Shown piece by piece: positions 1-41,584 of a stretch of 41,584 nucleotides of DNA. Both the position numbers and the translations under genes were made by a program. How positions within the stretch are numbered: position 1 is the stretch's first letter; each line of letters starts with the position of its first letter. Under the pieces are notes generated by a model. That model made no database searches and was not told the DNA's origin. It saw nothing but the letters and a program-made list of their open reading frames with translations. Origin of the DNA: a virus. The stretch is from positions 1 through 41,584 of IMG/VR virus record IMGVR_UViG_3300027806_000070, one strand, 5' to 3'.

Positions 1-287
1 GTGGAGCCTCGGACAGTGATTACATCCGATGCGTTCATCGTCGCGCCAATAGTAATGATAGTAGAATCGCTACCACCCACGGTGACATCGAAGGCAAGGT
101 AGTGTTGGTTAGCGATAGTAGCGCCGTCGGGTCGTACTGCGATACGAAAGGTAGCAGCAGCACTGTCGCGGTTAGCGACAACGATGCTTGATACCACCGT
201 CTCGGTTGCCGATGGCACGGTGTAGAGGGTTGTGTCAGTGGTAGCAGACGGTGCTGACTGACCAAGGACTTTATAGTTTGTTGGCAT
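1..287 (-). CDS. Small fibre-associated protein, second allele (3' end cut by the window edge)
   Basis: The reading frame starts at the ATG at 287 (MPTNYKVLGQ...) after a GGAGC ribosome site, and runs off the left edge. It is nearly identical to the complete 109-residue protein at 40350-40679, with a few substitutions (for example the QHY-LAFD region instead of QHY-IAYD). About 14 C-terminal residues are missing. The protein is short, beta-rich and Thr/Ser/Ala-rich, without membrane segments. It lies directly behind the Ala/Ser-rich fibre gene, so a role as a fibre tip, chaperone or decoration protein is likely. Function is inferred from position only. Because the window probably closes into a circle (see 41458-41584), this is best read as an alternative allele of the 40350-40679 gene rather than a separate gene. 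Confidence 0.75.
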   Translation of the reverse strand, partial: MPTNYKVLGQSAPSATTDTTLYTVPSATETVVSSIVVANRDSAAATFRIAVRPDGATIANQHYLAFDVTVGGSDSTIITIGATMNASDVITVRGS

Positions 288-290
288 TGC

Positions 291-1511
291 TTATGCTCCC
301 ATCAAGAGGAATACGGTTGCTGTTGGGTCGGTGGTGATTGCTGCCCACGAAGCGCTGGAGCCGTTCGTGGTTAGGTACTTGCCGTTATTTCCAGTCTGAC
401 TTGGCAGGGCATCAACTGCAGCCCACTGAGTTGTTGTCCCCGTGGTCTGTAAGTATTTACCATCATTGCCAGTTTGACTTGGAACAACATAAGCAGCAGC
501 AGATGCAGCACTGGTAGCAGCACTTGATGCAGAGGTTGCTGCACTATTGGCTGATGTCAGGGCAGAGGATGCCGATGTCGCTGCTGATGTAGCGCTAGTG
601 GCAGCCGATGTAGCGCTAGTTGCTGCAGAGGTAGCCGATGTCAAAGCAGACGAGGCTGAGGTGGCAGCACTTGTAGCACTGGTAGCAGCCGAAGTTGCCG
701 AGGCGCTTGCAGCGGATGCTTGAGCGATAGCGATAGAGGCAGCGCTGTCTGCAGCAACGGCACTGCTATTAGCAGCAGTTGCGCTGGATGCAGCGGAGGT
801 GGCACTGGTTGCTGCGCTGGTGGCGCTGGTAGCAGCAGAGGTAGCGCTAACTGCAGCAGAGGCAGCAGAGATTGCAGCAGAGGTAGCAGAACCTAAGATG
901 CTATCAACATAGTTCTTTGGCGTAGCCGATGAATCAACCATGCCTGCGCTAGACAAGCCGGTGATAACTGGCGAGCCTGATATGGTCGGGCTAACGAAGG
1001 TAGCGCTAGATGCTGTGAAGGAACCTGTAAAGGTACCTGCAGAGTATGTCTTGTTGGTAAGGGTCTGAGTCTTAGAGGTACCGACAACAACGCCTTCACC
1101 CGTTGCAATACCATGCACATGGGTCTGGTTGGCAGCAACAAGGATGGTTTCGTCAATGTCATAGCCACGGGCTGCGATGTGGTTCTCTGCCTCGCGGAAG
1201 TCACGACCAGAGACACCGTGACGAACAACAGCACCTGCAGAGTGAGCAACGGCAGCCGTACCATCGCCACCACGAGTAACCGTGAGCGTGGTGCTAGAGC
1301 CTGATGTGACCGTAAGGACTTCTTCCTTGGAAGTGTCTGGGTCAACAATGAGCGTGTATGGGAAGTTTGTCGGGAAACCGCTGATGGACACAACGATGAA
1401 CGAGGTGTTGGACTGTCCTGATGATTGTGCGGGGATAGCCGACTGGAGCGATGTCTCTACTGCGGTTGAGGAGTAGTACCGCGCTGGTGAGCCTGGGTCG
1501 CCTGCTGCCAT
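291..1511 (-). CDS. Tail fibre protein with Ala/Ser/Thr repeats (406 residues)
   Basis: A leftward gene starting at ATG 1511. Residues about 1-130 form a beta-rich N-terminal domain with a TVTRGGDGTAA segment and a His-rich stretch (HVHG); this is the probable virion-attachment end. Residues about 205-345 are an uninterrupted run of SATSAAT-type repeats, typical of extended trimeric phage fibre shafts. The C-terminus carries two SQTGN-GKYL units and ends in a hydrophobic FLLMGA tail. The 3' part (291 to about 993) differs from the copy at 40683-41584, while the segment at 994-1120 is identical to the window's right end. In the circular genome the N-terminal part (1121-1511) probably joins the right-end copy to give a 430-residue fibre, and 291-993 is a variant tip. 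It is probably a receptor-binding structure, but no receptor can be deduced. Confidence 0.8.
   Translation of the reverse strand: MAAGDPGSPARYYSSTAVETSLQSAIPAQSSGQSNTSFIVVSISGFPTNFPYTLIVDPDTSKEEVLTVTSGSSTTLTVTRGGDGTAAVAHSAGAVVRHGVSGRDFREAENHIAARGYDIDETILVAANQTHVHGIATGEGVVVGTSKTQTLTNKTYSAGTFTGSFTASSATFVSPTISGSPVITGLSSAGMVDSSATPKNYVDSILGSATSAAISAASAAVSATSAATSATSAATSATSAASSATAANSSAVAADSAASIAIAQASAASASATSAATSATSAATSASSALTSATSAATSATSAATSATSAATSASSALTSANSAATSASSAATSAASAAAYVVPSQTGNDGKYLQTTGTTTQWAAVDALPSQTGNNGKYLTTNGSSASWAAITTDPTATVFLLMGA
488..893 (-). repeat. Ala/Ser/Thr-coding tandem repeat of fibre shaft, allele 1
   Basis: Degenerate short repeats on the plus strand of the type gtagcagc(c/a)gatgtagc, encoding SATSAAT-like units. 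The same type of array is at 40960-41345, with a different number and order of units. Such arrays change length readily by slippage or recombination. Confidence 0.8.
994..1120. repeat. 127-bp perfect repeat of the window's right end
   Basis: These 127 bases are identical to 41458-41584. The base before the run differs (a at 993, t at 41457) and the window stops exactly where the run stops on the right. This is what a circular molecule assembled with a fixed overlap length produces, with the sequence left of 994 being a second allele. It also lies inside the fibre gene. Confidence 0.85.
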
Positions 1512-1518
1512 GTTTTAC

Positions 1519-2415
1519 CTATCTCTGGTAGTGGGAACGGATGGGGTACTGACGGCGCTGATTGCCCGCCACTTCGTTTAGACGCTGTTGGTAAATGTTG
1601 TACAAGAATCTGGAAGCGTTCTGTCCAGAGCCTGCTGGTCGCACGCCATCAAGCGCATCTGCCATAGCAGACTGCGGACCAAGGCGTGATGGGTCTAGGA
1701 ATGAAATCATGCGGAAGGCTGCGCCATAGATGACAACATCCTCCGAGTAGGAAGGCATGCCCGTTACCGTCTCAAAGTCATCGCTGTCGTTGACCATAAG
1801 TGTTGGGCGCTTGGAGTAGGTGACATGCACCGTCTGCCCAGGCACGATGTTGGAGTACACGCTGATGGACTTACCCGATGTGTAAACGGATGTATCCGCA
1901 TTGCGGTCCACCGTGTAACTGCGAGCAGGGAACCATTCCTTAGATGGACCTACCAACGAGTAGGTCATGCTAAGTACATCCTGAAAATCTGATGGCAACT
2001 CATAGGTAGTACGGGCTGCGATATAGGCAAAGTCGTGGGTGTCCACTGCGAAGACTGACGGAAACATTGCATCAAGCGTGTTGTTGATGGCGTTCTTGAT
2101 TTCCTTGCGAGGGAAGATAGGACTACCTATAACCTTGGCATTGGTTGCATGAGTACTGGCTGTAGTACCACGCTGTCCTCTTCCCCATGGGGGAAGGTTC
2201 AAGATATTGTTTACATTGTCGGTGCTGTTGATAAAGAAGATTTCATCATCTACTTGAGCAAAGCCACGCCCAAGAACCGTAGCATCATAAACAGTGAACG
2301 ATGTGCCGGTGGTTGTCGTAACGGCAGCAGTAAGCCAGGTGGTCGGCTCTGAGTTCTCCGTATAGCCATGGAGGACCGACTCAACGCGGTCAGCCAGTTG
2401 TCCAAAAGTACTCAT
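1519..2415 (-). CDS. Structural protein, probable head-tail adaptor / tail tubular protein (298 residues)
   Basis: The ATG at 2415 follows a good ribosome site (AAGGAG, about 9 bases upstream). The first ~40 residues (MSTFGQLADRVESVLHGY...) are helical, then residues 35-90 form a beta-rich insert ending in a WGRGQRGTTAS motif that is common in phage joining proteins. The remainder alternates helix and strand and ends in an Arg-rich tail. Its place in the late operon, its length and its mixed fold suggest a portal-proximal adaptor or short-tail tubular protein. I recognise no catalytic motif. It overlaps the upstream gene by 4 bases, so the two are probably translated together. The function is inferred from gene order. 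Confidence 0.65.
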   Translation of the reverse strand: MSTFGQLADRVESVLHGYTENSEPTTWLTAAVTTTTGTSFTVYDATVLGRGFAQVDDEIFFINSTDNVNNILNLPPWGRGQRGTTASTHATNAKVIGSPIFPRKEIKNAINNTLDAMFPSVFAVDTHDFAYIAARTTYELPSDFQDVLSMTYSLVGPSKEWFPARSYTVDRNADTSVYTSGKSISVYSNIVPGQTVHVTYSKRPTLMVNDSDDFETVTGMPSYSEDVVIYGAAFRMISFLDPSRLGPQSAMADALDGVRPAGSGQNASRFLYNIYQQRLNEVAGNQRRQYPIRSHYQR

Positions 2416-2687
2416 AGATTTATGCTCCTTAGGGCATCCACGGCAGATAGTCCGCTGGTTCCAGCAATCTCGTTGCAGACGGCGTTTAGACCAAGGTAGT
2501 CATCTGGCTGCCTGGTGGAACTTGCCTTGATGTTGAGGGCACCCAACAGACCTAGCCCGCTGGTGCCAGCCCAGGCGTTGGCTGCCCCTACAAGGGCTTT
2601 ATAGGCTGTTAGCGCGGGGTATGTGCCTCCGTTGGCAAGACGGTTCATCTCGCTCGTAAGCGTGCTTCCTGCGACTCCTGTAGCCAT
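2412..2687 (-). CDS. Small structural protein of unknown function (91 residues)
   Basis: ATG at 2687, directly against the stop of the gene at 2688-2846, and a 4-base overlap with the next gene at 2415. The sequence (MATGVAGSTLTSEMNRLANG...) is rich in Ala, Gly, Leu and Asn, with no signal peptide or long hydrophobic helix. Two GTSGL units recur at about residues 41 and 76, which hints at a small internal duplication. The tight packing inside the late block argues for a virion or assembly role. I do not recognise the family. Confidence 0.65.
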   Translation of the reverse strand: MATGVAGSTLTSEMNRLANGGTYPALTAYKALVGAANAWAGTSGLGLLGALNIKASSTRQPDDYLGLNAVCNEIAGTSGLSAVDALRSINL

Positions 2688-2846
2688 TTACTTAGCCTTT
2701 CTCCTGACTGCTGCGTTATCCACAAGGTTGGGATAGGGACGACCAGCCTTCTTAGCCCGTGCCTTAGCCTGAGCCTTCTGTGCTGGAGTTAGAGGGGTTG
2801 ACTTCTTCTTTGGGTTCTTCTTGTCCCAAAATGCTTTCTTCTTCAC
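2688..2846 (-). CDS. Small Lys-rich protein (52 residues)
   Basis: This short gene starts at GTG 2846, which overlaps the TGA of the 88-residue gene (GTGA), and ends at TAA 2688-2690, one base before the next ATG. The protein begins MKKKAFWDKKNPKKK and is about one third Lys/Arg, with no Cys. It belongs to a run of small basic proteins (2688-3272) between the capsid and fibre genes. A role in DNA condensation or head assembly is possible but only inferred. An adjacent GTG at 2849 could also serve as start. Confidence 0.55.
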   Translation of the reverse strand: MKKKAFWDKKNPKKKSTPLTPAQKAQAKARAKKAGRPYPNLVDNAAVRRKAK

Positions 2847-3109
2847 CACTTCACCTTGTCTGCCCAATATGCTGCCGACATCTTGCCTTTGGCGATGTTC
2901 TTAGCATGGCGAGCCTTGAAGGACTTTTGACGGGCGGTGGGCTTGCGGTCCCCCGTCACGCCTTGCTGTCCGAAACGGATTGTCTTGACTTGACTGCCTG
3001 ACTTGGCTACCACCACATGTGACTTCGTGGGGTGACTTGGTGTGCGCTTAGGCTTGTTGAAGCCCGATACGCCTGCCCTCGCTAGGCGAGGGTCTTTCTT
3101 ACTTGCCAC
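2843..3109 (-). CDS. DUF6321-like small basic phage protein (88 residues)
   Basis: It starts at GTG 3109 (GTG GCA AGT AAG...), overlapping the end of the upstream gene. The C-terminal half has the run SFKARHAKNIAKGKMSAAYW followed by ADKVKW, and an IRFGQQGV-G-RKPTA segment before it. This pattern is familiar from a widespread family of small phage proteins (DUF6321) of unknown role. It is highly basic and soluble, with no Cys. The neighbours are also small basic proteins and the capsid module. I am fairly sure of the family resemblance and have no evidence for a biochemical function. Confidence 0.75.
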   Translation of the reverse strand: MASKKDPRLARAGVSGFNKPKRTPSHPTKSHVVVAKSGSQVKTIRFGQQGVTGDRKPTARQKSFKARHAKNIAKGKMSAAYWADKVKW

Positions 3110-3272
3110 GCTTCTTAGCCTTCTTCTTAGCCATACCAGCCTCGCTCATGGCAATAGCCACGGCTTGCTTACGGCTCTTGACGACTGGACCTTTCTTGCC
3201 GGAGTGCAGAGTTCCTGACTTGAACTCTCGCATCACCTTGGCTACCTTCTTGGCACCCTTTGCTTTCTTCAT
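3099..3272 (-). CDS. DUF6496-like small basic protein (57 residues)
   Basis: ATG at 3272, sharing its first base with the stop of the 58-residue gene (TAATG). The protein has a VAKVMREFKSGTLHSG segment followed by KKGPVVKSRKQAVAIAMSEAG and a Lys-rich tail. This pattern is typical of the small DUF6496 family found in phages and bacteria. It is too short for most gene-calling cut-offs. It overlaps the next gene by 11 bases. Basic charge and position suggest a nucleic-acid-contacting or structural accessory role, which is inference. Confidence 0.7.
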   Translation of the reverse strand: MKKAKGAKKVAKVMREFKSGTLHSGKKGPVVKSRKQAVAIAMSEAGMAKKKAKKRGK

Positions 3273-3448
3273 TAGTCCATGTCCTCTTCGTCGTCCATCT
3301 CAGCCTTCTCGCCGTATGGAGTCTCGCCAATGCGAACGATTGGCTTGTTGTATAACTCTGGGTTAGCAGGGGCTGGAGCAGAGCCAACTTCCCGTCCGGC
3401 TACGCCGTAGGGAGTCACTGTTCCGAAGCAGTTGCACTCAATGCACAT
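3272..3448 (-). CDS. Small acidic-tailed protein with N-terminal Cys pair (58 residues)
   Basis: ATG at 3448, overlapping by one base the stop of the 28-residue frame (TAATG), and ending TAATG into the next gene. The N-terminus is MCIECNCFGTVTPYG, with three Cys within seven residues. The middle is Pro/Ala-rich and the end is strongly acidic (EMDDEEDMD). I do not recognise a family. It sits between two other very small genes with the same one-base overlaps, so it is probably real and translationally coupled. Confidence 0.55.
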   Translation of the reverse strand: MCIECNCFGTVTPYGVAGREVGSAPAPANPELYNKPIVRIGETPYGEKAEMDDEEDMD

Positions 3449-3534
3449 TATTCATCCTCGTCTTCGTAGAGGTCTTCATCCTCTAGGTGTGGTGTGGGAA
3501 GCCCCCACAGTGGCTCAGGAACTATGAATCCCAT
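3448..3534 (-). CDS. Possible 28-residue acidic peptide
   Basis: ATG 3534 to TAA 3448-3450. It begins MGFIVPEPLWGLP and ends LYEDEDE, and lies between two genes with one-base or short overlaps. The acidic tail resembles those of its neighbours (DDDLWDS, DDEEDMD). It overlaps the end of the 92-residue gene in another frame. The size makes the call uncertain. Confidence 0.35.
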   Translation of the reverse strand: MGFIVPEPLWGLPTPHLEDEDLYEDEDE

Positions 3535-3800
3535 AGGTCATCATCGTCCTCGTCTAGGTACTTACCTAACTCTTCTTGGGTAGGAGCCTTGTACTTGACC
3601 CAACTTGGGTAAGACTCCTTATCCATAACAAGCGATAAGGCTATGTCGTACTTGAAGCCAGCCTTGAGTAAGGAGTTGTAATACTCATTGAGCCAGATGC
3701 AGTACATCTCAAGTTCTGAGTATGACTCATCCTTGACTGTTTCCACCTGCTTACTTTTGGCAACTGCCTTCTTACGAACAGGTTTCTTTTTAGCAGCCAT
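3522..3800 (-). CDS. Small protein with Lys-rich head and acidic tail (92 residues)
   Basis: ATG at 3800 preceded by a GAGAGGAAT ribosome site. Residues 1-16 are Lys/Arg-rich (MAAKKKPVRKKAVAKS), the middle 30-75 is predicted helical with many aromatic residues, and the C-terminus is acidic (DEDDDDLWDS). The bipolar charge is compatible with a scaffold- or capsid-binding accessory protein, but no family is recognised. It lies in the capsid-proximal small-gene cluster. Confidence 0.6.
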   Translation of the reverse strand: MAAKKKPVRKKAVAKSKQVETVKDESYSELEMYCIWLNEYYNSLLKAGFKYDIALSLVMDKESYPSWVKYKAPTQEELGKYLDEDDDDLWDS

Positions 3801-3810
3801 ATTCCTCTCC

Positions 3811-4065
3811 TTACCCCGCTTGATATGCCTTTCCTGTTTTGTTAGAAATCTCTACTGCCTCGCGGACTTGCTTGATGCTTGTCCCTGCTGGCTGGATGCC
3901 TTGTGCCCTGGCATCTCTATAGGCTTGTAATTCCTTGTCCCATTTCTTTGATGACACGGACAAGTTGGAGTTAGCCTCTCCTGGATTCATAACGAGTGTG
4001 CCAACCTTGCAGCCAAAGCAACCCTCTACATACTCTGGGTGTTTCTGAATCTGATGTAGGTTCAT
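3811..4065 (-). CDS. Conserved-type phage protein with CFGC motif (84 residues)
   Basis: ATG at 4065, overlapping the stop of the next gene upstream by 4 bases. The N-terminus reads MNLHQIQKHPEYVEGCFGCK, a pattern I associate with small phage proteins found beside capsid genes. A single Cys pair (CFGC) is present, which is too little for a stable zinc site on its own. The remainder is helical (KKWDKELQAYRDARAQGIQP). Function is unknown; a head-associated role is inferred from position. Confidence 0.6.
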   Translation of the reverse strand: MNLHQIQKHPEYVEGCFGCKVGTLVMNPGEANSNLSVSSKKWDKELQAYRDARAQGIQPAGTSIKQVREAVEISNKTGKAYQAG

Positions 4066-4322
4066 GCTGGTGTTATGTACGCTCCGTATCCTTGTGCGGT
4101 CAGCGCATCGGCTGTGGCTTGGTTGATGAGGGTGGTTGTTCCACCCAGATAAAACTCTGTGGCACTAGCAATCTCGGTCTGCGCTGGATAACGATATGAG
4201 GAATAGATACCGTTTATACGCAATACCGAAACCCCGCGGTTCAATGAATATCTATCAAATAAGGGACCTGGACCTGCAGGGGTTTCTTCTACCGTTGGGG
4301 TAGTAAAGTAAAAATTTGACAT
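4062..4322 (-). CDS. Small structural protein downstream of the capsid gene (86 residues)
   Basis: ATG at 4322. The protein (MSNFYFTTPTVEETPAGPGP...) has a Pro-rich N-terminal arm followed by a beta-rich segment (RINGIYSSYRYP) and ends in an Ala/Thr-rich helix (LTAQGYGAYITPA). The pattern resembles small head-completion or head-fibre proteins. It follows the major capsid gene after a gap of about 60 bases in which I see no strong terminator. The call as structural rests on gene order. Confidence 0.6.
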   Translation of the reverse strand: MSNFYFTTPTVEETPAGPGPLFDRYSLNRGVSVLRINGIYSSYRYPAQTEIASATEFYLGGTTTLINQATADALTAQGYGAYITPA

Positions 4323-4385
4323 GTCATCCTTATTCTGGGTTATGGGGGCTACCCGCTATATGGCAACCCCCACAACACCTAACTG

Positions 4386-5561
4386 CTAGAGAGCAGCGAT
4401 TGAGGAACCTGACTCAATACGATAGAGAGCAGCCTCACGGTAACGGCTCCAACCGAGAACGCCGTACCACCCGATTGGGCGGAAGCGCATCAAGCGGTCA
4501 GTAACTGGTCCGATGACCACACCTGGCTCTTGTGCAACAGCCTCAGCCAACGCTTGCTTTCCAGCAACGATGGTGCGGAAGACACGAGTAACCGGAGTGA
4601 CGGTGACAACGGTTGTTGCGCTGACTGCGCCAGTGTTGGCAGCAGAGAGCGTAAGCGTGGTGGTCGTTGCGCCAACTTCGATAGCAGCAATCTTTGCGCC
4701 AGAGGCGAGATTGGTGCCCGAAATCTTGTCGCCAACCTCTGCTCGCTGAGCGATAACAGAAGTGGAAGCAACGCCGATGGTGAAGCCAGCCGAAGTACCA
4801 GCAACTGTTACCTGAGTGGTAGCAAGTGTGGACTGGTCAGCGCCATCCTTAGCCGAGTACATGCGTGGGTTCTCTACGAAGAAAGCACCCTCGTATGTTC
4901 CGATGGTACCTGCGAAGAGGTTGCCAAGGGAGGCATCGGTGTGTGAGTGAGTATCGCGCCAGCCGACAGAGCCAGACTCTGCACGGAGGTCATGCGATAC
5001 CTCTGGGTGGATACCAACCCAGTAGAGGCTACCCATGCGTGGGACAGCCTTGTTGGAGCGCAACTTAGCAACAACCTTGCGGATGTCTGCAGAGTCGATA
5101 GTCGCTGCTGCGGTGACAGTCACGGTGCTGGTTGCGGTAGCGCCTGAGTACTGAACATTGGTTCCGCCAACGAGAGTTGTCTGAGCGACAGTATCGAGGG
5201 AGTCAGCCATGTTGAAGGCGATGATGTCTGCGATTGCAGGGTCAACATCGGAGAGCGAGAACAACTCAAGTTTACGAGTTGCGAGCGCTGCGTTGCCGTA
5301 CTCATTGAGAGTAACGGAAACGGTGGAGACATCTGGCAGTGCTACTGCATCTGGGTCAGTTGTCTCAGCGAGGGTAGAAGTAGCCGCGGTCAAATCGTTG
5401 TAGAGTGAGAATACAACGCTTGAACCAGGCATAGCCTGCTGTGCAGGCTTCTTGTCCGCGACTGCACGAATCATCGGCTGAGCGCGGAGGGCAAACTCAA
5501 CATAGCGGTCATACGCTGTCTTGACTAGACCAGCGAGAGCCGTTGTGTCGGTAAATGCCAT
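4386..5561 (-). CDS. Major capsid protein, N4-gp56-like (391 residues)
   Basis: ATG at 5561, with a near-perfect ribosome site (AGGAGGTGA at 5566-5574, minus strand), the strongest in the window, as expected for the most abundant virion protein. The N-terminus (LAGLVKTAYDRYVEFALRAQ) and the following A--K--PGSSVVFSLYNDL segment match the N4-gp56 family of HK97-fold capsid proteins. The C-terminus has the conserved-type GWYGVLGWSRYREAALYRIE segment. A Thr/Ala-rich insertion at about residues 235-325 looks like an added surface domain. The scaffold-like gene lies immediately upstream. It assembles the icosahedral head. Confidence 0.85.
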   Translation of the reverse strand: MAFTDTTALAGLVKTAYDRYVEFALRAQPMIRAVADKKPAQQAMPGSSVVFSLYNDLTAATSTLAETTDPDAVALPDVSTVSVTLNEYGNAALATRKLELFSLSDVDPAIADIIAFNMADSLDTVAQTTLVGGTNVQYSGATATSTVTVTAAATIDSADIRKVVAKLRSNKAVPRMGSLYWVGIHPEVSHDLRAESGSVGWRDTHSHTDASLGNLFAGTIGTYEGAFFVENPRMYSAKDGADQSTLATTQVTVAGTSAGFTIGVASTSVIAQRAEVGDKISGTNLASGAKIAAIEVGATTTTLTLSAANTGAVSATTVVTVTPVTRVFRTIVAGKQALAEAVAQEPGVVIGPVTDRLMRFRPIGWYGVLGWSRYREAALYRIESGSSIAAL

Positions 5562-5599
5562 GTGTTCACCTCCTGGTGATTGGTTGATGTGGGTTTGGT

Positions 5600-6046
5600 T
5601 TATAGACCAAGGAGTGCATCAAGGTCCTCGCGGGTCTTTGCCCCAAGAACCTTTGCCATAGCATCTTCATCCACCGTTGGTGGTTGACCTGATGCCACAA
5701 CATTATTGATTCTTGCGTGGGCGCTGACATCCGCAGCGGGTCTTGCTTCTTCTTGGGCTGGAACTGGTGCACCAAATACATCGCCATATTCGCTAACCCA
5801 CTGGTTGATTGCTTCCTCAGAAGCATCAATATCCTGTGGGATAAACGCTGCAATCTTTGGGTTGAGTCCTTTAGCCTGTAGCACTTCCTTGACAGTACGC
5901 TGACGGGTCTGTGTTTTCAGACCTGACAACTCCTGCTCTAGTTCTTTTGCACGCTTTTCGAGCGCACGATTTACTTTGCGGAGTTGAGCGACAACATCTG
6001 TTGAGGTGTCGTCATCTTCGTCATCGTATGTATAGTTGGTAGCCAT
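5600..6046 (-). CDS. Scaffolding-like protein (148 residues)
   Basis: ATG at 6046 after GGGAGATAGGTAG. Residues 1-17 are acidic (YDDEDDDTST), residues 18-55 form a charged coiled coil (LRKVNRALEKRAKELEQELSG), and the C-terminal 40 residues end with EDLDALLGL, a short amphipathic helix. An acidic, helical protein of this size immediately before the capsid gene is the usual picture for a scaffolding protein, whose C-terminal helix binds the capsid shell. I see no protease partner nearby. The role is inferred from context and composition. Confidence 0.7.
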   Translation of the reverse strand: MATNYTYDDEDDDTSTDVVAQLRKVNRALEKRAKELEQELSGLKTQTRQRTVKEVLQAKGLNPKIAAFIPQDIDASEEAINQWVSEYGDVFGAPVPAQEEARPAADVSAHARINNVVASGQPPTVDEDAMAKVLGAKTREDLDALLGL

Positions 6047-6133
6047 CTACCTATCTCCCTTTTGTTGGTTGTATTCGCAATCCACGCATAGGTTCGGGGA
6101 AACCCATACGGCTATCGCTACCAGACTTCTACG

Positions 6134-6162
6134 CCCCCCTGGGCTGGTCGGTCAGGGTGGGG
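6134..6162 (-). other. Possible hairpin in the 6047-6169 intergenic gap
   Basis: Plus-strand CCCCCCTG (6134-6141) can pair with CAGGGTGG (6053+100 region, 6153-6160) with one mismatch. There is no T-tract on the minus strand, so it is not a classical terminator. It could tune the ratio of internal virion protein to scaffold and capsid transcripts. Nothing else is visible in this 123-base gap. Confidence 0.3.
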
Positions 6163-6169
6163 ATTCTGT

Positions 6170-7441
6170 TTAGATGAGGTCTGCGGACCTAAGGGAAGTT
6201 CCTGTCAAACCTGAGGTACCGCCGAAGCGAGCAACCTCACGCTGTGCCCTACGCTGTGATGCGAGGAGGGCTTCTGAACTTCCACTGATAACTGCATCAA
6301 GCGCTTCTTGCTCGCGGTAAGGCTCGCCTTCGATGCCAGCCAAGCGTGACTGCTCCCTGCGGAGTTGACCTGCTTGCTGCAAAGACTTCTGCAGTTGTTG
6401 CTCTGAAAGACTTGCATAAGGCGCAGTGCCTGCAATATCCGTGGCAACTTCTGGCGTAATGCTGGAGAGTCCAAAGCCTGCTTCACGAGCATAGCCAACG
6501 AACTGTGCAGCCTTAGCCTGCCTCTGAATAAGGCTAAGCGCCTTATCTGGGTCAAGAACATAGGCGGTAAGCGCACCTTCTCCAACACCGTAGAGGCTGC
6601 TGAGGGATTCCTTGATATAAGGGTTGAGGCTACGGGACAAGTCTTGACCTACCTGGAGGCGGTCCTGGAACTCTTTGGCAGATACTTGCTTGCCAATCAA
6701 ATTACCGAAATCTTCTGGTCCATCGTAGAAACCCTTAGGCAAGTCAAAGAAACGGGCAGTCTGCTCCATCTGCTTCTCAATGCCCATGTACTCTTTTTCG
6801 CTGATTACCTTACCCTGCTTACGCAGTTCAGCCATACCAGGAAAGCGAGTCTTATACTCAGGGCGCTCATAAATCTCAAGCATGAGCATGTCTTCTGAGA
6901 CATCGTTCATGATTTGCTTGTCGATGAACTGGGCAAGGTTACCTAAATCATAGGTTGTAAAGAGAGCAACAAGCCGGTCAGAAGCCTTCTGCTTTCCAGC
7001 ACGCCTCTCAGCCTCGCGTTGTGCCGAAGCCTGGGCTGCCGCTTCTCTCTGTTGATTGGCAAATGCGGTTGCTTGGGTAGCCAATGCTGACTTGATTGCA
7101 GCATCTAGTTGCTCTTTTGTGACGGTACCGGCTGGAGCGCCAGTTGTCGCAGAGGTAGCAGGTCCGGTTGTTACGGCAGAAGTTGCTGGTGTAGTTGTAA
7201 CAGCAGATGTTGCTGGTGTAGTTGTAGTAGGAGCGGTAACTGCTGGCGTTTGCAATGCGTTGAGTTGAGCGTTTGTAATACCAAATGTGCGCTCTTCTGT
7301 TGCAGTCAAATCTGGAGTCTGAGGGGTAACCTGTGGAGTCGGGGCAGTTCCAACGGATGCCAAATACTCTTGGTAAGACATTCTATCTTCCTCAGGCAAC
7401 CTAGCCTGAAAGCGTGCCCACTGCGCTGCAGTCATAGCCAT
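6170..7441 (-). CDS. Virion-associated protein with Thr/Pro/Ala linker (423 residues)
   Basis: ATG at 7441, immediately after the stop of the upstream gene. Residues 1-55 form a small helical domain (WARFQARLPEEDRMSYQEYL), residues 65-105 are a repetitive Thr/Ala/Pro linker with SAVTT-PAT units, residues 110-150 a coiled coil (QQREAAAQASAQREAERRAG), and the rest a long helical domain with Gln/Arg-rich coils near the C-terminus. There are no membrane segments or enzymatic motifs. It is one of three consecutive helical proteins between the giant protein and the scaffold, so an ejected internal-virion (core) protein is likely. That is inferred from order and architecture. Confidence 0.6.
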   Translation of the reverse strand: MAMTAAQWARFQARLPEEDRMSYQEYLASVGTAPTPQVTPQTPDLTATEERTFGITNAQLNALQTPAVTAPTTTTPATSAVTTTPATSAVTTGPATSATTGAPAGTVTKEQLDAAIKSALATQATAFANQQREAAAQASAQREAERRAGKQKASDRLVALFTTYDLGNLAQFIDKQIMNDVSEDMLMLEIYERPEYKTRFPGMAELRKQGKVISEKEYMGIEKQMEQTARFFDLPKGFYDGPEDFGNLIGKQVSAKEFQDRLQVGQDLSRSLNPYIKESLSSLYGVGEGALTAYVLDPDKALSLIQRQAKAAQFVGYAREAGFGLSSITPEVATDIAGTAPYASLSEQQLQKSLQQAGQLRREQSRLAGIEGEPYREQEALDAVISGSSEALLASQRRAQREVARFGGTSGLTGTSLRSADLI

Positions 7442-8386
7442 TTAGCGTGCCACCAATCCAAAGCGACCAAGGATGTTTAGACCGTACTGCTCATAGGTTC
7501 GTGCAGCATTTTCCGTATATTGCCAACGCTCATCGTTCTTGACGAGTTTCTCGGCATCCCATACCGGACGGGCTACGACCTTGCCGCTCTTCTCATCCAT
7601 CATTGTGAATATCTTGCCGTCTTTCCAGAGCGGGTCATCCCAGTCAAGGGTGTCCTCATCTACCTCAAGCAGGTCTGCCCACTTCTTGCGCTGTAGGGAA
7701 GTAACATCCCAGAGGGTTCGACCTACGGCAAAGTCATCTGAAAACATTGGGTAGAGAAGTGACTGCTGGTTGACGATTTCCTTCTTGAGTTCATCGACAG
7801 ATGCAGCCTTGCGAAGCCCATCAATACCTACCTCGCCGATAAGTCGGCGCTGATAGTTGCTCTTGGTCTGGTCGCTCAACTTCACGCCCATCAAGTTTGC
7901 ATACTCGTTGAGGTCAAGAATCTGATTAGCGTATGCTCCACCGGAGATTTTACCGACAATATCTGCATTAGATACGATGGTGTTCTCAATGTAGTTTTCA
8001 TCCCATCCATTGAGGAATGAGGTTTCAGCAAGCCCGCTGAGGTACTCAGATATACTTGGGTCAGCAACATCAAGACCCATGGCACGAGCAAGAGCCGATA
8101 CGGTTATCTTGTACTCGTTTACCTTTTGCTGGTAGAACTTCTCGCCAAACTTGAACCGTGCTGCGATATTTCCTGCAACGGTTGGTCCATTGGATAGATA
8201 CCAACTGCTACTGGTAATCATATCCGTAATGGCATCTGCGTTATACAAGAACTTGCCGGTGCTTGGGTCCCTTACGGTGTCATAAATGTTTTTGAGTTCT
8301 GGGACATTCTTGAGCAAGTTGACAATCCATGTAGTCATGGATGGCTTACCTGTGCCTAGCGGGTCCTTATCAAATGGGTCTGCCAT
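7442..8386 (-). CDS. Probable internal virion protein (314 residues)
   Basis: ATG at 8386, overlapping the previous stop (TAATG). A mostly helical soluble protein (MADPFDKDPLGTGKPSMTTWIVN...), without Cys clusters or enzymatic signatures that I can see. It contains repeated DxxE-type loops and a Trp-rich centre (LLEVDEDTLDWDDPLWKDGK). Zero spacing to both neighbours suggests coupled translation with the 397- and 423-residue proteins. I do not recognise a family. A structural or ejected role is inferred from the operon. Confidence 0.6.
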   Translation of the reverse strand: MADPFDKDPLGTGKPSMTTWIVNLLKNVPELKNIYDTVRDPSTGKFLYNADAITDMITSSSWYLSNGPTVAGNIAARFKFGEKFYQQKVNEYKITVSALARAMGLDVADPSISEYLSGLAETSFLNGWDENYIENTIVSNADIVGKISGGAYANQILDLNEYANLMGVKLSDQTKSNYQRRLIGEVGIDGLRKAASVDELKKEIVNQQSLLYPMFSDDFAVGRTLWDVTSLQRKKWADLLEVDEDTLDWDDPLWKDGKIFTMMDEKSGKVVARPVWDAEKLVKNDERWQYTENAARTYEQYGLNILGRFGLVAR

Positions 8387-9579
8387 TAGCCTCTAACCCC
8401 CAAAGCCTTCTCAAGTGCGCTGCCAAATACATTGGATGTCTGGAACTCTGCGAACATTGGGTCCTTCTGAGCACGCCTCTCAACAAGAGCAGCAGCCTCT
8501 GCCTCGCCAAATCCTGGGTCCGTAACAGTAACTCTCTTACCATCGACAACCTGTACGGATGTCTTGGTTGGCTTCTTGAGTTGGCGCTTGCGGACTAACT
8601 TGGCAAACTCCTCAGCCTCGGTGTCATCAATAACTCGACCCGTAAGGTTCTCAACACCCTGCTTGAACATCGCCATAGCGTTTTCGGTCTTTATCAAGGA
8701 TGTGCTGTAGGACGGTCCCCTATCGGCTCCGCCTCCACCCCATAGACCACGCTGGATTTCTAGGAGTTGGTTAGGTGTCAACTTGTTGCCCATGCGGTTC
8801 ATCTGCTGAGACAACTCGCCCCAGGCATCCCACTGCTGGCGTAATTCCGTAAGACCGGCGCTTGCAGAGACAACCCCAGACTTGACGAGCGTGTTCTTCC
8901 ACTCAGACAGTTTCTTTGGGTCGCCAATGGGAAACATATTTGACCACTCTTTGGTGGATACGGTGTCGGTGGTAGTAAACGATGGTCTTCCGCCACCCTC
9001 TGCTGGATATGCGCTAACCGTAACTGGCTTACCCGTGTAAACACCGCCAGCGGTTGGGACGATACCTGCTGCTCCGGTAAGTAGTTTGGCATCAATACCA
9101 CTGCTTGAGAGAAGTGCTTGTCCGAGTGGCTGGCTTACTAGGCTTTCGACATCAATACCTTGAGCCTGAGCCATGGCAAGTTGCATCATCATGTCGTTTT
9201 GCGCCTGTGCTGCCAAGGCTTCTTCTTGCGCGGTGTTATCTTCATCTCCGCCACCAAGCATAAGACCTGCAACACCAAGAGCACTTCCTCCGAGAAAAAT
9301 CTTGCCCTTAGATACTTTGCCGGTTTTAGTCCTCGGAACATAAGTTTTGGCAACATCTTTTGCTGCTTTTAGACCTGCTTTTGCTCCAGCGTAAGCAGCC
9401 TTGCCACCAGAAACAACGCCACCTTCAAGGACGGTTCTGCTTACTGGCAAAACAATGTCTCTGGGGTTGAACTGCTCTGGATTGGCTATGAAGTAATCCA
9501 CAGCATCACGAAGGTCGCTATCTGGCAAGTCGGGATACTTAGCCCGAATCTTTTGCCTTATCTCTGCTTTAGTTGCCAT
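8386..9579 (-). CDS. Probable internal virion protein with hydrophobic segment (397 residues)
   Basis: ATG at 9579. The N-terminus is a charged helix (KAEIRQKIRAKYPDLPDSDL). Residues about 50-85 are Ala/Lys-rich, followed at about 92-110 by a Gly/Ala/Leu-rich hydrophobic stretch (IFLGGSALGVAGLMLGGG) that could insert into a membrane. A single membrane-compatible helix inside an otherwise soluble virion protein fits an ejected protein that helps DNA cross the cell envelope. The C-terminus is Lys/Arg-rich. I see no enzymatic motif. Only 4 bases separate it from the giant gene. Confidence 0.6.
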   Translation of the reverse strand: MATKAEIRQKIRAKYPDLPDSDLRDAVDYFIANPEQFNPRDIVLPVSRTVLEGGVVSGGKAAYAGAKAGLKAAKDVAKTYVPRTKTGKVSKGKIFLGGSALGVAGLMLGGGDEDNTAQEEALAAQAQNDMMMQLAMAQAQGIDVESLVSQPLGQALLSSSGIDAKLLTGAAGIVPTAGGVYTGKPVTVSAYPAEGGGRPSFTTTDTVSTKEWSNMFPIGDPKKLSEWKNTLVKSGVVSASAGLTELRQQWDAWGELSQQMNRMGNKLTPNQLLEIQRGLWGGGGADRGPSYSTSLIKTENAMAMFKQGVENLTGRVIDDTEAEEFAKLVRKRQLKKPTKTSVQVVDGKRVTVTDPGFGEAEAAALVERRAQKDPMFAEFQTSNVFGSALEKALGVRG

Positions 9580-9583
9580 AGTC

Positions 9584-12500
9584 CTATCCGAGTGTCACTG
9601 GGTCGTTTTGTAGGAAGCGGTTGTAGAAGTCCTCAAACTCTGGAGAACCAGTCTTGAGTTGGTAGATGACACTGTTCCAGTAGCCATCAAGGTCTTCGTT
9701 TTCCTTCGCGGTAAGGGTTGATGCCCCACCGTATGCCTTGCGGTTAGCCAACTCTCTGGCAATCTGTGTTCTCGTATTGAGGTAAATTGCTATGCTGCTG
9801 ACCACTGGGCGCTGCGCGTTGTCAGCCATCCACTTGCGGTCTGAGAGCATTGTCTTGAGAGACTCCATGCGGTAAATCCACTTGCCTCTATCTACGCTGT
9901 AGTAGTCAGCAGCCCAGTCCTTGTTGCGGGTTGTGATGTCGGCAATCATCATCTGGCGAAGGGTGTTGAACTCCTCAGCGCCTGATTCCGAGTATGACTG
10001 GTAGCCCTGTGCGTACAACTGTGAATCAAGCATGTTCATCTTCTTGCGGAACTCAATCCAGCCAACCTTGACATTGGCATCCTTCTTGAGTTCAGCAGGG
10101 TTTCGGCGAGCGCGGTAGTTCTCGGTTGAGCCAGGAACTGGTGCGTTGCCATACTGCCAGGCGTACACAGCCTCAGAGAAGTCATACTTGCCCTCAGGGT
10201 CATTGACCAAGAAGCCAATCATCTCAGGGGTTTGCTGACCCACCTTGCTTATAAGGCTGCTGTACTTCTGAATGTTTTGGTACGCCTTCTGAGAAGCCTG
10301 TGCACCCGTTGGGTTGTAGGAAGCACTCACCAAAGCAGGACCCATCTCTGGGTACATCTGCAGGAATAGCACCTCTGCATCGGCTCCGTAGGTCTGCTGC
10401 AGTTTGCGGAACTGCGTAGTGTAGAAACTTAGTGGCGAGTCGTACTGGGCAGCGAATGGCATGACCAGATTCGAGAGCATCTTGACTCGGTACATGTTGT
10501 TAGCCAGTTCGCGCACTTCTTCAAGCGTTGGCATCGTGTCCCTATCGCCAAGGTTGAAGCGAATCAACTCATAACGATAGACGGTGTTGAAGGTACGACT
10601 CCATGCCTCATCCTGTCCAACGAGCGAGACAAGTTTCTGCGCTGCTGGTGGGAACAACTGCTGGATGGTTCCCTCTTGTGGACCGAATGGCAGGATAGGA
10701 AGCACGCTTGATGTAACAATGTCTTCCAAGTCCGGCTTGAGTTTGACAATCTCGTTGACTGGCATGGTTACCACTGGACCGAATCCAGCGATTGCTTCAC
10801 CCTGGAACAGGATGTCAAGGCTTCGCACTGGAATCCTTACTTCGGTTCCTGCTGCGCGAAGCGCCTGTGCCATACCTTTGCCATAGACTGGAATCTTGCT
10901 AACGGCGCTAAGAGCGCCCTCTGACATAGGCACAACAATCTTGTTGTCGTAGGAGAACTCAGTTGTTGGGTTTCCGTTCTGGTCAACCACATTAGGCTGA
11001 TTACGAAGGGAGGAAACAATCTGACCTGCACGGGCAATGACTGCCGGATTGTCTCCAGCCAAGCCACCCCATCGGCGGATGGTGTTCTCCCAGGCGTTGA
11101 AGAACGGCATGATAAAGCGCATCTTCTCGCCCGCGTAGGACTTGCGGATAATCGTAAAAAGTGTCTTGTTGATTTCTCGGCGCGTTGACTCAATCGTAAC
11201 CTTGCGGACGGCATTGATTTCATCCAGGGTTAGTTCAGCCTTTGGGTCGTTTACACGCTTTGTAGCCAAGGCTGTGTTGAGGCGTTGCTTGATGTCAGCC
11301 CTGTAGATTTGACGAGCCAGCGGGTGACGAGCAATCGTTGTCTCAGGCAGTGAGCCAAGGAAGTAGAACGCTCGGTCAACAACCTTAGCCATAGCATCTT
11401 GCCAGTTACGAGCCTGTGGGCTGGTTGGCACGATACGCCCAATGATGTCTGGCATAGCAGGCTCATCTGCGAAGTGACGGCGTAGCCACTGCTCATCAAT
11501 GATTCCAGCACGGAAGGCTTCTTGAATCTGAGCATCTGGCAGGTAGCGGTTGTAGGCGCTATACAAGTCACCAACGAACTCTTCTGCATCAATCGAGACA
11601 TTCAAGCGCTCTGACTGCACCTTGATACCAGGTGTGTCGATATTGAAGCGCTGTGCGTATGCCTTGTTCTCTGGCTTTCGCAGCCATCGGACTACATCCT
11701 CTGGCTTGCTGCCGTTGATGAACATTTCGATGAGCGGGTCAATACGCCCATCTGGGGAACGGAAGAATGTGTTGAGCGAGTTGGCATAACCCGTGTAGTA
11801 CTGAGGCATGTTTGGCGTGAGGGTTTCCTCAGCAAAGTTGCCATACTGGGCGCTAAACAACTGCGAAGGGTAATCTACGAAGTTCCTGTAGGACTGTGTG
11901 TTGTCGGTTCTGTCGAGTAGAATCTGACCAAGTTCGCCACCGAAGGCATCGTCAATCTCTACCTTAGTTCCGTCATAAAGTGTTTCTACACGGCGACCAG
12001 TTCCCTGAATTGCCTTAGGTCCACCAATCCTTGCTTCTTCTACGATGCGAGCATCGAGACGAGCCATGAGTTGTTGCATGTCCTTACGGACAAAAGCCTG
12101 ACCATCCGCAATCTCACGGATGATATTTACTATTCCGTCGAGAGGGTATTGCTTGGAGGCAATGGCTGCCGAGAGTTCATCAACGCGTTCTCTAAAGCCT
12201 TCTCTGCGAGTTCTCTGGCGAACGCCTGCCGCTCCTCTGGAGACATATCCGAAATTGGCTTTGGTGCCTTGACCCAATGCAAACGCTGCGCTTGCTCCTT
12301 CATCGCCTGTTCCTCCCGTGGAGATAAACTCGCCCTTGCCCACATCAAAGACACCCTTTTGGTTTCTTTCTGAGCCTAATAGTACAGCCTTCTTGCGGTC
12401 CATAACGACATTGACTGGCTCTGCCCAAATGTGTGGCACGCCATCAATATCTTCAACCCAAGTACCGAAGTGGTCAGCGGTACCAAACTTTTCCAGGTTC

Positions 12501-15500
12501 TTCTCAAAGTGAGATGCCATGGAGTCAATCCATGCCTGTGGGTTGGTGCGTGCATCTTCAAGGCTGAACGAGTGGGTAGCGCCACGAACTGCAACGGATA
12601 CGCCTTGGGTTGGTACATCACCATCCATAGACTCGGCAAAGCGGAATGTTCCGCCACCTTGTTGAACCGTGCGCTCAATGATGCTTGCGATGCGTGACTC
12701 TTCGCCAAGAAGTGTCTGTTGATTTTTGACTGCGTTTATACGCTTCTCTGCCAAAGACACAACAGGGTTCTTGCCAAACGCCTCAACCATGTCGGGGTCA
12801 ACCAGAATGGTTGCACGCCCATTAGCCTTGTTATCTGGCAATACGAGTTTGCCAACACCGTTGGCTCGCATCCAATCAAGGAGACGATTCTCTTTGCCTT
12901 CCCATCCGGCACGACCACGCCACTTAGCAGCGCTGTCAATCTCAAGAATTGTCTTGAGTTCTGGATAGTCGTTTAGACCAATACGAGACTGGTTGCCGTT
13001 TATTAGGCGAAGGTCAACGGTCTGACCGTACACCTTGCGACCCATGACAACGCCCTGGTTTCCAGGCTTACGGACTCGGAACTGACGGGAAAGAAGCGAT
13101 TCTTGCGAGACAGTCTCTGGGTTGATAGCACGCCACTGACCAGTCTGAGTGTTGAGCATTTCAACGGTATTGCCGTTGTCAGTGCTTCGCTGGAATCCTT
13201 CGCGCATATCTGCTGCGATAGTCTGCATAGAAAGCGATGGTTCACGCTTTGGGGTAAGGCGCTCGCCCTCACGGGTGCGTAGGTTCTTCGGCATCGGGTA
13301 AGCCCTGCCGGTCATCCTACGATAAATCTCAGATGCTGAGATAACTGGCATGCCAGCCTCTGCGTAGCGGTTGGCAATGTCCTCAGAGTAAGTCATCGCA
13401 AAAGCGCGGGCATTGTCTAAACCAGTTAGCGGTGCTGTTGAGCCGTGGTATAGCCACTCGCCTGTTGCGTACTGAAAGACCTCAACTACCTCACGGTACT
13501 GGTCTTCGGTCAGTTTGCCCTGTCTGTATAAACGCTCAACTGCTGGCAAGTAATCTTTGATTTCGTCGTATAAACGCTCAGAAGCCATGAACTCCTGTTG
13601 CTTTTCAGCAAAGGCTTGGCGCAACTTGACAGAATCTTCACGAAGTCCTTGGGCTACAAGCCTTTTATCTGCAAGGCGCTCAAGTCCTCGGACTCGGTTG
13701 GTGTACCAAGCACCGAATCCTTCTTTGTTCAAGTCGCTCAAAGCCATCAAGCCGTAGCCCTTGGCAAGGATAGAAAGTGCACCTTCGGAGACATTTCGGA
13801 TGGTATAGCCGAGACGGAGAAGGACCGAAGCCTTCCACATGTCATTGAGAATACCCGTGGTGTAACGCCATGAGTCTGGGTCGTTGATGTCTAAACCACC
13901 AGCCAAGGAATCTACAAAGCCCTTGTTCTTTTCGATAACACGAGCGTAGTTCTCTAGGTCAACCATTGGCAGTGCGTTAGCACCTTGGCGCTCTAGGTAT
14001 GGAATCTTGAGGATGAGGTCATCTTCGGTCATCAAGAACTTGCGGTCCTTGATTGTTTGACGGGCGGTGTTACGGCGTTGTTTATACGCTGCCCAGATAG
14101 CAGCACCTGCTTCGTCACTTACTCCGAGTCTGCGGTTGATGAGAGCAATGGACTCGTCCTCAAAAGACTCAACGACACGGGCACGAAGTTCAGGTGTACC
14201 ACCAGACTTGATGTAATCCTCTAGGTGTCTTTGGATTGTCTCTCTTGCGCCATTTCCAACAACACGGCGCAGAAGGTTGCCAAATGCCGCAATTTCAGTA
14301 AAGGAATCAGAGTCATTGAGGTTGACATAACCTGCTGGTTTCTCAGCAAATCCATCTCCGACCTTCTTTACACCGAAGTTGACTACCGCCACGAGTGGGT
14401 GGTACTTGGTTGGCTGGAAGTATCCTACCGTAGGAAAGGAAGTGGGGCGGTCAAAATCCTTGAGTCTGGCAGCACGGCGTTCCGCACGGTTGATAGCCAT
14501 TTTCTCAAATACTGGCGTACCGAATGTACGCTTACTCAAATCTGCTGCTCTATCGTCAAAGGTAGAAAGAGCCTTGAAGTATGGGTCCTCGCCCAATGTG
14601 GCAAGCAAATCATCTGCTGCTGCCAAGACATTGGCATCTTCGACAATACCGTTGGTTGGTATGTTATCCAACGCTTGCTTTTGGGTGCGTGGTGTGTCCT
14701 TGAGTTTGTCAAAGACAAAAGACATTTGCTTGCGAGTTTGCACTAAGCGAGCCATAGCCTCGGTATCGCGGACCGATACTGCAAGGAGTGTGTCCGCTAC
14801 TTCATCAACGCTTTTAGCCTGACCCAACAAATATGAGAGAGTGTCTGCATCAGTAGATGCTGCAACCATGGGGTGTGTACGCACTGCAATCTGGTCGCTC
14901 TTAGCAAACCACGAAAGCGTGTTATAAAGTTCGCCACCTTCTTCACGACCCTCGTTGATTCCCTTAGCAAGGGTCTGGGGGGACATAATCGTGGTAGAGC
15001 GGATGGACTTCGGTACGAAAAACTCACGAGCCAGGGTCTTCATATTGGCATCTGCCATACCCAATGGACGGGTAACCAGTGCCTTCTTAGCAAGACCTGC
15101 TGCTTTTCCTATTTTGCCTAGCGGGTCTGTAACTGTTGTGAAGAATGTGTCGTAAGCGCCTGTAAGGGTGCGAAGAGTCCAGTCCTCTTGAAAAATCTTG
15201 CGGTCATTGGGGTTGAAGATGTCGAAGTCTTGCGGTATAAACGGTGCTGCTCCGAATGTCATCCTGTCGCCAAGGTAGGCAAGGGCTTGACCAGCGGAAA
15301 TCTCGTCGCGGTTTTCCCATGACTTCTTGACATCACCCGTTGCAGCGGTCAAAAGCGCTGCAGAAAGTGGCTCACGCAGGTATCTGCCACCAACTTGGTA
15401 AGACAACTGCGCTGTAGGAAGCAAAACTTTGTTGAAAGCAGCGCCCGCAGTCTTGCGGATTGGGTACGATGCTGCTAGAACGCTACTTCTAAAGGAAGAT

Positions 15501-15652
15501 GCAGCGATATTGAACGCATCTCCTACCCAGTTCTTGTCGTTCGAGGCAATGCTGGCAACATCAAACATAAGAGTCGGTAAGCCAATGTCCTTGGCAAACC
15601 CATTTGATTGTATTTTTTCAGCAGCCTTGCCGAGCGAGTCAAGAAAATTCAC
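9584..15652 (-). CDS. Giant polyvalent virion protein with ADP-ribosyltransferase-like segment (2022 residues)
   Basis: It starts at GTG 15652, overlapping the TGA of the preceding gene, and takes up about 15% of the genome. Residues 1-180 have amphipathic helices. At about 733-767 is WLYHGSTAPLTG followed by YSEDIANRYAEAG, and at 946-956 RATILVDPDMV; this order (YHG, later A--YA, later a strand ending in a VDPD motif) resembles ADP-ribosyltransferase domains found in phage polyvalent proteins. A second module at about 1001-1115 ends in NQKGVFDVGKGEFISTGGTG. The C-terminal third is helical, with an FIMPFFNAWENTIRRWGG segment that could be membrane-active. The size and position (between portal and capsid, no tape measure) suggest a protein packaged in the head and ejected with the DNA. 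The enzymatic assignment is inference from motif spacing. Confidence 0.7.
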   Translation of the reverse strand: MNFLDSLGKAAEKIQSNGFAKDIGLPTLMFDVASIASNDKNWVGDAFNIAASSFRSSVLAASYPIRKTAGAAFNKVLLPTAQLSYQVGGRYLREPLSAALLTAATGDVKKSWENRDEISAGQALAYLGDRMTFGAAPFIPQDFDIFNPNDRKIFQEDWTLRTLTGAYDTFFTTVTDPLGKIGKAAGLAKKALVTRPLGMADANMKTLAREFFVPKSIRSTTIMSPQTLAKGINEGREEGGELYNTLSWFAKSDQIAVRTHPMVAASTDADTLSYLLGQAKSVDEVADTLLAVSVRDTEAMARLVQTRKQMSFVFDKLKDTPRTQKQALDNIPTNGIVEDANVLAAADDLLATLGEDPYFKALSTFDDRAADLSKRTFGTPVFEKMAINRAERRAARLKDFDRPTSFPTVGYFQPTKYHPLVAVVNFGVKKVGDGFAEKPAGYVNLNDSDSFTEIAAFGNLLRRVVGNGARETIQRHLEDYIKSGGTPELRARVVESFEDESIALINRRLGVSDEAGAAIWAAYKQRRNTARQTIKDRKFLMTEDDLILKIPYLERQGANALPMVDLENYARVIEKNKGFVDSLAGGLDINDPDSWRYTTGILNDMWKASVLLRLGYTIRNVSEGALSILAKGYGLMALSDLNKEGFGAWYTNRVRGLERLADKRLVAQGLREDSVKLRQAFAEKQQEFMASERLYDEIKDYLPAVERLYRQGKLTEDQYREVVEVFQYATGEWLYHGSTAPLTGLDNARAFAMTYSEDIANRYAEAGMPVISASEIYRRMTGRAYPMPKNLRTREGERLTPKREPSLSMQTIAADMREGFQRSTDNGNTVEMLNTQTGQWRAINPETVSQESLLSRQFRVRKPGNQGVVMGRKVYGQTVDLRLINGNQSRIGLNDYPELKTILEIDSAAKWRGRAGWEGKENRLLDWMRANGVGKLVLPDNKANGRATILVDPDMVEAFGKNPVVSLAEKRINAVKNQQTLLGEESRIASIIERTVQQGGGTFRFAESMDGDVPTQGVSVAVRGATHSFSLEDARTNPQAWIDSMASHFEKNLEKFGTADHFGTWVEDIDGVPHIWAEPVNVVMDRKKAVLLGSERNQKGVFDVGKGEFISTGGTGDEGASAAFALGQGTKANFGYVSRGAAGVRQRTRREGFRERVDELSAAIASKQYPLDGIVNIIREIADGQAFVRKDMQQLMARLDARIVEEARIGGPKAIQGTGRRVETLYDGTKVEIDDAFGGELGQILLDRTDNTQSYRNFVDYPSQLFSAQYGNFAEETLTPNMPQYYTGYANSLNTFFRSPDGRIDPLIEMFINGSKPEDVVRWLRKPENKAYAQRFNIDTPGIKVQSERLNVSIDAEEFVGDLYSAYNRYLPDAQIQEAFRAGIIDEQWLRRHFADEPAMPDIIGRIVPTSPQARNWQDAMAKVVDRAFYFLGSLPETTIARHPLARQIYRADIKQRLNTALATKRVNDPKAELTLDEINAVRKVTIESTRREINKTLFTIIRKSYAGEKMRFIMPFFNAWENTIRRWGGLAGDNPAVIARAGQIVSSLRNQPNVVDQNGNPTTEFSYDNKIVVPMSEGALSAVSKIPVYGKGMAQALRAAGTEVRIPVRSLDILFQGEAIAGFGPVVTMPVNEIVKLKPDLEDIVTSSVLPILPFGPQEGTIQQLFPPAAQKLVSLVGQDEAWSRTFNTVYRYELIRFNLGDRDTMPTLEEVRELANNMYRVKMLSNLVMPFAAQYDSPLSFYTTQFRKLQQTYGADAEVLFLQMYPEMGPALVSASYNPTGAQASQKAYQNIQKYSSLISKVGQQTPEMIGFLVNDPEGKYDFSEAVYAWQYGNAPVPGSTENYRARRNPAELKKDANVKVGWIEFRKKMNMLDSQLYAQGYQSYSESGAEEFNTLRQMMIADITTRNKDWAADYYSVDRGKWIYRMESLKTMLSDRKWMADNAQRPVVSSIAIYLNTRTQIARELANRKAYGGASTLTAKENEDLDGYWNSVIYQLKTGSPEFEDFYNRFLQNDPVTLG

Positions 15653-16080
15653 AGAATGCCTCGTAGGTATCGCACATAGTTGCGATAGGCGTTAGATACT
15701 TCTGGCAATTCAGCCAAGACGGACAGATATGGAAGCGCCTCACGCATACGAGCAGCATCTTCTGCATTAGCAGTGTTGTCAGTTGCGTACATGCTTTCCA
15801 TGCCCATGGCTGAACCCATGCGGACATCTTCTTCTGGGCGCTGTGTTGGTGCCGTAAGTGGCACAAGTGGTGAGGCTGAGTCGCCACGAAACGGGCGCTG
15901 TCCTGACGGAGATGGCACACGACTTACTGCTGGATTCTTACCAGCCATGCGTGCTTGAGTCTGGATGTCATAGAACTCTCCAGCATTATCGACACCTGCT
16001 GCATATCGCGCAGGCTGTCCATCCGTGCCCGCACCGCCGGTTGCAGATACCTGAAAGTTCTGCTCTCTTGGCAATGCCAT
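15649..16080 (-). CDS. Small virion-operon protein (143 residues)
   Basis: I chose ATG 16080 (MALPREQNFQ) because it is preceded by GGTGGGAGGAAAA, an ideal ribosome site; an upstream ATG at 16092 would place the ribosome site inside the gene. The protein is disordered-looking (Pro, Gly, Ala, Arg) for about 90 residues, then helical at the C-terminus (SVLAELPEVSNAYRNYVRYL). The stop overlaps the GTG start of the giant protein. It may be a chaperone or cargo adaptor for the giant protein, inferred from coupling only. Confidence 0.6.
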   Translation of the reverse strand: MALPREQNFQVSATGGAGTDGQPARYAAGVDNAGEFYDIQTQARMAGKNPAVSRVPSPSGQRPFRGDSASPLVPLTAPTQRPEEDVRMGSAMGMESMYATDNTANAEDAARMREALPYLSVLAELPEVSNAYRNYVRYLRGIL

Positions 16081-16141
16081 TTTTCCTCCCACCTAAGGTC
16101 AGTTGTTATGAGCAGTTTATGGACTTGCTCAGGTCACTGAA

Positions 16142-16315
16142 TTACTTGTTCTTGCTTCCGCGTGTGCCTCGTGGTGCTGCGGTCTGATAGACCTTGCCAC
16201 CCTTAGACGATGCCTTCTTTGCCAACATAGGCTTCTGTACATTTGGCTTACCTGCGGACCCTTGGTTCGCTGGCTTCTTGCTGTAGCCCTTCGCCAACTT
16301 TGATGCTTTCTTCAT
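16142..16315 (-). CDS. Small Lys-rich protein between portal and virion genes (57 residues)
   Basis: ATG 16315 with a strong ribosome site (GGGGAGGTGAAC), stop TAA 16142-16144. The protein starts MKKASKLAKGYSKKPANQG and ends TRGSKNK, about one quarter Lys with no acidic residues. It is below common gene-length cut-offs. The composition resembles the basic proteins at 2688-3272, so DNA neutralisation in the head is possible. The family is not recognised. Confidence 0.6.
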   Translation of the reverse strand: MKKASKLAKGYSKKPANQGSAGKPNVQKPMLAKKASSKGGKVYQTAAPRGTRGSKNK

Positions 16316-16326
16316 GTTCACCTCCC

Positions 16327-18147
16327 CTATGCTGGTAGTCGTCTGATGAGGGATGCCTGTAGATTCGGCTCGCCTCGTTGAGTCAAACTTGCAAGGAGCG
16401 ACTGAACATCTGGTCGTCCACCTGGAGCAACTTGTCCTGGAGCAACACCGACCATACGACCAGTAGCGCTCAGTCCTTCTGGAAGACCCTCACCACCTGG
16501 CATTGCCGCACCTGGTTGCCCAATCATGTCGGGACTTACGATTCCTCCAGGGGTCATAGCGCCAGGTGGGGGAGTCTGTGGCTTGAACGCATCAGAGACT
16601 GCAACCTCGATTGAGGTTCCCTTCTGTCGCTCATTGATGACATAAGACAACTTGTAGAGAATGTCGGATGGGTCTTGACCTTGGCTGGCGAGCGCAGGGA
16701 TTGCCTGTGCGTAGGAAGCGATTGCTTGCTTCATCGCATCGCGCAGTTCCTCGGTGTCAACCTTCTCTTCTTCTTGAGTTGCGTTGAAGGAGAATGGCAT
16801 CTGACGACGAAGGAAATCACGGCTGATGAGTTTGTCACCGCGTGCCTGTAGTCCGAAGACAAGTGCTCGGTTCGGGTCAAGTCCAGCCATAAGACCGTAC
16901 TGCACATCAACGGTGTAGTCACCATCAATGTCGCGCTTTGGCTTGTACTTGATGTTGTATGGAGTTCCGTTGCGGGTGCCACGAAGTTGCTTTTCCATAT
17001 CGCCAAAAATCTTCTCATCAACCTTGAGTGAAAGGCTAAGGAGTTCGACAAAGGCGCGAGCAAACATTGCATGCGCTGTTTTGATTTGGGTATCAAAGCC
17101 ACCCATGAGAGCCTGCACGCCACGACCTGTGACGATGGAAGCATCAATGTTTCCGGTACGAGACTCTGGGTAACGGCTTCCTAGTCGCAGTTCGCCTTCA
17201 AGGACCTGTTGCTGAGCAAAAGCGCCTGGCGGTATTTCAATCGCAACTCGGCGTACTGCTGCAGGGTTTTCAGTAGGGATAATAGCGTCTGGTCCAAGGG
17301 CTAACTCGCTTACATCTCGTGGAACAACGATAGGAGCCTGAACTGCCTTAGTAGCAGCCTCAAGAGAAAGCAGTGCATAGCGAGCCTTGGCAACTTGAAT
17401 AGCCAAGACATCATCGAACTGACCGCGTGTTTGCGAGTCAAGAGATGGTCGCTTGACCACACGAATCATGCACTCACCCAGTGGGTTAGGTGCACGGTCT
17501 ATGACGAGGTTGTTGCGTGATGGAATGAAGAGAACATCCTGGTCCTTGTCGTGGTAGCGAACAATCTCAACCATGGAAGACGAAGCATCACGGTCATAGA
17601 TGATGTGGGCATACTCTGGGTATGCAGCCATCAACTCTTGCGTGGTCTTGTTGATTCTCTGATAGAAAGCAGTGACTCGGTTGAATCGGTCAATGACTGG
17701 GTACGAGCCATAAGCATCGAGGAAGCGGATGCGTGGCATGTTGTTGTCCATGTCCACTTCAACCTGTGCAGGCACAAAGCCATAAGTTACATACCTGTCA
17801 GCAGCGGTAAACATCTGTGTGGACAAGTCGGAGAAGTCAACGATGCCGTTGACGATTTCCTCACGCTTGTCAGCCTTCTTGCGTTCCTTCTCAGAAACCA
17901 TCGTAGGCGAGTTACAGTTGAAAGCCGGTAGGGGCGCGATGACCTCAGACAAATCGCGGGCGGAGATGTCCACCATGTTCGCAACGATTGGGTCTTGGAA
18001 TGGACCATCTGGGAACAGGTCTGGGTACACATCTCGCATGCGACCTTGACGGACGAGCAGGACTTCTTCCATACGCGAATCGCGTTCGGCGTTGTCTGCC
18101 TTGATGCGGTCAAAGTTGTCTGCAATTTCACTTGGAGTGAGCGCCAC
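16327..18147 (-). CDS. Portal protein (606 residues)
   Basis: I place the start at GTG 18147 (MALTPSEIADNFD), because AGGAGGT lies 5 bases upstream; the longer frame from 18153 would begin inside that ribosome site. The protein directly follows TerL and has the portal pattern: an N-terminal helical region, a wing with VEVDMDNNMPRIRFLDAYGSYP and QRINKTTQELMAAYPE, and a long central helix region (AMFARAFVELLSLSLKVDEK) before a Pro/Gly-rich C-terminal tail. The length is usual for portals of short-tailed phages. Portals form the dodecameric DNA channel at one capsid vertex. There is no clear sign of a fused head-morphogenesis domain. Confidence 0.75.
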   Translation of the reverse strand: MALTPSEIADNFDRIKADNAERDSRMEEVLLVRQGRMRDVYPDLFPDGPFQDPIVANMVDISARDLSEVIAPLPAFNCNSPTMVSEKERKKADKREEIVNGIVDFSDLSTQMFTAADRYVTYGFVPAQVEVDMDNNMPRIRFLDAYGSYPVIDRFNRVTAFYQRINKTTQELMAAYPEYAHIIYDRDASSSMVEIVRYHDKDQDVLFIPSRNNLVIDRAPNPLGECMIRVVKRPSLDSQTRGQFDDVLAIQVAKARYALLSLEAATKAVQAPIVVPRDVSELALGPDAIIPTENPAAVRRVAIEIPPGAFAQQQVLEGELRLGSRYPESRTGNIDASIVTGRGVQALMGGFDTQIKTAHAMFARAFVELLSLSLKVDEKIFGDMEKQLRGTRNGTPYNIKYKPKRDIDGDYTVDVQYGLMAGLDPNRALVFGLQARGDKLISRDFLRRQMPFSFNATQEEEKVDTEELRDAMKQAIASYAQAIPALASQGQDPSDILYKLSYVINERQKGTSIEVAVSDAFKPQTPPPGAMTPGGIVSPDMIGQPGAAMPGGEGLPEGLSATGRMVGVAPGQVAPGGRPDVQSLLASLTQRGEPNLQASLIRRLPA

Positions 18148-18161
18148 ACCCACCTCCTGTT

Positions 18162-20024
18162 CTATGCGTAGTTTTGTTCATATAGGTTGACTGTTACTTG
18201 CCTGGACTGGTCATACTTCGTGTGGAACATGCTCATACGATTATGAGTCCTGGCGAATGAGCGAGCACTGTTTAGACGGTCACGGCAGCCTAGTTCTGCG
18301 AACCAGAAAGCCATGACGGTATCTGTCTTCTGCGACTTAGGCGCATCCGGATACCATGTCACCAGTTGTTCTATAAGAGACTTGATTCCTTCGGAGGCGT
18401 GAGTGGACGGGAACTCTATGAGCGCTTCGTCTTCTTCATAGCCATGGAAGAGGGTCGTCAGGGATGCAACTCCGAAGTTAGAGTCCCATTTGTTTTGACC
18501 CGTGTGATGTTCGCGTAAAATTGCACCCCGTGACGACAGGTATTCCCGTACCTCACGGTCCTGAGTGAGCATGGTCTGGAAAGCGTTTTTCTCAACACGC
18601 CACTCAGAGACTCGGTATCTGTCGGTCCAACCCTTGATGAGCGCTCTGATTTCATCAGGCTTCATACCAGGCTTGTTCGAGACATCCAACAGGTATCTCT
18701 TCTGGGTGGATACATCCAATGCCAGACATACTGCTGCGGTGTAGCCAGAGCCTGCGGGGTCAAGACCGGCGATAACGATAAGTCCATCCATGCCATTGGG
18801 TCGGTTCCCTGCTTTACCGCGGGGTATGAGTCCGACATTGCGAGCGCCGTTGATAACGCCTTTGATGGCATCGGAAGGAAATGCTGAATCTTCTTGTACC
18901 TGTTGCTGCTGATAGACCATAGCCCACAGGTTCGGGGAGATGCGGGAGCGCTTCTTGTGAAGTGCTGTCCCATCCCACTTTGTGTACAACCCATCCTCGT
19001 CAGGTTCGCCCTTGCCGGATACGGGTGGCATGTTGGTCTTAGCCCAGAGGGTGACCCAGTTGGCGGGGTCCTCGTCAAACTCCAAGACGGCGGGTTGTGC
19101 GAAGTAAGTCCAAGGGGAAGTCTCGTCCGGATAGCGCATAGGGTCGCGCAGTTCAGAGTACAAATCTCTGGGTCTTAGACGGGTGCCTATAACGAGTAGT
19201 CTGCCCCCATCGTTGTCAATACGAGACATGACTTCCGACTGAATCCAGTCAATCTGCTTTTCGTACTCATGGGCGTTGGTGTGGTCCACGCAGTCATCCA
19301 TGATAATCAAATCGGCACGAGCACCGTAGATATGCCCTCGGATACCGATAGCCTGCACCGTGGGGTCCTTCTCGCCAGAGTCCCTGGCTTCGGAGGATAG
19401 GTAAATCAAGTCCTGCTTCCACGAATCAGAGTTCTTCTCAAAACCCCCTGGAGGTCCAAAGGTCAGTTGTAAGTCCTGGTATCTAGGATGCGTTAGTCTG
19501 TTCTTTATGGAGAGCAGGAACTTTTGCGCCATAGCCTGTGTCTTTGACACAATCATGATTCTGATATTAGGGTTCTGGCAAATCCGATAGACGGCGTAGT
19601 TGACCGTGATGGTCGTGGACTTCGCGTGCTCAGGTGGGGTGTTGACGATGAGTAAGTCGGGTGAGCCTTGTTCGTAGGCTATGGCAGGGTGGACATCCTC
19701 AGGGGTTCTACCCTCCAATAAGTCAATCCAATGCTGTTGATGCTTGAAAACCTTAGTTCCCAGGTACTTCTCAGAGAACTCGGCAAAGGGTGGTACTTCG
19801 CCTCGTGCCCCGCCTATCTCACCCCTGGCGGTCATGGACCGTACTTTGTCGATGGCGGTAGCAAACTCAGAGTCAGTTTTTCGATAGTACTCGTAAGTTT
19901 TGATGCTTCGTCCAACGGCATCCATGGCTCGTTGGACTGAGTAGCCTTGCATCAGAAAATCTATGATTTGCTTCTTGATGGCATCGCTTTTGTGAGAAGC
20001 AGCGGTAGTTCGTTTTCTTTCCAT
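18162..20024 (-). CDS. terL: Terminase large subunit, TerL (620 residues)
   Basis: ATG 20024; an in-frame TTG at 20036 would add four residues, and neither has a good ribosome site. Numbering from the TTG start, residues 15-50 look like a helix-turn-helix (IIDFLMQGYSVQRAMDAVG). The ATPase has a degenerate Walker A (NTPPEHAKSTT, 132-142), Walker B LIIMDD (243-248) and a GTRLRPRDLY coupling segment. The RNase H-like nuclease begins with GLDPAG (424-429). TerL cuts concatemeric DNA and drives packaging through the portal. No separate small terminase gene is recognisable beside it; the N-terminal HTH may partly replace that function. It starts the leftward late operon. Confidence 0.9.
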   Translation of the reverse strand: MERKRTTAASHKSDAIKKQIIDFLMQGYSVQRAMDAVGRSIKTYEYYRKTDSEFATAIDKVRSMTARGEIGGARGEVPPFAEFSEKYLGTKVFKHQQHWIDLLEGRTPEDVHPAIAYEQGSPDLLIVNTPPEHAKSTTITVNYAVYRICQNPNIRIMIVSKTQAMAQKFLLSIKNRLTHPRYQDLQLTFGPPGGFEKNSDSWKQDLIYLSSEARDSGEKDPTVQAIGIRGHIYGARADLIIMDDCVDHTNAHEYEKQIDWIQSEVMSRIDNDGGRLLVIGTRLRPRDLYSELRDPMRYPDETSPWTYFAQPAVLEFDEDPANWVTLWAKTNMPPVSGKGEPDEDGLYTKWDGTALHKKRSRISPNLWAMVYQQQQVQEDSAFPSDAIKGVINGARNVGLIPRGKAGNRPNGMDGLIVIAGLDPAGSGYTAAVCLALDVSTQKRYLLDVSNKPGMKPDEIRALIKGWTDRYRVSEWRVEKNAFQTMLTQDREVREYLSSRGAILREHHTGQNKWDSNFGVASLTTLFHGYEEDEALIEFPSTHASEGIKSLIEQLVTWYPDAPKSQKTDTVMAFWFAELGCRDRLNSARSFARTHNRMSMFHTKYDQSRQVTVNLYEQNYA

Positions 20025-20061
20025 AGGTTGTACCAAGGCGGGCTTATGGGAGCCTTGGGCT

Positions 20062-20215
20062 TACTCCTAACCGAAGGGCGTAGTCCTAACGAAGCCCGAA
20101 GGTTAGGGCTTCTTTTAGGGGGCGACCCTTGGGGTCGCTGCTTAGCGTTCGGAGGCTCCGGCGATTTCGCCTCCTCACTTATACTATAGGTGTCCAGAAG
20201 GGTCCTACCGGACAC
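20062..20215. other. Cluster of inverted repeats upstream of TerL
   Basis: Several hairpins are packed together: CCTAACC (20066-20072) with GGTTAGG (20101-20107); GAAGCCC (20091-20097) with GGGCTTC (20106-20112) followed by TTTT on the plus strand; GCGACCC (20122-20128) with GGGTCGC (20132-20138); GGCG (20160-20163) with CGCC (20168-20171) inside GGAG/CTCC; and GTGTCC (20190-20195) with GGACAC (20210-20215). The first two compete for the same bases, so they could form an on/off switch in the leader of the TerL transcript. An open frame crosses the region but looks like a by-product of the repeats. Confidence 0.6.
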
Positions 20216-20660
20216 TTTCTGGGGTGTGATTTATGCCACATCCTATGGATGTAGTAAAAGTGCAGGTCAGAAGGCATATACGAATCCTAGCAAACTTATG
20301 TAGGTAGAGATATACACACACGCTCGCCCCCATTTTATAAACCCTGGGGTCTCGCTCATCCACTTGCAAGCGCTTTTGCATGCAATCACTCATCACTTTG
20401 CAAGGCATGGCATGCCAAGCATTGGCAGGAGCAAGCACTAGCGGGCGCGGTGGCACTTACTCCCTCATCCCTAGTCGCGCCCCGTGCAGACATAGCCCCG
20501 CGCCCCGCATGGTCTGCCCTGCCCGCGTTTAGACACCTGCCCCGCGGACATCGCCCCGCCCCGCATCCTCCGGCAGGTAGTTGAAAGTTCAACAACCTAA
20601 CCCTCTTCCCGTCTCACATATTGAGATGCCGTCTCATAAAAAAATCTTTGCGACTTGCCC
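20216..20660. other. Non-coding control region between late and early blocks
   Basis: No convincing gene lies between the TerL start and 20780. The left part (20220-20340) is AT-richer, the part from about 20440 to 20580 is very GC-rich with repeated CCCCGC units. Visible palindromes are TGGCATGCCA (20408-20417) and GTTGAA-AG-TTCAAC (20580-20593). One GTTTAGAC site is at 20527-20534. A second inverted repeat pairs TCTCA with TGAGA near 20617-20632. The divergent arrangement makes it the likely site of late/early switching, and possibly of replication initiation. I could not find a convincing sigma-70-type promoter facing TerL. Confidence 0.55.
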
Positions 20661-20668
20661 GTTTAGAC

Positions 20669-20697
20669 TTGACACCTACCGGCACGAGGACAAAGAT
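20669..20697 (+). promoter_or_regulatory. Early promoter for the rightward operon
   Basis: TTGACA (20669-20674) is a perfect -35 box; 17 bases later AAAGAT (20692-20697) is a weak -10 that keeps the key A at position 2 and T at position 6. A GTTTAGAC copy (20661-20668) lies directly against the -35 box, which is a natural place for a regulator. Transcription would start near 20704, about 75 bases before the first early ATG. Confidence 0.55.
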
Positions 20698-20722
20698 GCG
20701 CACTACAACTGAATAATGACGA

Positions 20723-20739
20723 GGTGGCAAAGCGCCACC
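20723..20739 (+). other. Leader hairpin GGTGGC/GCCACC
   Basis: GGTGGC (20723-20728), loop AAAGC, GCCACC (20734-20739): a perfect 6-bp GC-rich stem in the untranslated leader between the predicted promoter and the first gene. There is no T-tract. It could stabilise the early mRNA or limit ribosome access. Confidence 0.5.
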
Positions 20740-20747
20740 CGTAGCGA

Positions 20748-20765
20748 TTAGAACAAGTGTTCTAA
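20748..20765. promoter_or_regulatory. Perfect palindrome resembling a LexA (SOS) box
   Basis: TTAGAACA-AG-TGTTCTAA has 8-base arms with a 2-base centre. Its core, GAAC-N4-GTTC, is the same pattern as the LexA operator of Gram-positive bacteria and actinobacteria. It lies 15 bases before the first early ATG, so a bound repressor would block elongation or initiation into the operon. Binding by host LexA is inference; a phage regulator is the alternative. Confidence 0.5.
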
Positions 20766-20779
20766 GACTGGAGCAAGAC

Positions 20780-21325
20780 ATGAATCGCGAGACATGGCTG
20801 AAAGAGTTGGCGAATCGCGCCATTCCATTCATAACCAATCACTACCCCTATGCCGAAGAGGAGGTGTCCGTTCGCCTCTCCTGCGGATTCCCTGCAACTC
20901 AAGGCAAGCGCAAGAAGGTAACCGCCTCCCTCATCCCTCCGACTAACTCCGATGAGTTCAATGCCGAGGTTTTTGTCACTCCGGAAATCGACACCGATGA
21001 AGAGGTGGCGCGTGCCGTGCTCCCTCTCCTCGTAGCCGTAGTGCTTGGCGATTACAAGCAAGGAGCCACCTATCGCCAAGCAATCCAAGCGCTCCGTCTA
21101 AACGCGGAGGGCTTGCCATCATGGGCTGAGAACATCCTCAGCCAACTCCCCGCCTACCCTCACGCCTCCGTCACCCTGCCGGAGGTCAAGAAGCAGACCA
21201 CCCGCCTCTTGAAGGTGGCGTGCCTCCCCTGCAACTATATCGCCCGAGTCTCGCGTGCCACGCTTGACCGTTTAGGCACACCCGTGTGCCCTGCATGCCA
21301 TCAATCATTCACCGAAGCCAACTAA
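20780..21325 (+). CDS. SprT-like protein with lost metallopeptidase motif (181 residues)
   Basis: ATG 20780 after the leader AGACTGGAG. The architecture is that of the SprT-like proteins common in actinophages: N-terminal helix (RETWLKELANRAIPFI), VRLSCGFP strand, a central helix, then RLLKVACLPCNYIARVSRA and a C-terminal zinc ribbon with Cys148, Cys151, Cys170 and Cys173. The central helix should carry HExxH; here residues 77-90 read ARAVLPLLVAVVLG with no His or Glu in place. The zinc ribbon is intact. It is therefore probably not a protease; a DNA- or protein-binding role at the early promoter stage is possible. It is first in the early operon, which suggests regulation or host take-over. 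Confidence 0.7.
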   Translation: MNRETWLKELANRAIPFITNHYPYAEEEVSVRLSCGFPATQGKRKKVTASLIPPTNSDEFNAEVFVTPEIDTDEEVARAVLPLLVAVVLGDYKQGATYRQAIQALRLNAEGLPSWAENILSQLPAYPHASVTLPEVKKQTTRLLKVACLPCNYIARVSRATLDRLGTPVCPACHQSFTEAN

Positions 21326-21352
21326 CCGTTTAGACGATAGGAGACTGGAACC

Positions 21353-22078
21353 ATGGAAACTTTCGGAATCGAACTAGAGGTGAGCGACATATCCATCCCG
21401 AGCGCTCAATCCCTCATCAACCGCGCCGGCATCGCTTGGCAGGTCAAGCGTGACGGAACGCATCATGTCAGCGCCGAGGCAGTTAGCCCGATTCTGACCG
21501 CCGAGCGTTTAGACGAGGCAAAGACCGCAACCCGTGCACTCCGCATCGGTGGCGCAACCGTGAACAAGCAGTGCGGACTCCATGTCCATCTTGGCGCGGA
21601 TGAATACGGGCTGGAGGGCTTGGCGAATCTCGCGTGGAACTGGAACCTCGCGCATGCCACCATCGGCGCGCTCGTTGCTCCATCCCGTCTAAACAATCGG
21701 TTTTGCGTGCCGGTGGCGCTTGCGGAACTCGATTCTCAAGTGGAGACAATCCGCAACGGCTCCATCCGCAACATCGGACTAAATGGGCGCTATCGCTCCC
21801 TCAACTTCGATGCGTACCGTAACCACGGAACCGTGGAGGTACGCCTACATCACGGAACTCTCAACGGCTCCAAGGTCAAAGCATGGGCAGAGTTCGTCAG
21901 CGCCATCGCGAACTACTCCAAGGCGGGAAGCCGTTTAGACCACTCCAACGAGTGGAGCCAACCCGTGGACAGAGTTGCCAAGGTAGGCGAACTCCTCGAC
22001 CTTCTCACCCTTGTGGGAACCCTCAGCGAGGCAACCAACCGTTACCTCAAAGGCAGAGCGGACGAACTAGCCCGCTAA
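21353..22078 (+). CDS. Amidoligase-family enzyme (241 residues)
   Basis: ATG 21353 after AGACTGGA. It has FGIELE (4-9), CGLHVHLG (74-81), then NGRYRSLN (144-151) and HGTVEVRLHHGTLN (158-171) and a WAEFV helix. These are the signature elements of the Amidoligase_2 (COOH-NH2 ligase) family, related to glutamine synthetase-like and ATP-grasp-type ligases that join an amine to a carboxylate with ATP. The acidic residues E7 and E9 and the His/Arg cluster are the expected metal and nucleotide ligands. A stand-alone class II glutaminase at 22770 can supply ammonia or an amine. In published genome surveys such pairs are linked to peptide or cell-wall modification. The substrate here is unknown. It contains three GTTTAGAC-type sites inside the gene. 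Confidence 0.85.
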   Translation: METFGIELEVSDISIPSAQSLINRAGIAWQVKRDGTHHVSAEAVSPILTAERLDEAKTATRALRIGGATVNKQCGLHVHLGADEYGLEGLANLAWNWNLAHATIGALVAPSRLNNRFCVPVALAELDSQVETIRNGSIRNIGLNGRYRSLNFDAYRNHGTVEVRLHHGTLNGSKVKAWAEFVSAIANYSKAGSRLDHSNEWSQPVDRVAKVGELLDLLTLVGTLSEATNRYLKGRADELAR

Positions 22079-22087
22079 CCGCGGGCA

Positions 22088-22150
22088 GGGGTGGACAGCG
22101 TAGGCGGGTGCAACTCCCGCCCACCCCACGAACGCGACGGAAAGACCGTC
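22088..22150 (+). ncRNA. tRNA-like minihelix (acceptor plus T-arm) followed by a hairpin
   Basis: GGGGTGG (22088-22094) pairs with CCACCCC (22121-22127), 7 bp; inside, immediately adjacent, GCGGG (22104-22108) pairs with CCCGC (22116-22120), 5 bp, closing a 7-base loop TGCAACT. A 7-bp acceptor stem stacked on a 5-bp arm with a 7-base loop is the geometry of a tRNA top half; the loop keeps the C and A of TTCRA. D and anticodon arms are replaced by 9 bases (22095-22103). No CCA follows (ACGAA instead). A second hairpin GACGG/CCGTC is at 22136-22150. There is no T-tract, so it is not a simple terminator. Whether it is processed is unknown. Confidence 0.5.
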
Positions 22151-22175
22151 AGCGTTTAGACAAGACTGGAGAATC

Positions 22176-22340
22176 ATGAAAGCGCAAGAGCAACTCACCG
22201 CATGGTTATGGAAAGTCGGAACCCTCGACATTTCTGCCAATCATCAAGACCTCCTAGACCTTCTCCTCAGGTATAGCGCGGAACTCAATTACATCACGCA
22301 GAAGGCAGAGCACGAGCACGCAACCGGAAGGAATGTCTAA
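22176..22340 (+). CDS. Small helical protein (54 residues)
   Basis: ATG 22176 with the leader AGACTGGAG 5 bases upstream, stop TAA 22338-22340 inside a GTCTAAAC site, two bases before the next ATG. The protein (MKAQEQLTAWLWKVGTLDIS...) is predicted helical, with Leu-rich DLLDLLLRY and a His/Glu tail. No family is recognised. It lies between the amidoligase and small zinc proteins in the early operon, so an accessory or host-directed role is likely. Confidence 0.6.
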   Translation: MKAQEQLTAWLWKVGTLDISANHQDLLDLLLRYSAELNYITQKAEHEHATGRNV

Positions 22341-22342
22341 AC

Positions 22343-22492
22343 ATGAAACTGACCAAGCGCGGGCGCATCGTTGTCGCCCTCCTCACCACGCTCGCCATTA
22401 CTGGCATCTACTACATCGCCACCCATATCTGGTGGGATGGCTCCGGATGGTGCTTCGGTACCGTCATCGAATGCCTGGACGGTAACTCATGA
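22343..22492 (+). CDS. Single-pass membrane protein (49 residues)
   Basis: ATG 22343 directly follows a GTCTAAAC site containing the previous stop. A positive N-terminus (MKLTKRGR) precedes a hydrophobic helix (IVVALLTTLAITGIYYIA), then a Trp-rich outer segment with two Cys (HIWWDGSGWCFGTVIECLDG). The topology is N-in by the positive-inside rule, with a possible disulphide outside. The next gene overlaps by 4 bases (ATGA). A role at the membrane during infection, such as exclusion of other phages, is only a guess. Confidence 0.6.
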   Translation: MKLTKRGRIVVALLTTLAITGIYYIATHIWWDGSGWCFGTVIECLDGNS

Positions 22493-22563
22493 GCGACCGT
22501 CTAAACGAAAGAGTCATCTGCGGGGATTGCCTGCGCCCTTCATGCAAAGGATGTGAACGATGA
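22489..22563 (+). CDS. Tiny zinc-knuckle-like protein (24 residues)
   Basis: ATG 22489 overlaps the previous stop (ATGA) and TGA 22561-22563 overlaps the next ATG. The sequence MSDRLNERVICGDCLRPSCK then GCER has four Cys in a C-x2-C-x4-C-x2-C spacing, which can hold one zinc ion. It contains GTCTAAAC read as Arg-Leu-Asn. This is far below normal gene-calling length, but the two ATGA overlaps support translation. Confidence 0.5.
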   Translation: MSDRLNERVICGDCLRPSCKGCER

Positions 22564-22715
22564 GCACGATGTGTTTACACTGCCAAGAGGAGAAGGATAT
22601 TTCTATCGTCTGGCTAAAGAAGAAGAACACCCGCGGGCGAGAGTACTTCCGGCGGGATGCGATGTGCCAAGAGTGTCGGGAAGAAATCCGGCGCGATGGT
22701 GGAGATGTGCGATGA
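22560..22715 (+). CDS. Small zinc-ribbon protein (51 residues)
   Basis: ATG 22560, ATGA overlap with the upstream gene. MSTMCLHCQEEKD at the start and AMCQECREEIRRDGG near the end give a C-x2-C ... C-x2-C ribbon with about 29 residues between the pairs; the middle is basic (VWLKKKNTRGREYFRRD). Similar small ribbon proteins are often encoded by actinophages and may bind nucleic acid or RNA polymerase. The spacing of the knuckles, not a database hit, is the evidence. Confidence 0.6.
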   Translation: MSTMCLHCQEEKDISIVWLKKKNTRGREYFRRDAMCQECREEIRRDGGDVR

Positions 22716-22721
22716 GCACAG

Positions 22722-22730
22722 TGCTATACT
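22722..22730 (+). promoter_or_regulatory. Candidate extended -10 promoter before the glutaminase gene
   Basis: TGC-TATACT (22722-22730) matches the extended -10 pattern TGN-TATAAT with one base changed; there is no recognisable -35 box. The start site would be near 22737, leaving a short leader with AGACTGGAG before ATG 22770. Confidence 0.4.
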
Positions 22731-22769
22731 CAGCCCCTCAACAACCCGACAGACTGGAGACTAACTAAC

Positions 22770-23558
22770 ATGTGTGGAATCGCAGGCTATTGCCTCAGCA
22801 CTCAGCAACATCAGACCGCCGAGATTGCAGACCTTGCAGGTCAGATGCTTCTCGACATCGAACACCGCGGACAACACGCGACCGGCTCAGCATGGATTGA
22901 CTCAGGCTCCGGCGGGCGGGTCATCCGCAAGGCACCTATCCCTGCCTCACAATATGTGCGCAGGGCAGGCGCTCACCTATGCAGGCGGGCACAAACCGCT
23001 ATCTTGCACACGCGATGGGCAACGCAAGGCACACCGCAGAACAACAACAACAACCACCCCATCCCTCGCGGGCGCATCGTGCTCACACACAACGGGCACA
23101 TCGCCAACGACAAGGACTTGTTTAGACAGTTACGGGTCAAGCGACACGGACTTGTTGACTCCGAGGCAGTGACCGCACTCCTCGCCTTCGGCAAAGACCA
23201 CCCGACCCAACTCCTCACCGAGGTGGAGGGCACCGCATCGCTGGCTTGGCTTGAACAGGACAAGCCCGACACCCTGCACCTTGCACGAGTCAACTCATCC
23301 CCACTCTGGATTGGTCAGACGACTGGTGGCTCACTTGTCTATGGCTCCACCGAGGAAACTATCGAACACGCTGGCATCATGCTAGACAGCGACCTCGCTT
23401 GGAAATACAGCGCCTCCGAGGGCGAGTACTTCAAGGTCAAGGCTGGCAAGATTGTCGAGTTCAACCGATTTACCCCGCGCAAGTCAACCAAGAGTTATCG
23501 CGGATGGTGGGAGTACGATGGATGGACAGACGAGGAGACGGAGCAACTTGCCATCTAA
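22770..23558 (+). CDS. Stand-alone class II glutamine amidotransferase (262 residues)
   Basis: ATG 22770 after AGACTGGAG. It begins MCGIAGY, so Cys2 becomes the N-terminal nucleophile after Met removal. The other signature elements follow in order: EHRGQHATG (31-39), LHTRWATQGTPQ (79-90), LTHNGHIAN (105-113) and VDSE (129-132). These are the glutamine-binding and oxyanion residues of the Ntn-hydrolase glutaminase domain of PurF, GlmS and asparagine synthetase. No synthetase, SIS or phosphoribosyltransferase domain is attached, so the ammonia must go to a separate partner. The amidoligase two to three genes upstream is the obvious one. The combined product is unknown. Confidence 0.88.
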   Translation: MCGIAGYCLSTQQHQTAEIADLAGQMLLDIEHRGQHATGSAWIDSGSGGRVIRKAPIPASQYVRRAGAHLCRRAQTAILHTRWATQGTPQNNNNNHPIPRGRIVLTHNGHIANDKDLFRQLRVKRHGLVDSEAVTALLAFGKDHPTQLLTEVEGTASLAWLEQDKPDTLHLARVNSSPLWIGQTTGGSLVYGSTEETIEHAGIMLDSDLAWKYSASEGEYFKVKAGKIVEFNRFTPRKSTKSYRGWWEYDGWTDEETEQLAI

Positions 23559-23574
23559 CCCACGCCACGCAGAC

Positions 23575-23609
23575 AGCCCCTCGCCAACAGGTGGGGGGCT
23601 TCTTCGTTT
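23575..23609 (+). terminator. Terminator after the glutaminase gene
   Basis: AGCCCC (23575-23580) pairs with GGGGCT (23595-23600); the enclosed CC/GG bases can extend the stem, and TTCTTCGTTT follows. It lies 16 bases after the stop codon. The T-tract is interrupted, so efficiency is uncertain. A GTTTAGAC copy begins within the tail. Confidence 0.6.
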
Positions 23610-23690
23610 AGACACAGTAGTACCGCGCCGCATGATTATTAGCCAGGTGTTTAGACAAGCCGCTGCAACCACGGTCTTCAGTGTTTAGAC
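23606..23690 (+). promoter_or_regulatory. Array of three GTTTAGAC sites in an intergenic region
   Basis: Sites at 23606-23613, 23649-23656 and 23683-23690, all in the same orientation, spaced 43 and 34 bases. They fill the gap between the terminator and an AT-rich tract (23690-23720) before the next promoter. This is the densest intergenic group in the window and looks like an operator array. Confidence 0.55.
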
Positions 23691-23723
23691 ACTAAAACTT
23701 TTTTATATTTTTTGGTTTCTTTC

Positions 23724-23752
23724 TTGACTTTTATCTGGCGCAGTGCCATCCT
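23724..23752 (+). promoter_or_regulatory. Promoter for the 23789-25805 gene group
   Basis: TTGACT (23724-23729) with a 17-base spacer and CATCCT (23747-23752). The -35 is strong, the -10 weak. An A/T-rich tract upstream (23690-23720) would act as an UP-like element. ATG 23789 follows with GAAAGGAAC. Confidence 0.5.
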
Positions 23753-23788
23753 CTGCATGTGGGAAATACTCACACAGAAAGGAACATC

Positions 23789-23956
23789 ATGACTGGAACA
23801 ATCCTCGCCCTTACCGCAGTCTCAGCAGTGTCGGTGGGCTTGCTTGTTTACACAACCATCCAACACTCGCGTCTGGAGCAGGCGTACAAAGAACTCCGCA
23901 AGGTGAACAAAATTCTGCAACAGCGCCTAGCCAACAGTGAGGAGCGCCCCTTCTAA
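23789..23956 (+). CDS. Small membrane-anchored coiled-coil protein (55 residues)
   Basis: ATG 23789, ribosome site AGAAAGGAACATC. An N-terminal hydrophobic helix (ILALTAVSAVSVGLLVYTTI) is followed by a charged helix with heptad Leu/Val spacing (LEQAYKELRKVNKILQQRLA). The stop overlaps the next ATG (TAATG). It resembles small phage membrane proteins of the Rz or holin-regulator type in layout, but it lies in the early operon. Function is not assigned. Confidence 0.65.
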   Translation: MTGTILALTAVSAVSVGLLVYTTIQHSRLEQAYKELRKVNKILQQRLANSEERPF

Positions 23957-24204
23957 TGAGCACAACCTACCAAGGCTGGAAGAACTACGAGACATGGAAT
24001 GTGGCGCTCTACATCAACAACGAGTACCCACTCTATCTATCGGCGACACTCTTCATGAAGGCATACAGTGGAGCCATGCCGTACCGCGATTGGGTCAAGG
24101 TTGCCGGACTGACCGACAGGAAAACGCCGGACGGTTGCAACTACATCAGCAAGCAGTTGTCCTATTCCGAACTCAACGAGATGATGAGGTGTCTAAACAC
24201 ATGA
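23956..24204 (+). CDS. NYETWNVAL-motif protein (82 residues)
   Basis: ATG 23956. It contains GWKNYETWNVALYINNE near the N-terminus, a motif I know from a widespread family of small phage and archaeal proteins (DUF7249-like) without known function. The rest is helical with several Tyr/Trp residues. The 3' end carries a GTCTAAAC site read as Cys-Leu-Asn, and the stop overlaps the next ATG by 4 bases. It is soluble and has no Cys pair. The family recognition is good; the function is unknown. Confidence 0.7.
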   Translation: MSTTYQGWKNYETWNVALYINNEYPLYLSATLFMKAYSGAMPYRDWVKVAGLTDRKTPDGCNYISKQLSYSELNEMMRCLNT

Positions 24205-24302
24205 GCAACTACATCCGCCAAGGCGAGCGCCTCGTGTGCTCTAGTTGTGAGCGTGACATCAGCGAAAGCCACAAGAAGCACTGCCCATTGGACTTATCAT
24301 GA
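24201..24302 (+). CDS. Tiny zinc-finger protein (33 residues)
   Basis: ATG 24201, ATGA overlap on both sides. MSNYIRQGERLVCSSCERDI then SESHKKHCPLDLS gives C-x2-C ... H-x3-H-x-C type ligands for one zinc. It follows a GTCTAAAC site by two bases. It is the first of four consecutive tiny Cys-rich genes with the same overlapping layout. Confidence 0.5.
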   Translation: MSNYIRQGERLVCSSCERDISESHKKHCPLDLS

Positions 24303-24397
24303 GGCTCTGCGAAATCTGCGAGTGCAACGAACCCCGCACATCAGTAAGCAAGTGGTGTGACGGATGCCGTGATGACTTCAAGGAAAGCGAACGATGA
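24299..24397 (+). CDS. Tiny Cys-rich protein (32 residues)
   Basis: ATG 24299, ATGA overlaps with both neighbours. MRLCEICECNEPRTSVSKWC followed by DGCRDD: C-x2-C-x1-C ... C-x2-C, a compact zinc-ribbon pattern. The C-terminus is acidic and basic mixed (DDFKESER). It is too short for routine annotation, but the chained overlaps make it credible. Confidence 0.5.
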   Translation: MRLCEICECNEPRTSVSKWCDGCRDDFKESER

Positions 24398-24546
24398 GGT
24401 GCGGTGTCTGCGGTGAACGGTACAGTAATCGCACACTGAGCAAGCACTTCACACAGTGCGAGGACGAAGGACTCGCGCCCACTATCAACGACCTAAAGAA
24501 GAGCATCGAAGAAGGGAAAGCGAATCATGAAATGCCCCATCTGTAA
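24394..24546 (+). CDS. Tiny zinc-finger protein (50 residues)
   Basis: ATG 24394. MRCGVCGERYSNRTLSKHFT followed by QCED gives C-x2-C ... H-x4-C ligands, a classical-looking C2HC finger. The C-terminal half is a short amphipathic helix (TINDLKKSIEEGK). A near-identical TINDIKKN helix is present in the next protein (24527-24670), so the two genes share a tail and probably arose by duplication. Confidence 0.55.
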   Translation: MRCGVCGERYSNRTLSKHFTQCEDEGLAPTINDLKKSIEEGKANHEMPHL

Positions 24547-24670
24547 CACCTACCCACACACCCCCATCCAAATCCAAAGGAAGGGGATGTGTCGGTGGTG
24601 TGAGCGACACACAGAACCAACCATCAACGACATCAAGAAGAACAGTGAGGAGAGTCAGTACCATGACTGA
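24527..24670 (+). CDS. Tiny zinc-ribbon protein (47 residues)
   Basis: ATG 24527 lies inside the end of the previous gene (20-base overlap). MKCPICNTYPHTPIQIQRKG then MCRWCERH: a C-x2-C ... C-x2-C ribbon, followed by EPTINDIKKNSEESQ, the helix shared with 24394-24546. The stop overlaps the start of the DUF3846-like gene. It probably binds zinc and a nucleic acid or protein partner. Confidence 0.55.
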   Translation: MKCPICNTYPHTPIQIQRKGMCRWCERHTEPTINDIKKNSEESQYHD

Positions 24671-25022
24671 AAGAGCCAAAGGAATCATCATCTACCCTGG
24701 CAGTACATGGGAGCACCGTGTGTTTACACAGTTGCAGGACTACCAGCAAGTAGTCGGAGGTCTGATTGAAGCGGTGCGCCTCTTCGACCACACCTATGAG
24801 AACGAGGTTGCCACCATCTATGTGAACGAGGAAGGCAGGCTCATCGACCTACCTATCAACGCCGTTGCGGGTGGGCTTTCATTCTTACTCAACGGGGAGG
24901 ACATTCTCTTCGGCAACGCCATCGTGATGGGTCCATCCGATGAGGAAGGGTACGACTTGGATGTGCCGGAGTGGATTGTCGAGTTCATCAGACATGTAGC
25001 GAAAGAGGTGCCTCGTGTTTAG
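24663..25022 (+). CDS. DUF3846-like protein (119 residues)
   Basis: I chose ATG 24663 (MTERAKGIIIYPG), which has the ribosome site GAGGAGAG; the longer upstream frame duplicates the 24527 gene in another frame. The sequence QVVGGLIEAVRLFD, then EVATIYVNEEGRLIDLPIN, then LFGNAIVMGPSDEEG matches the DUF3846 family found in phages, plasmids and actinobacteria. The role of that family is unknown. The stop TAG lies inside a GTTTAGAC site that is also the start region of the next gene. It is soluble and acidic. Confidence 0.8.
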   Translation: MTERAKGIIIYPGSTWEHRVFTQLQDYQQVVGGLIEAVRLFDHTYENEVATIYVNEEGRLIDLPINAVAGGLSFLLNGEDILFGNAIVMGPSDEEGYDLDVPEWIVEFIRHVAKEVPRV

Positions 25023-25458
25023 ACGGGTATTGATTTACGCTTTGGTAGTTGGTGCAACTTTAGCCATCGACAACCGATTCTTTGACAAGCCTAATGGAGC
25101 AAGCACCAGTCGATACATCGAACACCACCCCGTCGTCGGCACAGTGGTTGCTTACCACGAGAACGAGTACCAACGGTACGCAGTGGACATGCTCACACAG
25201 ATGGGGAAGTTGGAGCAGTGGTCTTGTTTACACGAACTCTGGACACGCGAATCCAACTGGCGACCCAAGGCATACAACAGAGCATCGGGTGCCTACGGTA
25301 TCGCCCAGTTCATGCCGGTCACATGGGACTTGGTGGGCTTCAAGCGCACAGACAACGGGTTCGTGCAGGTTGAAGCAGGGCTTGCATATATCCAGCGCAA
25401 GTACGGTGGCAACATCTGCAAGGCACTCGGAAGCAACCTATCGAGAGGGTGGTACTAA
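25015..25458 (+). CDS. Lytic transglycosylase-like protein with N-terminal anchor (147 residues)
   Basis: GTG 25015 overlaps the end of the DUF3846-like gene by 8 bases. Residues 4-18 form a hydrophobic segment (RVLIYALVVGATLAI), a signal peptide or anchor. The catalytic core follows: LHELWTRESNWRP with Glu79 as the probable acid, ASGAYGIAQFMPVTW (90-104), and a final AGLAYIQRKYGGNICKAL. This is the short transglycosylase/SLT-like domain frequent in actinobacteria and their phages, which cleaves the glycan strand of peptidoglycan. Being in the early operon rather than next to the endolysin, it may remodel the wall early or act in trans with lysis. Confidence 0.8.
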   Translation: MFRRVLIYALVVGATLAIDNRFFDKPNGASTSRYIEHHPVVGTVVAYHENEYQRYAVDMLTQMGKLEQWSCLHELWTRESNWRPKAYNRASGAYGIAQFMPVTWDLVGFKRTDNGFVQVEAGLAYIQRKYGGNICKALGSNLSRGWY

Positions 25459-25805
25459 TGAACATCAAGCCGGAGCATCACGAGATTGAGAAGCAGTGGG
25501 AGTCTAAGGGCTTGACCTACTACCAACTCCAGTATGAACCCGACTTGTTCGAGGGTGCATCGTGTAAGGGGATGGACACTAATCAGTTCTACCCCGAAGG
25601 CAGGCGAGAGCCAGTACAGCAACAGAGGTTCATCAGCATGCTGTGCCACCTATGCCCAGTGCGGGATGCGTGCATGGAATGGGGACTAGCCCACGAGAAG
25701 TACGGGATTTGGGGAGGCTTGACCGAAGAACAGCGTGTGCTTTATCGCAAGGCTATGAAATGGGGAGTCAACGATTTGACAGCAAGTGAGTTCTTGCCCC
25801 TATAA
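25458..25805 (+). CDS. WhiB-like iron-sulphur transcription factor (115 residues)
   Basis: I chose ATG 25458 (TAATG with the previous stop); a GTG at 25449 is an alternative. The four cysteines are Cys36 (in GASCKGMD), Cys63 and Cys66 (CHLC) and Cys72 (DACMEW), followed by KYGIWGGLTEEQR (81-93) with the GIWGG turn. This is the complete WhiB signature: a [4Fe-4S] cluster and a turn that contacts region 4 of the host primary sigma factor. WhiB proteins occur only in actinobacteria and their phages. In known phage examples they down-regulate host wbl genes or redirect transcription. It is last in the operon, before a strong terminator. Confidence 0.92.
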   Translation: MNIKPEHHEIEKQWESKGLTYYQLQYEPDLFEGASCKGMDTNQFYPEGRREPVQQQRFISMLCHLCPVRDACMEWGLAHEKYGIWGGLTEEQRVLYRKAMKWGVNDLTASEFLPL

Positions 25806-25811
25806 TAGGAC

Positions 25812-25852
25812 AAACACCCGTCACTTGGTTCCAGTCCCAGTGGCGGGTGTTT
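25812..25852. terminator. Bidirectional terminator between converging early operons
   Basis: AAACACCCGTCAC (25812-25824) pairs with GTGGCGGGTGTTT (25840-25852), 13 bp with one G-T wobble and a 15-base loop. It is flanked by TTTCTATTT on the right; on the minus strand the stem is followed by GTCC rather than a T-run, but its own arm ends in TTT. It separates WhiB from the leftward operon. Confidence 0.8.
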
Positions 25853-25857
25853 CTATT

Positions 25858-26055
25858 TCAATCAGCGGATTTATCACCACGCACGATACGGTGCGCCCAA
25901 TCTAATCCAGCGTTCCAACCCTCCCAGTATCTCTTATCAGGCAAGCAAGCGGGAGAGTCAGGGTTCATCTTCGCGTAATCAATCTTCTTATGGAATCGCT
26001 CCAAGATATACTTATGCAACTCATTGAAACGCTCGACGAACTCATCATCGGTCAT
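25858..26055 (-). CDS. Small protein of unknown function (65 residues)
   Basis: ATG 26055 overlaps the previous stop (ATGA), and a GTTTAGAC-type site (26057-26064) covers the junction. The sequence MTDDEFVERFNELHKYILER followed by a Trp-rich C-terminus (KRYWEGWNAGLDWAHRIVRG) is helical and soluble. The YWEGWNAGLDWA segment is reminiscent of small phage proteins in nucleotide-metabolism clusters, but I cannot name a family. It is the last gene of the leftward early operon. Confidence 0.6.
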   Translation of the reverse strand: MTDDEFVERFNELHKYILERFHKKIDYAKMNPDSPACLPDKRYWEGWNAGLDWAHRIVRGDKSAD

Positions 26056-26588
26056 TGTCTAAACGCACTCTTCATCAACATGAAAATGTTTTCGGTGAAG
26101 TCGTCAAGCGTTCCGTCATTGTAGATAGCATGGTCAAACATATAGTTATCCATGGCAATCTCAGACTTGTGCCTGTTGACTGCGCTGTGGTTGTGCCTGT
26201 TTACACGAATGACTTTACCACCCCGTTGCTTGATAGCATCAGCCTCATTGGGGAATCGAACATCTGCAATCACCACATTCTCATCGGGCTTGATGTCCTT
26301 GAACGCCATGTCTATCCAGACATTCTCGCCGAACATCCTGCGCCCCACATCGGTGCCGAATACTTGCAACAACCTACGAATCTCAGGGTTCTGTTTAGCC
26401 ATGTCCCACCCGTAGTCCTCAACATAGTGAGCGACATGAGTGATGCTGTCTATCTTCGGGTTCAGGATGAGGATAGCCTCACGCATTGGGTCAGCAAAGG
26501 ACACGCGCCGGAAGCCGTAGTTTAGACATAGGGTTGATGCCATCGTGTCCTTACCGCTTCGTGCATATCCACTCAGTCCGATAATCAT
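26052..26588 (-). CDS. Deoxynucleoside monophosphate kinase (178 residues)
   Basis: ATG 26588. The P-loop GLSGYARSGKDT (4-15) is at the very N-terminus, followed by YGFRRVSFADPMREAIL, which is the dNMP-kinase pattern (an F-ADP-(K/R) segment after the P-loop). A later VVIADVRFPNEADAI segment holds the Walker B-like strand and R-PNE nucleotide contact. It phosphorylates dNMPs to dNDPs to supply DNA synthesis, using nucleotides from host DNA. The length is usual for short phage versions. It overlaps the sigma-like gene by 4 bases. Confidence 0.85.
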   Translation of the reverse strand: MIIGLSGYARSGKDTMASTLCLNYGFRRVSFADPMREAILILNPKIDSITHVAHYVEDYGWDMAKQNPEIRRLLQVFGTDVGRRMFGENVWIDMAFKDIKPDENVVIADVRFPNEADAIKQRGGKVIRVNRHNHSAVNRHKSEIAMDNYMFDHAIYNDGTLDDFTENIFMLMKSAFRQ

Positions 26589-27262
26589 TGGTTGTCCTGT
26601 TCTCTTATCTCTTGCCGTGCTTGCTCATTAGACATGCGCCTTCTTCTGCCATACCAGACCGGCGCTTCACCACCAAGCCTGTCCTGTAGGCGCACCAGCG
26701 CCCGCTTGACTCGCTTGCGTACCGCTTCTTCCGATGCACCTAGAGATTCAGCCAGCGCACCAAACTCCATACCCCCATTGGAATACCGCATCCGCAGCAG
26801 GTCACGGTCAGTGTCGTTTAGACGGTCAAGACCAGCCTGCACATCTGATAACAACGCCAGGCGATTGCCACCTTCACTTGGTTTAGACGAGTGAGTGACG
26901 AACTCGTTAGCCATATCGGGTGTATCTGTCCACCCCTCATGTGACCACACATCACGAAGCAACTCATGCAAGACTTCAAGCGTGTAGTAGAACGAGTCAG
27001 TGACGGGCACCCGCGCATGGCGACTGCGTTCCTTAGCCACATACTTCTGCGCCTCATTGAAGAAAGTCTTGCGCAGTTTATATTTCAGGCTGTCCTCTGC
27101 CTGCCATTGCTCCACCTTATGCCAGTGCTCTAGCGCCCATAGCGATAGGTGTTGGTACATATCATCAGTGGATACCAAGCCACGATGGATACGATTACTG
27201 CGGGTAGTTACCTGCCTCGCCACTCCGTAGATGGTTTCCCATACCTTGTCCTGCTCATCCAT
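26585..27262 (-). CDS. Sigma-70-family-like transcription factor (225 residues)
   Basis: ATG 27262 inside the overlap AATGGATGA with the upstream small gene. The C-terminal part LLSDVQAGLDRLNDTDRDLL then FGALAESLGASEEAVRKRVKRALVRLQDRL (about 141-196) is a sigma region-4 helix-turn-helix. Residues 20-90 contain a region-2-like helical stretch with DDMYQHLSLWALEHWHK, then KLRKTFFNEAQKYVAKE. The C-terminus is basic. It is probably an ECF-type phage sigma factor or an HTH regulator that redirects RNA polymerase to late promoters. This would fit the lack of a host-like promoter for the late operon. Two GTTTAGAC sites lie inside the gene. Confidence 0.75.
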   Translation of the reverse strand: MDEQDKVWETIYGVARQVTTRSNRIHRGLVSTDDMYQHLSLWALEHWHKVEQWQAEDSLKYKLRKTFFNEAQKYVAKERSRHARVPVTDSFYYTLEVLHELLRDVWSHEGWTDTPDMANEFVTHSSKPSEGGNRLALLSDVQAGLDRLNDTDRDLLRMRYSNGGMEFGALAESLGASEEAVRKRVKRALVRLQDRLGGEAPVWYGRRRRMSNEQARQEIREQDNQ

Positions 27263-27410
27263 TGGATTGCCTCACAATTTCAGCAGCATGCCAGTAAGTC
27301 TTGGCACGAACAGCGGTATCATTGAAGTTGTATTCGCTACTTATCATCGCGTAGGTTGCCTGTCTCTCTAGTTCTAAGGCTATCTGCTCACGCAGTTGTT
27401 GTTCATCCAT
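27255..27410 (-). CDS. Small protein with start/stop overlaps (51 residues)
   Basis: ATG 27410 to TGA 27255-27257. It begins MDEQQLREQIALELERQATY and ends EIVRQSNG; it is a charged helical protein. Its start overlaps the stop of the upstream nuclease-like gene and its stop overlaps the sigma-like gene, both through the same sequence CAATCCAATGGATGA. No family is recognised. It is short enough to be missed by a length cut-off. Confidence 0.6.
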   Translation of the reverse strand: MDEQQLREQIALELERQATYAMISSEYNFNDTAVRAKTYWHAAEIVRQSNG

Positions 27411-27807
27411 TGGATTGACCCTTATCATTCTTTAGTTTACGCATAGCCATCAGCAAATCATCAACGGTAATCAGCACGCCCTTGCTCTTGTTTGGTGGGA
27501 TGTCGCATGTAATGTCGCGCCCAAACTCCTTGACTGCGTAGAGCACATGGCTAGTGGGCACCATGAGTACGCCCTGCTCCAGCACGAACGCCCAGTAGTC
27601 AGCCTCAGTCACCATGATTCCTGACTTCTCCCACGACTCAGTTTTCAGGTACCAGCACTCCACCTCGACATAGATGTTGTTAGTGACCCACCATTTCCTA
27701 TCTCTCTTGACCTCTACCTTCTTACCATTGGTGAGTAGTTCCTCTACGAGTTGCTCACCCTTACGCCCATAACCAAAGTCCAAATCAAACGATGAGTTCT
27801 TAGCCAT
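27403..27807 (-). CDS. PD-(D/E)XK-like nuclease (134 residues)
   Basis: ATG 27807, two bases after the stop of the methyltransferase, with the GTTTAGAC site at 27808-27815 spanning the junction. FDLDFGYGRKGEQLVEELL is a helix with the conserved Glu of the fold; KKVEVKRDRKWW (29-40) has the E-x-K motif (E32, K34), and YVEVEC adds another strand. The later SGIMVTEADYWAFVL segment is typical of phage endonucleases of the Holliday-junction-resolvase type. It may process replication or recombination intermediates. The catalytic Asp is not clear. Confidence 0.65.
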   Translation of the reverse strand: MAKNSSFDLDFGYGRKGEQLVEELLTNGKKVEVKRDRKWWVTNNIYVEVECWYLKTESWEKSGIMVTEADYWAFVLEQGVLMVPTSHVLYAVKEFGRDITCDIPPNKSKGVLITVDDLLMAMRKLKNDKGQSNG

Positions 27808-27809
27808 GT

Positions 27810-28379
27810 TTAGACAAACTCCTTCTGTATCCAGACCTGCCAGCCGATTTCGATAACTTTGATTTTGTCCCGCGTGATATTGAAGAACGCATCTACTGCA
27901 GGGCGTGGCTCATAGAAGTTGCCCCTGCCCTCGCTCCAGTGGTAATCATCGAAGGCGATGATGCCACCCACATTGAGACAATCAAAGGCGTTCATGCCAT
28001 CACGCATCACGCCGAAGGCGGTGTGGTCGCCATCAATATAAACGAAGTCATAGGTCATGTTGTTGCTCTCAAAGAAACTATCGCTCGTCTCTCGGAACAC
28101 ATGAACATTCTCGTACTGCCTAATCTTGTCCGTGTAAACGGAGTACACATCCTCGAAGTCCATGGCGTGGTGTGAGTTCTCGTCACTACCCCTCCATGTA
28201 TCTACATCGGTGAGCGTGGCGTGTGCGTGGGTAAGTACATTCTCTAGCATCCACACAGAAGCATCGCCAGTGAAGGCACCTATCTGTAGGAACTGAACGG
28301 GCTTATCCTTGAACTGCATGAGGTGGCGCTCGAAGTTAGCCTGCGCACCAGTGGCTTGGAACCAGTTTGGGTACTGCAT
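27810..28379 (-). CDS. SAM-dependent methyltransferase, class I (189 residues)
   Basis: ATG 28379. The SAM-binding motif I is FLQIGAFTGDASVW (30-43); LTDVDTWRG (56-64) corresponds to the acidic ribose contact; DFVYIDGDHTAFGVMRDGMN (111-130) and GGIIAFDDYHW (138-148) are the later strands. This layout is the Methyltransf_24 family, which is mainly associated with O-methylation of small molecules and sugars, not with DNA. It could modify a glycan together with the glycosyltransferase at 29538. DNA specificity is not supported: no target-recognition domain or (D/N)PP(Y/F) motif is visible. Confidence 0.8.
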   Translation of the reverse strand: MQYPNWFQATGAQANFERHLMQFKDKPVQFLQIGAFTGDASVWMLENVLTHAHATLTDVDTWRGSDENSHHAMDFEDVYSVYTDKIRQYENVHVFRETSDSFFESNNMTYDFVYIDGDHTAFGVMRDGMNAFDCLNVGGIIAFDDYHWSEGRGNFYEPRPAVDAFFNITRDKIKVIEIGWQVWIQKEFV

Positions 28380-29000
28380 CTAAACACCCATCCGTTTCCG
28401 CAAGCCATCTGCTCCCTCGGATAGGTACACATCGTTTACATCAGCGCCGTCAGGCATAAAGACGGGGAACACATTGTCTAACTCACGGCTAATGTTCTTC
28501 GCCATCTCACGCCCTGCATTGTCCCCATCGCAGAAGAGCATAATCTTTTCCCAGTCTGCAAGGACACGGGAGTAAAAAGGTTTCCAGTTGTTAGCACCAG
28601 GCAAGCCAACGGCTGCGAACCCGACCTGCGTAGCGATGATGGTATCTATCTCGCCCTCGCAAATGACCAGCACATCGCTGTCTTTCTCCAGTGCACTGAT
28701 GTTGTAGATATGGGTACTAGCGCCAGGTCGGGACATGTACTTCGGTCCCGCATCTGCGTTTAGACTGCGGAATCTAATATCAATCACCCCCGATGGAGTC
28801 AAGTATGGGATGGATAACTTGCCGATGTATGGCTCGTGTCCAGTCTCAGGTTGCTTTACGAAGCCGAGGCGGAACATACGAGCCGTCTCCTCCGTTATAC
28901 CTCGACCCGCCAGATAAGGAAGCACCTCGTCTAGGTTTTGCTCGTAGTTCTCCGTGGCTTTCGCCAGTGATTCTCTCTGCGATTTTGAGAGCCTCGGCAT
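28380..29000 (-). CDS. DNA primase, TOPRIM half (206 residues)
   Basis: ATG 29000 with GGAGTCAACT ribosome site. The N-terminal part (LAGRGITEETARMFRLGF) is the DnaG-type catalytic-core helix; the TOPRIM motifs are VICEGEIDTI (112-121) with Glu115, and FCDGDNAGREMA (156-167) with Asp158 and Asp160. It makes RNA primers on single-stranded DNA. The zinc-binding half is the overlapping gene upstream in another frame (155-base overlap), so the two form one primase from separate chains. It probably works with the helicase at 30859. The split form is known in actinophages. Confidence 0.88.
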   Translation of the reverse strand: MPRLSKSQRESLAKATENYEQNLDEVLPYLAGRGITEETARMFRLGFVKQPETGHEPYIGKLSIPYLTPSGVIDIRFRSLNADAGPKYMSRPGASTHIYNISALEKDSDVLVICEGEIDTIIATQVGFAAVGLPGANNWKPFYSRVLADWEKIMLFCDGDNAGREMAKNISRELDNVFPVFMPDGADVNDVYLSEGADGLRKRMGV

Positions 29001-29223
29001 AGTTGACTCCTTCTCGTTTCATAATCAGTGAATAAACATCTCCAGCCATATCGCACGCAAAGCAGCGGAACCCACCCTTGTCTATGTTTAGACGGGCAGA
29101 CTTGATATGGTCATTGTGAAACATGCACCTGACCGACTGCCACCCACCGCGATTGCTTGGGATAACAAAGCCGTAGTGCTCCAGCACCCGCACCATGTCG
29201 TGCTTAGAGGTTTGGGAAGACAT
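28846..29223 (-). CDS. DNA primase, zinc-binding half (125 residues)
   Basis: ATG 29223. It has VRCMFHNDHIKSARLNIDKG with Cys33 and His36/His39, then GGFRCFACDMAGDVYSLIM with Cys54 and Cys57: the CHC2 zinc finger at the front of DnaG primases, which recognises template initiation sites. The last 40 residues (RAKPRRGASLSGG...) are Arg/Gly-rich and probably disordered; they overlap the start of the TOPRIM half. Separate ribosome sites support two chains rather than a frameshift. Confidence 0.85.
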   Translation of the reverse strand: MSSQTSKHDMVRVLEHYGFVIPSNRGGWQSVRCMFHNDHIKSARLNIDKGGFRCFACDMAGDVYSLIMKREGVNYAEALKIAERITGESHGELRAKPRRGASLSGGSRYNGGDGSYVPPRLRKAT

Positions 29224-29569
29224 TGCCTAACCTCTGCACCACATAAGCATCGCTGATAGGTCGGTTGCTTGCCTTGATAATCACCAGTGGGTTAGGCATG
29301 ACGGCAAGGTTCTTCTGAATCTTATAGTTCAGAGCCTCAATCTCAGCCTCACGAATCCACCCTGATAAATCTATGCGCCCGTCTCTGCGAGGAGCCTTGG
29401 CTTCCACGACATAAATGCCATTGTTGCCAGGCACGAACACATCACCCACATCGTTACGCCCTGCACGAGGCAGGCGCTGTGCGTTTAGACCGGACTCAAC
29501 GAACCAGTCGGCGAGTTCAATCTCGAAGGTTGCACCTCTACGCTTGTTCGCCATCTGCGGACTTGGCAT
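29204..29569 (-). CDS. PD-(D/E)XK endonuclease, resolvase-like (121 residues)
   Basis: ATG 29569 with GGAGAG six bases upstream. KRRGATFEIELADWFVESG gives the conserved Glu helix; GRNDVGDVFVPGNNGIYVVE then AKAPRRDGRIDLSGW holds the catalytic set Asp43, Glu56 and Lys58 (VVEAKA). This is the Holliday-junction-resolvase type of the family, adjacent to the primase. The role is probably to cut branched DNA before packaging. The start lies within the end of the glycosyltransferase gene (32-base overlap). Confidence 0.8.
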   Translation of the reverse strand: MPSPQMANKRRGATFEIELADWFVESGLNAQRLPRAGRNDVGDVFVPGNNGIYVVEAKAPRRDGRIDLSGWIREAEIEALNYKIQKNLAVMPNPLVIIKASNRPISDAYVVQRLGNVFPNL

Positions 29570-30272
29570 CGCGCTCTCTCCTTTCGGCTGCTTCGACTGC
29601 TGACCAGTACAGGTTGTAGTAGGCGTGGTCGAATGAAAAGCGCTTCATGTGCTTGACGAGAGCGCCAGTGTGTGCGTGAATAGGAATACCGGAGGCACGC
29701 ACCTTGCGGAAGAAGGCGATGTCCTCACCAATAAACTTCTCACCAGTCTCGTTGTTCTCGCCAAACCAGAAGTCGCCTGGGAACTTATCGTTTAGACGGT
29801 CAAGTACGCTCTTGTGCATGAGTACCAAGCCCATGCCTGCGTTGTCAATACGCACCAGTTGGTTGTGAGGGAGCGGGTGGAGGTACTTGATTTCATACTG
29901 AGTCTCACCCTCATTGAAGAGGACGGGCATCGGTTGCATCAGTGTGCCTTCGCTCTGCTTGGAGATGAAGTACACACCGCACACCACGGGACGAGCCAGC
30001 CTATCGGCTGAATCCCATAGTATCTCTAGCACTTCCTTCGTGAGCACGATGTCTGAGTCAACCCAGAGTGCCCAGTCGGTACCAACCTTGCCCCACATTT
30101 CGATGGCTGCTTGGCGTTGGCGTGCGATTTGATTACCCTGTACACGAATGGCGTTCGTGATACGAACCTCGCTGGTAATCATCGTGTAAACAAGACCCTC
30201 GGTAAACTTGCCGTCTGTGTTGCCGTTGTCGCACCAGATAACCGAGAGGCTTTCGTTTTTACCGTGAGCCAT
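29538..30272 (-). CDS. GT-A type glycosyltransferase (244 residues)
   Basis: ATG 30272. A GT-A fold core is visible: SLSVIWCDNG at the nucleotide-binding start, then TDWALWVDSDIVLTKE with the DxD motif Asp72-Ser73-Asp74, which coordinates the metal and nucleotide sugar. The middle GAGMGLVLMHKSVLDRL-type acceptor loop (here NAGMGLVLMHKSVLDRL) and the FIGEDIAFFRKVRASGIPIH segment are the usual features of actinophage glycosyltransferases. Targets could be host wall glycans, virion proteins or phage DNA. No nearby base-hydroxylase supports DNA as target. Confidence 0.8.
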   Translation of the reverse strand: MAHGKNESLSVIWCDNGNTDGKFTEGLVYTMITSEVRITNAIRVQGNQIARQRQAAIEMWGKVGTDWALWVDSDIVLTKEVLEILWDSADRLARPVVCGVYFISKQSEGTLMQPMPVLFNEGETQYEIKYLHPLPHNQLVRIDNAGMGLVLMHKSVLDRLNDKFPGDFWFGENNETGEKFIGEDIAFFRKVRASGIPIHAHTGALVKHMKRFSFDHAYYNLYWSAVEAAERRERDAKSADGEQA

Positions 30273-30639
30273 GGTCTAACTCCTTATCAAGAATCTTGTC
30301 TGACTGGTCAAGGATTTGCATAGAGGACTCGGCTACTTCCTTGAAGGTTTCAGCAATATATTTCAGTTGTTCTGCGAGGATGAACTTGTCTTCGGGTGTA
30401 CATCCGCAGTCGCTGAGTAGGTGGTCAGCCATTTGGCTAACATAATCAGCGAACTGGATTGACTCCAACCATACTTTGGAAGGGTCAAAGATTTTTGCTG
30501 TCGCTTCATCAATATGTTCCACAAGACTTGGAAGTTCATTCAGGATTGCTTCCTTCATCTCCGGTGGCATCGGTGCCTGCTCCATCGCTTGCCGAATCTC
30601 CTCTGGAGTAACCGACAGTGCCGACAGAAGCGAGTTCAT
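30259..30639 (-). CDS. Helical protein of unknown function (126 residues)
   Basis: I favour ATG 30639 (MNSLLSALSVTPEEIRQAM), because GAGGAG lies 5 bases upstream. ATG 30696 with GGAG is the alternative and adds a Lys/Arg-rich arm. The protein is acidic and helical, with two Cys (DCGC) in the middle and heptad-like C-terminal sequence (AESSMQILDQSDKILDKELD). No family is recognised. It overlaps the glycosyltransferase start by 14 bases and the gene upstream by about 100 bases. Confidence 0.5.
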   Translation of the reverse strand: MNSLLSALSVTPEEIRQAMEQAPMPPEMKEAILNELPSLVEHIDEATAKIFDPSKVWLESIQFADYVSQMADHLLSDCGCTPEDKFILAEQLKYIAETFKEVAESSMQILDQSDKILDKELDHGSR

Positions 30640-30862
30640 TCCACTCCTCTTCGGTAAGTTCTTGGAACTTCCCCGTTTCTTTCTCTTGCCAAACATAGGT
30701 TCTCCAACCAATAGTCCATAGGTAGTGCTTCGGTGTAAACGATAGGTGCTGTGTCATGTCCTCAACTAGAGGCTCTTTTGGTACTGCAATCTCTTTGTCG
30801 TCTTCTCTCGCAAGCATGTCGCCTGCGTTCTCAACTAATCTGAGTATCCATTTGTCGCTCAT
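30536..30862 (-). CDS. Small protein downstream of the helicase (108 residues)
   Basis: I use ATG 30862, which overlaps the helicase stop (ATGA); a longer frame upstream only repeats helicase sequence in another frame. The sequence begins MSDKWILRLVENAGDMLARE; the centre has HYLWTIGWRTYVWQEKETGK, a beta-rich segment, and the last 30 residues are Gly/Ser/Asp-rich. The overlap with the following gene falls in this tail. Unknown function; it is coupled to the helicase. Confidence 0.5.
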   Translation of the reverse strand: MSDKWILRLVENAGDMLAREDDKEIAVPKEPLVEDMTQHLSFTPKHYLWTIGWRTYVWQEKETGKFQELTEEEWNELASVGTVGYSRGDSASDGAGTDATGDEGSNPE

Positions 30863-31638
30863 GCTTGCATCAAATCCAAAATCTGCATACTTGCAGGCTC
30901 GTAGGACAACCACACAGGTGAAGCACCCGTGGCATCGGCTGGTCCATATCGGTTCTTTACAGCACACACACCCATAGATGCGATTTGTCCATGCACTGTG
31001 AGGATGAGAGATGGGGTCTGGGCTACCTTGCCATGCAACGAACTGCGTGGTGGGCATGGATTACCAGACACACCTTCGCTCGTATGATGGCAGACAACCA
31101 CCGCTGCACCCGTCTCTCGTGCCCACCACTTGAGTTCACGCATGAGGGTGCGTAGTCCGCCCCACTCATCTTGTCCGTCAAGGGTGACATCAACAGCGTT
31201 ATCCAGCACGATGAGTTCAACATCCCTGCCCAAGCGCTCACGCGCTGCAAGGATGGAATCCTCAACATCGCGGAGCGTTGGCGCTGAATCAAACTCCCAA
31301 TAGATGTGGTCAGAGGCGCGGAGCATTTGTCCTGCCCACTCTCTGTCCTGCTCCATCAAGGGTTCGACTTCTGACTGAGGCATGCCCGTAATCATCGCCA
31401 GCAAACGCAGACTCATCGTGTGAGAGTGCGTGTCTGCTGAGATATACAGCGTTGGAACGCGAGCGCGAACAGCAAGGGACAGCGCCAGGGTGGACTTACC
31501 AGCGCCTGGCGGTCCCGCAATCATGCTGACTTCGCCCCGTCTAAACGCTATCTGCTGCGCTGCAAAGGTGTGCCACACTGTTGGAAGCGTTGCACCGCCT
31601 GTCGAGGCAGTCTTGATAGCACGGGATAGTAGGCGCAT
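30859..31638 (-). CDS. DnaB/RecA-type replicative helicase (259 residues)
   Basis: ATG 31638. Walker A AGPPGAGKST (41-50), Walker B ELIVLDNAVD (141-150), then TGAAVVVCHHTSEGV, the DnaB/RecA motif-3 His region, and SSLHGKVAQTPSLIL. It is shorter than a full DnaB and lacks the N-terminal domain, so it resembles the RepA/gp4-like stand-alone ATPase of phages (AAA_25/DnaB_C). It is probably the fork helicase together with the split primase. A GTTTAGAC-type site lies inside, read as Phe-Arg-Arg. Confidence 0.82.
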   Translation of the reverse strand: MRLLSRAIKTASTGGATLPTVWHTFAAQQIAFRRGEVSMIAGPPGAGKSTLALSLAVRARVPTLYISADTHSHTMSLRLLAMITGMPQSEVEPLMEQDREWAGQMLRASDHIYWEFDSAPTLRDVEDSILAARERLGRDVELIVLDNAVDVTLDGQDEWGGLRTLMRELKWWARETGAAVVVCHHTSEGVSGNPCPPRSSLHGKVAQTPSLILTVHGQIASMGVCAVKNRYGPADATGASPVWLSYEPASMQILDLMQA

Positions 31639-31641
31639 TGG

Positions 31642-32061
31642 CTATGCGTTCTGCCTGTTCTTGCATGCTGAACCTTGTGGGCGTGGGCATGCGAAGAAGG
31701 CGCGGTATGGCTTGCCTGTTGACTTGCTGATACCAGCAGGAACGAGGCGCATTGGACCAGCACCGCAGGTGCACTCAGGCGCTCCATTGCCAGGGGATGG
31801 TGGAGTTGGTGCGTAGTTGTGTGCAGGCTGTGTAGGTGTGACCACCTGTGCATTTGGAAACGCGTTCTGTACAGCCTCAACCGCCTTAGCAGTTCCAGCC
31901 ATGTTCTCAGTTGTCTGCTCTAGGTCAAGCAGTGCAGTGAGTCGAAGGGTGATGCCATCAAGGAGGACATCGAGTTCCTCCGGTGTGTTTGCACGAAGGT
32001 TTATCAACATCCCATCGCGCTTGGTCTTCCAGTTGATTTGGATTGCTGAGTTCTCACTCAT
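31642..32061 (-). CDS. Zinc-ribbon protein, probable DNA-binding accessory (139 residues)
   Basis: ATG 32061. The N-terminal half (MSENSAIQINWKTKRDGMLINLRANTP) is a short alpha/beta domain with a helical AELDVLLDGITLRL-like stretch. A Pro-rich linker (TPTQPAHNYAPTPPSPG) joins a C-terminal ribbon: CTCGAGPMRLVPAGISKSTG then FACPRPQGSAC, with Cys-x-Cys and C ... C pairs, as in topoisomerase-type zinc ribbons. A similar protein follows the RecB-like nuclease in other actinophages. Single-strand DNA binding is the likeliest role, by inference. Confidence 0.6.
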   Translation of the reverse strand: MSENSAIQINWKTKRDGMLINLRANTPEELDVLLDGITLRLTALLDLEQTTENMAGTAKAVEAVQNAFPNAQVVTPTQPAHNYAPTPPSPGNGAPECTCGAGPMRLVPAGISKSTGKPYRAFFACPRPQGSACKNRQNA

Positions 32062-32902
32062 CCGTGTTATCTCCTAGTTCGGGGTAGAGGTGTGAGTCTT
32101 TGCCGTTGACTGCGTAGCATGCGTGGTTGACTGAACATGTCCCACACAGGAAGCCTGGCTGTGGGATGAAGATGTTGTTGTCAACTGCAATCTTGAAGCC
32201 CTTGACTTGGCTTGCCAAGCGTGGCTCGGTGTAGTGCGAGAGGTTTGCTGGCTCGGTCAGTTCGCCTGTCCGTGCCATGAAGTACGCTCCCTTGGTAGGT
32301 CGCACACCCCACAACTTCTCACATAGCACCGCATAGGTACCCAACTGAGTGTTGGCTACGGGTGCTTTGGTTGAGGTCTTGATGTCTATGACGACAAGTT
32401 CCCCCGCTGGTGAAACCATGAGCCTGTCGAGAAAGCCCCTCATGGGCACTCCCCCTACCTCGGCACTGAGTTCTGTTTCAACGGCGTACTCGCCAGAGGG
32501 TGTCTGATAGGGAACGAACCCGCTGACCTCCCGCCATTGAATCCAGAAGTCCACCATCTTGGGTCCATTGTCAAGCCACCACGAGGCATCCTCCTTGTTG
32601 GGATATGCCTTGCTCGCCCTACCTCCGGCACGAAACGGCATGCCGTTGTTGTCCTTCTCGTAGTTAGCGTTCCAGCGGGCGTTGAACACAGCCGATGGGT
32701 CGAAACTACCGAGCAGGGAGGGAAGGGTGGTGTCGTAGATTTCAGTCGCCTCGTGTACAGCCTTACCCCCTACAAGCCAGTAGGCGGGGTTCTGCGGGAC
32801 ATTCTGAATACGGGTGAGGTAATATGACCAACCGCAGTTGAGCCATGTGGACATGGCGCTGTGGCTGATATACGGCTTACCCGTCTTTTCTTCGAGAGAC
32901 AT
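32054..32902 (-). CDS. RecB/Cas4-like PD-(D/E)XK nuclease (282 residues)
   Basis: I choose ATG 32902 (MSLEEKTGKPYISHSAMSTW), because AAGGAAGTTAT precedes it; ATG 32917 adds five residues. The N-terminal Cys23 (LNCGW) and C-terminal Cys253, Cys256 and Cys262 (CGTCSVNHAC) form the four-Cys set of an iron-sulphur nuclease of the AddB/Cas4 type. The nuclease core has Asp159 (GFLDR) and VVIDIKTSTK with Asp173 and Lys175. It probably resects or degrades DNA ends during recombination or take-over. First gene of the leftward early operon. Confidence 0.85.
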   Translation of the reverse strand: MSLEEKTGKPYISHSAMSTWLNCGWSYYLTRIQNVPQNPAYWLVGGKAVHEATEIYDTTLPSLLGSFDPSAVFNARWNANYEKDNNGMPFRAGGRASKAYPNKEDASWWLDNGPKMVDFWIQWREVSGFVPYQTPSGEYAVETELSAEVGGVPMRGFLDRLMVSPAGELVVIDIKTSTKAPVANTQLGTYAVLCEKLWGVRPTKGAYFMARTGELTEPANLSHYTEPRLASQVKGFKIAVDNNIFIPQPGFLCGTCSVNHACYAVNGKDSHLYPELGDNTDE

Positions 32903-32979
32903 ATAACTTCCTTTCAATAGAGGAGTTTACTACACAATGTCTCTTCTATCCTGCGACACGCCGAGGGTGAATTACAAAT

Positions 32980-33008
32980 TTGTGCTTCAGCCTGTTCGTC
33001 ACTATAAT
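32980..33008 (+). promoter_or_regulatory. Promoter for the small rightward gene pair
   Basis: TTGTGC (32980-32985), a 17-base spacer and a perfect TATAAT (33003-33008). Start near 33015, ATG at 33035. No strong promoter for the leftward operon was recognised in the 32918-32980 interval. Confidence 0.6.
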
Positions 33009-33034
33009 CCTGTTCGTGAGAACGGGTAAAGTGT

Positions 33035-33253
33035 ATGCGTAGGCGTGAGCCGGAGCATACAGAGCCTGTTGCGAAGGCTGATTATAGGGGCGTGCCAACG
33101 CACGCCTGCCCTTGTGGGTGTGCAATGATGCGTATTTCTTGCATGTTTGATGAGGGAGAAGTAGTTTTTTATTTGCTTGATGCAGAGTGCTATGAGTGTG
33201 GCGCACTGCTGACAGCACCGACACCGATTGATAATGACCATGCCGATATATGA
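33035..33253 (+). CDS. Small Cys-rich protein (72 residues)
   Basis: ATG 33035. Two Cys pairs can form a ribbon: CPCGCAMMRISC (25-36) and CYECG (53-57), with an acidic C-terminus. There is no clear ribosome site. It overlaps the FmdB-like gene by 14 bases. The pair is an isolated rightward unit between two leftward operons, with its own promoter and terminator, so it is probably expressed independently. Family not recognised. Confidence 0.6.
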   Translation: MRRREPEHTEPVAKADYRGVPTHACPCGCAMMRISCMFDEGEVVFYLLDAECYECGALLTAPTPIDNDHADI

Positions 33254-33410
33254 GTTCAAGTGCCTCATCTGCAATAGCCAGTACGAGGTGATGCGGGAGA
33301 TGGGCGAGGAGCGCCAGCCTGTGTGTTGTGGTATAAGCATGGAGAGAGTCTGGTCTGCCCCTGGGATAATCTTCAAGGGTCCAGGGTTTTACAAGACCGA
33401 CAATAGGTAG
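33240..33410 (+). CDS. FmdB-type zinc ribbon protein (56 residues)
   Basis: I choose ATG 33240, giving the canonical start MPIYEFKCLICNSQYEVMRE, over the upstream ATG at 33228. The Cys pair (KCLIC) is followed by PVCCGISMERVWSAPGIIFKGPGFYKTD. This is the CxxC_CxxC_SSSS (FmdB) regulatory-type zinc ribbon, usually 60-110 residues and of unknown mechanism. Here the second pair is CC (not C-x2-C), a reduced ribbon. Confidence 0.8.
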   Translation: MPIYEFKCLICNSQYEVMREMGEERQPVCCGISMERVWSAPGIIFKGPGFYKTDNR

Positions 33411-33463
33411 TAATCTGTACCCGCTGGTATGTCGGGGAAAGCATGCCAGTTGGGGAAGAAAAC

Positions 33464-33513
33464 AAAAAAAGCCCCCGCCTTTCAAGATTTCTCTTGAGAA
33501 GCGGGGGTCTTTG
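33464..33513. terminator. Strong bidirectional terminator at the end of the late operon
   Basis: CCCCCGCCTTTCAAG (33472-33486) pairs with CTTGAGAAGCGGGGG (33493-33507), 15 pairs with one mismatch and one wobble, closing a 6-base loop. The left flank is A7 (33464-33470), giving a U-tract for minus-strand RNA; the right flank TCTTTG serves plus-strand RNA weakly. It ends the leftward late block and the small rightward pair. Confidence 0.9.
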
Positions 33514-33527
33514 TATGTCTAAACTAA

Positions 33528-33710
33528 CTACTTTACTCTGCCGAACTCCGGCGCAGATGGGTCAAGCCACTTGAGAACAGGTCCAAGAAAACCCGCTAAA
33601 GCGGCAGTACCTAGCACTTTCAGGTCAGTCTCACCAGCGAGGTAGAGAGCGATGGCTGCAGCAGCAGAGGCACGGAACCAAGTGAGGGATACTTGCTTTA
33701 GTACTTCCAT
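33528..33710 (-). CDS. Putative holin (60 residues)
   Basis: ATG 33710, immediately after the endolysin stop (TAAATG). A hydrophobic stretch (WFRASAAAAIALYLAGET) and a second one (VLGTAALAGFLGPVLKWL) give two possible membrane helices joined by a short polar turn, with a charged C-terminus. Such a small two-helix protein behind an endolysin is most simply a holin or its partner. It is the last gene before the terminator. Confidence 0.65.
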   Translation of the reverse strand: MEVLKQVSLTWFRASAAAAIALYLAGETDLKVLGTAALAGFLGPVLKWLDPSAPEFGRVK

Positions 33711-34208
33711 TTACTTACCTTTCTTTTTGGTCTTGCGAATCGGGCGCGAAGGAAACCTTGCGGGTTTCTTAGAGCGCGGTGTGCTGAGTCCAGCCAGCAC
33801 CTGATTTACAAGTTTGGGTTCGTTCCTCCACCAGAACCAAGGGCTTGTGTCATTGGCTCGCTCTGGCTTGATGGAGATGTGGAGGTGTTTGTTGTGCGGA
33901 TTGTTACCTGTGTACTTTCTTTCACCCAACCGCTTGGACCAAATCTTTCCATTGAAGATGAGATATGAAACTCGGTCATCCTCTTTGAGATGCTTATAGA
34001 TTTCTTTACAGTCAATACCGTTCTTTGGGTCATGGGTCAAATCTACCGCAAGTCCGGTGTTGTGGTCTGAGTTAGGACTTTGTTTGAAATGAGCAGTGGA
34101 AGGGAGCAACCCGTCTGATGCCTTCTTGCGTAGTGGTGCAAGAGCAGTCGCCTGGCGTAGCACGGCTAATGCAGCAGGGCTGGCAACTTTGGCAAGGGGT
34201 TTCTTCAT
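33711..34208 (-). CDS. Endolysin, M15-type L-alanyl/D-alanyl peptidase (165 residues)
   Basis: ATG 34208. The zinc site of the M15/VanY-like family is complete: DHNTGLAVDLTHD with His49 and Asp56 (H-x3-G-x-A-x-D pattern written as H-N-T-G-L-A-V-D), and NKHLHIS with His108 and His110. It cuts cross-links or stem peptides of peptidoglycan. The N-terminus is Ala/Lys-rich without a signal peptide, so it needs a holin. The C-terminal 25 residues are strongly basic (RKTKKKGK) and may bind the wall; no separate binding domain is present. Confidence 0.88.
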   Translation of the reverse strand: MKKPLAKVASPAALAVLRQATALAPLRKKASDGLLPSTAHFKQSPNSDHNTGLAVDLTHDPKNGIDCKEIYKHLKEDDRVSYLIFNGKIWSKRLGERKYTGNNPHNKHLHISIKPERANDTSPWFWWRNEPKLVNQVLAGLSTPRSKKPARFPSRPIRKTKKKGK

Positions 34209-34214
34209 GGATGC

Positions 34215-34418
34215 TCACTTCCTTAGAACTTCTTTTACTAAATCGGTTAGAATGTCCACCTTCTCTTCAAGATGGTTTACCTTGTCCTTGAGGCTTGACC
34301 CGCCGTTGGGTTTGAGTTCGGACAAGTAGTGTTTAGTCAGGTGCTTTACTCCCATGGCAGCAGCGCCAATGAGTGTTGTTACAGAGACGGCTAATCCAGC
34401 CCAATCAGCAGGTGACAT
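34215..34418 (-). CDS. Small membrane protein, possible holin-like or spanin-type (67 residues)
   Basis: ATG 34418. A single hydrophobic helix (WAGLAVSVTTLIGAAAMGV) is followed by a coiled coil (LKDKVNHLEEKVDILTDLVK). One membrane helix plus a coiled coil fits small holin or holin-regulator proteins of Gram-positive phages. Together with the 60-residue protein the lysis cassette would have two membrane partners. The call is from topology and position. Confidence 0.65.
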   Translation of the reverse strand: MSPADWAGLAVSVTTLIGAAAMGVKHLTKHYLSELKPNGGSSLKDKVNHLEEKVDILTDLVKEVLRK

Positions 34419-34437
34419 TGCGGTATTCCCTTTGTGT

Positions 34438-36405
34438 TTAGACGACAGTACGAGCGATTACTTGAATGATTCCACCGTAGCCGGAGAAGTTGGCGTTCGG
34501 TGGTGAGGTGCGGGTGAAAGTCACCTGCTCCACCACTGCCTCTGTGGGTTCACCACCGGCAGTGAAATCTTGAATAACTAGAGACTCACCCTGTGCTTCA
34601 AGTTGCTCCAGTGATTGGAGTCTTGCAAGGGCATAGCCTTCAAATCCTATGATTTGTCGGTTGCGGTCAGTCTCTTTATCAAAGCAGAAAATAGGAATCT
34701 GTAACACACGAGCACGGGTAGGAGTAGGAAGAGCCTTGACAGAGTAGCCAAGAAGCACAGCGCCAGTCGTAGCATCCGTATCACTACGGTTGAGCCTAAA
34801 GGTGAATTGCGCCTCAGCAGTAACATCGCTGAAAACCGATGCAAGGTCGTAGTCAAACTGTTGTGTGGTCCCTTCTTGAACAGTCTTGAAGGCTTCATTG
34901 ACACCATCAAGGGTGCGGAAGATGTCAACATCTCCACCGATAGCACCATCGAATCTAAGTTTTATGCGCTTCCACGCCTTGTTCTCAAAGGTGTCGAAGC
35001 GGATAATACCCGTGGTTATTTCACCAGACTCTACTAAATTACTAGCGCTTTCAATCCAAAGCCCAGAATCTTCAACCGTAAAAGCCTTGCGATTATCTGG
35101 AAGTGTTGCGATGGACCAGACAGCACCAGTGGTGCCGGTGGCGTAGATGTCTTTGGCATAAGCGTATCCGCCCGTCGAAAGCGGGGAGCCTAAATTGAAC
35201 CTGATAAGACCAGAGGCTCCGCCAACTCCAGCAGCAACGCCAGCCCATACATACTCGTTGCGGGCAGTAAAAGCATAGATTCGCGTGGCTGTCTCAAATA
35301 TAATGGGTCCATAAGAGAGATTGGCATTGTCATCAGATACGGCAACGCGGACTCCCTGGCTTGTTCCTATCATCACAAAGGTTCCCAAATAGCCATACAT
35401 GGCTGTGAGAATCTCACCTCGTGGCAAGATAAGAACGGTAGTCATAGTGCTTAGTGCACCGTTGTTATCTACCGTAATCTTGAAAGCCAAGCCCTGGTCG
35501 CCTGAGTATCCACCAACATAGATAGCACCACTAGATTCTGTTATGGATGTAAAAGTAAAGCCGATAGGAAGTGTTGCTGAACCGTTGATTGCGGTGAGTG
35601 TACTGATATTTATGGAAGAACCAGTATTCCTGTTTATTTCATAAACAAATGTATTCTTGTTTACATCAGAAAATGCCAAGATAAAGCGTTGCTTGACATA
35701 TCCTATCTGGGCAACAGCAGCATTGGCTGAGTTGATGGCATAGTCCTGATGCAAGGCGGGTGTTCCTTCATCGAAGGAGTAACGCCATACCTTGGTTGGA
35801 GTAACCATCATGAGGTCGTTACCGCCCATGGTAGCCCAAAGAATTGTCTCGGTAATCTGAGTGTTGTTGATGATGGTCGTCTCTTGACCGTCAGAGATGC
35901 GGATGCGAAGAACGCGGATGGTTTCCGTTGATGCACCCGTCACCTTGATGAGGTAGTCAACACCGGCAATGGTTGTAGAGAACACTCCTGAGCGCGATGA
36001 CGAACCTTCCTGAAGGTTAGTAGTGCGAAGTAGTTTGAGTTCTCCTGGCTCCCAGATGTCAATACCTACGCTGTCGAAGTAGCGGAAACGAACTTCCTCT
36101 GGGGTTCCAACAATGGGTTCTTGATATGTGGTGCCAGCACCAAGGTGAAAAGATGATTGTGAGCGAATCCAATAACCTGAACCAGAGAGTGACTGCTCAC
36201 CTGGGTCACGGGAGTTATCGAAGCGTTGGGTACGGAACTCTGCCGTCTGCCTACGGTAGGGGGTGTTATCCGTGATGGCATAAATAAACGGCAGGGTTCC
36301 AATAGCAACATCGAACTTGTAGGTGGTTGGGTCATAGTATGCAGATGCGCGACCCGACAGGTCGATGATTACGCGTTCAGATATATCCGGTGGTCTGCTT
36401 GACAT
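34438..36405 (-). CDS. Tail protein with propeller-like repeats (655 residues)
   Basis: ATG 36405 after AGGAGCATA. The first 100 residues have a beta-rich N-terminal region; residues about 150-470 show repeated strand-rich segments of about 45 residues (YLIKVTGAST..., DLMMVTPTKVWRY, FILAFSDVNKNTFVYEI, AIYVGGYSGDQGLAFKI), as in a beta-propeller. The C-terminal part has a jelly-roll-like domain and a long final strand segment. It ends at TAA inside a GTTTAGAC-type site. The size and place, next to adhesins and lysis genes, suggest a tail nozzle or hub protein. No enzymatic motif is visible. Confidence 0.65.
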   Translation of the reverse strand: MSSRPPDISERVIIDLSGRASAYYDPTTYKFDVAIGTLPFIYAITDNTPYRRQTAEFRTQRFDNSRDPGEQSLSGSGYWIRSQSSFHLGAGTTYQEPIVGTPEEVRFRYFDSVGIDIWEPGELKLLRTTNLQEGSSSRSGVFSTTIAGVDYLIKVTGASTETIRVLRIRISDGQETTIINNTQITETILWATMGGNDLMMVTPTKVWRYSFDEGTPALHQDYAINSANAAVAQIGYVKQRFILAFSDVNKNTFVYEINRNTGSSINISTLTAINGSATLPIGFTFTSITESSGAIYVGGYSGDQGLAFKITVDNNGALSTMTTVLILPRGEILTAMYGYLGTFVMIGTSQGVRVAVSDDNANLSYGPIIFETATRIYAFTARNEYVWAGVAAGVGGASGLIRFNLGSPLSTGGYAYAKDIYATGTTGAVWSIATLPDNRKAFTVEDSGLWIESASNLVESGEITTGIIRFDTFENKAWKRIKLRFDGAIGGDVDIFRTLDGVNEAFKTVQEGTTQQFDYDLASVFSDVTAEAQFTFRLNRSDTDATTGAVLLGYSVKALPTPTRARVLQIPIFCFDKETDRNRQIIGFEGYALARLQSLEQLEAQGESLVIQDFTAGGEPTEAVVEQVTFTRTSPPNANFSGYGGIIQVIARTVV

Positions 36406-36433
36406 TATGCTCCTGTTTAGACGGTTGAATTAT

Positions 36434-36805
36434 TTAGTTCTGTACTGCTACCCAGTTCTGGGCATCTTCATCCCAGGTGTACATTCCGCCATCCGCTGGA
36501 TACTGGGCAGGCGCTTCCCAGAGGCAGGACTCTTCGTTCAAGAGCCAACTCGCAAAGGGCTTGGGCGGGATGAAAGCATCACGCGCCTCGTCGTAGGTGT
36601 AGCCGATGCCAGCGTAGTTCTTGCGAAAGGGTGTGCCACCTGATGAGTGGACACCGCCAGAGGTGTTGTAGGAAGTGCGCTTGCAGACCTGACCTCGGAA
36701 CTCGCCATACCACTGTTCCCAGTTGATGCCGTCTTGTCCCTCGTCCTTGCCTACAATGACTTCGGTGACGGTGTTGTTGCCGTCAAGGAATGCGTAGTGT
36801 GCCAT
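36434..36805 (-). CDS. Tail-associated protein of the MAHYA type (123 residues)
   Basis: ATG 36805. MAHYAFLDGNNTVTEVIVGK at the start, then GQVCKRTSYNTSGGVH and KNYAGIGYTYDEARDAFIPP, and PAQYPADGGMYTWDEDAQNW at the end. This arrangement is a well-known small protein of environmental phages, encoded beside tail fibres. It is beta-rich and soluble. Function is unknown; a fibre-cap or assembly role is inferred from its neighbours. Confidence 0.75.
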   Translation of the reverse strand: MAHYAFLDGNNTVTEVIVGKDEGQDGINWEQWYGEFRGQVCKRTSYNTSGGVHSSGGTPFRKNYAGIGYTYDEARDAFIPPKPFASWLLNEESCLWEAPAQYPADGGMYTWDEDAQNWVAVQN

Positions 36806-36814
36806 TGATACTCC

Positions 36815-37678
36815 TTAGAACTTGATTGAACCTGTGCCAGCAGTGAATGAATAGACTCTGTATCCAGTGCGAGAAGATGTGCTTACTGAATAAGTCAGAC
36901 CTGAATCAATACTTGGCAATTCTCTATAAGTAGTTGGGTATGCAATGATAACAATTCCAGACCCACCAGCGCCAGGAGTTCCAAAAATTGTTCCACCTCC
37001 ACCGCCACCAGTGTTAGCAGTTCCGCTTGTTCCGTTTCCGCCTGTGCCAGAACCGCCAGTTCCTCCACCACCCGTTCCGCCTGCACTAGCAGTATTTCCA
37101 GAACCACCACCACCTGCTCTGGTTACGGAAGTTCCAGTAATAGATGATGCTGTTCCATTTCCGCCAGTTCCGCTTGAGTAAGAACCACCAGCACCTGACG
37201 CACCACCACCGCCACCACCACCTAATTGGTTTCCGTAGTTGACTCCGTTTCCTCCATTATTTCCTTCGGATGGAGAATAACCACCTTCGTTTCCGGCTCC
37301 TCCTGTTGGAGCACCTCCAGCACTGGTCGAACCTGAACCACCACCGGAACCACCTGTCACACCGTTTGCGTTTGGACCTCCACCACCTCCACCACCAGTA
37401 GAAGTAATTGTTCCAAAGACGGAATTGCCACCTTTACCACCGTTGCTACCCCAAGAACCACCTGTTCCACCACCACCGACTGTAACGGTGTAAGAAGTTC
37501 CAGAAGCAACGCTAAATGAAGTTGAAGTTCGATAACCACCAGCACCACCACCGCCAGTTCCGCAACCACCACCACCAGCAACAACAAGATATTCAACTAT
37601 GTCTGCTGGAATACCTAAAAAATTTCCCGCCAACATCGACCTGCTCTTGACTTTGTTCTTGAGACTGACGACTGCCAT
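36815..37678 (-). CDS. Glycine-rich adhesin-type tail protein, copy A (287 residues)
   Basis: ATG 37678 overlaps the stop of copy B by one base (TAATG). After a short N-terminal strand (VEYLVVAGGGG), residues about 35-235 are dominated by Gly with regular GGxGG units; the C-terminus is a compact beta domain (SGIVIIAYPTTYREL then SIDSGLTYSVST). This is the glycine-rich tail-protein domain whose polyglycine-type helices form receptor-binding tips in some phages. It is homologous to copy B. Receptor contact at the tail tip is the likely role. Confidence 0.8.
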   Translation of the reverse strand: MAVVSLKNKVKSRSMLAGNFLGIPADIVEYLVVAGGGGCGTGGGGAGGYRTSTSFSVASGTSYTVTVGGGGTGGSWGSNGGKGGNSVFGTITSTGGGGGGGPNANGVTGGSGGGSGSTSAGGAPTGGAGNEGGYSPSEGNNGGNGVNYGNQLGGGGGGGASGAGGSYSSGTGGNGTASSITGTSVTRAGGGGSGNTASAGGTGGGGTGGSGTGGNGTSGTANTGGGGGGTIFGTPGAGGSGIVIIAYPTTYRELPSIDSGLTYSVSTSSRTGYRVYSFTAGTGSIKF

Positions 37679-38496
37679 TAGAATGTCACCGTTCCCGTTC
37701 CTGCCGTGAATTGATAGACACGGAATCCGCTTCGTGATGTGGTCGAGTAAGAGTAGGTAAGACCTGCATCAATAGATGTCAAAGGTGGGAACTGTTGTGG
37801 GTAGGCAAGGATGACGATGCCTGAGCCGCCTGCTTTGCCAGGTTGACCAGAGTTCCAACCTCCGCCGCCACCTCCTCCGCTTCCGCTATTGGCGGATGCT
37901 GCGGTTGCATTGTTTGTAGCGTCGATTCCTCCGTTGCCACCACCTGCTTGCCCTGTTCCACCGCCAGTTCTTCCACCACCGCCACCGCCACCTGCACGGC
38001 TTACGGATGAGCCAGTGATTGAGGATGCGGTTCCATCGCCACCATTTTTACCAACAGTTCCACCAGTAGATGAAACGCCAGCAGAACCGGAACCTCCACC
38101 ACCACCTGCAGCAACAGTGCCTGAAGTACCATTCCAAAACCCATTACCGCCAGCATTTCCTTGACCAGATGTTCCAGAAGCACCGTTTCCGTTGTAATTA
38201 CCACCACCACCGGAACCACCAACTTCCATTTGGGTTCCGCCTTTAGTGGATGTAACAGATGCAAAAGTAGAGTCAGAGCCATTAGTGAGTAAAGCGCCAC
38301 CAGCACCAACGGTGACAATATAAGAAATATTATTGGCAACACCAAACTTATCAAAAGCGCGATAGCCACCGGCTCCGCCACCACCGCCGATATTGGAACC
38401 ACCCCCACCGCCACCGGCAATGACGAGGACATCGCAGTAGTTGCCAGCGTTCATCGTGTTGGTGATGTCACCCGTTCTCAAACTGCTGATTGTCAT
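37678..38496 (-). CDS. Glycine-rich adhesin-type tail protein, copy B (272 residues)
   Basis: ATG 38496. It has the same layout as copy A: CDVLVIAGGGGGGSNIGGGG start, a Gly-rich core (GGxGG units), and the C-terminal SGIVILAYPQQFPPL then SIDAGLTYSYSTTSRSG module that matches copy A almost position by position. The tandem arrangement suggests a duplication followed by divergence of the Gly-rich core. It may bind a different glycan from copy A. Confidence 0.8.
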   Translation of the reverse strand: MTISSLRTGDITNTMNAGNYCDVLVIAGGGGGGSNIGGGGGAGGYRAFDKFGVANNISYIVTVGAGGALLTNGSDSTFASVTSTKGGTQMEVGGSGGGGNYNGNGASGTSGQGNAGGNGFWNGTSGTVAAGGGGGSGSAGVSSTGGTVGKNGGDGTASSITGSSVSRAGGGGGGGRTGGGTGQAGGGNGGIDATNNATAASANSGSGGGGGGGWNSGQPGKAGGSGIVILAYPQQFPPLTSIDAGLTYSYSTTSRSGFRVYQFTAGTGTVTF

Positions 38497-38503
38497 TGTT
38501 CCC

Positions 38504-38737
38504 CTAGTTTAGAAAGGCGGATACTTCGTCTTCGGTAAGTCCAAGCGCTGCCAACTTAGCCTTGGCAGATTCCTTGGCAGCAGCCTTGGCTGCCTCCTCC
38601 GCCTGTCGCACTGCCTCTGCCTCTGCAAATGCAGCAGCATCAGCCTCGCGTTGGGCGATTTCCTCGGCAGTGAGTGGGAGTTCCTTGACTTCCCCTGTCG
38701 AGCAATCGACGACTATCTTGGTCGGTGTGTCGGTCAT
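38504..38737 (-). CDS. Small coiled-coil protein (77 residues)
   Basis: ATG 38737. A short beta start (KIVVDCSTGEVKELPLTAEE) leads to an Ala/Glu/Lys-rich helix (QREADAAAFAEAEAVRQAEE), then AKAKLAALGLTEDEVSAFLN. The Ala/Glu helix followed by a small GLTEDE helix is common in phage tail-fibre assembly or attachment proteins. It is soluble and has no enzymatic motif. It lies between the adhesin genes and the three fibre paralogues. Confidence 0.6.
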   Translation of the reverse strand: MTDTPTKIVVDCSTGEVKELPLTAEEIAQREADAAAFAEAEAVRQAEEAAKAAAKESAKAKLAALGLTEDEVSAFLN

Positions 38738-38746
38738 TGTTTCTCC

Positions 38747-39253
38747 TTATGATTTTTTGATGCCGTATAAAGTTGCGGATGAATTGGTAACGAACGAACC
38801 ACCACCACAAGTTATTGTAATACTTGATATGGCTGCGGAATTGCTCCATAAACCAGCAGTCAAAGCCATAGTGCTAGCGGTTATATTAGCCTCCATTGTT
38901 GAATCAATAGATACTGATTTATTGGTCGAACCGGCGTAATTGGGAATATAATAAAAAGCACTACCAAAAGTAGATGCTGTTGAAGTGCCACCAGATAACC
39001 AGATATAAATTTCGCTATTGTAAGTATAAGATAACGCGCTAGTTCCGTTACCATATAATGTCCTTGCGCTTTTATTTGCCCCTGAACCATTGAATGAAAT
39101 AGTTGCATTAGTCTCTACTGTTGTTTCATTAGAGCGAAGTGATGCAAAAATAACCAAGTCATCAAAAGTTCCAGGGATGCTCGTAAACTCAATAGCAGCC
39201 TGGGTAGCACCCGTCACCGTCACGGACTGAATCTTTACATAAGAACCTGGCAT
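38747..39253 (-). CDS. Fibre-tip-like protein, paralogue 1 (168 residues)
   Basis: ATG 39253. One of three neighbouring proteins with the same beta-sandwich pattern: an AIEFTSIPGTFDDLVIFASL segment near the N-terminus, Ser/Thr/Asn-rich middle strands, and a final SATLYGIKKS. The matching motifs in paralogues 2 and 3 are IQFSNITGTYTDLVFVIQL and IDFSSIPTTYKHLQIRG, each ending in a (L/M)YG(V/I) strand. The DNA is visibly richer in A/T than the surrounding late genes, which suggests foreign origin. A receptor-binding or decoration role is inferred. Confidence 0.65.
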   Translation of the reverse strand: MPGSYVKIQSVTVTGATQAAIEFTSIPGTFDDLVIFASLRSNETTVETNATISFNGSGANKSARTLYGNGTSALSYTYNSEIYIWLSGGTSTASTFGSAFYYIPNYAGSTNKSVSIDSTMEANITASTMALTAGLWSNSAAISSITITCGGGSFVTNSSATLYGIKKS

Positions 39254-39255
39254 CG

Positions 39256-39762
39256 TTATCCTGCCTTTACGCCGTACATAGTGATTGTGCTATTGGCTGA
39301 AATAGAGTTCGATGTGCCAAAACCAGTGGTGGCAAATGTCACTGTTGTTATCGCCGAGGTTGAGCGATAAAGACCAACGATTGCATCCGTTCCGTTACCA
39401 GCATCATTTGACCGAATCAAGGAAGTCTTGTTTGTTGTGGAATTGGAATAGTCCATTACCTGCATAATGCTCACTGTGTTACCCATCGTTGATGTTGGAT
39501 AACCGTTGCGGGTAATCGTCATCATCGTTTGGCTTGTCTGACGGTCTGATACCGCAGTGCTTCCACTTCCAGCCAACCGAGTAACGGAATAATTGCTTGC
39601 CGTATCGGAATTGAACCTAACAAAGATGTTGTCCGTACTCGTTGATGCCAACTGTATGACAAACACAAGGTCAGTGTAAGTGCCAGTAATGTTAGAAAAC
39701 TGAATCGTAGCAGCAGCACTTCCTAGCGTAGTCGTGGCAAGCGGTTGATAAGTTGCTGGCAT
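39256..39762 (-). CDS. Fibre-tip-like protein, paralogue 2 (168 residues)
   Basis: ATG 39762. Same length and layout as paralogue 1 (MPATYQPLATTTLGSAAATI then QFSNITGTYTDLVFV), ending with STITMYGVKAG. The three genes have spacings of two bases, so they form one translational unit. Divergence between copies is high, which means the duplication is old or under strong selection. No domain with a known function is recognised. Confidence 0.65.
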   Translation of the reverse strand: MPATYQPLATTTLGSAAATIQFSNITGTYTDLVFVIQLASTSTDNIFVRFNSDTASNYSVTRLAGSGSTAVSDRQTSQTMMTITRNGYPTSTMGNTVSIMQVMDYSNSTTNKTSLIRSNDAGNGTDAIVGLYRSTSAITTVTFATTGFGTSNSISANSTITMYGVKAG

Positions 39763-39764
39763 AT

Positions 39765-40346
39765 CTATCCTCGTATTCCGTAGAGGGCAAAGTGGGAGTT
39801 TGGCGATATATTATTGCTAGTATCTACATAGATTCTAATGTCTGTAGTAGCATTGGATGAACGCCAAGAGTTTGAAATAATCCCCAATATCCCTGAACCA
39901 TTGGCATCAAATCCAGCAATAGAGCGTGTTGTTTTGTATTTATTTGTATCAGCATAATCTAAAATATCCATTACAAAACTAGCAAAATAAGTAGTATTAT
40001 TGCTATAGGCAAGGTTCATTGCTGTTGCGCTTGCACCAGATACCGCTTCTGTATATGCAGTAGTTCCATTACCTAATAAAGAATGATAAGAATAGTTTGC
40101 TGCGGTATCAATCGTTCCAGCATTACCAAACCTAATGTATGTCCATTGTGATGTAGTTGCTGGTTTCCAGATACCTCGGATTTGTAAATGTTTGTAGGTT
40201 GTTGGTATTGATGAAAAATCAATCTGAGTAGCGTTACCAGAACCCACTGTTACAGAAGCAATAGCCTGAAAGTCACCAAACCACTGGTCATTTCCAGCCA
40301 GCGCACTGATGCCGGTCCAACCCGTCCTGATGCTCTTGATGGACAT
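39765..40346 (-). CDS. Fibre-tip-like protein, paralogue 3 (193 residues)
   Basis: ATG 40346. It adds a 25-residue N-terminal arm (SIKSIRTGWTGISALAGNDQ) that resembles the N-terminal part of the Gly-rich adhesins (MTISSLRTGDITNTMNAGN), then shares the IDFSSIPTTYKHLQIRG pattern and the final HFALYGIRG. A shared arm would serve as a common attachment point on the fibre. The middle is Tyr/Asn/Ser-rich, typical of binding surfaces. Confidence 0.65.
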   Translation of the reverse strand: MSIKSIRTGWTGISALAGNDQWFGDFQAIASVTVGSGNATQIDFSSIPTTYKHLQIRGIWKPATTSQWTYIRFGNAGTIDTAANYSYHSLLGNGTTAYTEAVSGASATAMNLAYSNNTTYFASFVMDILDYADTNKYKTTRSIAGFDANGSGILGIISNSWRSSNATTDIRIYVDTSNNISPNSHFALYGIRG

Positions 40347-40349
40347 AGA

Positions 40350-40679
40350 TTAGGAAATCTCGCTACCGAACGCGGTGAAGGAAAGGTTGGCAGTAGAGCC
40401 TCGGACGGTGATGACATCCGCTGCGTTCATCGTCGCGCCAATAGTAATGATAGTAGAATCGCTACCACCCACGGTAACATCGTATGCGATGTAGTGTTGG
40501 TTAGCGATAGTAGCACCGTCGGGTCGGACTGCGATACGAAAGGTAGCAGCAGCACTGTCGCGGTTAGCAACAACGATGCTTGATACCACCGTCTCGGTTG
40601 CCGATGGCACGGTGTAGAGGGTTGTGTCGGTGGTAGCAGACGGTGCTGACTGACCAAGGACTTTATAGTTTGTTGGCAT
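40350..40679 (-). CDS. Small fibre-associated protein, complete allele (109 residues)
   Basis: ATG 40679 after GGAGCATAAGCA. The protein MPTNYKVLGQSAPSATTDTT... has a beta-rich fold with ETVVSSIVVANRDSAAATFR and a TIGATMNAADVITVRGST segment, a common pattern of small phage proteins that follow tail fibres. The partial copy at 1-287 is its allele. No Cys, no membrane helix. It may be a fibre tip or fibre chaperone. Confidence 0.7.
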   Translation of the reverse strand: MPTNYKVLGQSAPSATTDTTLYTVPSATETVVSSIVVANRDSAAATFRIAVRPDGATIANQHYIAYDVTVGGSDSTIITIGATMNAADVITVRGSTANLSFTAFGSEIS

Positions 40680-40682
40680 TGC

Positions 40683-41584
40683 TTATGCTCCCATCAAGAG
40701 GAATACGGTTGCGGTTGGGTCGGTGGTGATTGCACCCCACGAAGCGGTTGTTCCATTCGTGGTGAGATACTTCCCTGCATTGCCTGTTTGCGAAGGAAGG
40801 CTAATTGGGGCTGCAGCCCAAGTAACTCCATTTGTTGCTGTCGATGATGCAGTGAGGATGAACCCATCGGTTCCTACTGGCAATCGGGCTGCAGTGTCAG
40901 CAGCGCTGGCTACAATCAAGTCACCCTTAGCATCGAAGATAGTTGCTTGGATAGCAGAAGCAGCCTGAGCAGCGGATGCTGCAGCAGAGTTAGCAGAAGT
41001 CAACGCACTCGATGCAGATGTTGCTGCACTTGTGGCTGATGTCAAGGCAGAGGATGCACTGGTTGCAGCCGATGTAGCGCTAGTGGCTGCAGAGGTAGCC
41101 GAAGTCAATGCAGACGAGGCTGAGGTAGCAGCACTTGTAGCGCTGGTAGCAGCCGAGGTAGCCGAGGCGCTTGCAGCGGATGCTTGAGCGATAGCGATAG
41201 ATGCAGCACTGTCTGCAGCAACTGCACTGCTATTTGCAGCCGTTGCGCTTGATGCAGCAGATGTTGCGCTCGTAGCGGCACTTGTCGCACTGGTTGCAGC
41301 AGATGTTGCACTGACTGCAGCAGATGCAGCCGAGGCTGCAGCAGAGGTAGCGGAGCCAAGGATTGAATCTACATAGTTCTTCGGAGTAGCCGAAGAGTCA
41401 ACCATACCAGCGCTAGACAAGCCAGTGATGACTGGCGAACCAGAGATGGTTGGGCTTACGAAGGTAGCGCTAGATGCTGTGAAGGAACCTGTAAAGGTAC
41501 CTGCAGAGTATGTCTTGTTGGTAAGGGTCTGAGTCTTAGAGGTACCGACAACAACGCCTTCACCCGTTGCAATACCATGCACAT
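40683..41584 (-). CDS. Tail fibre, allele 2 (N-terminus beyond the window edge)
   Basis: The frame is open to the right edge and stops at 40683. Joining it to 1121-1511 keeps the frame: 902 plus 391 bases equals 431 codons, giving a 430-residue fibre. It has the same order as allele 1: GTFTGSFTASSATFVSPTIS, then SSATPKNYVDSIL, the SATSAAT repeats, then a tip. The tip differs: QATIFDAKGDLIVASAADTA then RLPVGTDGFIL-type units precede one SQTGN-GKYL unit, whereas allele 1 has two such units. The probable receptor-binding end is therefore variable in this phage population. Confidence 0.8.
   Translation of the reverse strand, partial: VHGIATGEGVVVGTSKTQTLTNKTYSAGTFTGSFTASSATFVSPTISGSPVITGLSSAGMVDSSATPKNYVDSILGSATSAAASAASAAVSATSAATSATSAATSATSAASSATAANSSAVAADSAASIAIAQASAASASATSAATSATSAATSASSALTSATSAATSATSAATSASSALTSATSAATSASSALTSANSAAASAAQAASAIQATIFDAKGDLIVASAADTAARLPVGTDGFILTASSTATNGVTWAAAPISLPSQTGNAGKYLTTNGTTASWGAITTDPTATVFLLMGA
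40960..41345 (-). repeat. Ala/Ser/Thr-coding tandem repeat of fibre shaft, allele 2
   Basis: Degenerate repeats of the same type as 488-893 but in a different number and order of units. On the protein level: SATSAAT, SASSALT and SAASAAV-type heptads. Confidence 0.8.
41458..41584. repeat. 127-bp perfect copy of 994-1120 at the window end
   Basis: Identity holds for all 127 bases and stops exactly at the edge; the preceding base differs. It marks the probable closing point of a circular or terminally redundant genome. Confidence 0.85.

Follow-up and report, generated by a model that had tools for sequence, protein, structure and literature searches.

The 41,584-nucleotide viral DNA analysed here (the window; IMG/VR record IMGVR_UViG_3300027806_000070) raises the question of what a recurrent octamer does and which protein reads it. 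Counted on both strands, GTTTAGAC occurs in 36 exact copies (26 plus, 10 minus), at the coordinates that the sequence-only reading had given, against 1.19 expected under an order-3 Markov model. It is the window's most over-represented 8-mer (z ~32; best non-overlapping, unrelated 8-mer, z ~8), and no other octamer is comparable in frequency. The 11 copies reported for a sister form, GTTTACAC, were reproduced, and GTTTATAC has six; the remaining one-mismatch neighbours of GTTTAGAC have 0–2 copies each, and the 8-mer count found none of GTTTAAAC in the window. Together with these 17 variant copies, GTTTAGAC makes up 53 sites, listed below with the gene of the candidate reader (lines without a remark rest on the 8-mer count).

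20780-21325, plus, SprT-like protein gene (181 aa), candidate trans-acting factor, from co-occurrence, family alignment and AF2 model
1576-1583, plus, GTTTAGAC
2484-2491, plus, GTTTAGAC
7475-7482, plus, GTTTAGAC
12971-12978, plus, GTTTAGAC
13415-13422, minus, GTTTAGAC
13889-13896, minus, GTTTAGAC
18270-18277, plus, GTTTAGAC
20527-20534, plus, GTTTAGAC, intergenic between terminase and SprT-like genes; identical in 4/4 aligned relatives
20661-20668, plus, GTTTAGAC, 111 bp 5' of the SprT-like gene, adjoining TTGACA
21096-21103, minus, GTTTAGAC; aligned relatives GTTTAAAC in 4/9
21328-21335, plus, GTTTAGAC, between the stop of 20780-21325 and the RBS of 21353
21507-21514, plus, GTTTAGAC; aligned relatives GTTTAAAC in 8/14
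21687-21694, minus, GTTTAGAC; aligned relatives GTTTAAAC in 9/14
21933-21940, plus, GTTTAGAC
22154-22161, plus, GTTTAGAC, start codon 15 bp downstream
22335-22342, minus, GTTTAGAC, adjoining ATG at 22343
22499-22506, minus, GTTTAGAC
23120-23127, plus, GTTTAGAC, in a glutamine amidotransferase gene; aligned relatives GTTTAAAC/GTTTAGAC 50/50
23606-23613, plus, GTTTAGAC, member of an intergenic array
23649-23656, plus, GTTTAGAC, member of an intergenic array
23683-23690, plus, GTTTAGAC, member of an intergenic array
24191-24198, minus, GTTTAGAC, 2 bp before a start codon
25017-25024, plus, GTTTAGAC, on a stop/start overlap
26057-26064, minus, GTTTAGAC, 1 bp before a start codon
26520-26527, plus, GTTTAGAC; aligned relatives GTTTAAAC in 16, ATTAAGAC in 24
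26816-26823, plus, GTTTAGAC; aligned relatives GTTTAAAC in 61/92
26881-26888, plus, GTTTAGAC
27808-27815, plus, GTTTAGAC, between RBS and ATG of 27403-27807
28758-28765, plus, GTTTAGAC; aligned relatives GTTTAAAC in 59/98
29086-29093, plus, GTTTAGAC; aligned relatives GTTTAAAC in 54/99
29483-29490, plus, GTTTAGAC; aligned relatives GTTTAAAC in 55/99
29790-29797, plus, GTTTAGAC
31539-31546, minus, GTTTAGAC, kept in 42/66 relatives
33517-33524, minus, GTTTAGAC; aligned relatives GTTTAAAC in 22, ATTAAGAC in 10
34436-34443, plus, GTTTAGAC
36415-36422, plus, GTTTAGAC, 9 bp ahead of the start codon of gene 34438-36405
1880-1887, minus, variant GTTTACAC
9035-9042, minus, variant GTTTACAC
11249-11256, plus, variant GTTTACAC; relatives GTTTAAAC in 10/16
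22573-22580, plus, variant GTTTACAC
23846-23853, plus, variant GTTTACAC
24722-24729, plus, variant GTTTACAC
25226-25233, plus, variant GTTTACAC, not kept as a site in aligned relatives
26199-26206, plus, variant GTTTACAC
28132-28139, minus, variant GTTTACAC
30184-30191, minus, variant GTTTACAC
30733-30740, minus, variant GTTTACAC
4212-4219, plus, variant GTTTATAC, from neighbour count and relatives' alignment
12734-12741, plus, variant GTTTATAC; relatives GTTTAAAC in 7/17
13526-13533, minus, variant GTTTATAC, from relatives' alignment
13568-13575, minus, variant GTTTATAC, from relatives' alignment
14080-14087, plus, variant GTTTATAC, from relatives' alignment; may be chance
15235-15242, minus, variant GTTTATAC, from relatives' alignment; may be chance

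The octamer had been described as non-palindromic, which is true only in the strict sense: GTTTAGAC and its reverse strand GTCTAAAC form an imperfect palindrome, the site consensus is YGTTTA(G/C/T)ACR, and in relatives the palindrome is perfect (GTTTAAAC). Nor are the flanks quite as unconserved as was thought, with a pyrimidine preceding 31 of the 36 copies and a purine following 29. The reported concentration at 20.5–31.6 kb holds for 26 of the 36 (within 20527-31546; binomial for at least 25, 9e-8), but sites extend beyond it, and 17 variant copies have to be added. Twelve exact copies are intergenic or at gene edges in a window that is 6% non-coding (p ~1e-6, hand-curated genes), several directly preceding start codons. 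The strand bias is mild (26:10, p=0.011), and intragenic copies lie with the gene in eight cases and against it in 16, so that orientation does not follow transcription, as had been proposed. The occupation of several reading frames and of non-coding positions likewise bears out the view that codon bias is an insufficient cause and, with 36 copies against ~1.2 and the conversion at orthologous positions described below, makes the probability of a chance, codon-usage or compositional artefact negligible. Scanning the window for Rfam families and tRNAs gave no hits.

Among relatives, three motif types were distinguished: A (the window), B (GTTTAAAC at orthologous positions, in relatives ~70% identical in DNA) and C, a third lineage with (C/A)TTAAGAC as its word. 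Where B-type relatives align to window sites, 393 of the 624 aligned octamers (63%) are an exact GTTTAAAC, compared with 12% identity for background 8-mers and ~1% for any given single mismatch. Such wholesale conversion argues that the sites are under selection and change specificity together. The motif is thus not absent from close relatives, an outcome that would have spoken against it; there, it or its converted form occupies the same positions. Sites number 20–57 per genome in the window's relatives and 11–31 in cultured actinophages. C-type relatives have 97 near-start cases among 498 sites, mostly in one orientation. No comparable dispersed octamer was found in Streptomyces Beephvirinae, the nearest phages by terminase.

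Among the 33 window genes, only 20780-21325 is present in 10/10 motif-bearing genomes and 0/3 motif-free relatives, although the latter share most structural and replication genes with the window. As the sole window gene travelling with the word, it makes the word most likely its own control switch. When contigs were scanned for the motif without regard to the gene, the SprT-like family turned up in 23/41 motif-rich and 2/79 motif-poor contigs. Conversely, when the gene was searched for without regard to the motif, cultured phages were retrieved in which GTTTACAC is the top 8-mer in 11/11 genomes (actinophages plus phage 4A, Coltrane excluded), and GTTTA(N)AC is enriched in 15 of the 17 cultured phages examined that carry a SprT-like homologue, with actinobacterial, proteobacterial and cyanobacterial hosts. 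In Venkman (34), Pan1 (14), Mica (7) and Alexa (8), the enriched word is GTTTAAAC. Coltrane has a ribbon without KQxTR and a genome without the motif, Mano has only four sites, and KQxTR homologues in Sulfuricella and Novosphingobium genomes have a single site nearby only. Ribbon type also tracks motif type ([T/S]TR in A and B, GRNTN in 24/26 of C), while no residue in the ribbon alignment separates G (A-type) from A (B-type) at position 6. A scan of viral contigs for the C-type word gave only two with a SprT-like gene, both with the C-type ribbon of the window's family, so the C-type association rests on that family.

These data bear on whether another protein reads the sites, with the SprT-like gene a passenger. 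The window encodes WhiB and a sigma-like factor, both named earlier as candidate binders beside the SprT-like protein, and a host nucleoid protein could also be considered. However, WhiB and sigma-like homologues are found in the three motif-free relatives and are absent from most motif-bearing phages, sigma region 4 (HTH) is identical in the window and B-type L084 despite their different motifs, and the same motif is used in phages whose hosts span different phyla. Such a reader is thus quite improbable. WhiB and the sigma-like factor were rejected on these grounds, as was any other window gene, none being common to all motif-bearing phages; of the earlier candidates, only the SprT-like protein co-varies with the motif. 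A methylation or restriction-modification target, which the sharp 8-bp specificity and a PHROG match to 'DNA methyltransferase' at 27810-28379 could suggest, is still less probable: this protein is of the Pfam Methyltransf_24/O-methyltransferase-like type and missing from nearly all motif-bearing relatives, for which it was rejected, and restriction normally selects against sites.

The 20780-21325 product matches 110 phage SprT-like records (~30% identity over 95%) and ends in a zinc ribbon, KKQTTRLLKVAC..C...R......CPAC. Its catalytic HExxH is lost, with LPLLVAVV in the family alignment where homologues read VHELVHA, and many B-type relatives have no SprT-like N-terminal domain, leaving the ribbon alone. 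Protease activity is therefore not needed for keeping the sites. The AF2 model (pLDDT 90.6) gave no significant match in a PDB fold search; the N-domain of the intact homologue L320 matched SPRTN (6mdw, Z 8.7; 6mdx, 8.3) and Wss1 (5xbv, 7.7). The protein is homologous over its full length to phage SprT-like proteins, akin to the SPRTN and Wss1 DNA-dependent metalloproteases, intact members of which have HExxH, the SPRTN fold and a C-terminal zinc-binding region. It differs from SPRTN and Wss1 in its pairing with a dispersed, sequence-specific site and in a protease that, in the window's lineage, is inactivated or deleted with the ribbon left.

In several cultured phages, the sites coincide with promoters. 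Sigma70-like promoters contain a site in 12/16 cases in Zeta1847, 10/12 in Cen1621 and 5/6 in DrManhattan, and early or lytic promoter sites were also seen in Elezi, Maureen, Emotion and Percival. Of 16 cultured phages, 12 have a site 8–45 bp 5' of their SprT-like gene (Fisher p 4e-13, kinship ignored), and a site also lies ahead of the gene at three of four Arthrobacter/Pseudarthrobacter genome loci. This promoter placement and the gene–motif co-variation strongly support the regulator site that was among the options first listed. Zeta1847, Cen1621 and DrManhattan are temperate Microbacterium and Arthrobacter phages; site orientation in Cen1621 is biased (24:4). By contrast, 0/53 window sites lie on recognisable sigma70 promoters and B-type relatives likewise have no excess, which makes the exact role of the octamer in the window less certain. 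By eye, the own-gene promoters of a few relatives do carry a site (L116, L401 and L138), and most L320-clade phages have none close to the SprT-like gene.

The same observations fit poorly with a Chi-like hotspot or a packaging, uptake or primase signal, three of which had been suggested at the outset. Dispersed sites with a mild orientation bias would agree with such signals, but the Chi word is asymmetric and orientation-dependent, whereas orthologous sites in most relatives are perfectly palindromic and hence without orientation; sites also occupy promoter spacers in cultured relatives, and the motif switches together with ribbon type. We consider this explanation extremely unlikely.

GntR/HutC operators (GT-N-TA-N-AC) have the half-site geometry GTNTANAC in common with the octamer; however, the C-type word (C/A)TTAAGAC does not fit, the motif co-varies with a zinc ribbon, and general scans of window proteins revealed no GntR protein. 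Cluster K mycobacteriophages have start-associated sequences upstream of start codons, which some copies resemble in lying between RBS and start or just 5' of the RBS; here, however, most copies are intragenic, the sequence is different and a binder is proposed. RBS- or start-adjacent copies are clearest in C-type relatives and Venkman.

A closer parallel is the Rep system of Cluster A mycobacteriophages (L5/TipsytheTRex), in which 20–50 short dispersed operators and stoperators per genome lie in promoters, short intergenic gaps, gene starts and genes; the site is 13 bp, asymmetric and oriented with transcription, and its reader is a double-HTH Rep, an immunity repressor that halts elongating transcription when bound (PMC9283540, PMC6550527). 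Exact sites there number about 20–36 per genome. The window (36 plus 17 variants) is similar in site number and in having sites in intergenic gaps, at gene starts and within genes; in both systems, sites and regulator have diverged in parallel; and promoter sites are shared by several cultured phages, though as a class not by the window and its B-type relatives. Unlike in Cluster A, the site is an 8-bp near-palindrome (perfect in B-type relatives), its orientation in the window is independent of transcription, the co-varying candidate reader is a SprT-like zinc ribbon, and the window's family has no integrase. The window proteins scanned against PHROG and Pfam had no repressor among their matches. 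Neither a serine nor a tyrosine integrase was found in window-family phages, and an immunity-repressor role is therefore not simply transferable to them.

We consider it likely that the octamers are the operators and stoperator-like sites of an autoregulated, SprT-derived zinc-ribbon repressor encoded by 20780-21325. The C-terminal ribbon (K-Q-[T/S/G]-T-R ... C ... R ... CPxC) would, probably as a dimer, read GTTTA(N)AC, a near-palindrome. The SprT-like N-terminal domain, probably of SPRTN fold, is catalytically dead in the window and missing in many relatives. Bound at promoters, including its own, the protein would block initiation; at scattered intergenic, start-codon and intragenic sites it may obstruct elongation, acting mainly over the early/replication half of the genome. 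It is also conceivable, but unlikely, that the ribbon protein binds for other ends, such as nucleoid-like organisation, replication control, marking of its own DNA or targeting of DNA–protein-crosslink proteolysis. Most window-family sites are indeed intragenic, on both strands and without promoters, and SprT/SPRTN proteins, SPRTN being the match of the L320 N-domain, are DNA-repair proteases; yet in cultured relatives most promoters contain a site, as does that of the SprT-like gene itself, and A- and B-type phages with a dead or missing protease keep 20–57 sites.

More tentatively, at somewhat less than even probability, these proteins may form a new class of phage repressor, a sequence-specific, autoregulated SprT-like zinc ribbon with genome-wide operators, spread over phages that infect Actinomycetota, Proteobacteria and Cyanobacteria. 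In temperate cluster AZ/EH and Zetavirus phages it could then fill the place of the missing immunity repressor, with the protease as a possible self-cleaving induction switch, while virulent freshwater phages, this one among them, would have kept only the ribbon, for gene silencing. The open-access literature (most subscription journals lie outside it) yielded no paper naming the motif or SprT as a repressor. The gene–site pairing provides a candidate repressor gene and operators for several well-known temperate phages, and suggests that 'SprT-like protease' proteins in at least 100 phage records are regulators that read DNA sequence; GTTTAGAC, GTTTAAAC, GTTTACAC and CTTAAGAC, with their matching ribbons, offer a natural series on how zinc ribbons read DNA.

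An exact count returned 36 copies of GTTTAGAC on the two strands of the window (26 plus, 10 minus), the number that the sequence-only reading had given. An order-3 Markov model predicts 1.2, and no other 8-mer of the window is as over-represented. The concentration claimed at 20.5–31.6 kb is borne out, with 26 of the 36 within 20527–31546, and the sister form GTTTACAC does have 11 copies, also an excess. GTTTATAC (six copies) is in excess too, GTTTAAAC has none in the window and the remaining one-mismatch neighbours have 0–2 each; by these counts position 6 is the sole free position. The flanks had been described as not conserved, but carry a weak symmetric signal (5′ pyrimidine at 31 of 36 sites, 3′ purine at 29), which makes YGTTTA(G/C/T)ACR the best notation for the element. 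The octamer had also been called non-palindromic; it is an imperfect palindrome. Non-coding DNA makes up just 6% of the window, yet 12 of the 36 sites fall between genes or at gene edges (p about 1e-6); several of the sites lie immediately before start codons.

Relatives carry sites at the same places despite ~70% nucleotide identity, often in another form. The perfect palindrome GTTTAAAC is the top word in most relatives' loci (B-type; 20–57 copies per near-complete genome), (C/A)TTAAGAC, with core TGTCTTAAG, is that of another lineage (C-type), and GTTTAGAC (A-type) is common to a few close relatives only. Where B-type relatives align with window sites, 393 of 624 positions read exactly GTTTAAAC, whereas among background 8-mers in the same comparison 12% are identical and about 1% carry a particular single mismatch. 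At site 23120, within a gene for a glutamine amidotransferase, all 50 aligned relatives have GTTTAAAC or GTTTAGAC. Co-evolution with a single recognizing protein would be expected to convert dozens of positions together in this way. One relative, L127, has 24 GTTTAGAC and 10 GTTTAAAC and a ribbon-only SprT-like protein of 57 residues, and is possibly an intermediate in a specificity switch. Near-start sites in C-type relatives (for example, L143:13237–13893 and L110:17279–17917) mostly point the same way and lie about 12 bp 5′ of the start, adjoining the RBS; the promoter of their SprT-like gene has paired CTTAAGTC/CTTAAGAC elements 3′ of the −10.

The gene that accompanies the motif is 20780–21325 (+), encoding a 181-residue SprT-like protein. 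In a gene-blind scan for viral contigs with two nearby GTTTAAAC words (120 fetched), its homologue was present in 23 of 41 motif-rich contigs versus 2 of 79 others, several of the carriers being otherwise unrelated to the window. A motif-blind search with the protein returned 110 phage records, mostly annotated as SprT-like protease, from phages of Arthrobacter, Microbacterium, Streptomyces, Burkholderia, Achromobacter, Methylophilales and Pseudanabaena hosts; a separate search added Acinetobacter. Seventeen homologue-bearing genomes were examined, some in part. In 11 of them no 8-mer is more over-represented than GTTTACAC (11–31 copies versus 0.1–1.4 expected); Venkman (34), Pan1 (14), Alexa (8) and Mica (7) have an excess of GTTTAAAC; and in Mano the GTTTA(N)AC count is only four, with one copy 17 bp 5′ of its SprT-like gene. 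Coltrane has no GTTTA(N)AC. Of 33 window genes, this one alone was found in all ten motif-bearing genomes compared; these were selected for the SprT-like gene, and the independent outcome is twofold: all ten have the motif, and none of the other window genes shows this pattern. Stella, Immanuel3 and ct2KA10, which have most structural and replication genes in common, lack both homologue and motif. In contrast to the dispersed motif, Immanuel3 (L438, 24–60 and 45843–45880) and Stella (L442, 48–108 and 46240–46350) have palindromes, TGTGCATATGCACA and TGTGTACA, clustered at both genome ends.

Most homologues combine an N-terminal HExxH domain with a C-terminal zinc ribbon (K-Q-[T/S/G]-T-R-[L/M]-x-K-x-x-C...R...CPxC). 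AlphaFold models are confident (pLDDT about 90), and that of an intact homologue (L320) matches SPRTN (6mdw, Z 8.7) and yeast Wss1. The window protein has lost HExxH, which no A- or B-type relative compared retains, and many B-type relatives encode the ribbon alone (about 53–73 residues). C-type members keep HExxH and have a GRNTN ribbon; the Coltrane ribbon lacks KQxTR, and the Coltrane genome lacks the motif. The retention of the ribbon through domain loss, its match to motif type and the Coltrane case all point to the zinc ribbon as the region that co-varies with the DNA word. Some genomic homologues with a KQxTR ribbon have very few sites. At Pseudarthrobacter, Arthrobacter, Streptomyces and Catellatospora loci with KQxTR SprT-like genes (L622–L627, L636), probably prophages, GTTTACAC/GTTTAAAC is locally enriched.

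Promoter placement is clearest in cultured phages. Microbacterium phage Cen1621 has some ten sites in the 17-bp spacer between −35 TTGCG and −10 TAyCAT, just 5′ of start codons. A formal test found sites in 12 of 16 promoters in Zeta1847, 10 of 12 in Cen1621 and 5 of 6 in DrManhattan (0.1–0.3 expected), with a smaller excess in other AZ/EH phages; in AZ phages the site lies 3′ of the −10, where it would overlap the start point. Twelve of 16 cultured phages have a site 8–45 bp upstream of the SprT-like gene (Fisher p 4e-13, relatedness ignored), and a site precedes the gene in three of four Arthrobacter/Pseudarthrobacter genome loci. Taken as a class, the sites of the window and of B-type relatives show no overlap with recognizable sigma70 promoters, although inspection by eye placed a site in the spacer of the promoter of the ribbon gene itself in relatives L116, L401 and L138. 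The TTGCG-N17-TAyCAT promoters of Cen1621 (L500) and Zeta1847 lie a few bases 5′ of ATG, suggesting that many early transcripts are leaderless.

The window, a virus record of 41,584 bases, encodes a terminase, a portal, a 2022-residue protein, a split primase, a DnaB-like helicase, a Cas4-like exonuclease, a Holliday junction resolvase, WhiB and a sigma-like factor. Judged by terminase, Streptomyces phages of the Beephvirinae are its closest cultured relatives (about 50%); metagenomic relatives number in the hundreds. Two overlapping ORFs (28380–29000 and 28846–29223) hold the TOPRIM and CHC2 zinc parts of the primase, split likewise in Streptomyces Beephvirinae and possibly reflecting a frameshift or a two-subunit enzyme. 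Diverged repeats (94% over 383 bases, 86% over 601) are common to the two window ends (1–1120 and 40390–41584) and cover Ala/Ser-rich tail-fibre-like genes; they may be duplicated fibre genes or an imperfect terminal redundancy. A family member of 76,622 bases (L006/L124), nearly twice the usual 40 kb, may be a concatemer or a chimeric assembly. Sixteen family genomes, the window included, showed neither a serine nor a tyrosine integrase, so the family looks virulent.

Sites in normal-length promoters and at start points are probably the signature of autoregulated repression. The ribbon protein would bind the octamer sites as a dimer and repress promoters, its own included; at structural-operon and intragenic sites, it would act as a transcription roadblock. 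Sites of the latter kind are similar to cluster A mycobacteriophage stoperators (PMC9283540, PMC6550527), but site form and regulator family differ, and for this reason we file the octamer system as one that would work like operator/stoperator control and place it outside the cluster A system. The SprT-like protein is a natural candidate for the immunity repressor of the temperate AZ/EH and Zetavirus phages; in the integrase-less phages of the window family, it may silence early genes late in infection or serve another function.
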